Assembly (NCBI GenBank): GCA_013115145.1 | Contig: JAAPAO010000022.1 | Coordinates: 62,001 to 126,000 of the forward strand | Origin: Perkinsus chesapeaki | Lineage: Eukaryota; Perkinsozoa; Perkinsida; Perkinsidae | Length of the DNA stretch: 64,000 nucleotides | Direction of reading: 5' to 3' | Shown: positions 1 through 64,000 of the stretch, one piece after another | Numbering within the stretch: the first letter of the stretch is position 1 | Layout: the number at the start of each line of letters is the position of its first letter | The notes under the pieces: generated by a model | What the model was told of the DNA's origin: nothing | Seen by the model: only the letters and a program-made list of their open reading frames with translations | The model's database searches: none | Translations under genes and position numbers: made by a program

Positions 1-141
1 CTGCAAGCTCTTGCATAGCATGCCCGCTAGGATAGTTGTAGACAGATGCCGCCACTCGGACACAAAACAGGCATGCCTGAGAACATGAGGCAGCAGCTTG
101 CCGGCCAAAGACTTCAAGACACTACTCCAAACTGGATAACA
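1..141 (-). CDS. Partial exon running off the left edge, unknown product
   Basis: The minus strand is open for 141 nt after a plausible splice acceptor (AG at the complement of 142-143). The peptide contains stretches such as VLKSLAGKLLPHVLRHA and SEWRHLSTTILAGML, an amphipathic leucine-rich character that resembles helical-repeat proteins. Upstream and downstream exons cannot be fixed because the window ends here. The family is not recognised. It could also be a chance open frame. Confidence 0.3.
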
Positions 142-3100
142 CTATTGCTATTAGCCGCATCAATCGGGAATGTGGTTCAGCGGTAGGACTCCATGGTAGA
201 TTCGAACCCACGACCATTGGCATGACAGACCAACACCTTATCCCCTCTCACTGTAGCAACTGTTATTCCAATTAATCCCGTCCTCAACACACATGTCCTC
301 AACAATCGGTTCCTCGCCATAATTACCATGGCCTTCGATCCCACTGACCTGTACGCTTCCGGGCCATACCGCCGCCCGAACGGTGATAAATACGCCAGCA
401 CTCTGACAACCAATGGTAAATTAGCCAAACAAACACAGAAATTTCAGCTCTATCAGATTTATTTTCCCGCACGCCACGAAATGATTGGCTCGATCGAGCT
501 ATTGCTACTACCTATGAGCTCCTCGTGCAGCTATCAGTGTTAATACGAGTAGACTGGGGAAGATGAATCTGAGCTCCTTGTGGGGTAAAAATGACATCAT
601 TGTTACTGGTGCTATATACCATACCAATAACAATGGTATTAGAGGTACCTGATCATCACATTAATTGGCGGAAATGTGGTATAAATTCTCCTATTCAACA
701 CTGAACGCATGGAAGGCCGAAAACGGCGTTCATTAAAGAACCTTGCCGCAGTAGTAGCAACTAATAATTTTTACCATCATGGTATGTTCCAAGTTCCACG
801 TTCTGATCCGTGCAATTGAAAAGTTACGCAAAAACCGGATCTGCGAACCGGCCTAGTTCGCACTGTATGAAAGTGTTCCAAGCTCATCGGACTCGACCGC
901 CACCCACTTCTTTTTTTGGAGCGTAACGAAATTATAGAGTTTATTAAAAAGCAGAAATAATCGAAGATATGTCCCGGGTGGCTTGCCAGTACGTATAATA
1001 ACTTACCTTATGCTCTGGCATGCCTGTAGGAGGTGGTAATGCAGCGAACGGTAATAACAATATCAATGGTCCAAGACCCTGATGATCGAAGATCAACTAC
1101 TCCCTGGGATTCCGACGCCACCACCTACTCGTATAGTGGCATTGGTGAGGTACCAATGCCACGGTTGAACCCCCCACAAGTAGGATTTATTCTCGACAGC
1201 ATTGAACCAGAATACCCAGCCTTCTGGCCACATAAGGCCACGCTGCCACATCTACATAGAATGCCATCAGACAACCAACACTTTAAATGGTCCTTCCCTA
1301 CCAAGGAGTCCAGAGGTATGGACAATACAATACCGTAGACTACCGCCTTCAGCCCACTCAGTACCACTACTATCACCGACGTTAGAAACTAAGACTACAG
1401 CGTCACGGTTACACTGCCGAGTTTGTACCGTCTGAGCCTTCCAATGGAGCACCAAATCACGAACGACTATCTCAAGGCCTAGAACGGCTCCAACTGCCAG
1501 GAGATCGCAGCGGAACACTAGAGCTGTGAAGACCTTACAGCTGGATGGGTACATGATGGAGACAATTGGCTTACCATAACCTGCATGGCGGAGAGCCGCT
1601 TGCCTTCGAGGTAGAGCGACAAGGCGAATGAACCTAACAGATGGGTTTAGGTGGAAATCGAAGATTGTTGCTACTTAAAATGAGACCGAATGAATTAGGC
1701 AGCAGTCTTGTATAGTAAAATGATAAATGGAAGCATCCTGTGATACAGAGGGTTATTAGTACCTGCCGATGGGGATAGTAGTATCTGACGATACACTGTA
1801 CTCCCCGTACTGGAAGGGCAGGTTTGGTCTCATCTGGACAGGCATTACGTATTCGCCTTAACGCTGCTGCAGCTGCTACCGCCATAACCCCTCGAACTAC
1901 GTACCTTATGCACGACGCCAGTAGGTGTTCAGTAATGTCCCGGTGTAATATTCACTCGAATGACGTACACTTCCATTCGGCACGGGCAAATGAGGCGAGG
2001 GAGTAACACTCAGAAATGTCAACAGTGGCGGCTACAGTGAGTTGCAATACAGTAATACTGCAGTAAGTTATGGTTTATTTCAAACCATCCAGATGGACCA
2101 ATCTGGTTCTTACAGAGCCTTCTCTGACCTAACGCGAGCTCTGGATGACATATAAAAACAAGCCAACGACTGTCTTAATAAAGTAGGTGCCTGTCCCCTG
2201 TTGTGTGCAGTATCCCCCTTATATTACAATGACAATATCCTATTATCGACAACACCCCCCATTATTAAGTCGATAACCCTTACAGCTGGCCAAGATGCTA
2301 TTGCCAGTAGCATGGATCCTAAACATGAGCCCTCCTGTGTAGCAATAGTGTTGAGGCCTTACCGAGGAAGGTGCGGGGCACTACTCCTGGGAACTCAATG
2401 TGATCATATGCCTTTATATCAATACCGTGGTAGAGGAAGTCATGGACAGCCTAAAAAAGGGCAATGACCAGTTTAAATACGACCTTTACAAGTGTATATG
2501 GCAATGTACTAACACTGTTTGCGGAGAGCGGTCACCCCTGTCACTGTTGTCACTAAAGGGTCATTGGTTATGTTAGCATAGATACTACAGCCTACTATAT
2601 ACCTACTACATGGCCCTCCCAGAGCCCCCTTATATATAAATGGTAGTAGGATAGTACCCTTCCCGTTACCTGTGTATTAAAGCTCTCCTCCACCTTATTA
2701 TAAGGTGCCAGTATTATTAGCACCACTAACACTAGTGTAGTGTAAACGTCCAAGGCTAAATCAATCCTATAATAGGATTTAATATTGGACATTGTAAAAC
2801 TAAACGTGATTCATCTCCACTCGTAACTCAACAGACTCCACAAGGTTCACGGAGCATCCCGAATAAAGTAATTTTTCAATTGTTCGCAGTTACAGGCGAG
2901 CGCGTAGTTTTGAGGCGCGTGACGGAGCTAGACCGGTAATTGGCACTGTGACTGTAACATTGGTGGGTGTATATAATATCTGTTCGATTTTCGTTATGAG
3001 CTTGGTAAGTAGTACTGCGGTCTAAGGCATCGGTCATCAGCCTGTCAAGTAAGATAGGGATTGGGGTTAGTGGGGTAGTAGGTCTGCGCCGTTCTTGTTG

Positions 3101-4468
3101 ACAAGATGATGTTTTTCCAATCTGACCTATTCTGCATCGTGTGTGGGTAAACCTAAGATCCTTTGCCAGTCTGACAGATTTAATAGTTGTAACCACTTCG
3201 ATGGCATCATCTCCTCAAGTGAGAAGTCTCGGCGATTATGATTCGAGCAATCCAGTGGGCCCTTTCAATCACATTCCAGCCCCCGACCAAAGAGGATCCC
3301 CATTGCTCCTAGAAAAGCAAGTGAGCTACCAAAGGGCTTCCTAGCACCACTAATAGACCTCCTAGGCGGCAATCTTCAACGATCCAGCAACACTCATTAT
3401 TATCACTCGTAACAAGAATGATAATACTGTCGCGTACAGGATGAAGTTCAATGAGAAGGGGGAGCGTGATGAGGTAGTGCTGGGATTCGAACTTGGGTCG
3501 TTTGATTGGTATATGTTAGCACGAACCAGTTCACGGTTTTTGGGTGAGGTTTAGTGACCATCCTGAAGTCCCCGATCCGGAGAAGCTCCATCGAGAGCTC
3601 GGGTTTTTCGAAGCTAAATTAGCCTATGGCTGCTCTTCCAAGAAAATGGACAAGTCCGATGAGTCTCTCAAAAGTACCGGTCATAATCATCTTGGCACCG
3701 ATGAAGAGTAATAGTGGGACCGAGGGGCAGTTGAGGGGATAGTTCGTTGTTAGCACCTTCCTGCTGACACTACACGCAGTGAGATCTCTCCCATTGACTG
3801 TTATTAAAGGGAAGGACGGCAAGTACCGCGCCACAGCCTTTAAGCATGGCAAACAGCTTGTCATCTACCGTATATATGTATATGCTCAAGAACATAAATG
3901 GAACCCAATACCAACTGTTAAGTATGTTAACATTCATGGCATCGATCCTGTTACTGGTGAGGAGATTATAGAACAGATGGATCCATCAATGATATGAGTA
4001 GAAGCAAGCCATTCAATACTGTTAAGCAGACCATCACACTACACCTTTAATGGTCATTCGTTTCAGCTGCTGTATTATTCTTCCAAGATGATAATACTAT
4101 CCCTATGGAAGACGTGTAGTGTTGTTGTTGTTGGTAGCCTAACCCTCGTGGCTCATCGTAATTGTACTTGTCACCTCAACAACAACTAGAAGAAGGAGAA
4201 GAGCCCGAGCATTTTTGTGTATGCTTCCTAGCACTACCTGAGTTGAGTTATCCTTTCTCCGTCCCCAATCCAGCATCGTAAGGAGGTGTGTTTTTGTTGG
4301 GTACATACTTTTGTGAGGGGATAGAATTTCGAACAATAGTTCGCAGGAAGTAGAAAAGTCCCGAAGGCAAGAACTATATTGCGTCGGGGTGATTGGTCGG
4401 AAAACTTACCCTGACAATTGATAGACGATCCATTAGTCCTGAACGGCTGCTGTTCACTTGCAGCTTTC
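142..4468. other. Gene-poor stretch, no well supported gene
   Basis: Only short open frames occur here. 1033-1338 on the plus strand and 2201-2467 have biased composition but no recognisable motif and no convincing splice context. A tRNA-like B-box string occurs near 200 and another near 3485, but neither folds as a tRNA. One copy of the recurring GGCGCGTGACGGA motif lies at about 2914-2932. A possible exon at 3779-3997 is listed separately. Confidence 0.4.
3779..3997 (+). CDS. Possible terminal exon, unknown product
   Basis: A plus-strand frame follows a good pyrimidine-rich acceptor (ending CACGCAG at about 3778) and ends at a TGA. The peptide is basic then acidic, with GKDGKYRATAFKHGKQL followed by IHGIDPVTGEEI, which looks like folded protein and not random translation. 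No family is recognised. The upstream exon was not found; an ATG at about 3700 could supply it through a 60-70 nt intron. Confidence 0.22.
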   Translation: MRSLPLTVIKGKDGKYRATAFKHGKQLVIYRIYVYAQEHKWNPIPTVKYVNIHGIDPVTGEEIIEQMDPSMI

Positions 4469-4885
4469 ATGTTACGAGCAGTTCGCCTTCTAGCCCTTCC
4501 TGTGCGGCCGAGAATCTTTCCGTTATGCGCACTGCGAAGATTTTCGACGGCAGGATCTGCAGGTGATGAGTCGATGGCAGCTCAAATGGAGGTAAGGCTC
4601 GCTCCCTTGGGGTACTGTAGTGTCGGTAGGTGCTCTTTCCTGTGGATTCTGAGTATAAGAATGTAGCACGGCATGAGGCCGCTGCTGCCCAAGGTGGGCC
4701 CAGTGGGCTGTTGTTATTGATACTAATTGATAGCTGTTGTTGATGATGATGACGTTACTTCATCAAGTGACTCGAGTACCGATGATGATAGCGATCTTGA
4801 TGAGGAGGAACAAGCTAAGTATTATAGAAGTGATGAGAAGGCTCCCTTGTGGGGGGCTCTGGAAGGGGAATGTGGCTTCAAGTAG
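4469..4885 (+). CDS. Small protein with mitochondrial-type presequence (3 exons)
   Basis: The gene was rebuilt from three exons: 4469-4591, 4654-4693 and 4734-4885, separated by GT-AG introns of 62 and 40 nt. The exon lengths sum to 315 nt, an exact 104 codons plus stop. The N-terminus MLRAVRLLALPVRPRIF continues with further Arg, Leu and Ser and no acid residues for about 30 positions, the classic composition of a mitochondrial matrix-targeting presequence. The rest is very acidic, with DSSTDDDSDLDEEEQAKYY and then an aromatic C-terminal segment with PLWGALEGE. The family is not recognised; a small subunit of a mitochondrial complex is a guess. The start is the first ATG before the presequence. 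No single open frame exceeds the first exon, so simple ORF calling misses it. Confidence 0.55.
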
Positions 4886-6208
4886 TGTGGGCAGTAATAG
4901 GGCTATGATGTGATGGTGATGCTAGATATGAAGGGCCAGAGCCAACACGGCATGGAGATTGGCAGTTTAAGGGAAGGTGTACTGACTTTTAGACATGAGT
5001 TTTTACATTATCATCACTTGTGTTCGAGTAGTATAACATAACGTGGTAAACAACTGTAATAATAGGAATGGAGATGAAACGATATCATTCATGATAGTTA
5101 GGAAGGAGGGAATGGAAAGGTTCTCTGCGATGGCCAATGCCAGCTGAGCACGAACAGGACCCTCTTAAGTGTTACATATATCATTAGAAAGGGAAGATGC
5201 GCTATAGTTGGCCGAGGGTTGAAGGCTTCTTGTAGTCGGGACACACTCGTTAGAATGAGTCAACGAGGGCCGAAGCGAGCCCACATAGTTGGTAGCTGAA
5301 ACCCCAATCACAGACCAACAAATCACGATCGGGGATGGTATGGTAAAGCTTGACAACGAGCTTATGTTGGAGTTCAGCGAGCCAAAGCACAGCTATTCGA
5401 CTGCTATTACCAGGCTCTTAATTGCACTATCTGGATCGTCACACGATGCTGCCAAATTTTTCTTCAAGAAAATCAACAAGCAGCAGGCTATGAACCTTGC
5501 CAGAACTAGATTTTGGTATCCGAACTCAGGGCTTTAGTCTTCGACAGTCGGAATTATAAAAGGGAGTCTAAGGATACTACTCAAGAGTCTCGAGGGATCC
5601 GGTTGATGATATAGTGCTCACTGATTTCGCTTCTTGATGATGGCTGCTTTGGGACTAACCCGCGAGCCCTACATGCTCAACAACTGCAAGTCTGCGACAG
5701 CATTACTCTTGGTAGCAGTCTGTAACTGTAACTTTCAAGAATCCTTTTCGCGCTCAAGGCCACCGATTCGGCGAGTAGGCAAATCATTTTTCGCGGATAG
5801 GGACATCAATTTCATGAAGAAGAAGGACTCCTTCTTCTAGGAGTACAAATCCACGGACAAGGACAACAATTTCGGGTTGTACTTTCAAGTATACAACTAC
5901 AATGAATTTTTACACCAACTACTATCGTATCAATTACTGACGACTGCACTTAAAGAAAGCTTCTCTTTACGAAGAATAGTTCGCTTAGCTAAATTCCTTG
6001 TTCAGCCAAAGTGAAACAAGCGTTCTGTTTGGCAGTGCCAAACTGGTATTCCTGTATCATGCTAGGTATTGCTATTTTTTTGCGGAAGGACACGAGTTAG
6101 TAACTCATGGACCGTGAGTTTGGAATCCAAACTTTGGATCACAATTAGCCCAATAACCGAGGATCTCAAGGCTAATTAGGGTACTGGATCTTTCGGACTT
6201 CTCGAATC
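4886..6208. other. Intergenic, mostly occupied by dispersed repeat copy A1
   Basis: No gene is supported. Most of 5248-5905 is a diverged copy of a repeat that recurs at 8911-9838. The sequence on either side has short frames only. Confidence 0.4.
5248..5905 (+). repeat. Dispersed repeat A, copy 1
   Basis: Blocks at 5250-5445, 5710-5810 and 5830-5905 match 8911-9150, 9150-9235 and 9740-9838 in the same order and orientation. Shared strings include ACTATCTGGATCGTC and GGCGAGTAGG. By eye the identity is about 75-80 percent. Relative to copy 2, this copy carries about 265 extra bases (roughly 5445-5710). No long coding frame and no terminal inverted repeat were seen, so it may be a non-autonomous element or an old segmental duplication. 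Confidence 0.6.
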
Positions 6209-6397
6209 GTGGAGGTGAAGGCAGAGAACCCTTCTGCCGTTTTGACGGTTGACCATCGCTCGCCTCTCTCCGACCAGGCCTTTGTCGAATTATTCACGAA
6301 CCTTCGTAAGATCTATGCAATCAAGGTCCGTGAACTTGAAGTTGCTTCGAAGTTTGGTGAAGTTACTCCTAGGGATTCAGCCAAACACAGGGTTTAA
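6209..6397 (+). CDS. Possible exon or gene fragment, unknown product
   Basis: A 62-codon frame with protein-like composition, including LSDQAFVELFTNLRKIYAIK and VRELEVASKFGEV, which predicts as amphipathic helices. It opens with GTG in place of ATG, so if real it is probably an internal or terminal exon, or a gene remnant. No neighbouring exon was found and no family is recognised. The stretch 6398-6994 after it holds nothing recognisable. Confidence 0.22.
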   Translation: MEVKAENPSAVLTVDHRSPLSDQAFVELFTNLRKIYAIKVRELEVASKFGEVTPRDSAKHRV

Positions 6398-6994
6398 CGA
6401 AGAACGTCAGGATGACGCCCGTCGGACGAGTAAATCCGGTATAGTCACTATACCAAAATCACTGTACTGTAGTGAGAACTCACAATATGATGACATAGCC
6501 GTTACTAACGGCCCGTTAGCCACGAATATTGGCACACTGGCGGCCCGTGTGTGGGATCTCCACGTTTTGAAAGCGCCGGGACCAATATAATACGAATCGG
6601 TTGTTGTTTGCGGCTCCCAGAGTAGTTCCACTGGATGAATGAGTGAATGGCTATCTGATCGCCCGGTACCCCGATCGGAGAACCAGACTGGTTCTTCTTA
6701 GTCGTCGATTACTCCGGAATAAATGTTTATGGAAGAAAGAGAATAATAAGTACTTACAAAAGAACATTCTATAATAATACTAGCTTCAAGCTAAGATATG
6801 GGAGTCCCATGATCGAACAGAGATTGTGTGGGACACAGTGGTTGGGTGATAGAGTGATCAAATCAGTGGTGTACCGTACACGGTGTACGCACGGGTGGTG
6901 CAACTAGTTGAGTTTGTAACCCAACGCTATCTCATGACAATGCCAAAAATAAAAGATGAGAAATAAGAACATGAATGACATCTAATCATTACTT

Positions 6995-8110
6995 TTAACC
7001 CTCGCTCTTCGCATAAGGAGCTAGTGTTACTGTTCTTCGACCTTCCCTAATCTCCCGAAATGAAGAAAAGTAGGTTGTGAAAAATGGGCGACCAAGTGTT
7101 ATGTAGGGTAAGTTGTAGTGTCGTAGTACAAGGTGACACCAAGTGCCACCACAGTTCTCCGTATACTGGCTAGGAGGGATGTATATAGTTGTATGACTGG
7201 TGCGATCACCGAGGGCGAATGCCAGCGTAGGAAAGTACTCATATCCCCTCTCTTCGATGAACCATGCACTTCCCTTCGTTACAACGTGAACGTCCAGGCC
7301 CGAATCCTGTTTGACAATCTCGGTAATCTTGTTCAATACAAACTCGAAGTAGGGCTTGGGTAAAAAAACCGAATATGCACCTGTATCATAAATCACCATA
7401 CCATCGGGTACTCGTTGCATGAAAGGTCGGCCCTTGGAACTCACCAAGGCAAGTGAGAGGAGTGCTGTATTGAAGAACCCGGATGATTTCATTCTAAGAA
7501 CTATTTTGGGGAAGGCGGTTGGACACTGCTCCTCCCTTAACGAGCCAAGTATAACCACGCCGGTGAAGTTTTTAAGATCGCTAGGAGCACATACCGATAC
7601 CGTTTTGTCGGATATAAGATTCTTCAGGAACAGCTGAATCATAACGGTCTCATCATATCTATCCATGCGGTATGCAATCCCCAAGTAGTTCATAGGCTTC
7701 TCAGTCGGGATTGTCGGACTTGGAGACCATCCTACAATAAGTCGGAACTTCATCTCGAGCTTATGACCGGCGAGTTCTATAACACCATAATGATAAACAG
7801 TCGTGATTGCACTGCCGTCATCGAAATTTATCATGAGCTGTTCCTCACTGTAGGGGTGGCACTCGTTTATACAAGTATAGCAAGTCTTAGGGGGACATAT
7901 ACCATAGGTCTTCTCATACCAATCTTTATATATAACATGAGTTCCTATGAGGCCTGAGTCCAAATATAAGTCTAATGGCTGACCATCGAAGGCTATCCCG
8001 GTCACTCTATTGCCGCTGAAAGGTAAAGATATCTGACTGCGTACCAAATACACCATACTGCTCATGCTTGCCAAATAAATGGCAGTAACCATTAGACTGT
8101 AATGGAACAT
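6995..8110 (-). CDS. Pepsin-type aspartic protease (family A1), secreted
   Basis: The 371-residue single-exon product begins with a hydrophobic segment (MVTAIYLASMSSMVYLV) consistent with a signal peptide or anchor, so it should act in the secretory route, a lysosome-like compartment or outside the cell. The two catalytic motifs of a bilobal A1 protease are present: LYLDSG at residues 48-53, with the first catalytic Asp at 51, and VIYDTG at 239-244, with the second Asp at 242. Each is followed by hydrophobic residues as expected. The length fits the family. The flap region reads INFDDGS, so Phe stands where pepsin has its flap Tyr, which may alter activity. Cysteines cluster at 72-84 and near the C-terminus (ENCGGTWCHL), suggesting disulfides. 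Start is the first ATG. Neighbours are repeats, so context adds nothing. Confidence 0.85.
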   Translation of the reverse strand: MFHYSLMVTAIYLASMSSMVYLVRSQISLPFSGNRVTGIAFDGQPLDLYLDSGLIGTHVIYKDWYEKTYGICPPKTCYTCINECHPYSEEQLMINFDDGSAITTVYHYGVIELAGHKLEMKFRLIVGWSPSPTIPTEKPMNYLGIAYRMDRYDETVMIQLFLKNLISDKTVSVCAPSDLKNFTGVVILGSLREEQCPTAFPKIVLRMKSSGFFNTALLSLALVSSKGRPFMQRVPDGMVIYDTGAYSVFLPKPYFEFVLNKITEIVKQDSGLDVHVVTKGSAWFIEERGYEYFPTLAFALGDRTSHTTIYIPPSQYTENCGGTWCHLVLRHYNLPYITLGRPFFTTYFSSFREIREGRRTVTLAPYAKSEG

Positions 8111-8439
8111 CGATTATCAGAGATTTGAAATGATAACACGCTGTGTATTTACACTATTATTGATAATAAGAAATAAGCGAATGAACTATATTTGATAAAT
8201 TATTGAATATAACTCATACCCGTATTCCTTAGACCGCCTAAGGTTTGGACCTCCACGCCGTGGAGCGCACGGTGACCGCGCGTTTTCTAAGCGATGTACT
8301 CGAGGTAGCGCCATCATTGTCTATATATCTTAGCCTGTCTACTGTCCTTTGGCCGTCAATATGACCTGTATAGTTCATATAGTCCTGTATAGCATGAGTC
8401 CGACTGCACTCACTGCAGTCATCGCTTCATAGTGCATCG

Positions 8440-8890
8440 GTATTAGCTACGAGTGCGCGATACCCAAGGGCCGCTCCCTCCGTTCAATGGAGTCCGTACG
8501 CGAAGGTACTCCTTCTCAACCCATCGAGCGTACCTTCCCAGTAACCTTACTAGCGGAGGGGGACGGGAGGGAGGTCCGTGGTTTCCTGCGGGCCACTCGT
8601 AACACCGCGCCGACGGGCCCATCGCGCCGAATCGGCGCCGCTGATCGGTACCTCTCAATATGGTTGTACGAGAAGGGAGGGGTGGGCGGTAAACGCAAGG
8701 CTTGCGTCGCAAGGGCAACCTTGCACAGCGAGTGCTCCACGCTCCTTCCCTAGTTGGTCGGCTCCTGCAGTGGCCCGTTGGGAACACGTTTGACGGCCAA
8801 ATAGAAGCCAAACTTTGACCTCTATTTGACCCATCCGGCGTACCTTGGTTGCTTCGGGACTCGCTGGGTTCACGCTCCTCCTGGTCAGAA
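8440..8890. other. GC-rich island with open frames on both strands
   Basis: About 450 bases are clearly richer in G and C than the AT-leaning surroundings. Stop codons are sparse in several frames on both strands, the longest being 122 codons on the minus strand (8443-8811). None resembles a known domain, and the frames are dominated by Arg, Pro, Gly and Ser, as expected from composition alone. It may be a repeat fragment or acquired DNA. It was compared mentally with rRNA genes and does not match any conserved rRNA core motif that I can recall. Confidence 0.35.
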
Positions 8891-8910
8891 CACGCTAATT
8901 TGGATGAAAT

Positions 8911-9838
8911 CCATTCAATGAATCACCGAGGGCCAAAGCGAGCCTACACAGTTGATAGAAACCCCATCCACAGACCAACAAACCGCGAGCACGGATGGTA
9001 TGGTATTACTTGACAGCGACTCATTTTGGAGTGCAGCGAGCCAAATCACAGTTACTCGTCTCAGACAAGTCGTCTGGCATAACCAGGCCCTTAATATAAT
9101 TAAGTTGATTGTACTATCTGGATCGTCGCACCGCTCTGCCAGCCTGTAACTATACCTTTGAGTATATCTCGCGCTTACGACCACCAATCTGGCGAGTAGG
9201 AAAATCACTTCTGCGAATAGGGAAATCAATTCAGCGCAGGGTGGCCGGTGGGAAGAGAAATAGCAAGTCCTTTCTTCCTCGTATTTTTCATTTCGAAAAA
9301 TACGAAAATTAGTAAAATCATCGGAATTTTTGCTCAAGTAGGGTAGAAGTCGTAAATTATGTGCATCATTGAGGTGGAGCATACTACCAAGTCGATATAA
9401 GACAATAAAAGCGAAAATTCATGCCGCATGATGCCTCATGCATCTCAGCAGACGAGAAAGGAGCGGGTTCGATCGCTGGTGGGGTCATATAAAAGCTCTA
9501 TATTTGTTCCTTATCAACCTCATGGATACTAGATCCGTGGCGCCGCCACGGTGGCGGGCGTTATGAACGTATCGCGCTACTTGTAAGAGCCTTCCTACAC
9601 GCTCTTGTTTTCGGAGTTGCTATTCTTTCTATTTTTCCGAGGAAAAATAGGCATTCTTTCTTTGAAAAATAGAAATTCTTTCTGAATGTAAAACCGGCCA
9701 CTCTGATTCAGCGGTAGGGGCCGATAGAGAAATCAATTCCGCGAATAAGGCCACCAATTTCATGTAGGAGGATTGGAATTCCAGGGACAAGGACATCAAC
9801 GTCGGGTTGTACTCTCAACTACTGTAGTTAATTAATGT
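8911..9838 (+). repeat. Dispersed repeat A, copy 2, with a large insertion
   Basis: 8911-9235 and 9720-9838 match repeat A copy 1 (5248-5905) in order and orientation. The 480 bases between them have no counterpart in copy 1 and contain the two short hairpins noted for this region. The phrase ATTCAGCGGTAGG at about 9707 also occurs as GTTCAGCGGTAGG near 176, so parts of this material recur elsewhere in the window. Confidence 0.55.
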
Positions 9839-10223
9839 AATTGTGTAACACAATTTATGCGCATCGGAGTTGGGCTAATGGGCCATTAGTAATGGCCCAA
9901 CTTGGGCCGAGATGCGGTCGCTGGGTGTTTACTTCATACAGTATATGTGTTCCTCCGGGGGAGACTGTATTACACAGTCTGTGTAGACAGCATAACGTGC
10001 GCTGCATTATGCAGGCTGCATACGGTATGCAACATACTGTGTGCTGCTAACATACTGAGGCAAGCACACTTGCTGAGGGTACTCCCTCAATTTGAGGGCC
10101 TCAACTTGTATAATAAAGAATTTTTGTATACACCACTCGTCAGCAGCTGTATTGGTATTTTGCGTCCTACCAGTCACATAAGAATTATCCTTGCTTGCAA
10201 CAATCATTCGAGAACGTTAACTA

Positions 10224-10760
10224 CAGATCTAGCGGACCTAGCATTGTTACGATATGATACTGTAACAATGCTGGCATAATCTCGAGGGGATTGGCTCCCT
10301 CGGGATAATCCCGACTCGGGATTCCCGAGGGCATTGGCACCAGGAGAGACAATGCACAGATTTCCAACCAATTCTGGTCAATAGGGTTTTAATTCAAAGT
10401 ATAATAGTAACACATCACATTTTAATGGCTGACAGCTCTGAAAACGTGTAAACATAGTGGAGGGGATAATGAGCTGTACATCATCTTCAATGAAATGATT
10501 AGTCAAGTAATCTGATAACCGTATAATCCATCTTAGTGGTTCCCTGCATATTGCACGCGAAGACAGAAAGCGGCAAATAATGCGTAACGTCATTTATAGT
10601 AGCTAAAGAGGGTGATGATAAGAATGACTGATAGGGGATAAGGCTCAACTGCTCTGCGCAGGCTGGTAGCAGGTGGACTTGACTAGGTTCAGCCTATCAA
10701 TCTTATACCAAATGAGATCTCGTTCACGTGCTCCATATTTCCTGAATGCAGAAAGTCAGC
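10224..10760. repeat. Dispersed or duplicated repeat B, copy 1
   Basis: Matches 12368-12790 over several hundred bases. Examples are AGATCTAGCGGACCTA, TCAAAGTATAATAGTAA and TGCACGCGAAGACAGAAAGC, all in the same order. This copy has about 60 extra bases containing a CCCGAG/CTCGGG hairpin near 10280-10330. It lies 3-prime of the first PB1-like gene, as copy 2 lies 3-prime of the second, so both probably belong to one tandem duplication unit. Confidence 0.7.
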
Positions 10761-11182
10761 TTGGATCTCTATAGACAAGAAAGTCGGAAAAGCTGAGGGT
10801 GTTTCAAGATGTGTCAAGATTAACACCGGTCACATTCTTCGGGGTGAACCATACAGTAACAAGACAATCTAGTTTAATATCTACTGGGTATTAGACTCTC
10901 CCGGCAGTTACACATAGAATGGATGCTCTAACTTAATAACTACTGTTCGGAGCTGAAGCTTGACACCGATTTTACAAGTTCGAATCCGTGCCCGGACGAA
11001 CACAATGGAATCCAAGAGTGGTAGGTGGACGGACTTATCCGATTTTGAAGTAGAGGGATCGAATCTTTCTCATTGATTCAAAAGTAGAGAAGCCTCTTGG
11101 TTCATCATAAGTCGCTCGTGCTGGCAGCGGTGATATAATGATAGTTGGCGGGGAATAAATACTAAAGTGAATTCACAAGCGA

Positions 11183-12289
11183 TTATATTGTTTGAAGTGA
11201 ATGGAGGAGACACGATTCCCAAGTGTTGACAGACATAGTGTTTACCAGGCCATAAATTGTACTGTCCGAATCTTCGTCTGGGTCCGGCTTAACCCATGAA
11301 GAAGTGCCAGCACTACTAGATCCACCTGAAAGACAGCCTGTACTCAATCATAGGACCACGCTCCTCTTACCAGTCACTGAGCCTTCAGGGGCATGACATT
11401 CGACGGGATCATCGCTGGGACAGCTAGATAAGTCTGACACACAAAGACTGCCAAGTTTCAGTCATTATCGTCTTCAAATAGTTTCGAGAAACCAAACCTC
11501 GAGGACCTGCCCATATCGGCCTGTCTCGTGTTCTCCGAACATAATCTTTCATTACTATACGAAACATCCTTCTGTGCACTCCTGCGACTTACTCTTCTCA
11601 AAAGTCTCGCCGTTTCCTACGCTCAACTTGAGGACAAGCACAGAGTCTCCAGTAGACCTCACTACTTCGTGGGCAAAGCAGTCGAAGAGTCCAGGCAGGC
11701 TTGCGACAGTTACGGACATTGCGTCTCCTCCATCTGCTGTCTGCACCAGCAATTCACTCCCTGCAATTCTCGGCCAGATCTGATCAACGTCCTTTCGGAT
11801 AGTCTGCCAGGAAAAGCCGAGCGTGTTGTAATGAGGGCTGATAAAAACCTCGTTCCCATATCTAACTTGATACCGATAACGCATCGGCCTCGGGCTATTC
11901 TTGGATTCTTCCTTGCCACTCGGTTCCGGACGATCGACCGAATGCTTCGGACGCGCGTCAACAGCCACGGTGGGAGTAAGTTTTGCAGCTTTTGGCTGGA
12001 CGGTCATATTCAGCATCAAATAAAGGCGAGTGCGAGGCCCCTTGTGTTCCTTTCCAAACATATCGAGCAACAAGTCTACAGTGGACTCTATGTCTTCGCC
12101 ATCCACATAGCACGTCCGTCCCTTTTCATCATGGCACACGATAGAGTAGTCGAGGCATTCAAGTTCGGGCCATCTGGTCTCTATTCGACTGACTAGATTG
12201 CCAAGTTGCTGGGAGGGAACCCTAACCAGGTAGAGATCAGTACCGTATGTGACACGGCAAAGATAGGTAGTGCCTTTGAAAGGCTCCAT
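11183..12289 (-). CDS. Protein with two PB1-like domains, paralog 1 (spliced)
   Basis: The main exon begins at the ATG at 12289 and runs to about 11570. It encodes two copies of a roughly 85-residue domain: one at residues 8-103, with YLCRVTYGTDLYLVRV, RWPEL, HDEKGRTCYV and a final YLMLNMTV strand; the second at about 135-225, with RYRYQVRYGNEVFI. A basic first strand, a central acidic DE-G-R turn and a closing strand match the PB1 fold of NBR1/p62-type scaffold proteins, which oligomerise. This is fold-level resemblance, not proof. Downstream exons carry the C-terminus: the frame restarts after a 45-nt intron (11326-11370) as GGSSSAGTSSWVKP, matching SSAGLGTSSWVMP of the neighbour, and ends with TAA at 11183. 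Intermediate exon borders (11370-11570) are uncertain. Its duplicate lies immediately upstream. Confidence 0.6.
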
Positions 12290-12367
12290 TAAGACTTTCC
12301 AAAAATTCTATTAACAAGTAGTGCGACTTTCCCTCGCTCCGAGAGTACGCGTGTTGCACGCACGCGC

Positions 12368-12790
12368 CAGATCTAGCGGACCTAAGGTAGCTACGATATC
12401 CCAAAGGCATTGGCAGCACAAGGGACGATGCACAGATTTCGAACCAATTGTGGCCAATATTCATTTTTTTTTTCAAAGTATAATAGTAATAACCACCTTT
12501 TGATGGCTGACAACTCTGAAAACATTTAATCATAGTGATAATGAGATTTAAGTCATCTTTAATGAAATGATTATTTAGGTAATCTGATAAGCGCATAACC
12601 CATCTAATCATGCATATTGCACGCGAAGACAGAAAGCGGCAAATGATGCATGACGCCACTTATAGTAATCAAAAGGGTGATGATAGGTGGGGCAGCTGTC
12701 AGGAAGGTTGACCAAGGCATTGGAGGGCGCTGATGACCTACTTCACACGCTCCACTGTTCCTGAACGGAATGAGAAAAATGAATTAGTTA
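12368..12790. repeat. Dispersed or duplicated repeat B, copy 2
   Basis: This copy occupies the space between the two PB1-like genes and matches 10224-10760. It carries a T-rich run at about 12467 and lacks the CCCGAG hairpin insertion. The similarity fades toward 12790, where TCACACGCTCC aligns with TCACGTGCTCC of copy 1. The rest of the interval 12290-13016 shows no gene. Confidence 0.7.
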
Positions 12791-13016
12791 TCTTTTCGGA
12801 ACAAGATCTCCGCGGGAGCACGGCAATCCACAGGGAAGTTGCAACTCAGAAATTCCATGAGATCTCTACTGCATCAAGGTTGATGTGCATGGACTACACG
12901 AGTTACCAAGCTGGTGATACCAACAATATGATACCTAACTTCTCGAACATGGGCAAACCACTAATCAAAAGACTTAGGTAAGTAGACGGTATTTTTCGAC
13001 AAGGATTTCAATGAGA

Positions 13017-13979
13017 TCATTTCGTTCCAGGGGATGCCGAAGAGGAGCGGTAGGGCCCGGCGATACCTGAGGACTCAGATCCTTGATTATGTTGTTCCAC
13101 TGGCATAACCCATGAAGATGTTCCCAGACCGGCGCTGCTGGTCGACAAGACGTCCTCGGGATGGTAGGAAGCCAAGTCATGCTCTGAGCTCTCGTCATCA
13201 GTATTCGAGTCCTTGGCAGTTTGGCATTCTGACTCTTCCTCGCCCGAAGTAGACTTGGGCCAGCCACAGCACGAGCAGCACTTACCGCCGCCCTTCTCCG
13301 GGTCTACAGTCAGTTCGAGAATGAGGATGTAGTCACCATTAGGCCTCACAACCTCTTTGGCGAAACAGTCGAAGAGCCCATCAACACTCGAGCTCTTTGT
13401 GGTCAATTCGTTCCTACTTGAAGAAATCTTCGCACTCGCATCGCGGCACCGCAGCGGAAAGTTGGTTTGAGAGAGCTCGGGCCAAACATCTTCGATGTCC
13501 TTGCGTATATCGTCCATAGAAAAGTCTATCTCATTGTGAATAGCACTGATGAAACACTCATCACCGCGGAAGATTTGGTATTGGTAGCGAGGCGGCCTTG
13601 AGATCTTTGGACCATCATCAGCTATAGTCGGGCTAGCGCACCTCTCTCTCACTGATCCACCGCCAGGAGTTACCGAACTGAGACTTGTTGACCTCGGTAC
13701 TACGGTCAAATCGAGTACGAGATAAGTGGAACCGTTATACCCCTTGCACTCTTTAGCCGCGGTAGCGAATATCGGGTTGATATTTCCTTCACTCACAGAG
13801 CATGCCCGTCCTTCTTCGTCGTGGCAAACGAGGCGGTGGTCGATTCCGCGGAGTTCGGGCCATCGGTCTTTCAACCGAACCGTCATCCACCCGAAGTTGA
13901 GCCTCTGGCCGGTGTCATCTATGTAAAATTCCGACTTATATGTCACGCGGTAACAATAGTGGAAGTCAGCAGAAGCCAT
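13017..13979 (-). CDS. Protein with two PB1-like domains, paralog 2
   Basis: A 320-residue product in one frame from ATG 13979. Domain 1 (about residues 7-93) has HYCYRVTYKSEFYI, RWPELRGID, the acidic turn HDEEGRACSV and a closing LVLDLTV. Domain 2 (about 131-228) has RYQYQIFRGDECFI, VWPELSQ and LILELTV. Both align with the neighbouring paralog along their whole length, so this is a tandem duplicate. Domain architecture resembles PB1 modules, which mediate head-to-tail protein interaction; pairing with the neighbour is possible but only inferred. The C-terminal tail is cysteine-rich (CCSCCGW) and then acidic and serine-rich (TDDESSEHDL), typical of a disordered region. The tail ends TGA at 13017 with no need for the extra introns seen in paralog 1. 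Confidence 0.65.
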   Translation of the reverse strand: MASADFHYCYRVTYKSEFYIDDTGQRLNFGWMTVRLKDRWPELRGIDHRLVCHDEEGRACSVSEGNINPIFATAAKECKGYNGSTYLVLDLTVVPRSTSLSSVTPGGGSVRERCASPTIADDGPKISRPPRYQYQIFRGDECFISAIHNEIDFSMDDIRKDIEDVWPELSQTNFPLRCRDASAKISSSRNELTTKSSSVDGLFDCFAKEVVRPNGDYILILELTVDPEKGGGKCCSCCGWPKSTSGEEESECQTAKDSNTDDESSEHDLASYHPEDVLSTSSAGLGTSSWVMPVEQHNQGSESSGIAGPYRSSSASPGTK

Positions 13980-14234
13980 TTATCCACAATCATGCAGAAT
14001 GCGTTCTTGAAGGCTGCCACGGCCTCGATTCTATTGTCACGGGCATGCGTGCTAACTTCCGCACGCGTGCGCTAAGACGAGCAACGGGTGGAGAAACACT
14101 GATGGCGTCAGGGTGCTAGGGCTTTTCATCCCGAGATTATCTCGGGTTCCTTGGCGAGATATGTACTATGACGCGACTCAATTGAGTGCAAGAAAGCTTC
14201 ATCGAGCCTGCCTCATCATCATGCGGTTCTTAAA

Positions 14235-16313
14235 TTAAGGTCTGTTGCCTCCAACAAAGATATCCTCCACCTTCTCAGTCTGGCCACAGTTAAGACGATA
14301 TTCATCGATTTCCCTCTGGGTAAGGGCGTCGAAATACCAACACGCGCTGGACCCCCTGAGGAGAGCATTTAAAGCAACACCACCAAAGCAAGGGAGGTCA
14401 CCGCTTTCGGCGAGGCCTGTCCATCCTCATGTGCCTATAGTTGCCATCGTTGAATATTTGATCAAGATCGGTGGCCGGTACAGCACAGCCAAACACAGAC
14501 TCGGGATCCACACTAGCTTGGTCCCTAACCTGAAAAGGAGTCGTGAAAGTGCAGCACGGTGTGATACTTCCTACGAGGCGCTTCCACTGTCGAGACCACT
14601 CTGGAATGCGCTTCTTCAATTTGGGTTTTCCTCCCTTCTCTTGGTCAGAGTTATCAGTATCCTTCTCCGACACATCGTACTGAGAACCCCTCATAACTGC
14701 TGTGTAGAGAGCAGCGTGATCTCACCTGGTCGTTCGGGTTCAGCATAGGCAAAGGCTTCAACTGCTGTCGTTGTGGAGCGCAACTCCTCCTCCCAATAAC
14801 CACTGGAGTGGTGTTGAGTGTTAGTGTGCCTGCAGCTGCTGGTAGTGACAGCACCACAAGTGCAGACTCTTACATGCCTTTACTGGCGTAGGCGGAGCAT
14901 TCTTCTTCATTGAACCAAACGATTCCAGAGCATCCACGAACCTGGACATGTCACCATTACGTCGAATGGCAGGATTCGAAGAACAACTCGGAAGAAAAGT
15001 AGGCTTACTTAACGTCATCCTCACTGCGGCTCTTCTCTGAAGGGTATCCCGGTAGCGAATCGAATGCTGCAAAGAGACAGCTCGGCATCAGCATTCGATC
15101 AGATCTCACCGTTGCTTTCATAGCAAGTCTTCATAATGCTCCTCTCATGCTCACTCTCCTCACTCTCGTCATCAGCGTCATCACTATCATCAATCTGCAT
15201 GGCCTGACCGAACAGATAAGACCTACGACAATGTTTATGGGCTCACCGATGGACCAGCGTCACAATGAACGACATCTTCATCGCGCATCGGAGGTGGTGC
15301 AATGAACCGTGGAGTTTTGAAACCGGGAGTGACTTTACCTGAGGGAGATAGGCACGCCCAGAGGGTCGTTGGATCACCCTTGTCACACGCCTTGAACGGG
15401 TTGCTCGCTTGTGATGGTATTTGCCGAAGGTCTGCAAAGTGCAAATCTCGGAGAATCATGCAGGTGCTCTCACCCTCCGCACTGGGAGTCTTCGGGGCAG
15501 CTGGCTGCTTCTTGTTGAGCATAAATCGGTTCTTCAGCTGACTGACCAAGCCTCCGGCCATCGTTGGCTGCGGAGGCGGTGGGCTGTTCTCTTCCCGAGC
15601 CGTTATATCAACCACGGCTTCAGAGATGTCCGCTCCGGCATCCTGAATGATGAAACGCCCTCGGTGAGTTGCACTCGACACTCGCGGTTGAACGAGCGAT
15701 CGTATCATTCAGGAACGACTGTGTACAGTAAGGTGTACTCACATAACTCTCGGTGCTCTCATCAGCTTCATTGCTATCATTTGCTTTGGCTTCTACTGGT
15801 TTAGTAATCACTTCTGGCTGTGCTGGAGCAGGAGGTATGAAGCGTGGTTGAGCCTTCGCAGGAGCTTGATGCAGGATTCCTAAGGCAGAGTTGGCCCGCT
15901 CTTTCGGCAAGTCACTCGCCTTTGAGATTGGGGGCCGTCTTGGGGACTTTGGGGGCATCCATCTCCTCTAGGGCTCTCACTGCCTTCTCTACTCTCTTAA
16001 CTTGCCTTATCACAGCTGCTTCCTGCACTGATGGTAAACCTGCGAAAGCCTATATCCTCGACGAATAGCATCGTAGCCTACTCGGGAAAGGTGTCCCAGC
16101 GATGAGCTGCAGCGCTTGTTCCTCGAACGTGTTCAACTTGGCCACGGCAGCCCGGAAATCTCGGCTGGCCTCGGTGAGCGTGCTGAATTCTGCCTCGGCA
16201 TCGTGAACCTAACAGATTATCTATATCACTCGATGCCGGCAACAGCAACTAACTTGAAGCTCAACCCATTCCCCAAGTGCCTCTAGGATCTCCGACAGGT
16301 GTTTGCTGGCCAT
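14235..16313 (-). CDS. INCENP-like chromosomal passenger complex protein (multi-exon)
   Basis: Reconstructed from about eleven exons. The N-terminus MASKHLSEILEALGEWVELQ and the next exon (16082-16208) predict as long helices, as in the Survivin/Borealin-binding end of INCENP. The middle is Pro-, Ser- and acid-rich. The C-terminus carries an IN-box pattern: IPEWSRQW, then VDPESVFG, ATDLDQIF, a basic RPRRKR and GSSACW. In animal INCENP the same order occurs (IP-W, FG-x-x-P-DL-x-x-IF, basic, TSS-x-x-W). This region binds and activates Aurora kinase, which phosphorylates the SS pair. Introns of 45 nt (16209-16253), 42 nt (16040-16081) and others of 43-46 nt keep the frame; the joins near 15905-15990 and 15700 are less sure. 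Stop TAA at 14235. Nuclear, mitotic role inferred. Confidence 0.6.
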
Positions 16314-16443
16314 CGCAACGAAAATGACAACTTAAGAATAATCGACACGCACTCTCCTTATTAAAGGTAATTCGACAACAATTGTTATCAGACACTATAT
16401 TGGCATGCCGCCTGGTCAGTTCGCAGCTGAGGTGTCAACTGTG

Positions 16444-18324
16444 TTACTGGGCCCTAAGCCATACCCTGCGCCAGGCCTCCAGACTTCGACCAAGCTCTTC
16501 ATGAAAGAAATCCCGCATTTTCGCGCTAGTCGACTGCGCATCGCTATCGTTGAAATGATCCAATTGCCGCAGCAGATCAGCGATGCTGCTGAAATACCGA
16601 ATTCCTGGTAGAGAGAAGTAATCCACGAACCCCAGGATCTCTCTGACGGCTGAAGGGTTGCCCTCATCAAACGGGCTCGTCGAATTCCCCCGCCACTGTA
16701 CGGGAGCCTCCTTGGTGAATCGACCATCGTAGGACTTGTGGTTCTGGAAGAATAGGTACTTGTCGAGGGACGACGGCATAAAAAGTGGCGTGAACATGGA
16801 ATAGAACTCATAGAAGGTTACCAAATCCATATCATAGGGGAACAGCACCACTGCCTGGAACTGGCTCATGGCACGGTAGCTGGTATCCTCGAGGGCTTTG
16901 CGGGTGACCAGAGTATATGGGAAGTTGACGTGGCCTGCCATGGTACGGAAACCTTGACCATCAGGGTCGTAGCCACCCCCACGGATAGCCGGCTGCGGCC
17001 CTCTTTGTTCTTGTTCTTCTGAAGCGTCGAATAGCTGCTCCATAATATGCTGTATAGTCCCCGTCAGTGCCGTGTCATGTGGCCTGTCCCAAACAAGGAT
17101 GTGATGCCTGTACAGAGGACGGTAGGTTGCGTGAGTGTAGAGGCCGTGGGTGCGGATGAAGGGAAGGCTAACTCCCAGCTGGTATTCATATTGCATGCTT
17201 AAGAAGGGGTCAGAGGTTATCAGAATACCTCGCTTGGACAGGTCCACCAGAGCAGACCAAACCTTCTCCTTGGTAGAGGTGTCCTCCCTATTAACCATGA
17301 ACAGAGCAGGATGACCAAAGTAGCCCACCAGTAGCACGTCCATGGTGACAGCGAGATCTGACAAGACTACACAAAGCACCGGCACTGTGCACACTATCAT
17401 ATCGGGCTTTGGTGCGGAAGCCCTCAAGGCCGCTGCGACAGTGTCCGCCTTCATGGCTTCTATTGTCTCCCAGTTGAGCTCCTTATTGGTCGTATCCGAG
17501 TCGGGCAAGTAGCGCTCAAACACTTCGGTCAAGGAGTCACGGTGTGTGTCACAGCCTATTGGTCCAGAGTAGAGTTGACCGCAGATGTCTGGCAGCCATC
17601 TCGGGTACTGTCGTTGAATGAGCCTTCGGCGGCCCTGGAGTCTGGTCCCGCCGACCAGCTTCAACATATTGAGGACCTCAGCGCTCAATGAAGCATGGAC
17701 ACCAGCCTCCCAGACGACCATCGGGCCGAGCTCTACCAATCGAATCGGAGCAATAGGCGGAGAGACTCGAGGCTGTCTTAAAGATGTCTCCCCAAACGGG
17801 AACAGAGGACCGTTGTGCAGCGGCCTGCCATCACCGATGAGAGCTGAGACACTCAGCGGCCATTGAGAGTCTTCGAGGAATGCTAGGTTCCTCTTTGTCC
17901 CAGATGCACCCAAAAGATGGTCGGCCAGCTCAAGCATTCTTTGGTCGCCGCCAACATCTCCAAGGAGCCACAAAGCAGAGGCAGCTCCATACAGGCATTG
18001 AGGACGATGACCGTGACCGTTAGCTTGCAGCCAGAAGTCTATCATCATACCAGAGGCTCTAAAGGGGAGGGTATCGTCCGGTAGGATATCGGCCTCGTGA
18101 TGCTGTACCAGGTCTGAAGCCAGGCCGAGTGCCTCGCTGGAGATGGTACCTTCACTTAAGTCCCTGGTGAGGACTTCACGGAAGGTAGCCCATCCCTCTT
18201 GCCCTGTGCAGTCCAGGAGCGGTACCGCCTTCAAGGGCAGTAACAACATAATAACCGTCAGTCCAGTCATATGGCCCATAGTGGTCACACGCAGAAGGAA
18301 GGTGCTGTCATCTACCAAACTCAT
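16444..18324 (-). CDS. Secreted or membrane-anchored protein, glycosyltransferase-like (unproven)
   Basis: An uninterrupted frame of about 625 codons, notable among intron-dense neighbours. The frame continues upstream to 18381 without ATG; in-frame ATGs lie at 18324, 18279 and 18270. The last gives MTGLTVIMLLLPLKAVPL, a textbook signal peptide, so any of the three is possible. The body is Trp- and Tyr-rich. PDMIVCTVPVLCVV and DVLLVGYFGHPALF resemble the alternating strands of a Rossmann-like domain, and LVTFYEFYSMFTPLFMPSSL resembles the donor-binding stretch of GT-B glycosyltransferases. I do not recognise a precise family. One N-glycosylation sequon occurs in WRGNSTS. The gene starts only 94 nt after the stop of the giant gene B and has the same strand. 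Confidence 0.7.
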   Translation of the reverse strand: MSLVDDSTFLLRVTTMGHMTGLTVIMLLLPLKAVPLLDCTGQEGWATFREVLTRDLSEGTISSEALGLASDLVQHHEADILPDDTLPFRASGMMIDFWLQANGHGHRPQCLYGAASALWLLGDVGGDQRMLELADHLLGASGTKRNLAFLEDSQWPLSVSALIGDGRPLHNGPLFPFGETSLRQPRVSPPIAPIRLVELGPMVVWEAGVHASLSAEVLNMLKLVGGTRLQGRRRLIQRQYPRWLPDICGQLYSGPIGCDTHRDSLTEVFERYLPDSDTTNKELNWETIEAMKADTVAAALRASAPKPDMIVCTVPVLCVVLSDLAVTMDVLLVGYFGHPALFMVNREDTSTKEKVWSALVDLSKRGILITSDPFLSMQYEYQLGVSLPFIRTHGLYTHATYRPLYRHHILVWDRPHDTALTGTIQHIMEQLFDASEEQEQRGPQPAIRGGGYDPDGQGFRTMAGHVNFPYTLVTRKALEDTSYRAMSQFQAVVLFPYDMDLVTFYEFYSMFTPLFMPSSLDKYLFFQNHKSYDGRFTKEAPVQWRGNSTSPFDEGNPSAVREILGFVDYFSLPGIRYFSSIADLLRQLDHFNDSDAQSTSAKMRDFFHEELGRSLEAWRRVWLRAQ

Positions 18325-18417
18325 AGAGAAGCTTCGCTCAACGCAACCGTGATATCCTTTACAGAAATATAACGTGGACAATGCGAGACCATGATAAATG
18401 ACATGTTACTGTAATGG

Positions 18418-21400
18418 TCAGTGAATGTCCAGGGCTTCCCAAGGGGCAACATCCTCGACGCCCTGAACGAACTCGCTGGTGAGGTGCCGCCAGATAGCCA
18501 GTCGCCAAAGCTGCCATGGTATCTCCTCTAGCTCTGGCGGAATCTGTATGTTGTAAGCCTGGAAAAAGGTGGCATAAACATAAAGTAGAAGGGTATATAC
18601 ATGACGCTATTCATTACGGCACATATACAGTGGAGACACAAGGCTATTAGTGAAGCAAGTGGAGGCTTAATGAGCAAGAGGAATCACACAAGGCAGAACT
18701 GCTGTATTGAGAGTGGGCGTTGTAGAAGAAGACGACTAAAGATTGAACACACCTCTGTCATCTCAGCTGCCAGCTGTCGTCCAGTGCATTGGCCTCCACC
18801 TTTTACTTGGCTTGCTAACTTCTCAAGGGAAATGAAGCTGACAGAAGTACCCTGTGAAACCTGAAAAGCAAAGGTAGAAGTAGGATGTGGCTACACCGAA
18901 GGGTACCTCTTGAGACCATACCGCAATAACATCGGCAATAAGTCGAATGAAACCATAGTCTCCAATGAAGGTCTTGATACCTTCGAGCGCCAAGGCTTCA
19001 TCCTGGCATTAGGGAAGGAGGAATTCGAGAAGACGGGACTGCCAATCACCTCGTCAATGATTCCGTTAGCATCAGTGTCCAGGAAGCTGAATGCTTGAGC
19101 AGCAGCTGCTCGTGTGGCTGGTGTGGTAGCTTCCAGATAGTCCTGAGAATGCTGCCTGGACGTGGCTCGAGCCAGCATACGTACCTCCAAGCCCTGCAGG
19201 TCCATACCTTTACCAGGGCCCAACTCCTCTTTCTCTTCCTCCTTGCCATGTTTGGTCGTGTGCTTAGTCTCCAGGAAGGACCCCCCACTGCCAGGTGAGC
19301 TGGTTCCCATTACAGCTTCGAAGCCATGGAATAGCTGCATGAACCACAACCTTCGAGACTGGCTGTCATACGCCAGAAGCCTCAGGAGACCGAGCTCATT
19401 CGCTGACACCGTGCCTGAGAGGCTCACGCCCACTGGACGCCAGTCGACGTCCCCGAGCTCACCGTCGCCATCGTGATCGAAGTATTCCTCAAGCAAAGTT
19501 CGAGTACCCACAGGGAGAGCGGCCAGCAATGTCGGGACTTCAGCCGAGTATCGAGATGCCCTTGCCAAAGCCCTCGGAGTTAGCAGTAGAGGAGCATGCC
19601 GGAGGGATGGAGGAGCTGCTGCCTCAAGACGAGACCATTGCTGCCATTCTTCGAGAGAGATCGTCCAGCTGCCATCTAGATCGATAAGGGAGAGCAACTA
19701 AAACGTTAGTACTCAGCGCAAGGCAGCGCCAGCTACCTCAAATCCCCAACGGTTGGTCGTCCACTCGGTGCCAGCCAGTTCGGTAGGAGTGAGGACACCA
19801 TCATTGTCGGTATCCAAGGTCCAGAATCTCGCCCGCATAGTAACAGCACTGAATGCTGCCGCCAGCATCGGTATAGATAGCCTAGGGCGGATACTAGGAG
19901 GGCGATAGCTACATGTAGGTCACCTATCGGTAGACCATAGGCGCCCCAGTAATATCAAAACATCTATTGGAATACCATCCTTGCCAATATCGAGAAGCGC
20001 GTCGAATGCCTGGACCAGAATCACCACAGAACAGACGCGATTCGCACCTCCTTGGAGAAGGCACCGTCTGGAGCATCAACATCTATACCATAACGAACGA
20101 ACTCCACGGTATCAATGACACCGTCGCTGTTCTTGTCCATGGACCTCAGCGAGCTTTCCACCGACACTCTAGAGCTATCCATCAGTGGCGCCAGGCTTTG
20201 CCGTGCAACAGCTACGCGCAGTAACGCAGTCGCGACCTCCTCTACAGCAAAAACACTAGGCCTCCTGTCGACAGAGCAGGTAGAGTACTGTTATCAGAGA
20301 CGAGATAGTCTTTAATAGCATCACGGGTGGCTTTGGGCAAATCCCTCAGCACTTCTCTGTACGCAGCCATCGGATCGCCAGAGCCACTGTATCGTTCAGC
20401 CAACCTGCAACAGTAATCGCATTATCGATAATACTGAGATACTGTTCAGATACTTCGATGCAAAAAGCGATGCCGCCGGTGGCATGATGTCATCCTCCGA
20501 GTGAGCTAGCATTTGCCATTCCCCTCGACCGAGGACGTCTGATGGAATGAAGGACATCAACTTGGAGTAGGCTGCCTGAGACGGAAACGGCTGAACAAAC
20601 CACACAGGAGAAGTGGCTTACACAAACCGAGGAAACAGTGGAGGTAGAGTTCCTTGAAGGACATCCAAGATCACTCCGGTCTATGCGACCGTCCTTGTTA
20701 TTGTCCAGCTCAGAGAATCTCATTTCTAGCTCGGCGGATCGTAATAGACGCAGCAAGCGGTTGGTCTCTCTAAAGGCACCCCTCGGCCATATATTCGACC
20801 AACGGAGCATCGCCTACCGGCCGTCCTTGAACGCCCGATAGAGCCGGTCAACCAGACGCCAAGATGGTTGGCCTTCATGGCTCTTATGCAGCAGGCTGAG
20901 GAGCTACAAAGGGAATATGGTGATTAGAAGAGGAATCACAGAGACAGATCACTTCGGAGGTGAAAACACCTCGCGTGCCGAGGCCTCGACCGAACTCCAG
21001 CCAAGTAGTCTCGGTCAGCCTCCCCTTAGGGAATGCCAGCTGAGCCTAGGACGCGAATTGGTAAAGCTGGCTTAGGTTGCCCTACATGAATCGGCAAGAC
21101 GACTTCAGGATACTCGAGGGGCTCCTCTGATCGAGGAGCACCAACTTCGAAGAAGGACCCCTACCAGTAACACTAACGGCAGACAGCATATTCTAGCATA
21201 CGGTAACAGAGTGCCACAATGATCTCATCCAAGAGCCCTGCTTCATTATCGATGTGTCAGCTTCAAAGGCCTTCTGCAGTAGATCACCGTAAGTGGTGTC
21301 GAATGTAGGCGTGCCATGATCCAGCCCGATGAGTAGCCGAGCCAAGACTGCCTCTTCCTCTTCTATATCACCTAGCCATCAACGCCTATAGCAAGAGGCA

Positions 21401-24400
21401 AATAAAAAGCAACCTACCGTCACCATTGATATCGAAGAACTCGAACCCTTCAGCTTGGCGGTGTTTATGTCCCTTTCCCTTGTTATGCTCCTTTTTATCT
21501 CCTTCGCCTCCTTCATTCTTCAATAGAGAGCTCAGCCTGAGGGCCAGCTCGGGTAGGCTTGCTGTTTTCAGCCTATCGCGGTGCCTGAGCTTGTCAGTCC
21601 CGTCAAGGCCCGAAGCGGCTTCCCCTACTCGAACAACTGGAAACGAGTTTCGATAGGAATGCTCCTCACGTACGCCCATTTCTGTAAAGATCTCCGCGAG
21701 GCTCCGCTAAGACCACTGGTACCGTGCTCGAGGATCTCCATAAGCTGACAACGAGAATTTTACGCGCACACTTGACTGGTAAGAGTCACCTTCTCCGAGG
21801 GGCTGCCTTCCCAACCTAGTTCCTTTGGAGACAGGACGCCATTCTTATCAGCATCAAGACTATAGAACAATGGCCCCATAGAAGCAGCGCTGAATAGGGC
21901 TGCAGTCTCAGCGAGTATCCTGAGTACAGCGGGAGATGCGCTGTCGACAGCAAAGCAGGAAGGCTGACAGCTCACCGGGAGCTTCTGAGGTTCATCCACT
22001 CGGTGATCACTTCAAGGAGGATCGTGTCGTCTTCGGAAAGCTTGTCAAAGTTCTGATGAGCCCAGGTCCTTTGAAGCCTTTGAAACTGACGTACCGCGTC
22101 GGAGAAGATCCTACTGCCTGCCAAGATAGTCTGGTCAAGCTCCAAGAATGTGCCTCGGGCTAGATCAGTCGACACAGCACCGTGGCCTGACGGCTCATAG
22201 GGCATCAACTCCTCCATGATGAAGGAGAAGTCAGACGTGAGACGAACAAGTGCGTACTCGGCCGCGTCGAGTGCACCTACGAGGTTGGATAAAATAGGAC
22301 TTGATCCTGGTGTCCGTAGTATGTAGACATGCACGCCAGTTGTTCGAAAGGGGCAGAGTTACGGAAGTGCAACAATACAGAAACTGCTGTTCGGTAGGAT
22401 AGTTCCGAATCTTGAAACACTTGCAGCGTGTAGATTTTTAATCAGCATAAGAGCGCGAGGAATCATTCAGTACTGTGTAATTGGTAGGCCACCAATGACA
22501 GCTCTCACCATCATCATTCTCGTCAAGGAATGCCACCGTCTGATGTATATCCTGCTCAGCTAGCTTTGCCAGCTCCTCCATAATCTCGACAGTAATAAAT
22601 GCAGTATCCTTCTCAAAAGTCTCCTTTCGCTCATCCACCCTACACTTAGAGCCTCATCGACCACGAAAGCATGTACCGTACTTCCTAGCCAACCACCGGA
22701 CAACTGCCGGAGTTGCGTCCTCACTGCGACCAGCTAGTCTCTGCCACTCTGTACGAGACAGTTTGCCGGACCCGTCAGCATCCAGTATCGCCAGGAACTG
22801 CCATCCCATTTCTGTAATGCACATTCCAAGACCTTACCCATCTCTTATCATCCTCGGTAGCGTTGACATCCAGCTCCTCCAAAGTGAGCTCATTATCAGC
22901 ATCCTTATCAAACTGCATGAACCGATCATGCAAAACAAGCGCTTCCACGAATCGATATATCAGGGGCACATTTCTAAAGGAGTTCATCTTCGACCGGTGG
23001 AACGGGTAAAGCGGTTACGATGAGTCCTTTGTGGCCATATGAAGCATCTCGTACCGCTGCAGCTGGGCCCCTTCAGCCCTTTCGGCCGATAGATGCTTCA
23101 GTACCTGATCGTGAACTCGTCCACCACTTCGATAGGAATAATGGAGTATGAGTGGCGGCTGATAGAATAACACGTCATCCAAGCCTGATTAGTGCCGTGT
23201 AGCATTATCATAGCTTTCTTGCCGATCAAAAGCCTCACCCTTCTCGAGAATAGTCTTTGGTACGAGCCGCTGCTAGCTCGCATAGCCTGCAGCTCTGCGG
23301 TAGACAGACTGCCATCTCCATCCAGATCCGCAAGGTAGGCAGACACTGACATATAGGGCTAAAATAACACCACTAACAACTGGTCACGGCTGGTATCGGC
23401 TACCCCAGACGGTGTTGCAATTTCCAAAAGTGACGGCGAGGGTTCCTAAGGAATTACACGACTGCTGTGCTCCAGGCCGTCTCGGCTCCTACCGTCAATT
23501 GAAGCCAGGACATGTCGAATACCTTACGTTGGCTGACATCGATATTAGCATCAAAGCCTTTCTCTAATATCTCAGAGAACTTCTCCCTATACGAGGCACC
23601 ATCTGATTTGCCATGCATCAGCCGGCCAAGGCGGCCCTCTCGAAAGCTAACTCTTCCTGAGCAATACCCTCACTCCATAGCCGAGTGTCCCGCCTACCTT
23701 TCTTCTGGGAATCGGTGGCATTAGAGCTCTCTGGAGAGGGCTCGTTCTGATCCCCAGCTGCCTCAGCTGTGGAGTTGTTCCCCGCTGACTCGCCCTGGCT
23801 TCCATCTTCACTAAGACTGATAATGTCGGGCTGGCTGAGACAGGTTTCAATCTGAATTTCGTGGCGTGTGACTCTCACTCCATAACATCCATTCTTGTTT
23901 TGCGTGGTGCCGAATTAGCGTAGACCCAGTCCTGGAGATCCTTCCGAGATACTCCGACTGCTGCCTTCGGCGGCTCACTCCGAGTTAGCTCCTCGAATAG
24001 CTGACAAGCGCCAACAGCAACCGGAGCTCGACTGCACTTCCAGACTCACTTGCTTAGCGTCATCATCCCAACCAAGCTCGTCCATCGACAGCACACCATT
24101 CCTGTTGGTGTCTGCAGTATAAAAGAAGGTGTCCATATTGAGGGCCGAGAACACCGCTGCTGCTTGCCGCAGAGCCCTAGAGGTCATCTCATTGATAAGG
24201 TACAGGAAGATACTTTTTGTTCCGAAGCTCCATCCAGCGGCTTATAACATTTAAAGGTAGCAGCTGCCTCTCTGCGTCGGAGATGAGCTCGAATAACTGA
24301 AACTCAATGGCAGCAAAACCGCTGCAACCAGCGCCATGGTGCCCACCTTTGGCTTGAAGAATTTATCAGACGCTCCGATCCGTTTGCCGACCTTCTTGAA

Positions 24401-27400
24401 CTCAGCCTCGGTGAGATCTTCAGAGATTGCTGGGCTCACTGGTGCCCCTCTGTGAGGCAGCACAGCCTCCGACACGTGACGCATGTCACTAAGAAGCCGC
24501 AGACGGGGAAACTCTCGGAAGGATAGCTCCCCTGAAGAAGAGACAGCCATGCAATACGATAACTCGCGCTGAGAAGTTGAAAATGAAAAGATGCATGTAG
24601 AGACAAAGTGGGCTGGCAAGCGGAACTCATTCCAATGACTGCAAAACCTTAAGCTCCTGATATCTGATAACTATCCCACTCGGACTAGACAAGAGCACAT
24701 ATTTCGTAGAGCAGGTATGGTGAGCCCCGAGCATACCATCGCCATCGGTGTCGATGAAGGCTTTAACGGTCTTCACTTCATCTCCAGGAAGTCCATCCAA
24801 CTGCTTCAATACAGCGGATGAGACCTTTGCCGAGTCCAAGTCGAAATCGCCATCACGTTCTGGTAACCTGGTCAAGCCACTCCATGAAGTTGTTACGTCA
24901 GCCAAGCCCTTACTTGCCAGCAAGCCAGACAGCGGCATCGGGAGCCGCGTCGTAGGAGTAGCCGGCCAAGGACATCCACTCGGACGTAGAGATAGTCGTG
25001 CTGTTGTCAACATCGAGCAGTTCAATCACCTACGTGGCCTTGAACGGCCATTAGTGTTCGGAGGAGCTCACCCAGTCAACATCCTCGGAGGAGAGGTCCA
25101 GGCCATTAAGCTCCTCATGGCTGAGGTCTTCGCTCTCGTCGTGATCCAAGTCGACGAATTTGGCGTGCAGCTGCAGCGCTTCGATGACACCATGGATGGC
25201 TTCGACTGCCCTGACGAGCACCAGCGTTCAGAGATGCCCCGAGAGCTAAAGCCCACCGATGGTCTTTGGTACAGCGGTGAAGCTCCTCGAAGGCGTCCAA
25301 GTCAATCACGCCGCCTTTTCCAGCCCCAAGGTCCTTAAAGACCTGCGAGACGAGTCCGATGAAGGAGGGGCGTGGAAGGCACACTTCAGAGGAGAACACT
25401 CTAGGAGTCGCTCCCATGGCGTCCCTTAGGTCATCGAACTCTGGCGCTGACAGGCGGTGATCGCTATTATAGTCTGCTCGGTAGCCTGACAGTGTCCTAT
25501 AGACCTGATTCCCAAATAACCGGAGTCCCAAGGCTGCAAGCGGTGACCTTAGGCTGTTGGCACTCTTCTGAGCGCATTTGGAGCAGCGCCGATGGGCTTG
25601 AGAACTAACAAAGGAGATGGTACGCTTGGCGTGGCCCTGAGCAATAGACCTCCTGCTTGGTTTCCATCACCACTCGGAAGCCTTTATGCATCATAGCGTC
25701 CAAGACCTCCATGGATTCACTCTGGCCCAACAGACGCAACAGGCCCACTTCGTCCACATTCAGAGTCCCTACCAGGATGTGTCCGACGCCTCCCTTGCCA
25801 AGCTCACCATCATCATTGGTGTCGAAGACCTCTAGGATGGCATTGCGCTCCTCTAAAGATGCTTCTTCAATTGCCTTACTGGCCGCCAGACGGAGGTCCG
25901 ATGCGCCAGCTTCCTCAACGACGCTAAAAGCACACGGTGGGCCATCCGACGGTTCGAGGTAAGGCCTACTCAAGGGCAAAAATCTTAACGGTGCCCGGGG
26001 CAGAGAAGGCGAAAGTGAGCTGTTGGAGACTGAAGCGGTCGATGTAGCTGATGCCATCGGTACCATTGATACCAATGGCACTGAACACCTGAATGCTTAA
26101 TGGGACGGGGCAATCACGGCTTGTCCATCCGTGCTACGGCACTATAGGGAATCAAAAGTCAATTTGCAGTTGAGAGCATACGGGACTAGCTGACCTCGGT
26201 GGGGCGGAGCCGGGGGAAGTCCGTGTGGAAGTCGGCGAACTCGTCCATGGTTATCCTGCCCGTCAGGTCAAAGTCCTGACTTGAAAAGAATGCCTCGCAG
26301 TTAATAGCACTGAACACTCTCAACAGCTGATTCACGCGCCTGAAAATACCGTAATGCTCGTCATCTTCGAACACTCTACCTTTCGGCCACGGCCCTCAAC
26401 CACACTCTAATAATTTCGGGAGGTATAACAGTATCGATCGAGGCCTGGCCGATAGGAGCCAATGCCGTGAAGGACTGGTAGGGGGGCTAGTTCCTTAGAA
26501 ACAGCGGGGGAATGTACCTTCTCGGTGAACGCCGCGTGGTTCGCCCTCGTCTTCGAGGAGTAGGCCAGGAACCGTCGTCGGTCCCATGGTGTGCTGAGCG
26601 ACAACCCATCAGTGTTGTAAAGGGCGCGAGGCATAAATTCATAAACGATCTCCGGGGTGGCGAGGAACCGCAGCAGGATGAGCTCATGGTCGTCCAGGGA
26701 GCCTTAATGCAAAGCCATGTCCGGCAGGGCTGTAATTCAGATACTGACCATCTCCGTTGAAGTCTAAGAGCTGGGAGACCTCCGCTTGCTGGAAGGCAGT
26801 AAGGTCCTCCAGCTCCTTCAAGACAACACCTGCGCTCCATTCGAGAGTCTCCGCTATTCTGAGGAACATCTGGCACACTAGCGCGCCTCAAGCGGCCACC
26901 TTCTGGCGAGCAGCACTGCGCTTGGTGGGGCGGCCTCGGTGTGCAGACCTGCTAGGACTTGGACCTCCGACAGCTCTAGAGACTTCGAAGAGTCCCGATC
27001 CAATGTCTTGAACACCTACAAAGGCGTCGGAGTTTACAAACTCCGAGAGAGCCGCTCACCCAGACTCTGTCCGAGTCCAGACCGATCTCATCCCAGCTGA
27101 TCTTCCCATCGCCGTTCTTGTCCATGGCATGGAAGTTGGCCTCGAGAACAAAGCTGTCGAAGATGAGATAGATCCTCCGAAGGTTCCTAGATGACCATAC
27201 GGAGTAGTAGATGAGATCATGACTCCACCTCATGTCCTTGGATGCGTAGTGAAGTTGATCAGCTACAGAAACGTCCAGCATGCCGGAGTCGTCTTCGGCA
27301 GTGAAAAGATCGAAAACCTGCCCAGGCCGGCGAGCAACACGTGACCCTAGCGGCCTCTACTTCCTCCGAGAATGCTCTCTCTGGGGCCCTTAGAGTAGTG

Positions 27401-30400
27401 CCATAATCTCTAAAGGCATCGTAGGGAATCATCGTTCCCAGCGCCAAGCTACCAATGGAATAAGGGGATGGAATCCGGGCCTCCGGAACGACCTACGAAT
27501 CAAAGACAATTCTAGGTTTGTCCTTCGTCCCACCTCCTCTGAGCCGAGTTGGATGAAGGCCTCAGGCACGCCATCCTCGTCCTCGTGCTCCTCGATAACG
27601 CCTTCCGGCAACACTTGCTCATCATCGGCAGTATCTTCACGTTGACCGTGCTTCCCGTCGGCAGCATCCTCAGGTTGACCGTGCTCCTCGTGAGAAGCAT
27701 CCTCAGGTTGACCGTGCTTCCCGTCGGAAGCATCCTCAGGTTGACCGTGCTCCTCGTGAGAAGCATCCTCAGGATGACCGTGCTCCTCGTCCTCTATAAC
27801 ACCGTCAGCTTCGGGCTCTACGGTCTTTACTAAAGGCTCTTCCAACAGGCCCGTATCGTTGTCGAGAGACATCGGCCGCCAGCTAAGCCTGGGCCTTCGA
27901 CCGTATCCGAGGAGGACCTCAGTGGCGATGAGATCGGCCATTTCAGTGCCCCCTCCAATCGCCCGAAGGATGCTGTAGTCTGCATCTGTCGGCCGACCTG
28001 ATGCACACATCACGAACTTCCACACCGTGATCTTCAAACCATTCCCAAGAGTATCCAAGGCTCTGTCGATGACTCTCATGTAGGTGGGTGGCAACTCGGT
28101 AAGCCTCTTTTGCGCCGCGGCAATGAAGGGTCCTCCGGGTATTGGGAAAGGCCCATCTTCGAACGCTTCAGTAAGCCTGATCAGTACGGGGAATCCACTG
28201 CTCAGCTGGTACTATCCAGCCCACCACAGTGCAAAGCGCTTCACCACTATAGGCGCTCTGTTGATGATAACCATTCTCTGCCACTCGTACCGAGACAGAT
28301 AACCATCGCGGTTGGTGTCAAGGTAGTGGAAGAGCTGACCAGAGAAGGCTTCAAGTGGACGCCGGGAGGATTCGAGACCCACCGCGCGCCCGGACAAGGT
28401 GCTCCAACCAATCTCATCAATAGAGAGTTCGAAGCTTCTAAAGTTGTCCAGTTGCGAGAATCTGCTCTCGAGAGCGAGCGAGTCAGAAACGAGCCGAGGG
28501 AAGTCATCCCGCTCGTCCATGGAGTCGAGCAACCTGACGCAGCCGACGGTCGAAAGTGGCAGTAGCCGAAATGGCGCACTCCCCCTTGGCAACCGTTTGG
28601 AAAATGTCATCGATCTCGTGGACCTTTATGTGCTCTGGATCAGCCTCGGTGGCGAAGAAGGAAAACGACTGGGGCAAATAGTAACAGACGGGCCGCTGTG
28701 TGAGGTGGTGATACTTTGTCTGTGAAGACGAAGGCCGGGGCTCTGATGGTATTCCCAAACTTGGTCCATTCGGTGAGGTTGACAAGCCCATCGTTGTTCT
28801 CATCCATCAAAGTATATATATCCCCCGGAGCATCCCGGAACAACTGAATAATAACTTCGGCGTGTGTAGTGGACAAGATGGACACCTTGATCAGGGCCAG
28901 CTTGGCCGGTGCTCTCATTATCATCAACCAGGCATCTAGAGCCGAGCTCAAACCCTCACGGATGGGCTCGGAGGTGTCCAAAACTACATAAGATTATTGA
29001 TGAGAAATCGGAGACCTCTTACGGCCACGAAGATGCTCCACTCCATCCTGGAGACGATGAAAGGCAGTGAAGTCGATGTCATCACCGAGTAGACCCTCTC
29101 GTACAAAGGCGCCAAAAACCACCCTGTCGTGCATGGGTGCTTCAACCTCGTAAACCTGGAACGACGAAGGATTGAACTGGTCAACACTGAAGGGGAGGGA
29201 TACCTCCTCCATAAAAGAGCGTATCTCCTCTACTTTATGAATCGTTGAGTTATCAACCCACTGCATGAGCCCACCCAGGCACTCTCCAGGGGGTATCTGA
29301 CACCTCTAGCTGTACCACTGTGGCCTGTGCCTGCTTACGAAGCCTCTCATGCCTATAATGAACTCAGCATCTGAAGGCGTCGGCTCTCGCCCCTTGAATT
29401 CGTTTGCCTCGTAACTGTCCTCATCCCGGTGGCCGCCCCTCCCTCAACGGCTTACATCTCATGTAGCGTCTGTTGTCTTAAGGCATGCGAGTAGCTCCCC
29501 AGCGACAGTCCATCGCTGCCGCCGGCGTCAAGGGAAGTTTCGTGGCTGAACAACACCATGACCAACCTTCCGTACAGCGTCTTCTTGCCTGAGCCGGAAG
29601 GTAGCAGCAACCTTGAGAGATGCTGCCCCTCCACGCCGTGTATGCGACAGGGCCGGGGACATTGGTATGACAACTCTATCTGGTGGATGTGGCGCTGGTG
29701 GACTGTAGACCAGTCGTGGAGCGAAGGGGTGTATGTTGAACAATGGGTCATAGTACGGCCTGAGGTGCGGTATCTGTGAGATGGCACGATCGGCTCACCC
29801 TGTCGGAGCCGTAGTGTTGGTACAGTTCAAGCAGTTAGTTATAACATCACTGCCATCCCTCAGTCTGTAGATGTGTCTCCTCGATGGCAGCACCCTCGGC
29901 CCTGGTTCAGCCTGGGGTGCCCCATGTGGAGGATCAAGCCTGTCAGCCGCTGCGGCTTCACTTCCAAGAGTGTTGCCAAGTTTCTCAGGCGCCAGTGTCG
30001 TTGTTGTTGTTACTTCTTCCTCTATCTCAGCGTCTGGTAGATTGTCGTTGACCTCCTCCTCAGGCTCCCCCTCCGGCAGAGTTTCATTGACATCTTCCAC
30101 CACACCATCCTCCGCTTCTCCCTTGGGAACTCCGTCATCATCCTCGGCAACTCCGTCCTCACTCGCATCCTGGACCTCACCGGCCTCATTCTCAGCCTCG
30201 GCGGCCCCGTCCTCTTCCTCAGCCACACCATCCTCAAGACCAGGGCCAAAGTCCGGCTCAGGAGGCTCTACCTCGACGACTGGGTCAAACTCATCCTCAA
30301 CTGGGAACCCATCTGACTCTATCTCAGCATCAGTAATAGGATTGAGGTCCGGTCCGAATGGTCCGACTGGCCCCTGCGATGGTGGGACGGTTTTCCTCTC

Positions 30401-31340
30401 TGTAGATGTGGGTCTGGGGGTGGTAGGAGTGGCAGTAGTCATGGGAGTTGCGGTAGTCTTAGGCTTCGTCGTCTCCTCTACTATGGTCTCTTCGTAGTCA
30501 TCAATCTTTGGCGGCTTCGGAATCGGTTTGCTAATTCCCTTAGACGCCGCCCTCTTGGTCGGCTCAGGTGTGGTGGCCTGCGGAGTGACCATCGACGAGT
30601 CCGGTAGGATATCAGGAACTATGTCATCGCTGACCACAGGATTCAGATGAGATGGCAGCCGAGCCAGGTCGCCCAAGGTGTCATCATCATCATCAAAGTT
30701 GTAGGCCAGCTCATCGTCCTTGGCCGCCGCCGGTCCGAACATCTCGTCTGGCCCTTGTTCCTCGGGAGCTCCTTCGTCCGTCTGCCCGGCGTCAAGTCCG
30801 GGCCCAAAGTCCCCCGGAGGCCCTGGATCTTCTAGGACACCGTCCTCCATCTGATCATGGTAGTCTGCGGCATCTATTTCTTCATCTGTCGGTGACTCTG
30901 CGACGCCCTCCTCGGTTTGGCCAGGATCCAAGTGGTCACCCGAACTCGCTACATCCTCAGTAGGATCGAAGTCGTATGTTCGTGAAGGGCCAATAAGTCC
31001 TTTATTGATCTGCTCCAAATCCCCTTTGTGATCATCGATATCCTCTGGTCCTTCCTGTACACCATCCTCAGACTGGCCTGGGTCGTCGAAGGTCCCCTCT
31101 TCTGGCCCTTCCGCGGTATCATCCTCAGGCCCTTCTGGTACGCCCTCCTCAGACTGGCCAGGGTCATCAAAGTCCTTCTCCTCCGGTCCTTCGTCATCCT
31201 CAGGCCCTTCTGGTACGCCCTCCTCAGACTGGCCAGGGTCATCAACGTCTCCGTGCTGAGGCCCTATGTTACCACCCATCGCAGCAACTTGTTCATCGTA
31301 TGGTAGTTCCGCCTCACCAATATGGTTGACCTGCTCATGC

Positions 31341-31374
<34 letters not shown>

Positions 31375-33292
31375 CAATAACACCATCCCTGCTCCCGTCA
31401 TCGATATCATCCTCCACAGCCTCCTCAGGCACACCCTCTCGCCCCTCGATCTCATCCGTTATAGACTCCTCTGGTCTCTCCCCCTCCTCCTCTTCATCGA
31501 CCCTCTCGACCTTCTCGTCTTTGTACTCGCCAAACCTAGTCCTCGGAGGCCGCCGCCCTAGTAGCTTCTGTAGTGGATGAAGAAGCTGTGGTGAGGTGCC
31601 AGACTTCTTCCGCACCGTGGTGATCGCCGTAGTGGTCCCTCCCATGCCATCATAATAGGAGCTGATCATCCTTAACAACAACTCGCTCTGGGCCTCCTCC
31701 CTGCCCCACTCCTCCGCTATGGAGGCTGGTGCCATGAAAGGTAAGTTGCTATGGTCAAGGTGCGAACAGTAGGAGTACAGCGCCTAAGCCCAGACGCCCG
31801 TCTGACCACCGACGCCCGACGGTCTCTTACCCGCTTCGCTCTGTGGGCCAGGCCGCTCATTATCCTTATGTCGTGCACGCGTATCAAAGATTCTACCCCA
31901 GATTGCGACAGTCTCACCTGCAACCGCCGAAGATCGTCCAGAACATCCAGATGGGCCCTTGCCCCGCCCCAAGCCGCATCGGCGTAGGCCGTGAACCTGA
32001 TGCCTAGGTCACAATGTTACCCACGAGGAGGGGACAGCTTACCCTATATGGGGGCCAGGGACCTCATGAGCCAGAAGTATGCCTTCATTGTGGGAGCTTA
32101 CTAACACATCATCACCAGTGATGCCTGAGCTCGCCACAAATGGGGACAAGGCACATGAAAGCCAGCCTTTTACCGTGCTTGAGCACTCTGTTGGAGATGT
32201 CACTAACTGGTCCTTCGAGGATTTGAGTAACCTGATTGAACGGTAGCTCTGACATCTTCCTACATAAGGTCGTACCAAATCGCGAAACCCTGGGGCTTTG
32301 TCCCAGTTAGTAATCTCAATGTCACCCTCGACCTCCAGTGGCGACGAGTCCAACGACGACCCTCGGTACACCTCAACCTCGAAGGGATTCCCCACAAAGG
32401 CACCACCCATCAGTTTCGACAAAGCATTCTGGCAGCACCAGGTCCGATAGAGACAAGACATTGCAGAGGCCCACATGTATTGCCCAGCTGGCTGCATTAG
32501 CCGCTGCAGCATGGTCGATATTATTGGACTGCCCATGGCTCATCGAGTCTGCCTGAGACCATTACTCACCATGAGATGGCGCCGGTGGGACTTTACAGAA
32601 AAAACAAACTTATTATTGTCCTTCTCGGACTCGTAAACGACAGCATAATCCCTGTCGAAGCCAGCAGCGTCGACAAGAGCACGCAATCTGGATCAAAGGC
32701 ATGGTGGCGATAGGTCGATGCATGGCAGCTTCTACATGGTGGACTTAACTATCTTTGACGACGGCCAGCTGTATCCTGCGACTTCGTGGACCTTGACCTC
32801 ACCAATGATGGCGGCCTGTTGGGCGATATGATCTCAAAGGCTGTGATTTACCCACCGAGGATGTCCGCCGTTTAACTGGCATCGCTCTGAGGGCCGGATT
32901 AGGGGCCAGAGCAAAGGAGTTAACGAGCTGGATGAAGCTGGCTGGCTGCAGGTCCTCTAGAAGGACGTTGCACTATAAGATGGGGATAGGCCACAATACA
33001 GGCATTGACAGGACCCACCCCACACTGTGGATAGGCGGCCATATCGTAGCGGTAGTCACCACAGACACTCGAAGCTGCCTGGACTATCTGATGAAAGGAT
33101 GGGATTGGCTGGTAAGGCAGGTGCCCAGCTAACCTCAATGAGATGGGGAAGGTCAGTGCCACCAGCCTCGAAGTAACGGCTAAATGGTAGGCAGACAGAC
33201 TCCTCCATATCAGATATACATCGGCCATGGTCCCCCAAGGCCGCCACCGCCGGGACCATCCATGACAGCATGACCCTGGAGTGGAGGACCAT
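18418..33292 (-). CDS. Giant secreted multi-EF-hand protein, paralog B
   Basis: A gene of nearly 15 kb with many short introns. The start ATG (33292; alternative 33271) gives a signal peptide MLSWMVPAVAALG followed by a cysteine motif GRC-x8-VCLPF. The first 46-nt introns are 33088-33133 and 32973-33018. After a non-EF N-terminal region (32.0-33.3 kb) comes a long acidic tract (29.8-31.7 kb), then a repeated module. At least 20 EF-hand-like loops were seen, for example DENNDGLVNLTE (28.8 kb), DTNRDGYLSRYE (28.3), DKNGDGKISWDE (27.1), DTNRNGVLSMDE (24.1), DADKNGVLSPKE (21.8), DNNKDGRIDRSD (20.7), DKNSDGVIDTVE (20.1) and DTDNDGVLTPTE (19.8). The C-terminus is WRLAIWRHLTSEF with TGA at 18418. 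It should bind calcium in the secretory system or outside. Individual exon borders are not all fixed. Confidence 0.7.
27512..27800 (-). repeat. In-frame 36-bp repeat coding an acidic His-rich tract
   Basis: Within gene B about six copies of a 12-residue unit occur, such as HGQPEDASHEE and HGQPEDASDGK. The DNA units are nearly identical and alternate between two variants, which suggests recent tandem expansion. The paralog A counterpart (about 41.8 kb) has a different, non-repetitive basic sequence, so the tract is not conserved. Confidence 0.85.
30930..31375 (-). repeat. Acidic tandem repeats and poly-Asp tract in gene B
   Basis: The translated minus strand repeats a unit like DDPGQSEEGVPEGPED three to four times and includes a run of eleven Asp residues encoded by an ATC trinucleotide repeat at 31341-31372. 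The DNA repeats are close copies. The matching part of paralog A (44.75-45.3 kb) is also acidic but with another sequence, so only the charge is conserved. Confidence 0.85.
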
Positions 33293-33621
33293 GTCGAATA
33301 GGATGCTACGGAATAGGTCCGCCCACCGTGGCTGCAAAGTATTTCGCAGTGAGACCAAGTGCCTACCAACAGCATTCCGTGAGGAAATACGTAGAGTGGT
33401 GAAACACTTCATTTGCTCGTCATTTCCCGAGATTGACTGTTAACTTGAACACTGGAAGTGAACCGTCTATTGTAGGTTAATAATCATACAACAGCAGCAG
33501 TAGCATTGGACAACATGCGCTGGCCCATTCGGGCAGCAACCCTCACATCGGTGATAGCTGGAAAGAAGCGGCATTGGTGATACTAATTAATATCCATCAA
33601 TGTCCGAAGGAACGCGTCATC

Positions 33622-36600
33622 CTAAACAACAGCTTCCACTAGGCTCGAACGAGCTAAGACCCACCTCGGGGCCCAACGGGGCATGGGACCTCCTACTAAC
33701 ATGTGGAGGAGGGTGAGGCAGTCGTCTCCTAGCATGGGCAGTATGATGGTAGTCTTCCTTGTCTCTAGCAGCGAACGGCGATCGACCCTCCAGCTGGTTG
33801 ACAGTCTGAAACAGGCTACTATGGACAGCAGGGAGCGCTGCCGACTGACATGCTCATTTGTGAGATGTCGCCAGACTATCAGCCTCCACAGGGCCCATGG
33901 CACCTCCACAGTATCATCGGGGAGATCTATCTCGAAGGCCTAATCATGATGAATCTTAAGGTGGAGTGTAATGCCCTGTTTACATCGTGGATCTCCAACG
34001 CCAGCTCACTAGGCGTGCAGTCACCTGCCTTGGCAGAGTCAATAAGACACTTCAGCGATACAGCCCCTGCCGGGCCCTTCACTTTCTACAGTCGTAGCGA
34101 TAGACAGTCTACCAGAGAGGAAGCCCACCTTGAACACAGTAAGGGCGGTGAAGTCTGATATAAAGCGGAGGAAGCCATAGTCGGCAAAAAGCATTCTCAT
34201 CAGCTCGAACTCCTTCGTTTCGGCCTGCCAATGACCAGCATATCACCGACCAGAGAGAGTCGGCTCACATCAGAGAGCTCCCCATCATTATTGGTATCCA
34301 AGAACTGGAAGGCAAAGCGTGCCGACTCCACATAGGGGGACTGTACAGCACCGATACGGCCCTACACAACAGGCAGATGGGCAGCAGCAGCAACCAGGTA
34401 AGAGGTGTACCATAAAGCCTGTGAGAGTCCTATCGTTCTCGGTCAGTGTGACCTCTTGAAGTAAAGATTGGCCGGAGCCGACGCCGGTGTTGACAATTTC
34501 AAAGCCGAAGAACAGCTCCCGATAAAGCAGCTCTCTAAGTGCCCTCCCACCGCCGACCACCCTCAGTAGGCTGATCTCCGGCTCAGATAGAACGCCTAAG
34601 GCGAGGACCTCCCCAGTGGGGCAGACAACCGGGAATGGCCTACCGTCCCCATCGAAATCGAGGTGCTTTTCAATGAGATGGACTTCATCAGGAAGGTAGC
34701 TCTCTATTGCGCTCCGGTATTTTTTCGCGTACTCAGCAGCTGACATTTTAACCTCAGGAGATATCCCCAGGGCTAGAGCTCGCATGTGCGGTCGCGCTTG
34801 GGCAACAAGATACCCCCAATGCTGCCACTCTGGCCGACCGATGCTCCCGCTGCGATCCAAGTCCAGCAGGGTGAACAACTGAAAATGAAGAAAAATACCC
34901 AAACCAGGGATCGAACCGGCGTAATAAAAAAGAGACAAATCTTGTGCTCTTGCTAATTTCATACCACATTTCCTTCGCATCGCGCCATAATAATGCCCTA
35001 CCGTGACATACTATTATCGGTGTGATAGATACCTTCTGGTTCTATCATTTCATATGATGAGTTCCTTTAACTGACCTCCCCTTTGGAGATGCCGTGGATC
35101 GGCCTACTTACCTTGTTACGCTTTGGCCCTGATTTACCAACACCCACAACACTTACCATCGTTCCCGCAATGGAATCCTTCCACTCCTTCTCAGTCAATT
35201 CCTCCTTTGTTAACAAACCGTCGCCGTTAACGTCGATGGCATCAAACCTTGCCGCCATGCTTATCGATCCTAGCGATGCCGCCAAGTCGTAGAGATATCT
35301 ATTGTGATGAGATAGCTGTAATCGAAACAAGTCTATCAGCCGCACCCTCCCTTTCTGGCTGTCATATAAGCCTCTAATATGTCTCTGGGCAGAGTCTCGC
35401 CAATCGGGAAGAGTAGAGCCCCAAAGGACTGTAAAAGGCGCTGTGTCGGGCTAAAGGTATCTATACTGACCTTAGCCTTAAACCAGTCTCCGGTGGTCTC
35501 TGCATGCCGGCCAACCTCCTCAAATGTGGCCTCATCCATCTCATCAGCACCAGGCTTAAGCACTGTAGAGATATCCCGTGGGAAGTCGAAGGAGCTTGGC
35601 AGGAATCCAGCAAGCCTTGACCGAGCCGCTGCCACACGAAGGTATCCAATATTCCTCATGCCGCCTGTACATAATAATAACAGTCGATTCTTGATGATGA
35701 TGATGCTCTTGTCCTACCAGCCTCGTCGCCGAGGAACATCATAGCTTCCTCTCGCGCTCCCGGGAACTTCTTCGCCTCATCCGTGTAAAGCTGCTCGAAT
35801 ACTTCCTCCGACATATCTCTCGGGACATCGCCCATACTGACAAGCTTTGCCATCAAATCCGCTCACGCTTGAGGACGGGTAGCTTACCTTCCCAGGACGA
35901 CTTGGACGGCCGGGGGCAGCAGGTCTGCTTCAACCAGGACAAGCCTCTGCCAGTTACGGCGGGATATTGAACTCTTGTTGAAGCCGTCCGCGATGAAGTT
36001 GAAAAGGTCATTTACAGCACCCTACAGTGGAAGCAACTTCATTCTTCTGGACATCACTTGGGAGAATACTCTTCTCGAGAGGCATTCCTAGTGCGGCGAG
36101 ACGGTTGGATTCATGCAGGGCAAAGTTTGATGCCTTCCGCCAAGAATATTCCACCTTACCCCGCGACCACCAGGCCTTACGCATTCCTCCTCAGAGGTGC
36201 TGTCAGACTTGCAGTCACCACAGCCCAGCTCCTTCACTGTTATCTTCCCATCATGATCCTGGTCCAAATCCGAGAACCTCATGTCCATCTTTATCGAGTC
36301 GAGGATGTGGAAGACGCGAGCAAGATTTCTGAGGCGAATCTTCACTCCCACCACGAGACCTATCCCCACCTGACATCCTTGAAGCTCCTGTAAAGGTCAT
36401 CATATCGGCGCATCTCCAGCGATGTTGCGTCCTTGCCGGCCAAGGCCTCGAATGCCTGATCGACGAGATGGAAAAGGCCAAGGGGAATGAAGTCAAACTG
36501 ACCTCCTTATCATACGCTTGCGTCGCGTCCAACCGAGTGCCGATCGCCAAGAGATCCTCTTCTGAGATGTCGTCACTGAGCGAGTGGCCGATGACCTTCT

Positions 36601-39600
36601 CGAAGCTCTCCGACGGGTATTCCTACGAATGCAGTACAGCCAGCAGCACCCCAAGTATTCACCCCTTACGTGCATCGATATGCTCCATGTGTTATTCTCC
36701 CTACTCTGTGGGCCACCCTGCAGGTCCGGACTATACTCGTCGTCCTTCTCATCCCAGTCCTCCGTAACAAGTTCCTCATCCTGTGTTGCATCCCTGGCTG
36801 AGTCATCCACAGACTTCATATCTCCATCATTCATCTCCTCATGTATATCCCCCTCATCAGGCCAGCTGTCATCTCCATGCGGTCGAACATCTCGGGTAGT
36901 AGAAGTCTCCTCGGCCTCCGAAGCCTCCCCGTATCCGCCATCTTGGCCTTCCTCCTTCATTTGCTCATCATCTCGCTTCTTCCTAGAGTGCTTCCTATCA
37001 TGCTCCTTCTCCTCCTCAATAGTCTCTCCATACTTTGGCATCCTGTCCTTCCCAGTATCCTTCATGTCCATAGTGTCTCCATATTGTTCCTCGTCATGCA
37101 TATCTCTCACGGCAGTAGTAGCATCTCTATATTGGTTCCTCTCTCCATCTTCTCTCTCTATAGTCTCCCTATACTGCTCATCCTCCCCTCCATCTTCTCT
37201 CTCTATAGTCTCCCTATACCCTTCATCCTTCGACTCCTCCTCCCCCCTGTACCGTTGGTGCTCAGTTCCCTTCTGCCCGGCCCCTCCGTGTCGGTGCCCC
37301 CTATCCTTAGTGCCCCTGTACCCTTCATCCTCGTGCATTTCCCCCACCTCTTTGCTAGCGGTATCCTGATATCCGTTCCCCTGTCCTCGTTCTCTTTCTA
37401 TTGTCTCTGTATAATCTTCATGCTGCTCCGGTTCCTCCTCCTTCGTATGGTCCTTCCCTTCCCCCTTCTTCCTCATCGTCTCATATCCTCCCCCACCGCT
37501 CGCCAACGACCCCTCGTGTCCTTCAACAAGACCAACTTCTCTTCTCCCCTCCTCCGACATAACCTCCCTATGTATCTCAGTCGCCCCAATAATATCCGAT
37601 GCCTGCGAGGCCACACTTCCCTCTGGCGCCTTACCCGAGGCCATCCCGTCGACCTCCTTTGCAGCCGCTGCCTCCTCCTTGTGCTTCTTCGTCTTCTTTT
37701 TCTTTGAATGTTTCTTCTTTTTCCCCTCATGATCGAACTTTCGGACCTGCTGCATCGTCAGACCCTAAAAATAACGAATACCGACGGCGGAGCGACGCAG
37801 AGCCTCTCACCCCTCCGCCTCCGCTAAACTTGTCAGCAGTGCCGTTACCATCACCGCCTCGAGTTTGATAAACCTGCCGAGGGAAATATTCTCTGAGAAG
37901 TGCGCGAGGAGATGCAAGTATTACCGAGTCGACCTCGAGGAAGGCTGGCTCGAGTCGTTCAACCGTCGGCATCTGCAATATGCTTGTCACAGTATGGTTA
38001 CTTTTCCCCCTCACCTTTCGAACCGTCTCCAGGAAGCTGCTCCCAGCAGCGCTGGTGATGGCCGAGAAGCCATGGTGGAGGAGACCTTCATAGACCAACA
38101 TTAACTCCGCGTGATGGATGGCTCGGAGACTGAGAATCTCCTCATCGCTCAACTTGCCTACGAAAGTACCATGTTGCCATCTCAAGTAGTATCATCAAAA
38201 TTCTCAGTTTCAAAAAATTTTCCCCATAATTTTATTAAATTTTCCCCATAATTTTACTAAATTTCCCCCATAAATTTTACTAAATTTTCCCCATAATTTT
38301 ACTAAATTTTCCCCATAATTTTACTAAATTTTCCCCATAATTTTACTAAATTTTCCCCATAATTTTACTAAATTTTCCCCATAACTTTACTAAATTTTCC
38401 TCGTTGTTTTCTTAACCCCCCCTAACTGCTATCGAAACCTAACCGTCCAGTAGCCAAGGCTTCACCGCTCCAATCCCGCCGACGTCTTCTGCTCACCATC
38501 ATTGTCCAAATCCAAGGCATGACGAATAGTTGCCTTTGTCCTCTCAGATTTGATCCTTTCCATTACGACATTGAACTCCTTAACGAACTTAGATGGGCTG
38601 GAATCCTCCCGAGGGATACTACCGAGAAAGCTACCCGACATAGGCATATGATGCTCACCTCAACGCCAGCAGCTTCACAGACGCCGGCACAGTAAAGAGG
38701 TAAGAGAATCTTTGAAGGTCTTTCCTAGTAATTCCTAGTCCACCTTCACCGACCACATCCAACACCTACAGTGCAGATGAGTGGATTCACACGCTTTGCA
38801 GTCCCCACTGTGTTGAGTCTGACCATCGGGAAACTGCCGAGCCATTGGCCAAGCTCGTCCCCGGTCAGATGACCATCATTGTTCTTGTCGAAGTTAGAAA
38901 AGAAGGCATCGGTATTAACCGCCGAGAACACCGCAAGAAGCCTCTTCAACCGCCTGAGTCACGCGCCACAAAATTCTACAATAACTTCGCCAGCCAGTGC
39001 CGGCTGCTCACCTGTGCTTAACTGCGTTCATCCAAGCCTCCACCGATGCCTTCGGTATTTGGCCGTTCCAGAAGAGTGCTAGGGATTGGAAGCTCTGACA
39101 ACACATGCTAGCTCCTCTTACTTCTACTGGTAGTAGTAGTAGCTTATCATTCGATATGAGGATAGGGCATATACTGTATGTTTCTGTGCGTGCCAGCTTC
39201 GACTTCTACGACATTGCAGTGTGATTATTTTACTCTCCTCGATGCGCTTTAATTATTCCGTGGATTAGCACCTTCGGATTCTAAGCGCGGAAGAGATGCA
39301 CCAAAAATGCGCATGAAACGTCCCCAGTGGCAAAGTATTCCATCTCCTTTCTAGATACATAGCCTCCATCAACATTCACTCTACTCTCCCACTCGGAATC
39401 TTGGCTGTAATCTTCAAAGGTAATAATTGTGTGTTTTGATATTAGTCACTCGACAAACAAGTGCGAGTCTTCGAACGGGCGCGCCCATCAATCCCCCGCT
39501 TTTTCTAGTAGTTGATGAGTACCCACCATACCCATGCGGCTCACCTGCTTGGAAAAGGCACGGTGATTGGCTTGCAGTTCCGTTGCCATTTTAGCAAAGT

Positions 39601-42600
39601 CCTCCTCCGACCAATGAGAAGGGATTTCGTCCATCTTGTCCATGGCGTAGGAGGACTGTGGGAGGTACTTAGCCAATACGTGAGGCATCGACAGGACTCT
39701 TAACATGGCTATCTCATGGTGGTCAATATAACCTATGCAAGATGTAAGGCCAATAAGGCTCCTCGAAATACTCTTATAATTGCTAATATAAGATATACCA
39801 CACAATGAGCTGCTAGTCTAATAATCATAATGATGATATAATGTCGTAATTATACGACGTATTATTCATATAAGGTATATAATAACAACCAAACCACTAC
39901 ATCCTTATTATCAACATATAACCCTCTTGTGGGGAGAGTGGTATGGTATTATATATCACAAGTACTCACCGCCAAAAAGCATGTTGATGCATTTGCCAAT
40001 CAACAACTTAAACGGTAAATTTCCTTTAACCAGCAGCAGAGTAGTGTAACCTTTAATTGGTTCTACGAATATGCTACGAAAAGCTTAAGCGGTAAAAGCA
40101 GCCTTCGCCATCAGCTTACCGTCTCCATCAAAGTCCAAGAATTCTCCAATCTCAACACTCTCAAAGCCAGTGTATTCCTCCATTGATTTCATCACAGCTG
40201 CCACATACTCCTCTATAGGTCCATCAGCCTTCTGTTGTACCCTAACAACACCACCTTCCCGATTCACACGGCAATACGGCGCCCCACTTCTGTGCCAGCA
40301 TGATGGCGCTGGCTGGAGCTGCCTCCTCGCTGAAGCCTGCTAATCTTTGGAGCTCTCCCAGCGTTATAGAGTTGGAGCCGTCGAAATCGACTACTGTGAA
40401 AACCTGAAGTATCCAAGAGAGTATCTGTGTACTAGAACGCCTTCCGGAAAGAGCAGCAGTGTGCACTTCATTAAGTAGTGTAAACGTGCGAGGCGGCTTG
40501 CTCCTATTTCGGCACCAAAGCTTCCCACTGTGCACCTTAGAATTCTACAGCAGTCGCTCTGTAACAAGACTTGCCACGAAAAAGATGAGCAGTCAAGGCG
40601 CAGGGGGGAGATCCATGCGGATGAGGGCACCGCAACGGCGGTGGTTACCATTACTCACCGCTTTGTCTGATGGCTTCAAAGCTAGCTCTTGGAAAGATAT
40701 ACCTCCGTCCCTATTGGTGTCGAACTCCTTGAACCGATTATGCAAGACGAGGGAATCCAGAATTAGGCTGATGCGACGATGGTTCCTAACAGGAATGCAG
40801 AGGAGGAAGCATGCGTCAATGTGAGGAGAGAATCTCAATAGTAATGCAGAGGAGGAAGCATGCGTCAACGTGAGGAGAGAATCTCAATGGTGGGGATGAC
40901 CTACCGCCACCGTTCAGTCATATCTAGGATACGACTGATGATGAGATGTTCACAAGCAACATACCAAGCATGAGGGGGGTTGGTATTGGAGGAGCACATT
41001 ATTGAGCTATCACTACGTACTTGTCTATTCCCCCGATACAGGAATGACAATTATTTGTTATGATGCCAGCAGATACTGTACAAGTTAGCCATACAGTGTG
41101 CAATAGGCGGTGAAGTAGAATTAGACAGAGCAGTACGACAGTTGAGAGATACCTCATGTCCTTGGAGGCAGCATGAAGGACATCGCTCTCGCTGGAATCG
41201 AGATCCTCAGCGTCCTTGTCGGCAGGATATTCGACGAGGTCATATGCCTGCTCGAGAAGGCTGTCATAAAGAAAGCGAGGGAGAGTGGCTTACCGTTCTG
41301 GAGAAAACAGTGGCAGGGGCGGAGATGGACTTGCCGAGATCGGCAAAGTCATGGGATGTAACTCTTGTTGATGGAGATAGCTTCCTTAGGCTGAACTCCA
41401 AAGGCAGCCGGCTCCACTGACAAAGACAGGAAGCTGCTGCTGCTGTTAGTGTGATACTAGCGTGGTACTTAAGAGGCTATAGCCGTCTCCTGGCTAATAT
41501 ACCCGTCATCCATATAAACAGCTTATATTGCAAATGTAAAACGGTCGCGATATATTATGTACGTAGTTGAATTAGTATATTATATACTGTTATTATAAGG
41601 TAATATCAATTACTATCAGCCGAATTACCGTTCTACTGAAGAGCTATCAAGCATCAACGTGCGGGGTAAATAATCACCAAAGACAATATTTATGACTCAT
41701 CAGGGCATCATGGGGCCCGAATCAACAACGTCCACAAATGGCAATATGGTCGAAACGAACCACCGTCGTTCGCACTACGACTGTTGCGACTCCCTACTTG
41801 ATCAGATTCCTGAATAAAGGAGCCAAGTTGATGATGGCCTCCTCTATGGTGTTTCCTTCTCCTATTCTCCCCCTCAGGATTCGGTGAGTAGACCTCCCCT
41901 CCTGGAGCCTGCTGTCCTGCCTCCACCTCGGGCAAGGGCGATATAACTCCTCGGCCCTGCTGGGCAGCACTTAATGCGTTGGACGTCAAACGGGGCCGTC
42001 GACCGTAGCCGAGATAGAACTCAGTGGCAACTAGGTTATTCATCTCATTTCCGCCAGCCATCGCTCTCAATAGACCGTAGTCACCATCTGAGGGCTCACC
42101 TACGGAAGGGGACACTGACAGACTACACAGCGGAGCGCTGGAGGGCCGATATAACTGTCACGGACATTTCTAAGCTACCAAGGGGCGTGGTGGTGAAAGG
42201 GATCGAGAACGTGTCTCTGTGGTCATAAGCCCAGAAAGAATTCAAGGCCCACCTGCTCCTAGTGAGTCCAAAGCTTGCTTGATGACCGGTACGTATCTTT
42301 CCGGCATAACAGCCAGCCGATCCTTGGCCTGCGTCACGAATGGTTCCACAGAGTAAGGCAGTAGATTGTCCCCAATCATATGAGCGATCCTGAGGGGCTA
42401 CCAGTATACCACCAAATGGGCAAGCCCAAACCCACCAGAGAGCAAAGCGTCTAACAATGAGCGGCGCTCGATGAATCATCACAAGCCGTTGCCACTCGTA
42501 GCGGGACAGCACACCATCTCTGTTGGAATCAAGGTAGAAGAAGAGCTGATAGGAGGAGACTTGTGACGTGACGCCACCGCCGACATCTGAGACATTACCG

Positions 42601-45600
42601 CCTCTCCAACAGGGCCCTTCCAGCCTATGTCCTCCAAAGAGAGGTCATTATGGCGACCACCATCAAGGTCAGAGAATCTGCTCTCTAAAGTAAGCGAGTC
42701 CATCACCAACTGAACGGCAGTGTCAGCTCCTCTGGTCGATGAACTCAGCCTGGCAGGCAAGTAGTCCGAAGGTGGGCAAAGGGCGGCGGCGGTCTACCTC
42801 CCCTGCGCTATGGTGCGATAGAGCTCTTCAAAGTCCTGGACGCGAATCTCCTGTTCTTGTTCATCAGACACTAATTCGTTAAATGCCTGATAAGAGCCAT
42901 TAACCACACCGAGGGGCTATATCATCTCATGTGGTGCCCATACATATTCACTACTAGCTGTAATGTTATAATGCAGAAAACGCCAGTGTATAGTTGATGA
43001 TAGATATATTATACATTCCGGGCTTACCGAAAATTTGTGTTTTTTGAAAGGAGAATTCCCCAGGAAGGCTAATGTGGTGTTCATCGATCCTGACGACCAG
43101 TTGTTGTTATCTTATAGAACACGTAAATATATAATAAATATATATTATTAATAGGCATACTGTATTCTATATTGTAAGAGTAACATAGTAAATAGTTGAT
43201 GAAGATTATAATTACTGATACAGATGGTTAGGTGGTTATAATAATACATATCATTATTATATCTCATATATAGTGACATCTTATTATATACTTCGGGACT
43301 CCCGAGAAAAAGTGGTTTTAACTAAATTCTTCAGGAGGAGGGATATTTTAGCAACACAGGCCAAATGTTAAGTCCCTTCAAGGCCAGTGACGCCTCCCTC
43401 CTCTCTCCTCACCTCCTTATTAAATACAAAAGCTGGAGCTGCAATGGTCCGACCAAAAGTCATGAACTCATCAAATGAGATGAGACCATCGCCATTGGTG
43501 TCCAGCAAAGCGTATATCTCAGAAGGAGCTTCTCGGAACAACTGAAGGCAACCGATCTGGACCGGAATCGACCGCTATGATGATGATGCTCACCGATACT
43601 AATGTGTGCTTGTCGGGGGCGGTCAAAAGGAGGATCCAGGAGTCCAGTATAGTGGCGACTCCGGCACGGAAGGAATCAAACCGAGGAAAAACTGACATGA
43701 CCCGGGATCGACCTGGCGTCCTCAGGAGACCTACTTTCGCTGACGTGCTTGATACCGCTGCGGAGGCCCCTCATGGTCCTAATAGGAGTTATGTCGCCCT
43801 CGAACAGACCGTCCTTCACAAACCGAGCGAATGCTCTTGTGTTCGCTGTTGTAGGGTACTTGCTGTACAGCTGCAAACGGACATAGCCATCATCGCGCCG
43901 TCTCCACGTACATGCTCCATCTTCTCCCTTAACGCCTCCACTGTCGACAGAGCCGTCTTATCCACCCAGGTGAGGGCGGCCTCCAATGCAGGCTCGGGGA
44001 ACTGAACGGGGGAGCTAGATGCTGAGGGACAGATGACAGGCTCACCCGACCGATGCGGCCAACGGTGAAGTCGACCTCTTGCGGAGCTAAGACATTCTTA
44101 AACTGAACGTGATAGGGTATGTCATGGTGCTGGTGGTAGCTGACCAGCAAATCGGATGAGCCCGACAATACCGCTTTGGTGCTGACCTCTCAATCGTGTG
44201 CTGCACCACCGCCGGGCTGCTGCTGCCTGGCTGCCCCACTGTCATCGAGGAGACCGTCGTCCTCTTGTGACTGAGAAGGGCACCCAATGCAAAAGCACTG
44301 CGCCTTTCAATGGTGGCCTTACTCCGAGACTCCCGGCCAAGGAGAGTGCTGTGTGGTGGTCACCACAGAAACCCTACTGTGAGGTGGACGGCCAGCAATA
44401 CGAAATGGCGACCCCACCGCTGACGGCATCGGCAGGATCATAGCGCTCGGTGGCCTCGGGGCAGGCGGATGGAATATGATCCTTGGTTGGAAGGGATGAG
44501 GGGCAAATAAAGGAGCATAGTGGACAGCCCTAACAAGAGCAACCCGCTGCTGAACCACAGTAGCCAGCAGCACTGGCTTACCCTGTAACGTGAGTTATGA
44601 TTGGTGGGCTGAAGAGACGTTGACCAGACAGCAGTCTGTATGGCACTATAGGAGACTTCATCTCCCCCATGCCACTCGCCACACCCTTCAGCTCGCCTGC
44701 TCTCACCCTGGGGACAAACGGTGTCGGCTGATGCTCCTCTGGTTCAGCTTCTCTATGACCATCAATATTATTCGGCGACCAAGGCTGGCCAGGTATCACC
44801 GGGCTCTCCGGATGGTCCATATGCTCCTCCTCGGGATGGCCGCCTCCCTCCTCCTCAGGTACTCCCCCGATATCCTCTTTGGAGCCTTCTTCCTCCCCCT
44901 CAGGTCCTGCTGCCCCTCCCTCCATATCAGTCATGGCGTCCGGTACGACCGGATTGGTATCGCTCTTGGTGTCAGGGGACTCCTTACCAAATACAGCATC
45001 CAGCACCTTATCCTCTGGGCTCTCATCCTCCTCCTCGGAGGTCCCTGGTTCGATTCCCCCCGACGGCTCTTTATCATCAATCTCTCCCCCCGAAGGCTCC
45101 TCCCCCGCGACCGGGTTAGTGTCATCTCCAGGCGGCGACCCGAATTCCTCCTCACCCTCCTCTTCAGGTATCCCTTCATCCCCATCCAGCATGCCCATCT
45201 CCACCATGGCCGCTGGCCGCACCTCCAGCAAGCTGGTTGCGCTCTCCTTCTTGTCATCACCGTAATAAGTCTTAACTATCTCCCCCAGCAGCGCGCTCTG
45301 TATTGCTTCTCTGTCCCACGCTATCTCCGGTGGCACCAACGCCTCATGTGGGACAGCCGTTTGTGGCAGCGCCCCCAGCCCATGGCAGTAGGAGTAGAGG
45401 ACCTGCCCGACAACTGGAAGCATCACAGCTTCACGTCCTCGGCCACCTACCCGCTTGGTCGTATAAGTGACCCCACTCAGGCTGCGAACATCGCTCACTC
45501 GGACGAAGGTCTGCATGCCCGCCGAGGCGAATCTCCTTTCAAGGTCTCGAACGTCAGCCAGGACGTCGAGGTGCGGTCGAAGTCCACCACCATTGGCGTC

Positions 45601-47748
45601 GGTATAGATGGTGAAACTGACACCAGAGATCCTCGGCAGACCTTTTCCATTTCGACCAACCTGACGAAGCTGCCCGCGAAGCTGTGCGCTATGATGGTTC
45701 CTCTGGCACTTGAAGATACCTGCATATCCTCGCCAGTGACACCTAAGATAGCCGATAGCCGCCCGGAAGTGGTGATAGTAGACAGGCACTTACCATTCCT
45801 AAAACTGAGGTCCAAGTTGTCCTTGGTGACCTTCGACATGGCCTGCCGGAGGACCAAGTTTACCTGTCGACCAACAAGCCGTTAGAGGACACCAACAAGA
45901 TAAACGTAATTGCGGCCAATTCCCAGACTTATACATTAGGCATACCCTACAACGGTTAGATAAGGGAATCCTAGTAACCTGCCACGGGGAGGCTAGGACA
46001 CTGATACCGGATATCGGTAGCTCGATTCTAGTATGTTTGCCGCCGCCGTCCGACAGCTTTCCCGACAATAAGTCGCTGGGGCCATCAACGATCACCGCCG
46101 CTTACTCTATCTCTGAACTTCTGAGTGTTCTCTGCGTTGAGGATCTCTATCTCTCCCTCGACCTCCATAGGAGAGTTGTCCAGTGGGCATCCTCGGAACA
46201 CTTGAAGATCGAAGGATGCAGTCTGTCCAGCTGATGACATCAGCAAAGCCTTCGCCAAGCATCTCTGAGACATCCGAACTATCCAACCACACCTGCCATC
46301 AAATGCTGCCCACATGAAGGGCCGCGTGGGCCGCTCGAGCAGTCTCTTCATGCTGCTCTGGAGTGAGACCACCAACTGGTACGTGGAGAGGCTCCGTCTA
46401 ATGGAGAGAAATGGTGAAGTAAGAAAAGTGGTGAAGGTCACTTACCGAGAAGACCAGCTCGGCGAACAGACCATCCTTAGCAACATCGTATATCACCGTA
46501 TAGACTGGGTTAAAGCCGGCTGCAGTGAGGGCGTGTACCCTAATAAAATGGTAATTAGCTCCTCCTCCTCCCCACCATCGGCATAGCTCTACATGATATC
46601 CTTGATCTTATCCATAGAAGGATGCTGGACATCCTGCTCTAGGAGCACCGGGTAAGGGAAACGTACTTTACCGATAACAGCCTGAAAAAGACGACGGTGA
46701 TGCTTTTCGAGACAGCTTGCACTATGGTAGCTGCACCTATCATATAAGCTGCTGCCGGTCTGGTAAGCATATAAAGTAACCAGACCCAGAGGCTGAACTA
46801 TGTACGGTTACCACTGTACAACCTACACCCCCTTTAAAGCAGAAGACTGACAGCTTTTACCGCAAACATCTACAAGGTGGGACACTTTTATCATAGGATA
46901 GTGTTGCACTGTGAGTGTTAGAACAAAGAAGGAATCCTTAAAAGGGAACTCAGTCTCAGTATCGAGCAATACAACTGCACAGAGCGAACCCCTTGAGCGG
47001 CCCGAGTCGTATGAAAGGCTCATATCGACCAAATCCCTCCTCAGGCCCTACCGCAGCGGTTGTTGTTGGTCGTTGTTGTTGTGCCGCTGACATGACCAGC
47101 GTATTGGTCGACATGGCGAAGGACCCAGCTAATTCGTAGAAGTGGCTGGGCTGTAGGCTGTCCAATAGATGGGAGCACTGAGAATAACATCCTCACGTCA
47201 CTGCGCCACAAAATTAATCCTTCTAACTCCACAAGCTGATGAAGTATACACTTGAACGCTTCGCTCGGCACACGCTCCTTCCGCCGCTGTCACCACCTAA
47301 AAGAGAGGTATTGGCAATGAAGTGATCTATTTTATAATATGAAAACGAGTAGAAGAAATGTTTTACTACGAATAAAAACCCAGCGACTTATTCTACAAAC
47401 CATAGAAGTTTCCCAGTGGTACGAAAACAACAACGTCATCATCATCAATGGGAGCCACGAGCAATAGACCACTCGCCGTTGCGGTTGCTGTACCAAATGA
47501 CTTTTGGTAACAAGTAGAGTGGGAAGTGTAGACGCTGCAGAGGACTTCACTCCTCCACCTCTTCCACTTACATGCATAAGATCAACAACACCAACCCCAC
47601 CAGCGCTCATATAAGCCTCGAATGGCCGGCAAACTCGACCACCCATCGACGAGCGGCAATCAGCAGACAGAAGACCCTTTTTAGTAGCATCCACCAAGGT
47701 GGTGGTGGCTAACCCCAGCACGGAACAGCAGTAGCCTATCAATCTCAT
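33622..47748 (-). CDS. Giant secreted multi-EF-hand protein, paralog A
   Basis: Tandem paralog of gene B, 14 kb, starting at ATG 47748 with signal peptide MRLIGYCCSVLGLATTTLV and a cysteine motif ADC-x8-VCRPFEAY that aligns with B. Conserved blocks follow the same order, for example LDSLQPSHFYELAGSFA (47.1 kb), LQVFRGCPLDNSPMEVEGEI (46.2), FQPRIIFHPPAPRPP (44.4) and SRYEWQRLVMIHRAPL (42.5). EF-hand loops include DTNRDGGISFQE (40.7 kb), DFDGSNSITLGE (40.4), DKNNDGHLTGDE (38.9), DQDHDGKITVKE (36.3), DVNGDGLLTKEE (35.2), DLDRSGSIGRPE (34.9) and DTNNDGELSD (34.3). It has about five copies of the module that occurs nine times in B. A charged insert (36.8-37.75 kb) is rich in KKKK and YRETIERED-type repeats. 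Several introns are several hundred bases long and AT-rich. C-terminus shares EVPWALWRLIVWRHL with B and extends further, to TAG at 33622. Confidence 0.65.
37080..37250 (-). repeat. YRETIERED-type repeat tract in gene A
   Basis: Minus-strand translation contains GYRETIEREDG, QYRETIEREDG and further degenerate copies such as QYRDATTAV and QYGDTMDM, with near-identical DNA for the two central copies. It lies inside a long acidic and lysine-rich insert with a KKKKHSKKKKTKKHK start. Paralog B has no such insert at the matching place. Confidence 0.75.
38213..38402. repeat. 22-bp satellite in an intron of gene A
   Basis: About 8.5 copies of a 22-bp unit (TTTTACTAAATTTTCCCCATAA) stand head to tail with few substitutions. 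They lie between the exon ending near 38185 and the EF-hand exon near 38500-38650, so they are intronic. On the coding strand the array reads as A-rich with GGGG runs. Paralog B has no such array. Confidence 0.95.
40794..40891. repeat. 49-bp tandem duplication beside a splice acceptor in gene A
   Basis: Two copies of a 49-bp unit (40794-40842 and 40843-40891) differ at only a couple of positions. On the coding strand they are pyrimidine-rich and lie directly upstream of the acceptor that opens the exon coding NHRRISLILDSLVL. The duplication therefore lengthens the polypyrim­idine-like part of the intron. Confidence 0.9.
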
Positions 47749-47879
47749 TAAATAGAACAGGCTGTACACATGAGACGGCGCTTGAATTAACAACTCAAAG
47801 CTGCGGTGGTGGAGGCAAATCAATCTTTGGAAGTTTATTCACAATTTAACGACTGCTGGAAGTAGGCAAGTTGAGCTCA

Positions 47880-49116
47880 TCAGAATCTTGGACGGAATCG
47901 TTGTTTTTCACGATACTTCTTGCGAGCTTCCTTCATCTCATGATTAAAACTAAACATCAATAAAGGCTGGTCGTGCGATTGGCCCAACACACACAAGGGA
48001 GTCGTCGAGTAGTCTCAGGTGCCAGACGGAGGAGGAATGTATGAAATGTTTCGGCCGTCGAGAAAAAATATTTTCCAGCGAAATTTCCGTTGTTTCTCCT
48101 CCACCGCATTTTTGTGAGGCGAGATGACTCCTTGATTAAATTTAATGTGATGAGACATCATCGAGGTACGTATTAGCTGGCAATTTTGTGGCGCGTGACG
48201 GAAGACCTCTTACTTTTCTTGCAGATTCTCCGGAGGTTCCCAAGTCATATCTGTATATCCCTTCCATTTAACCAAGTATTTACGCCTAACAATTAGCAAT
48301 ATTTCTTGCGCGCCACAAAAAATTAAACTTACCCATCAAACTGGACAATACTATCAACTATGAACCTAAAATATGGTGTCACCACCCCGTATCACCACCC
48401 TCCACCTACCGACGCTCCCCATCGTCGTCCTCAAAGCCATTCTCGACAACATCAGAGTCACTCAGTATAGACATATCACTCGATGAGGAAGAGGAGGATG
48501 AAGTGTCGTCCTAATAACAATGCCAGCGAACATCACAACTCACTAATAACCTCATCATCGATCGGCTCGTTTGTTGGAACGATGAAATCGGACAAGTCGT
48601 CTGCGGGCTTCTTCCGTCGTTTCTTCTCCGAAACCTTGTACAGGTGCCCTACACTCCACCACTTCACTGCCGCCGCTCCCACTGCTCATCATATTACGTT
48701 TCTCTGGCTTTCGTTTAGGAGGAGGTGTTTGCTTGACAGAGCTGGCTCGAGGTGAAACTAACAACACTTCTCCATACCGCTCTCGCCGCAACTCAACGAA
48801 CAATTTCAGTATACCTCCATCAGAGCTGCTCTTCCGCTTCCCACCATCAGACCTTTTCTTTCCTTTTTTCTTTCCCTCCCCAACTCCCTCTGAAGCCGCT
48901 GTCGCCGTGGTCTCTGACGGTGACGCCGATCGTCCTGAATGACAACGTTCCAGTCGTCCACCGAACGACCCTGGTTCGAATCCCAGGCGCTGTACCTCTT
49001 CCTATTCGTGCTAGCTCTTCGCTATCAACCGGCTTCATTTCTTCCCGTAAGAGGTACACATTCCTTCGATGAACAGCGGCGTTCAACTGGATCAACAGGT
49101 CATCCAAAGCTGACAT
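47880..49116 (-). CDS. Chromodomain protein (multi-exon)
   Basis: A chromodomain is spread over two small exons, 48333-48365 and 48214-48285, separated by a 47-nt intron (48286-48332). Joined they read FIVDSIVQFDG then RKYLVKWKGYTDMTWEPPEN, which contains the aromatic cage and the KWKGY and TWEP motifs of HP1/Polycomb-type modules that bind methylated histone tails. An upstream 44-nt intron (48366-48409) leads back to an acidic Ser-rich exon (SDSDVVENGFEDDDGE) and a basic nuclear-localisation-like KKRRKKPADD. The start ATG at 49116 gives MSALDDLLIQLNAAVHRRN. The C-terminal exon is KEARKKYREKQRFRPRF with TGA at 47880. Borders between about 48600 and 49000 and between 47950 and 48130 are uncertain. 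No integrase or reverse transcriptase accompanies it, so a host nuclear gene is likelier than a chromovirus remnant. Confidence 0.65.
48186..48325. repeat. Inverted pair of the recurring GTGGCGCG motif around a chromodomain exon
   Basis: The plus strand carries AATTTTGTGGCGCGTGACGG at 48183-48202 and the inverse CGCGCCACAAAAAATT at 48309-48324. Both lie in introns that flank the 48214-48285 exon. The same motif recurs singly at least six more times in the window, mostly in introns. Confidence 0.7.
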
Positions 49117-50269
49117 CACATCACAGGGCAATCATCCTTCACGCGCCACGAAAGTACGCGTTACACCTAATCTTGCTCGTGTCTATATCATCCTCGGTTA
49201 ATTTAGTAATGATTTGACTACGCTGATGAGGTGGGGATGTACTCATGGGAGTATTACAAAATTCAATCTGAGAGAAGTTATCATTCATTCGATCACTGAC
49301 ACCTCAACTACGACTGGAATCTATCCCCCCCAGTGGAGCAGCTGACCGCGATGACTTCTCACTCTGTCCCCATTACTCATTCGACGGGCGGAATACCAAT
49401 AACGAGCCAACTAAGCATTGTCAAGGCAGCAGCCTCCTCACGATTAGTAAGTCACCGAATATTTAGTTTCAACCCAAGTCAACAACCCTGATGAAATGGA
49501 AACAACCATCACCAATAACTCAAAGTATCTCTTTGCCTCCTTATACGATACGCTCAAGGTCAGTGGCGTAACCTAGAGTCAACCTAAGATACGCCCCATT
49601 CATCACTCATTACCAATCATATTCGAAATCAAATCCAACGCTGGCATCGCAGAGGCATCATCGCGGATCTTCTTGAAAACAAGCCTAGCACAGCTAGAGG
49701 TGTCAGAAAAGCGCCGACAATGGGAAGATGATACCTATCACCCTCCACAACCCAGCGGGTGCTTAGTCTGTTCCTGAGCCTCGCTTGAGCTGGTGTAGAT
49801 GGATCCTCCAACTCCAAAGTCGATAGATTGGCTGAGAAAATAAGGAATGTTAATAAAAATACGATGATTAATAAAGTTGAACGGATTCCCACTAAAGCGA
49901 CAACTTAGTGTAATACTTCCCAACCTACAGCCTAGGTAGAGGGGCCATATGGAGTACTCAATAGGATGTATCAACAAAAAACGGATATCTTCACTTCCAC
50001 GGCGGTGGAAATGAGCTTGAAAGTGATCTGCGCTATCTTATGAGATCAAAAATTAGACATCACGTCTATGTAATGAATAGTCTGTAAATGATACCTAACT
50101 CGCCGAATGGTAGAAACGATCCCTTCTAGGTGAAGTGACCCATAAGCATATAGCGACTGACTAAGTTCAACTGCTGACAACAGCATCTGATATGACTTTG
50201 GTAATATCGAATTCATCATCTTATTATTCGAACCTATAGAGCTGCGTTATGAAAGATTCTGCTCTTTCA
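49117..50269. other. Intergenic with a possible unplaced minus-strand exon
   Basis: A minus-strand frame at 49629-49892 starts with GTG and a very hydrophobic stretch that is better read as the pyrimidine-rich end of an intron (acceptor at about 49826). The following peptide (LSTLELEDPSTPAQARLRNR) could be an exon but has no partner. One copy of the recurring GCGCCACGAAA motif lies at 49141-49155, just upstream of the chromodomain gene. Confidence 0.35.
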
Positions 50270-50602
50270 CTATGAGCTGCTTGTATCCCCTATACCCATT
50301 CTACCTTCATCAGCGGCCTTCCTGTCATTCTCCGCCTTAGCAAACAACTCCAAAGACTTTTTATCATTCGGATCCATTAATAACATCTTGCACGCCGTCT
50401 TGGCGTTGAGTGAAGTATATGCCCTCTCCAAAGAGGAAGCTATCTTAATCCTATCACATTCCGCCATCCTACCGCTCCTCTCACGAATCATCTGCTATTA
50501 CCGCACTTGGTTAACCACACTCTGCAGCAGGAGCTCAGAATGCGGCAGATCCTTCGTGGCTTGGGATACGCATGCCTTCAGCTTTGTTCCATTACCCTCC
50601 AT
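50270..50602 (-). CDS. Small helical protein, unknown function (2 exons)
   Basis: The start ATG at 50602 opens MEGNGTKLKACVSQATKDLP. The frame is interrupted near 50500 by stops that are removed by a short GT-AG intron (36 nt between GTTAAC and GTGAG keeps the frame). The second exon continues SGRMAECDRIKIASSLERAY, CKMLLMDPNDKKSLELFAKA and ends GRMGIGDTSSS. About 100 residues, mostly amphipathic helix. It loosely recalls the helical end of PCI-type proteasome or signalosome subunits, but it is far too short for those and I make no assignment. Upstream stretch 50603-51034 shows no gene. Confidence 0.45.
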
Positions 50603-51034
50603 AATGCAACGCTCCACTGCTACCTAATACAACAAAGGATACTAACATACGTCGAGCACGCATATCCAACGTCGACAGCAGCAGCAGAAGCAGCAGCCAA
50701 AGATGCGTCATCTCCCACACAGAATTGAACCGGGATGATACAGAGTAAAGGGTGAAGATCCTTCATGAAGATTGAACCTTAACGTGGTTGCCGATAGGCT
50801 TATAACGGTTAGATATCCTATAGAAGCCCCCCCCCGATTTAAGCTCCTCAATGCAAGTGATATTGAACTATTCATCACTTTATGCCACAGTATTAGTCAC
50901 ACCTTGCTCTTTACAACCCACTGCGACTACCTTATCACGTCAGGAGATTTCTGCTATTACTACTAACTAAATGAAAATTCAACCAAAAACTAGCCCTTCG
51001 CCGATTCCCAAATGATAAACCATCTAACCCTTAG

Positions 51035-51437
51035 TCACTCCCAAACATGCAACTTTATCAAGCAAGTTGTTACCGGCAGTTGAATCTGTGGTGTCCTCAT
51101 TAGCTCCTCCGGAAGCTGTTCCACCTCAGTATGAAACTCCCCAGTCCTATCAGCACTCTGAGGAAAGCCAGACATTAAAGTGCAGATGTTATAGAGCAAT
51201 ACCAATAGGAATAGGAGATAGAGCCCCATAATAGTAGGCATGTTCGGTGATGCAGCCTGGTGCTCGGGGTTCTCAAAGTAGTAGCGTCGAAGCTGGGTCA
51301 CCCGCCTTTCGAAAGCTGAATTAAATAGAGTTAAGCCATCATACGCAAGACGTCACGGAGGAATGCAGTTAGCGCTTCCTTCTGGGCCAAGCTCGCCGCA
51401 ATAGGAAAACTCCTTGGTCCACGAAAAACAAATTCCT
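51035..51437 (-). CDS. Exons of a single-pass membrane protein, unknown family (partial)
   Basis: An exon opening after an acceptor near 51437 codes VFRGPRSFPIAASLAQKEAL. A 41-nt intron (GTGACG to TTCAG) joins it to FERRVTQLRRYYFENPEHQ, followed by a strong transmembrane helix (IMGLYLLFLLVLLYNICTLM) and an acidic tail ending near a further donor at about 51074. Both the first and last exons are missing. The AFERR phrase recurs in the neighbouring exon set at 52.2 kb, which hints at paralogy. Confidence 0.4.
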
Positions 51438-52129
51438 GTGAGGTTAGATGAACGCATTCCAACTTCGGCAAGGATTGGCGATTATTTGTACAATAAAATA
51501 TAGATTCCACTATTCAGCGTCGAGATCGCTGTTACTTTTCTTAAATGGAAGTCTAAACTTCCCCATCGATCCGCTATATAAAATACATTTTCCAATAGAC
51601 GGAAATCACAGGAAATTTCCCCAAAAAATTTATCTTTCCCCGGCAAGATGTAGGCTACTGCTGGATTTATTCTATTTGTTTTTGCAGGTAACTACCAAAA
51701 ATAGACTCTGAACGGCCAAAAAATGTACTCAGGATTATATCATTAGTTGTATTGTAAATTTGTAGCGAACAAACGGTAGTAATTACTAGCAAAGTCATGA
51801 GAGTAGCAATATGAAGTGTATTAGAGGTAGTACAATATTAAACCGTTTATGGTACCTCCCATATCCCCAGCTTTCAATGCATCGACGGCAGCGGTCTCTA
51901 GAGTACCTCTGGCCCACTTGATAAAATCATCTAAATAAAGATCATCACATTAACAGACGAATTGCATTCTAAACTCGACATGAATTGACAGCATGGTATT
52001 CTTTATAGTGCGACATGAATTGACAGCATGGTATCCTTTATAGTGCGTTCTTGTACAGATTCCCTAACAACAAGTCCTCCAATTTTCCCCTGTATCTTCG
52101 TTTCTATATATTATATTTTCCCCAATCCA
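51438..52129. other. AT-rich stretch without a recognised gene
   Basis: Only short frames occur. It holds stretches of AAATTTTCCCC-like sequence similar in style to the satellite in gene A, and a 35-bp tandem duplication listed separately. Missing 5-prime exons of the membrane protein gene may lie here. Confidence 0.3.
51976..52045. repeat. 35-bp direct tandem duplication
   Basis: CGACATGAATTGACAGCATG and the following 15 bases occur twice back to back (51976-52010 and 52011-52045) with a single T/C difference. A recent duplication or a two-copy minisatellite in noncoding DNA. Confidence 0.95.
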
Positions 52130-52522
52130 TACCAACCTTGTGTTTTTAATCCCAATGTATTCCTTGCCTTAACAATGTCATCAGTGGGTGTGAACCCAAG
52201 AGCTAGCATGGCTACCTGCGACCACCTCCTTTCAAAGGCCACACTGATATTATTACCTCGGATTTGTCAATAGTAGCTGTCGACATTATACCAAGTTGGT
52301 TGGTAACGGTATGGTGGCATGATGTTGAGCTTCACGCGCCACGAAATGTAGCGCACGCCCAGCGGCTCATTTTCGATTTGCGTGCCAATGGCGCTGGGAA
52401 AGATACAAAATAGGTCAACTTGGTTACCCCTTTCAGCTTGCTTGATTGTATGAAGGCCCGGATAAATTTACGGCGGAAAACCCCTGGATCGCCTATGGCT
52501 GCCACACAGGCTGTGACCATCC
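52130..52522 (-). CDS. Two possible exons of an unknown protein
   Basis: An exon after the acceptor CTATTGCAG (about 52523) codes MVTACVAAIGDPGVFRRKF, IQSSKLKGVTKLTYFVSF and ends RWACA, where the recurring TTTCGTGGCGCGTGA motif begins (52333-52348). A second open stretch (about 52135-52245) reads NISVAFERRWSQVAMLALGF and TPTDDIVKARNTLG. The join between them is not resolved. Protein-like composition is the only evidence; the family is unknown. Confidence 0.3.
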
Positions 52523-52743
52523 CTGCAATAGGTAGACTCAGACTTTATTTTGATTTGAGCCTTGGCAAATAAACTTAATGGGGTCAAAAATGGAGAATGT
52601 TACCTATAAGAAGGGAAATGAAGTGTGGAATGCATTTCAATAGAAGTCTTACAAGATTATCAGTTCATCTTACCGGCGAACGCATTCCAGGTTTCCTATC
52701 CGTCTAGGGGCATGATTCTTGCAACATGTCCATCGTGTGTCTG

Positions 52744-52890
52744 CATTCTATAATAAAGGGGAGAGTGAATAGTGGAATGCCTTCTATAATACAGGGGAGA
52801 GTGAATAGTGGAATGCCTTCTATAATACAGGGGAGAGTGAATAGTGGAATGCCTTCTATAGTAAAGGGGAAAGTGAATAGTGGATTTGGT
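52744..52890. repeat. 36-bp minisatellite, four copies
   Basis: Unit GGGGAGAGTGAATAGTGGAA plus TGCCTTCTATAATACA is repeated about four times. The two central copies are identical and the outer ones carry AATAAA and GTAAA variants. A degenerate fifth copy may follow to about 52930. Confidence 0.95.
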
Positions 52891-53971
52891 TCTATTTAAC
52901 GGCTAAAGTCAGGTGCTAATAGTGGATATGATCCTAGTGCTGGCTCGAGAAGCGTATCTTTCTCAAGTGAGGATCAGGAGAATCAACCTCCGGTATAAGT
53001 CTTGGTTAATAGTATTATTACATGCTTTTTAGAATGACCAGAATGGCCTAACACCACCAATGCGATCGAGCAATAAACGTAGGAGGCCATCTGTGGTAGG
53101 AAAGGGGGTTATGGGCACTTCATCGAAACTTAGTCAACCTCCTAAATAAGCTGGATCACTGTTAAGCCATCAATCCATAGTCTAAGTCTCCTCGTATTCT
53201 ACTCCTTCAGAGCCTTAGACACATTACCTATTGTAACAACGCTCATTAAGAAGATAATAAATATAGTTGCTTAATATAGTGTTTTAGGCCAAATGCGAGA
53301 CCTTTATCGGTGGCCCACCCTCCAGTAAAACATCCAAACGCATGCCAGAGGCCTCGGATGGAAATGCTCACTCGAGCGGTTTGATAGTAAGATACTTATT
53401 CATACCAGTAACATGCAGCTTAAGTTGCTCAGCTATTTGAGAATCCTGAGGATGGTAGTAGGCGGCTGGGCAACAGTCGAGGGGCCAGCAGTAGCAGTCA
53501 TCGTAATGTCGATAAACGACCGGGAACGGAGGCTGAAAGGGAAGATAAGGAAACTATGATGATGGACTGGAAATCTAAATTTACTGTAGGAATGGACGGG
53601 GATTTTCTGAGGGCTTTTTCCCAAAAAAATATTTCCGAAAATTTTGCCGGGGTCGGAAAATTGAGAAGAACTATTTGCTAACGGCGAGTAAGGTATGCAT
53701 CAGAAACAGTAATACGTCGAAGAAAAGAGCTGCTTTTGGTTCTCGATCGCAAACTATTACTGGAGATAGTTGGGAAATTGGAACGTTGGTTCTATTCGTT
53801 ATGTACTTCGGTATTCAATGTATCAATTCCCTTTGTATTATTATTATATTGATTATTATTTATCAAGCTGTAAGTCATACGTGAACGTCTTTTCAAAATT
53901 ATATGATCCACCTATAATTTTCGATCGTTTTTTAATATAGCGGCTTGATATATTTTGTGTATAATTCTTCC
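52891..53971. other. Intergenic with scattered possible minus-strand exons
   Basis: Two minus-strand open pieces look protein-like: MTATAGPSTVAQPPTTI beginning at the ATG near 53501, and SIRGLWHAFGCFTGGWATDK near 53300-53370 after an acceptor. They could be exons of one gene but the join was not resolved. The rest is AT-rich with runs of A and CCCC. Confidence 0.25.
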
Positions 53972-55083
53972 ATGAATCTTCCATACTCCTTTTGGTTGCA
54001 CTTTCGGGTGAAGAACTCTCCACCATCGGAATTCGCTGTCTCATCGGGGTTTGTTCATTCAACCTCATAAAGTATCTTTCCAGCCGGGTGAGATAGTGAT
54101 AATACCACGCAGCGAGAATCGGTTGCATTATGGCACTGTTGTGGCAATTGATGAGAAACTGGTCAGTGTGGACTTGGGCAACAATATGGTAAAGAGGATG
54201 CCAACGCTACTTGTTGGAAAGTTGAGTAATAAGAGGAGAGAGCGGTATGAAGTTACGGTAATGTTATTTCAGGTGATTCCTCCAATGGGCATAACAATGA
54301 TATAATGTCGAAGGCTAAGACGGTTATGCATACTGTGGAGGCCATTAGCCATTACCTTTTAACCTCAGCTAAGTTGAAGAAACCTATTGATGATAATGTT
54401 AGGTGATACTGGTAGTTGTGTTGGGATGTGGAAAATGTGTAGAGTATATAACAAGTATTTCCCCCAACCTCACTTGTGCATCTGATACCATCGTTGACTC
54501 CACTTATATCCCCTCTCACCAATATCTGCCTATAAGGATTCTAATTGATGCATATAGAACGGTGAAGCATTGTGTAGTGTACCGCAGGTGCTCTGAGTGA
54601 TACACTCAGTATGCTTACTGACCACTAGCTCAGGGTATCTAAGACTGGTTCATATGATATAAAGCATTGTTTATCGTACTTCTACTACCCTATATTTATC
54701 AACCCGTATTATGTCTATACCGTAGAAGCAGGGAATGAAATGATCGTTGAACAAGTATCATCGCGGAATGGCTTTTTCGCCGATGAGTCGTTGTTGTTGT
54801 TTCGACTACAATTGCTGCTCCCCTCAGGAACCACTGTGTGTTCGTTCTTACCTATCAAGCCCGTCGCCTATTCGCCTTGCTTACCAAACAAGAGCATCAA
54901 TACAGTACTAGAGTAAGTGTAGAAGTGTTACGGTCAACACTTTACACTGCACCTCAGGTAGCACATGAAAACCATTCAATCGACGCTCTTGTGAGAGTCC
55001 GACAAGATCTTAGTAGCATCACCGGTACGATCGATAGGTTCCTGTCCCGGGAGCAGCATAGTAGCCAGGGCAGCGCCCAATAA
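53972..55083 (+). CDS. Unknown multi-exon protein
   Basis: Exons 54084-54225 and 54273-54402 are joined by a 47-nt intron (54226-54272) in matching phase. They code PGEIVIIPRSENRLHYGTVV, AIDEKLVSVDLGNN, PTLLVGKL and then KAKTVMHTVEAISHYLLTSA. The first part looks like a small beta-barrel (Tudor/KOW-like pattern G-x-V-x-x-x-D), which is only a resemblance. A middle exon near 54480-54590 codes ISPNLTCASDTIVDSTYIP. The C-terminal exons (ending 54912, then 54958-55083) flank a 45-nt intron and code RLFALLTKQEHQYSTR and SIDALVRVRQDLSSITGTID, ending TAA. The first exon, ATG 53972 with a 76-nt intron, is tentative. Whether all exons belong to one gene is likely from phase and strand but not proven. 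Confidence 0.5.
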
Positions 55084-55159
55084 GAAGGTGCATCTCAGTC
55101 GAACTGTATCAAGTGATTTTCAAATTAGTGTGATAACCTTCGTGTCGAGTTCTAGTCTG

Positions 55160-55895
55160 CTGGAAGCCAATCAAGATTCCTAGTATGTTATGTCATCGCG
55201 GACCTCACCAGTGTTGATACATCTGTGAGGGTCGTGCCAGCTAGCAAGGGGAGAGAGTCCCTATCAGTTATGATCTGACATCCCCCACAGTAAATACTGT
55301 CTTGTCCGAAGTAGTGGGAATTGGTGGAGCGTTCCATGCGGCAGTTGAGGTTGGCCAGCAGGCAGTGGGATGCTTATCTTCTCGGATTCGCCAGGTCTAC
55401 GGTGTTGAATGGAGCTTTGGGTACTGCCAGTACGGATGCGGTATTTTTGCAGTCCTACCGAAAGCTAGTAAGACATAGCTATATGTGTGTTACGAGTACA
55501 ATGGTGATAAGAGTTTCATGGCTGATGTGCTTAAAGTAGAGTGATCTATTCAACATGCGCTCATTTGCGAACAAAAACTTCGCAATAAATGATCCGAAGT
55601 TCCGAAAGTTAACAAAGTAGTAGCTCCTTCGGTGAATTACTACTAGTAATACTAATGAAGTACTACCTTAAAAACTGGTAGTGCTGTATTAGGTTCTATA
55701 GGGTACTATAGAGAGAGCCTGGCAGTCGGGGAATGCCAGCTTGAGGTGGTTCAAGTTGTGGGGGTTCTCGAAGATCTCAGAAAGGACTGGTCAGGAAAAT
55801 GCTATGATTTACTTAATAAGAACTGCACTCATTTCTGTGATGTATTTTTACATCTGTTGTTTCCTGAGCGAGGTGAGGATGGACTGATAGTGTAG
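55160..55895 (+). CDS. DeSI/PPPDE-type cysteine isopeptidase (5-prime end unresolved)
   Basis: Exons: about 55163-55210 (YVIADLT), 55291-55349, 55395-55467 and 55702-55895, with introns of about 80, 45 and 234 nt that keep phase. The joined protein reads GIGGAFHAAVE then VYGVEWSFGYCQYGCGIFAV, then YYRESLAVGE and YDLLNKNCTHFCDVF. These are the hallmark blocks of the PPPDE peptidase family: the catalytic His in AFHAAVEVYG, the EWSFG strand, the YRES-x-x-x-G turn, and the catalytic Cys in NCTHF. Family members remove SUMO or ubiquitin or cleave S-acyl groups. Stop TAG at 55893-55895. The very N-terminus and start codon were not found. Confidence 0.75.
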
Positions 55896-56395
55896 TTGTG
55901 ATAACAGCTATTCTATCGAGGTGGGCCATTGCTGCCCCGGAAAGTCATAAGGCTGGCAGAGTTAGCTGACACTTGGATTAGAGGTAAGTAACAACCTTGC
56001 TGATATGCTGCCTAGGGATGGCACGCTCCTTTGAGAACTAAACCCCCTCACAAAATAATATGGCCTCTACACTTTTGAGCATAAAATACTAACGAGAAAG
56101 AGTTAGGACTTGATATTTTGTGAGAACAACTTTTTTACGATGCTGATATAAACTGTCATGAGACTTTATATTGGTTGAAGGGGGTCGTTGCAGCATCATT
56201 CGAGTTGCTTTTCGCATGGCCCAGTGGTTGGTCACGACTACATCGTTAAAAATAAGATTTTCTAATTCCCAAGGAGATGATTCTTAGTCGATGCCCCTCT
56301 CAATTAGATCCCTTGATGGATAGAATCTTGATGATGAATCCAAACGTGCAGTAGCAGATTGTGATACTCTACGAATTCCAAAAAGACCTTGGAGT
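55896..56395. other. Intergenic stretch without recognised features
   Basis: No coding frame with protein-like composition was seen. It ends at the perfect palindrome at 56396-56438. Confidence 0.35.
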
Positions 56396-56438
56396 CTCCG
56401 CAGATCATATCTCCAAGTTGGAGATATGATCTGCGGAG
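56396..56438. repeat. Perfect 21-bp palindrome with a one-base spacer
   Basis: CTCCGCAGATCATATCTCCA plus A (56396-56416) is followed by a single G and its exact reverse complement (56418-56438). Complementarity stops abruptly at both ends. No mismatch occurs in the 21 pairs. Confidence 0.97.
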
Positions 56439-56777
56439 TTGTTCGTGGGGCGCTCTCCTGCTGCCTCCCCCTTCATATCAGGTCTCATCGCTACAGATGG
56501 TCCCCCACCAGAACGAGTAACCATATCAACTGTCGCCGAGGAGAGTATAATGCTTAGGGACTGGCAGGATATGTGGGATTCAGCGGTACAGAGGATGTAC
56601 AGCGAGGTGGTCGAATGGATAATATGACTTGTGCTTGCCAGGCGAGGGGTTGCATGGAGCTGCTGGGGGTATAGTGTGGCTGTTGGTGATGGTGGTGTGA
56701 TACACTCTATGGTGGATTATGAGCACGGAGGAGCTTACACATTTGATAGGGAGTGTCGGTCTACTTATCAACTGTAG
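56439..56777 (+). CDS. Unknown protein fragment, in-frame TGA or 69-nt intron
   Basis: A frame directly after the palindrome codes GLIATDGPPPERVTISTVAE and MLRDWQDMWDSAVQRMY before a TGA at 56625-56627. The same frame continues beyond it as RGVAWSCWGYSVAVGDGGVI and DYEHGGAYTFDRECRSTYQL to TAG at 56777. A GT-AG intron of 69 nt (56574-56642 approximately, GTGGGA to GCCAG) would remove the stop and preserve frame. No ATG start was found; the family is unknown. A broken gene is also possible. Confidence 0.3.
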
Positions 56778-56961
56778 GATGTTTGGGGGTAACAGTGTCA
56801 CTGTGGTCGTACAGCTGAATTTAATATTATGGTATTATGCTATTACGAAATTCTACTTTGTATGTTTCTAAACCTACCTAGTAGTTAGTTACCGACTATT
56901 TATGGTAGCTTACTAATACCTCTACCGTCACGGTTAGCTGCGTTTTCGATACTTGAGGCTC

Positions 56962-57153
56962 TTACGGCAAGAATGAGTTGCTCGAATAGCCAAGGTGATG
57001 AGCTCTGGAAGCAGCTTCCCTCATTTTTGCACTTGATGATATTTCATAAGGTCGCCCTCCCCCTTTCTGGAACTGTGTGGTAGTTAGCACTGTGGCATGT
57101 TTATACCACTCCAACTTCTTCCTAGCTCCTCCTCCGATGAGCACGGTACTCAA
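56962..57153 (-). CDS. Possible small protein or terminal exon
   Basis: A 63-codon frame beginning with TTG codes GARKKLEWYKHATVLTTTQF, RPYEISSSAKMREAASRAHH and ends NSFLP. The composition is protein-like and basic, but no ATG lies in frame, so it is either a terminal exon or chance. The gap 57154-57368 shows nothing. Confidence 0.22.
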   Translation of the reverse strand: MSTVLIGGGARKKLEWYKHATVLTTTQFQKGGGRPYEISSSAKMREAASRAHHLGYSSNSFLP

Positions 57154-57368
57154 TGAGGTGATGGTTAGTAGGCATGTTAGCCTTCAGGCACGACAGCGTG
57201 GTTCGCCTTGCCATCGCTCAGTTTGCTTATGTCTATCGCATGACACAGCCTAAGGACCCTCCACATTGAGCACAGCATGCCCTCTAACTTGCTGTCTACA
57301 TCAGCTCTGCGTTGCGCTATTAGTTATTTGTTATTCGTTGGCAGTTGGTTGAATGTTGTTATTTTGAT

Positions 57369-58127
57369 ATGGTGTTCGGCGGAAGCTTTATGAAGCCACC
57401 GGTGCGGTATCCAGACGTCCAGGAGGATGCTCGCTCGCCGAAGGACGCTGGGCTGATATCGGTAGGTCATTGAGTGGTTTGTGGTATGATATGGCCCTAC
57501 CTTCAGAGAGGGGACTTGAGACAGATTCGAGGGACATGGCGCAGCTTAGGACAAACCTGCCTTTTCGTAAGCCATTGGTTCGCAGTCATCCCGGAGGCGT
57601 GCCAATCTTCGCGCCTCTCTGATCATTAGCATTGGTGTGATGAGCTCCGAGTTGTCCTTTAGTACTCGGCTGACCGTCCAAGCAACAACGGACTTTATTC
57701 GTACCATCTTATACTCAACAGAAGCATTCGGTAAGGCATCATCATCGCAGCTGTTCGAAAGGAGTGCGGTCGTCTGTCAGTCGCTGTAATGAGATCCTGG
57801 ATGTCTTCGTGCCGGAGAAGCCTATTGAGGAATGCCACATTGAGATCATTCAAGTAGGTCACTAGTCGATGATGATAATGATGCACTTGCAGCATTTCAG
57901 GCATTTAAAAGGTGCGAGAATGAAGCCAATCGATCCTATCCCGAGCGAGACATTCGCGTTAAGAATGTAACCCTTCGCTTCTTGCCACTTCCACACATTA
58001 TCGGCAGTTGACTCAATTCCGTCCAGCCTTCACCTCCCGTGAGATGGAGAAGAGTATCCAAGCCAAGATAGAACAAGACCGTCTTGACGCCCTTGAAGAG
58101 GACAAGTATTTGCCGATTACCACGTAG
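57369..58127 (+). CDS. Small multi-exon protein, unknown, possibly mitochondrial
   Basis: Start ATG 57369; exon 1 (57369-57461, 31 codons) codes MVFGGSFMKPPVRYPDVQED. Later exons code RDMAQLRTNLPFRKPLVRSH, TDFIRTILYSTEAFG, CNEILDVFVPEKPIEECHI, EIIQ joined to AFKRCENEANRSYPERDIR, and finally LTQFRPAFTSREMEKSIQAK to TAG at 58127. Introns of about 31, 47 and 50 nt restore frame; the one after exon 1 and the border near 57600-57680 are less certain. Three cysteines sit in a helical stretch. No family is recognised. The MON2 gene starts about 200 bases downstream on the same strand. Confidence 0.5.
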
Positions 58128-58325
58128 CTGTTTACATGTACTTTTCTCGTCGTTATAACAAGCATTTCTGAGAGCATATCTTTGCTTTGTTTAGCTTCAT
58201 TACTGCCCTCGTTGTGTTGCCGATATCTCGCTGATGAAAACTGTAAAACATGAAACGCTTCGCTCCGCTGTAGTGATCTCTCGCTCGCCCGCGTATTTGG
58301 CGTCTCCTCCTTGCCCGATTCTTGG

Positions 58326-61300
58326 ATGTCTTCTCCCCCTTTCCCTTCGAGTTCATCATCACCTCCGTCGACCCCATCAACCCCATCACCGGCCGCTCCA
58401 CGAGCCATCTCTCGTGGAAGTGTCGCCCAGGACGTCGAAGCTGAGCTCCGTATTATATGTGTTGAATCAAGAAAGAAGTATAGCCAGATTAAGGAACATT
58501 CAGAGCGAGTGATCGCGAAACTGATAGCCAGCAATGGCAATGTCCCAGTGGAGGAGGTCCTCGCTGTTGTTATAGTGGCCTCAGAGACTCACAATCCTAA
58601 GCTAGTGCTGCCTTGCCTTGGGTGCGTTCAAAGGCTTATAATGGGCCAACTTGTGAACACCAGCAAATTGCTGGGAACGGTTGTGACGTATCTGCACGAT
58701 AGAGCCAACGATAGCGATCCAACGGTACAAGTTAAAGCTCTGCAAACCATATTGCTTCTATTAACTCCATCCTTTGCACCATTATTAACCGGCTCTGAGA
58801 TATTCATGGAGCAGCTCTTATCAGCCTGTGTTATCCTATTGGGTAGCGATTCCGGCTTAGTTCGACACACTGCCGTAGCCTGTCTTCGCCAAGTCGCTGA
58901 TTTTTTGATTGATGAAGCCGGCAAGGCTTACCGTAACCTAACTGCGGACGCCCTTGAGAACTTGGGGACGGGTCGCGATGACAGTGGCAGTAGTCGCAAA
59001 GGTCCAAGTGGGTCGTTAATGGTTGAGGCAATGCCTGTGCCAGACAGACTTCCGAGTGGTAATACTGCCTTGCGAGAACATACAGAAGTATCTAGTAGAG
59101 TGTTGTTGTTGTGGTATATCTCAGGTCCACTTCGATTACTATTCCTTTTTGTCCACGACCTGTGCCTTATTTCGATGGGTCGAGCATCACGTGGTGAATG
59201 GCTTGGTGAACTGGCCATATCAAGAGCATTAGCACTAGAGCTTATAGAGAGTACGTAGAGGGGGTTAAAAGAATAACAAAAACAGCAAGAAGACGACGCA
59301 TGATGATTAATATACTATAATACTTGATTATTTTATAACGATATACTGATGGAGCACGTATAGCGGGCCAGTATCTGCCGCCGATTGGGAACAAAGCTCA
59401 TTACACTATTCAACTACTCGACAACGTTCCATTTATTACACTATTAAGACGCTTGGAGAGCTTGATGTTTTAAAAAGGTGCGTTGGCCGCTCAAGCTGAT
59501 GTGTTCGCGTCCCTTCCCGATTTCACGGAACTAGTCCGTCAAGTAGTCGTGCCCACAGTGGAAAGCACTATTGCTGTTTGCCAATATGATTTCAAAGTAA
59601 TAACAATTGAAAGAAGAACTACCGCGCGCCACGAAAAGGTTGCTTTGAACAGGTTCTAATTCGTGCACTAAGAATCGTCTACCGCCTTTGTTCATATCCT
59701 CCTCTGTGTGCCAAACTGCGCCGCGAAATCTGCGGCGAATCCTCAGCTCCTGGCGAGCAGCAGCAGCCGCATTCGGGCCCTCATGGTCCAGTCCGTGGCC
59801 TGGTGCCTCTCATGTTGCGCCAGCTCTTACTGCGGCATGACCGTCCACTGTGGGCTAGGTCGGCCGTGTTGGAAACATTCAGGAAGATCCTGCAGTCTGG
59901 CAACGATGCTGCAGATGGTTTCCTGAACACCCTCTTCCTTGGCTCCTCCAGTAGCGTCTTTACCACTTCCCCGTTGAACGATGATATCCTCGAAAGCGAT
60001 GACAATAGCAGCCCATCGGCATCATCGACGACGAGGGCAACACAAGTGGTAACTGACCCGAAGTCGAATAGGTTCGTGGAGCTTGTCAACAGTCTAAGCC
60101 ATGTACTTCATCATCTCTGGTTTGCATCGGTACCGACTCAGTCCGCTGAAGACATATCTGAAACGGTTGTCTACGATGAGCTGGATACCAACAATGCCAC
60201 TTCAGGCAGCGATCTCCTCACTTTAGGAGTCTCGAGAATCTTTGCCGGCGAAGGTCGAGTGTCCTTACTAGACTGTCTAGCCGATTCAGATGCGCCCAGT
60301 TTCGTGAACCCCTCGTTTGGTGCTGCCATGGCAGCCGACACTATACTGTTGTTAGTGGATCACATCAACACCTGTGCGATGCTCGCTTGCTCCTGGGCGC
60401 CATTGCTGTCCTCCCTGAGCCTTCTCTTGAGCGTCCGCCTTCCCAAGGCTAATGTACAGTCCAACGGCAGCGACATGCTTACTGATGATGAGGAAGCATT
60501 CGATGTGTTCCTTCAAGGCGTTCTCACTGCACTGGAGCGCCTGCTCCTAGGCTGCGCCAAATTCCCTCAGCTCAGTAGTGGCCGAGATAGCTGTCTTGAG
60601 GCACTGGCGAAGGAATCCTTGCCGCGTCGAGGCGCGCAGGAACTTGATTCCCACACAGCAGCCTGCGCGAAAGGGTTTCTGAATATCTGCCATCGCAGCG
60701 GTGAGAAACTGTCCGTGCCTGGATGGTCCCTGGCGCTGCGGACGTTCGAGACCCTCTATCTTCGATTCATCAGCCCAGAGCAGCAGGCCGTGTCAGCCAA
60801 CTCCGACAGCGCCTTGGAATGCCAGATGCTCGCTGTTTCCATGGACTCCTTGTTTTCTACTACCCCCGAGTCCGATGGCTCCTTCATCGACATGGTCAAT
60901 GCTTTGGTCCATCGAGACACTTGTTGGTCCATTCAAAGACTGGCCATGGCCCTGTCATCGGCTGATTCAAGAAGACTTGGTCTGGTTCTTGATAGCATCG
61001 TCACACCTAATCTTAAGGGCAGTACCCACCCCGAGGAAGCTGCCATCTGTATGGGCAAAGTGCTCACTGCTCATATATGCCGACCTGGCTGCTCGACCTC
61101 GAGCCTGATAGAGCCCCTGAAGGCCTTTGCTACATCTGCACCTGAGACCGTGGTGTCCATCCTTAAGGATGTCATGGTCCACTCGCCGGTCTCCTCTAAG
61201 CTGGATGAAGCTGGCTGGGTCTCTCTCAGCGAGCTGGTCCGTGACCTCTGCGATGTTCCCACTGTCGTCGTTGCCAACCAAGCCAACGCTTCCGCAGGAA

Positions 61301-63837
61301 AACGGTCGAGCCGTCTGATGTCCAATCAACTTCACCTATCTGTATATTCCCTCCTGGAGGTCCTCGTTGTTGAGTGCATCGATGTCCTTCCTAATGCCAG
61401 CGTGTCTTTGATAGTAGACGGTCTCCAACGCCTATGCACCAACAGCGTTGTTAACACCTCCTTGAAGGCTCTAGGTCTACTGTGGAACGTGTCTGATGCC
61501 CTAATGAGCCGGATGTCCGGTAGGGTCAGCACTGCAGCCGACCAAAGCCGGCGACACTACAGCACGGGCAGCAGTGATGGTGGCACGCCCACTGTTGAGC
61601 CCATTGTGTGTAACCCTGAGGAAAGCGCCCATTTATGGTTCGACCTGCTCACCAAGTTCAAGAGCGCCTCCTTGGACCCCCGGCCGCCGGTCAGGCACTG
61701 TGCCATCAGGACCATGGTATCGATGCTTAATGCGGCCTGCGGATGCCCACAGGTGGATTCGGCCGCAGCTGTTGGTGTGATGTGTGATACATTGTCAGAA
61801 GTAGTCGAGGCCAGTATGGCAGCCTCCTCTGTGGACACACCCCCACTTGAGGACTCCCCTCGCTACACCCGAGGTTCATCGTCGGAAGGCCTCATTGTCC
61901 ATCATTCGAGAGACTCCCTCCAAAAGCAATGGAACGAGACATGCGTCCTGGCCCTGGAAGGGTCTGTCTCGATTGCCACCAGATATCACCCATATATGAC
62001 CGAGGACCAGTTTGACCGCCCAACTCAGGCCATTCTGGACTTCATTCGCCCTCGGTTGGTAGGCCGTGACGGTGAGGTCCATGGCGCATGCGCCAATGCT
62101 CTGGTGGAGCTCCTCCGTCTTGGTGCTGTCGAGAAGGATGAGAAGCTTTGGTCCGAAGGCTGGCAGCTGGTTGCCTATGTTGCCGATTCTCTGGTAGAGG
62201 AGCCCATCTTGACTGAAGAAGCCAGCGTACTGCTGCCAATAAGCCTTGCCGAGCTGGTCAAGGATCCGCAGTGCTTGGAGGCGTTCCGCGCCGATGATGT
62301 CATTGTTCTAGCCTTGTTGGTGATGGCCACTGTAACGAGGCCATCGATCTTCCTGCAGTCCGCCCTGCCTTTCAAGGACATATGGGTACCCACTACCCTC
62401 ACCAACAGGCCTAGCAAACCGGTTAGGGCCGGAAGTAGCGTCAGCCAAGGCCTATGCGAGGTAACCTCTCGTGGACGGTGTGCAGAGCTCCTCTGGGGCA
62501 AGTCCAGCGATTCGTCCTCATCGATGACAACGCGCTACCGCCGCTTGCCTGAGGTGGTAAAGAGCCCTCTGGTGGAGGCACGTGAGAGAGGTGACGGTCA
62601 TGATGAATGTCACCAGCCAGCCGTAGCCGATGATATTGTATTCTCGAGAACGGTCCAGCGATTGCCCCACAAGTTCATGGAGCTTTGGTCTGTGATAGAT
62701 CTCTTGGCAACGAGTCCGGTCCCTGAAGATTCTCTCGAGGTGTTGGTGCGGCTGTTGTGCAACGGGCTACTCGACGTCAACTACTGCCTTCGGGACTCCC
62801 TCACAGCCGCCCTAGCCGTTCGAGCTGGCACCACTTGCGAGCTCATCGCGCAGAAGCTGCCTGCCTCGGCCGAGGTGAAGCCATCAATCTTGGAGATGAT
62901 GGCATCGACAGCGATGGACTTCATGAGGACCTATTACGCTGGTGGGACTGGCGGTGGTCAATCTTGGAAGGCCAGCGGGTTCTGGCAGCTCAGCTGCGAG
63001 ATAATCTCAACTGGATTGGACCAGCTGCGTTCCATGGTCATTGCCGAGCCCACTGAAGGTTTCTGGTCTGACTGCGTCTCCGAGCTGTGCAAGAGCTTAC
63101 CGGCCGTTTTGAAGATCCATTTCCGCTACTACCAACCTCCTCAGCAACGACCAGTGTCAAGCCCGGCCGCCGGGACCGCCAACGACGCTGTCGACTGGGC
63201 AACCACGTCAGCAGTGGCCATCTTAATAGCTCTTTGCCGCTCCAACTTTGCCGATCCCACAAAGGTCGTTGAATTAACCAGTACGTTGTGTGACACACGA
63301 GGCAGCGGCGACCTCGGCAGATGCGCTCTTCGAGTCCTCTTTGCTGTGGCCAGCCCACGTGGCATCCTTTGGTCAACCGAAGATATGAAAAGCAGCTCGA
63401 TGATGGTGGCAGAGCGATGGGTGGGCCATCGGTACTCTGGAGCAGTCCATCAGCCATCAAGTCCTGTTCCGAGTTCTGTGGGGCGTGACTCTGGTATGGA
63501 CATCAGCCCCCAGCTTCGCAAACTTGGGACCTCCGAGCTGTGTAGGAGGGTCTGTTGCACTTTATCTCAATATGCTGAAGATGACAAGACAACATCATCG
63601 ACCGAGAAGCCTATGCCGCGTCATCGGACCGAACAAGTTCTCTTCGTCCTTGGCCGATTGTGCGAGTCCACCGATCAACAGCTGCTCCTAGCGACCTTGC
63701 CGGCGCTGTCTAGGATTGTGGCGAGTGCTCGTGATGATGATGTTCGGCGAGCAGCGTCAGATGTTTTACTGTGTCTGGCCGACACCCTTGGCAGCAGAGC
63801 TGCTTACAAAGATCTTGTCGGTACAGAGTTTGTGTAA
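58326..63837 (+). CDS. MON2: MON2 homolog, Golgi-endosome trafficking scaffold
   Basis: Three exons (58326-59250, 59478-59596, 59653-63837) with GT-AG introns of 227 and 56 nt sum to 5229 nt, exactly 1742 codons plus stop, close to the roughly 1700 residues of animal MON2. The N-terminal DCB region has LRIICVESRKKYSQIKEHSE (about residues 38-57), matching the conserved [21 protein letters not shown]-type block in pattern; HUS-type motifs follow, such as GEWLGELAISRALALELIES (near 290-308) and then ADVFASLPDFTELVRQVVVP. The remainder is a helical-repeat solenoid. MON2 is related to large ARF-GEFs but has no Sec7 catalytic domain, and none is seen here. It works with the flippase partner DOPEY in endosome-to-Golgi sorting. 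The start follows a Ser/Pro-rich leader. A further C-terminal intron after 63825 cannot be excluded. Confidence 0.85.
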
Positions 63838-63926
63838 CAATTGTAGTTTCCTGATTTCTCAGTGTGTCGTTACATTTCGATTTTTCCAGCCTCCCAGCGC
63901 TTCCAGTGACATTAGATCGTTTGAAA

Positions 63927-64000
63927 ATGTCCCACACAAGCGACTCAAAAGACGCCGGGGTTGCCTGGTCCACCACGCCAATCACTGACAACTATATGCG
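63927..64000 (+). CDS. Start of a further gene, cut by the window edge
   Basis: An ATG at 63927 opens a frame MSHTSDSKDAGVAWSTTPIT that stays open to the window end, 90 bases after the MON2 stop and on the same strand. The peptide is hydrophilic and N-terminus-like. The product is unknown. It might also be a terminal exon of MON2 in another frame. Confidence 0.35.
   Translation, partial: MSHTSDSKDAGVAWSTTPITDNYM

What the first reader, a model, noticed from the sequence alone, without database searches (positions are those of the whole stretch)
18418..47748. Tandem pair of giant secreted EF-hand genes of no recognised family
Two 14-15 kb minus-strand genes lie head to tail. Each starts with a signal peptide and a matching cysteine motif, then a non-EF region, an acidic tract and repeated EF-hand modules, and ends with the same WRL-IWRHL block. 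At least twenty calcium-binding-like loops occur in B. I know of no named secreted protein with this architecture, so this is the best candidate in the window for an undescribed system, perhaps an extracellular or vesicular calcium buffer or adhesive coat.
Basis: partly seen in the sequence, partly recalled or inferred. Interest (0 to 1): 0.78.

Follow-up and report, generated by a model that had tools for sequence, protein, structure and literature searches.

The report
Twin giant secreted calcium-binding genes, Perkinsus
Two neighbouring giant genes of a mollusc parasite code for very large, apparently secreted proteins built from many repeated calcium-binding units; close relatives were found only in other Perkinsus species, and their role is unknown.

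Summary
The window is Perkinsus chesapeaki. Two intron-rich minus-strand genes lie 290 bp apart: A (47748-33583, ~2.5 kaa) and B (33292-18418, ~3.4 kaa). They are collinear tandem paralogues: hydrophobic N-terminal leader, matching five-cysteine motif, alpha/beta region without a Pfam match, acidic tract, a long EF-hand array and a C-terminal WRL-x-x-WRHL block. Strict EF loops number 9 in A and 17 in B (chance about 0.01-0.06). The array grew by duplication of a five/six-exon block with fixed intron phases. The pair is therefore older than these species. Calcium-ligand positions 1 and 12 are nearly invariant between orthologues while the surrounding array is 50-73% identical, so calcium binding looks selected. 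Pieces of B find nothing else in this genome. Public models call A '26S proteasome subunit 8', in P. chesapeaki through fusion with the neighbouring PSMD8 gene. Most likely it is a soluble secretory-pathway or extracellular calcium-binding matrix protein. Calcium binding is well supported by inference; the matrix role and location are guesses. No expression or biochemical data were available.

The parts
33583..47748 (-). Gene A, 57 predicted exons, 2510 aa; start ATG at 47748. One exon missed (44529-44413, found, homologous to B 29755-29648); small exons 47296-46672 are unreliable (P0002 reads this part otherwise)
   Evidence: orthologues P0006 and P0005
18418..33292 (-). Gene B, 70 predicted exons, 3442 aa; stop at 18418. 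Exon 28334-28291 is cut short and exons near 32815-32570, among others, are missing in the model
   Evidence: orthologue P0001, 45% identity, 85% of the query covered
47572..47748 (-). A: hydrophobic leader and first two cysteines of the motif
33134..33292 (-). B: hydrophobic leader and first two cysteines of the motif
33019..33087 (-). B: third and fourth cysteines of the motif; the fifth follows in the next exon (32972)
45451..46681 (-). A: N-terminal alpha/beta region without Pfam match above cut-off
31831..32815 (-). B: N-terminal alpha/beta region, modelled as two ferredoxin-like domains (low confidence, pLDDT 56)
44582..45402 (-). A: exon holding the acidic tract
29799..31567 (-). B: 1.8-kb exon holding the acidic, repeat-rich tract
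38015..43541 (-). A: first EF-hand array (exon blocks a-b-c-d-e-f)
36717..37764 (-). A: charged insert with short repeats (YRETIEREDG type; P. marinus and P. olseni A carry HYSETVEE repeats)
34269..36561 (-). A: second EF-hand array
19050..28983 (-). B: EF-hand array, about nine exon blocks by eye, five with the exact phase pattern
27534..28176 (-). B: predicted exon inside the array with an acidic 33-bp tandem repeat (HGQPEDASHEE)
33850..33939 (-). A: C-terminal LWRLIVWRHL block
18418..18558 (-). B: C-terminal LWRLAIWRHL block and stop

Best explanation
A and B are an ancient pair of soluble giant proteins, found so far only in Perkinsus, that enter the secretory pathway and bind many calcium ions. 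The cysteine-bearing N-terminal domain and the alpha/beta region would fold and perhaps anchor or assemble the protein; the acidic tract gives low-affinity, high-capacity binding; the array of calmodulin-like EF-hand blocks binds calcium site by site and, in a calcium-rich lumen or in estuarine water, would be saturated and stiffened or compacted. The most likely use is a calcium-loaded matrix protein of a secretory compartment or of the cell exterior (storage or structure rather than signalling). Shown by computation: gene structure, tandem paralogy, EF-hand identity, conservation of ligands, orthologues. Inferred: secretion, solubility, real calcium binding. Guessed: matrix/storage role and location.
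For: Pfam EF-hand matches down to 5.3e-36 in B pieces and 9.4e-59 in the P. marinus B orthologue. Strict loops 9/17/11/11/20 in five family members against shuffle means of 0.055 or less. Ligand test: positions 1 and 12 identical in 18 of 18 (A vs P. marinus), 18 of 18 (A vs P. olseni), 22 of 22 (P. marinus A vs A), 21 of 22 (P. marinus A vs P. olseni), 39 of 39 and 34 of 34 (B pair, both directions); all four ligand positions 1, 3, 5, 12: 33/36, 34/36, 41/44, 41/44, 69/79, 59/68; non-ligand loop positions only 23/45, 28/45, 23/55, 33/55, 34/98, 29/85; rest of array 50-73%. Leader (best 10-residue hydropathy 1.87-2.55 in four N-termini) plus conserved five-Cys motif. Outside the leader no segment reached a Kyte-Doolittle mean of 1.6 over 19 residues in A, its two orthologues or B; P. 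marinus B has two, both inside the EF region. Excess of acidic over basic residues: 441 vs 275 in A, 663 vs 314 in B. Orthologues in P. marinus and P. olseni.
Against: No signal-peptide predictor was available, and of the four leaders only that of P. marinus A reaches a 19-residue hydropathy mean of 1.6 (others 1.41-1.48). P. marinus B as annotated has no clear leader and lacks the Cys motif (its first ~50 residues look like another reading frame; inference). Many EF hands are degenerate, so capacity is less than the number of motifs suggests. No expression, localisation or binding data. The structure model of the C-terminal array failed (pLDDT 40). No known ER-retention ending (B ends LDIH, A ends LMDIN), so a resident ER store is not favoured.
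Confidence: 0.5

Rival explanations
1. Extracellular adhesive or wall-coat protein: the EF arrays act as calcium-rigidified rods that cross-link the cell coat or bind host or substrate through the N-terminal domain.
For: Leader, Cys motif, giant repeat architecture; calcium of estuarine water (millimolar, recalled) would keep EF-hands loaded.
Against: No known adhesion domain matched above cut-off in Pfam apart from EF-hand-type models; no membrane segment at the C-terminus; nothing tests adhesion.
Confidence: 0.2
2. Matrix protein of a regulated secretory organelle (as in trichocysts or dense-core granules) that swells or condenses with calcium on release.
For: Acidic, probably soluble, EF-hand-rich, leader present; alveolates have such organelles (recalled).
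Against: No granule-matrix family showed in the Pfam scans; organelle contents were not tested.
Confidence: 0.15
3. A cytosolic calcium sensor or scaffold, the leader being a misprediction.
For: Blocks align with calmodulin at E = 2e-4; leaders are only moderately hydrophobic; the long EF array P0008 begins directly with EF-hands.
Against: Conserved five-Cys motif directly after the leader in A of three species and in B of P. chesapeaki.
Confidence: 0.1
4. Prediction artefact: several small genes or a decayed locus joined by the gene model.
For: My models rest on no transcripts; the public P. chesapeaki model fuses PSMD8, a chromodomain gene, A and part of B and skips A's acidic tract.
Against: Separate public models in P. 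marinus and P. olseni have the same order and similar extent; repeating intron phases: 5 exact blocks in B, reached in 0 of 20,000 exon-order shuffles (2 in A, reached in 16 of 20,000); no internal stops.
Confidence: 0.05

Closest known systems
Calmodulin-like four-EF-hand domains
   Same: One block (EF, EF, degenerate EF, EF) aligns along calmodulin residues 15-145, E = 2e-4
   Different: Many blocks in one giant leader-bearing chain with additional EF pairs, an acidic tract and an unrelated N-terminus
CREC family (reticulocalbin, calumenin, Cab45; recalled)
   Same: Secretory-pathway proteins with several EF-hands and acidic composition
   Different: Recalled as about 300-350 aa with HDEL-like endings; here 2.4-3.7 kaa, endings LDIH / LMDIN / LMGVN / SLHID, extra N-terminal domains
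Calsequestrin (recalled)
   Same: Acidic, high-capacity lumenal calcium binding is the proposed way of working
   Different: Calsequestrin has thioredoxin-like folds and no EF-hands; here EF-hands and no such Pfam match
SPARC extracellular calcium module (PF10591)
   Same: PF10591 matches above its cut-off of 22 bits in two B pieces (24.7 and 36.1), P0001 (35.6) and P0006 (38.4)
   Different: The best stretches lie on EF-hands; no follistatin/Kazal-type domain matched; P0005 shows no PF10591 match at 0.01
Large EF-hand arrays P0007 / P0008 (unnamed sources)
   Same: Many EF-hands in a long chain; E = 1.5e-15 and 3.8e-13
   Different: 25% and 28% identity over 31-32% of the queried A region; near-regular EF arrays without the Cys motif, acidic tract or C-terminal block (by eye)

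Membership tests
EF-hand superfamily | 12-residue loop with ligands at 1, 3, 5, 12 | tested here: met
EF-hand superfamily | Measured calcium binding | not testable with these tools
   only ligand conservation was tested
CREC (reticulocalbin/calumenin) | HDEL/KDEL-like C-terminal retention signal | tested here: not met
   C-termini LDIH, LMDIN, LMGVN, SLHID (P0005's end looks mis-annotated)
CREC (reticulocalbin/calumenin) | About 300-350 aa, six EF-hands only (recalled) | tested here: not met
   lengths 2428-3671 aa in five members
SPARC | Extracellular calcium domain | tested here: inconclusive
   PF10591 above cut-off in 4 of 7 sequences scanned (two of four B pieces, P0001 and P0006, not P0005), best stretches on EF-hands
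SPARC | Follistatin/Kazal-like Cys-rich domain | tested here: not met
   no Pfam family above cut-off on the Cys-bearing N-terminus
Calsequestrin | Thioredoxin-like domains | tested here: not met
   no such Pfam match in the four B pieces or in P0001, P0005, P0006
Secreted protein | Cleavable signal peptide | tested here: inconclusive
   moderately hydrophobic leaders by hydropathy and eye; no signal-peptide program available
Ferredoxin-like (beta-alpha-beta-beta-alpha-beta) domains in the N-terminus | Fold match of residues 92-320 of the model | tested here: inconclusive
Ciliate/dinoflagellate granule-matrix proteins | Sequence family membership | not tested
   no dedicated search was made

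The most novel reading that the evidence does not exclude
Perkinsus evolved its own calcium-loaded matrix system: two giant secreted proteins, grown by exon-block duplication of a calmodulin-like domain into long arrays next to an acidic polyelectrolyte, that fill a Perkinsus-specific secretory compartment or coat, a lineage-specific answer to calsequestrin or trichocyst matrix with no counterpart outside the genus.
Probability: 0.25. Interest if true: 0.62.

Novelty: new variant of a known kind. Interest (0 to 1): 0.42.

Why it matters
EF-hands are known best in small cytosolic sensors. A conserved tandem pair of giant leader-bearing EF-hand proteins, confined as far as found to one genus of mollusc parasites, points to an unstudied extracellular or lumenal calcium system. 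It also corrects public annotation: the P. chesapeaki and P. olseni records name these proteins '26S proteasome non-ATPase regulatory subunit 8'. The species-variable acidic repeats might serve as strain markers (suggestion only).

Tried and rejected
18S-based identification of the species: four identical requests did not complete; dropped because a public protein identical in 3466 of 3469 residues named the species. PF13499 over the own genome gave 69 matches at E <= 0.001, none on the window's contig, 150 of 181 candidates scored; I did not count this against EF-hands here, because the exons are short and only the best candidates are scored. Considered and rejected: pseudogene (no internal stop; strong constraint); recent duplication (P. 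chesapeaki A-B 27-44% in the three best blastp segments, in-register A-A orthologue segments 51-64%); further paralogues in the genome (three protein searches with pieces of B, 13, 7 and 4 candidates, all hits in contig 135; other pieces of B, and A itself, were not searched). Distant relatives: three protein searches scored only the 2305, 7996 and 7986 candidates sharing most words, in length windows set by the query; so 'Perkinsus only' is limited to that sensitivity. The N-terminus alone was not searched against the large protein set. No B orthologue of P. olseni was found; this does not show absence. Structure model of the C-terminal array: useless (pLDDT 40), not used for fold search. Foldseek on the N-terminal model: 5 chains at E <= 0.001, all with TM-scores of 0.36 or less, taken as a common fold only. 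The N-terminal profile has one weak PDB sequence match (UDP-glucose 4-epimerase, E 0.33), taken as chance. Papers: searches were read as listings; of PMC2868825 I saw passages only. No title or abstract start listed there deals with these genes; supplements were not searchable.
Full report
What the sequence is. The window lies at 62001-126000 of contig 135 of a 35.4-Mb, 884-contig genome. A public protein of Perkinsus chesapeaki (P0002) is covered by exact 8-mers of the window's minus-strand frames in 475 of 476 residues before gene A and 3466 of 3469 from the start of A; the plus-strand frames cover 8 of 3945. The orthologues of other species (P0001, P0005, P0006) are covered in 236 of 3671, 656 of 2428 and 561 of 2443 residues. 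The organism is therefore P. chesapeaki. The public record is named '26S proteasome non-ATPase regulatory subunit 8, partial': it joins PSMD8 (pieces at 52286-48994; Pfam PF10075), a chromodomain piece (48646-48216; PF00385), gene A without its acidic tract and the first part of gene B. My inference is that the acceptor upstream of A, perhaps a spliced-leader acceptor (some P. marinus ESTs carry a spliced leader; PMC2868825, abstract passage), was read as an ordinary splice site.

Gene models. A small dynamic-programming gene finder, trained on the window's long frames and on the blocks shared between the two copies, converged on GT-AG introns with median 53 nt in A and 46 nt in B. A runs 47748-33583 (57 exons, 2510 aa), B 33292-18418 (70 exons, 3442 aa), 290 bp apart, without internal stops. 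Known faults: one exon of A missed (44529-44413), a B exon cut short at 28334-28291, B exons near 32.8-32.6 kb missed, several tiny A exons near 47 kb doubtful (compare). Where P0002 and my model differ I trust P0002 for the N-termini.

The observation. The two genes are collinear. Each begins with a hydrophobic leader and a five-cysteine motif with spacing 9/28/12-13/2 (B, P. marinus A and P. olseni A; P. chesapeaki A through P0002; not in the annotated P. marinus B), continues with an alpha/beta region, an acidic tract and an EF-hand array, and ends with the WRL-x-x-WRHL block. Strict EF loops: A 9, B 17, P. marinus A 11, P. olseni A 11, P. marinus B 20; shuffled means 0.005-0.055, maximum 1 in 200 shuffles each. 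Pfam EF-hand families match spliced B pieces down to 5.3e-36 and the orthologues down to 9.4e-59; my spliced A was not scanned whole, its orthologues were. The 310-residue N-terminus of B matches no Pfam family at 0.01; among five family N-termini the only two matches listed, at E 0.1 and 0.42, are far from convincing.

How it is built. The array consists of exons whose start and end phases repeat as 0>2, 2>0, 0>2, 2>1, 1>0, often preceded by a 0>0 exon. The exact five-exon pattern occurs 5 times in B and 2 times in A; among 20,000 shuffles of exon order, 0 reached 5 in B (highest 4) and 16 reached 2 in A. Other blocks deviate through fused or mispredicted exons. Within a block, two EF-hands, one degenerate hand and a further EF-hand split by the e/f intron align along calmodulin residues 15-145 (E = 2e-4); the a and b exons hold a further pair, the b hand being degenerate (my reading).

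Constraint. In loops chosen by the strict pattern in one species, positions 1 and 12 are identical in the orthologue in 18 of 18, 18 of 18, 22 of 22, 21 of 22, 39 of 39 and 34 of 34 cases (A vs P. marinus A, A vs P. olseni A, P. marinus A vs A, P. marinus A vs P. olseni A, and the two directions of the B pair), while non-ligand loop positions are identical in 23/45, 28/45, 23/55, 33/55, 34/98 and 29/85, and the rest of the array in 50-73%. The choice of loops fixes the reference letters but not the orthologue's. The one miss is near the apparently mis-annotated end of P0005. The forward and reverse directions are not independent. I read this as selection for calcium binding.

Relatives. P. marinus PMAR010074 (2443 aa) and a P. 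olseni protein (2428 aa) are orthologues of A; P. marinus PMAR010075 (3671 aa) is the orthologue of B. P. chesapeaki A-B similarity (27-44% in the three best segments) is lower than A-A (51-64%, in-register segments) or B-B (44-72%), so the duplication precedes these species. The P. olseni record is also called '26S proteasome subunit 8', which fits the same neighbourhood (inference). In the own genome, pieces of B found only A and B. Outside Perkinsus only generic EF-hand proteins appeared (P0003, P0004, P0007, P0008). The searches are limited by shared words and length windows.

Function. The leaders are moderately hydrophobic: best 10-residue means 1.91 (A), 2.55 (P. marinus A), 2.37 (P. 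olseni A), 1.87 (B); only P. marinus A reaches 1.6 over 19 residues. Outside the leader no segment reaches 1.6 over 19 residues in A, its two orthologues or B; P. marinus B has two such segments inside the EF region. No ER-retention ending is seen. A soluble, calcium-loaded protein of the secretory lumen or the exterior fits best; storage matrix, coat and granule matrix cannot be separated with sequence alone. The library searches showed no paper on these genes: 'Perkinsus' with 'EF-hand' gave 18 papers (listing only), the two locus names gave 0, Perkinsus with secretome and calcium gave 5 (listing only).

Verdict. A real, conserved, previously uncharacterised gene pair; a new architecture made of known parts; function open.

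Noticed in passing
52286-48994 and 48646-48216 (-): PSMD8 gene and a chromodomain-like gene directly upstream of A; the public P. chesapeaki model fuses them with A and part of B under a proteasome name.
   Followed up: yes
16447-18405 (-): A 653-aa uninterrupted frame just downstream of B in an otherwise intron-dense strand, no Pfam match at 0.1; a 453-aa piece has two distant relatives in the genome (contigs 1 and 35, 32% and 28% identity).
   Followed up: partly
13958-13305 and 12265-11618 (-): Tandem pair of related frames (33% identity, E 1e-41) without Pfam match; smaller related pieces at 12738-12363 and 10657-10293.
   Followed up: partly
58254-63837 (+): Mon2-like trafficking gene: DCB domain and Mon2_C.
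   Followed up: no
38215-38400: 22-bp A/T-rich tandem repeat, 8.4 copies, 96% matches, in the predicted 339-nt intron of A between exons ending 38497 and starting 38157.
   Followed up: no
27616-27791, 30138-30224, 31040-31249: Acidic coding tandem repeats (33, 27 and 75 bp) in B; P. marinus B carries different, longer acidic repeats: variable regions.
   Followed up: partly
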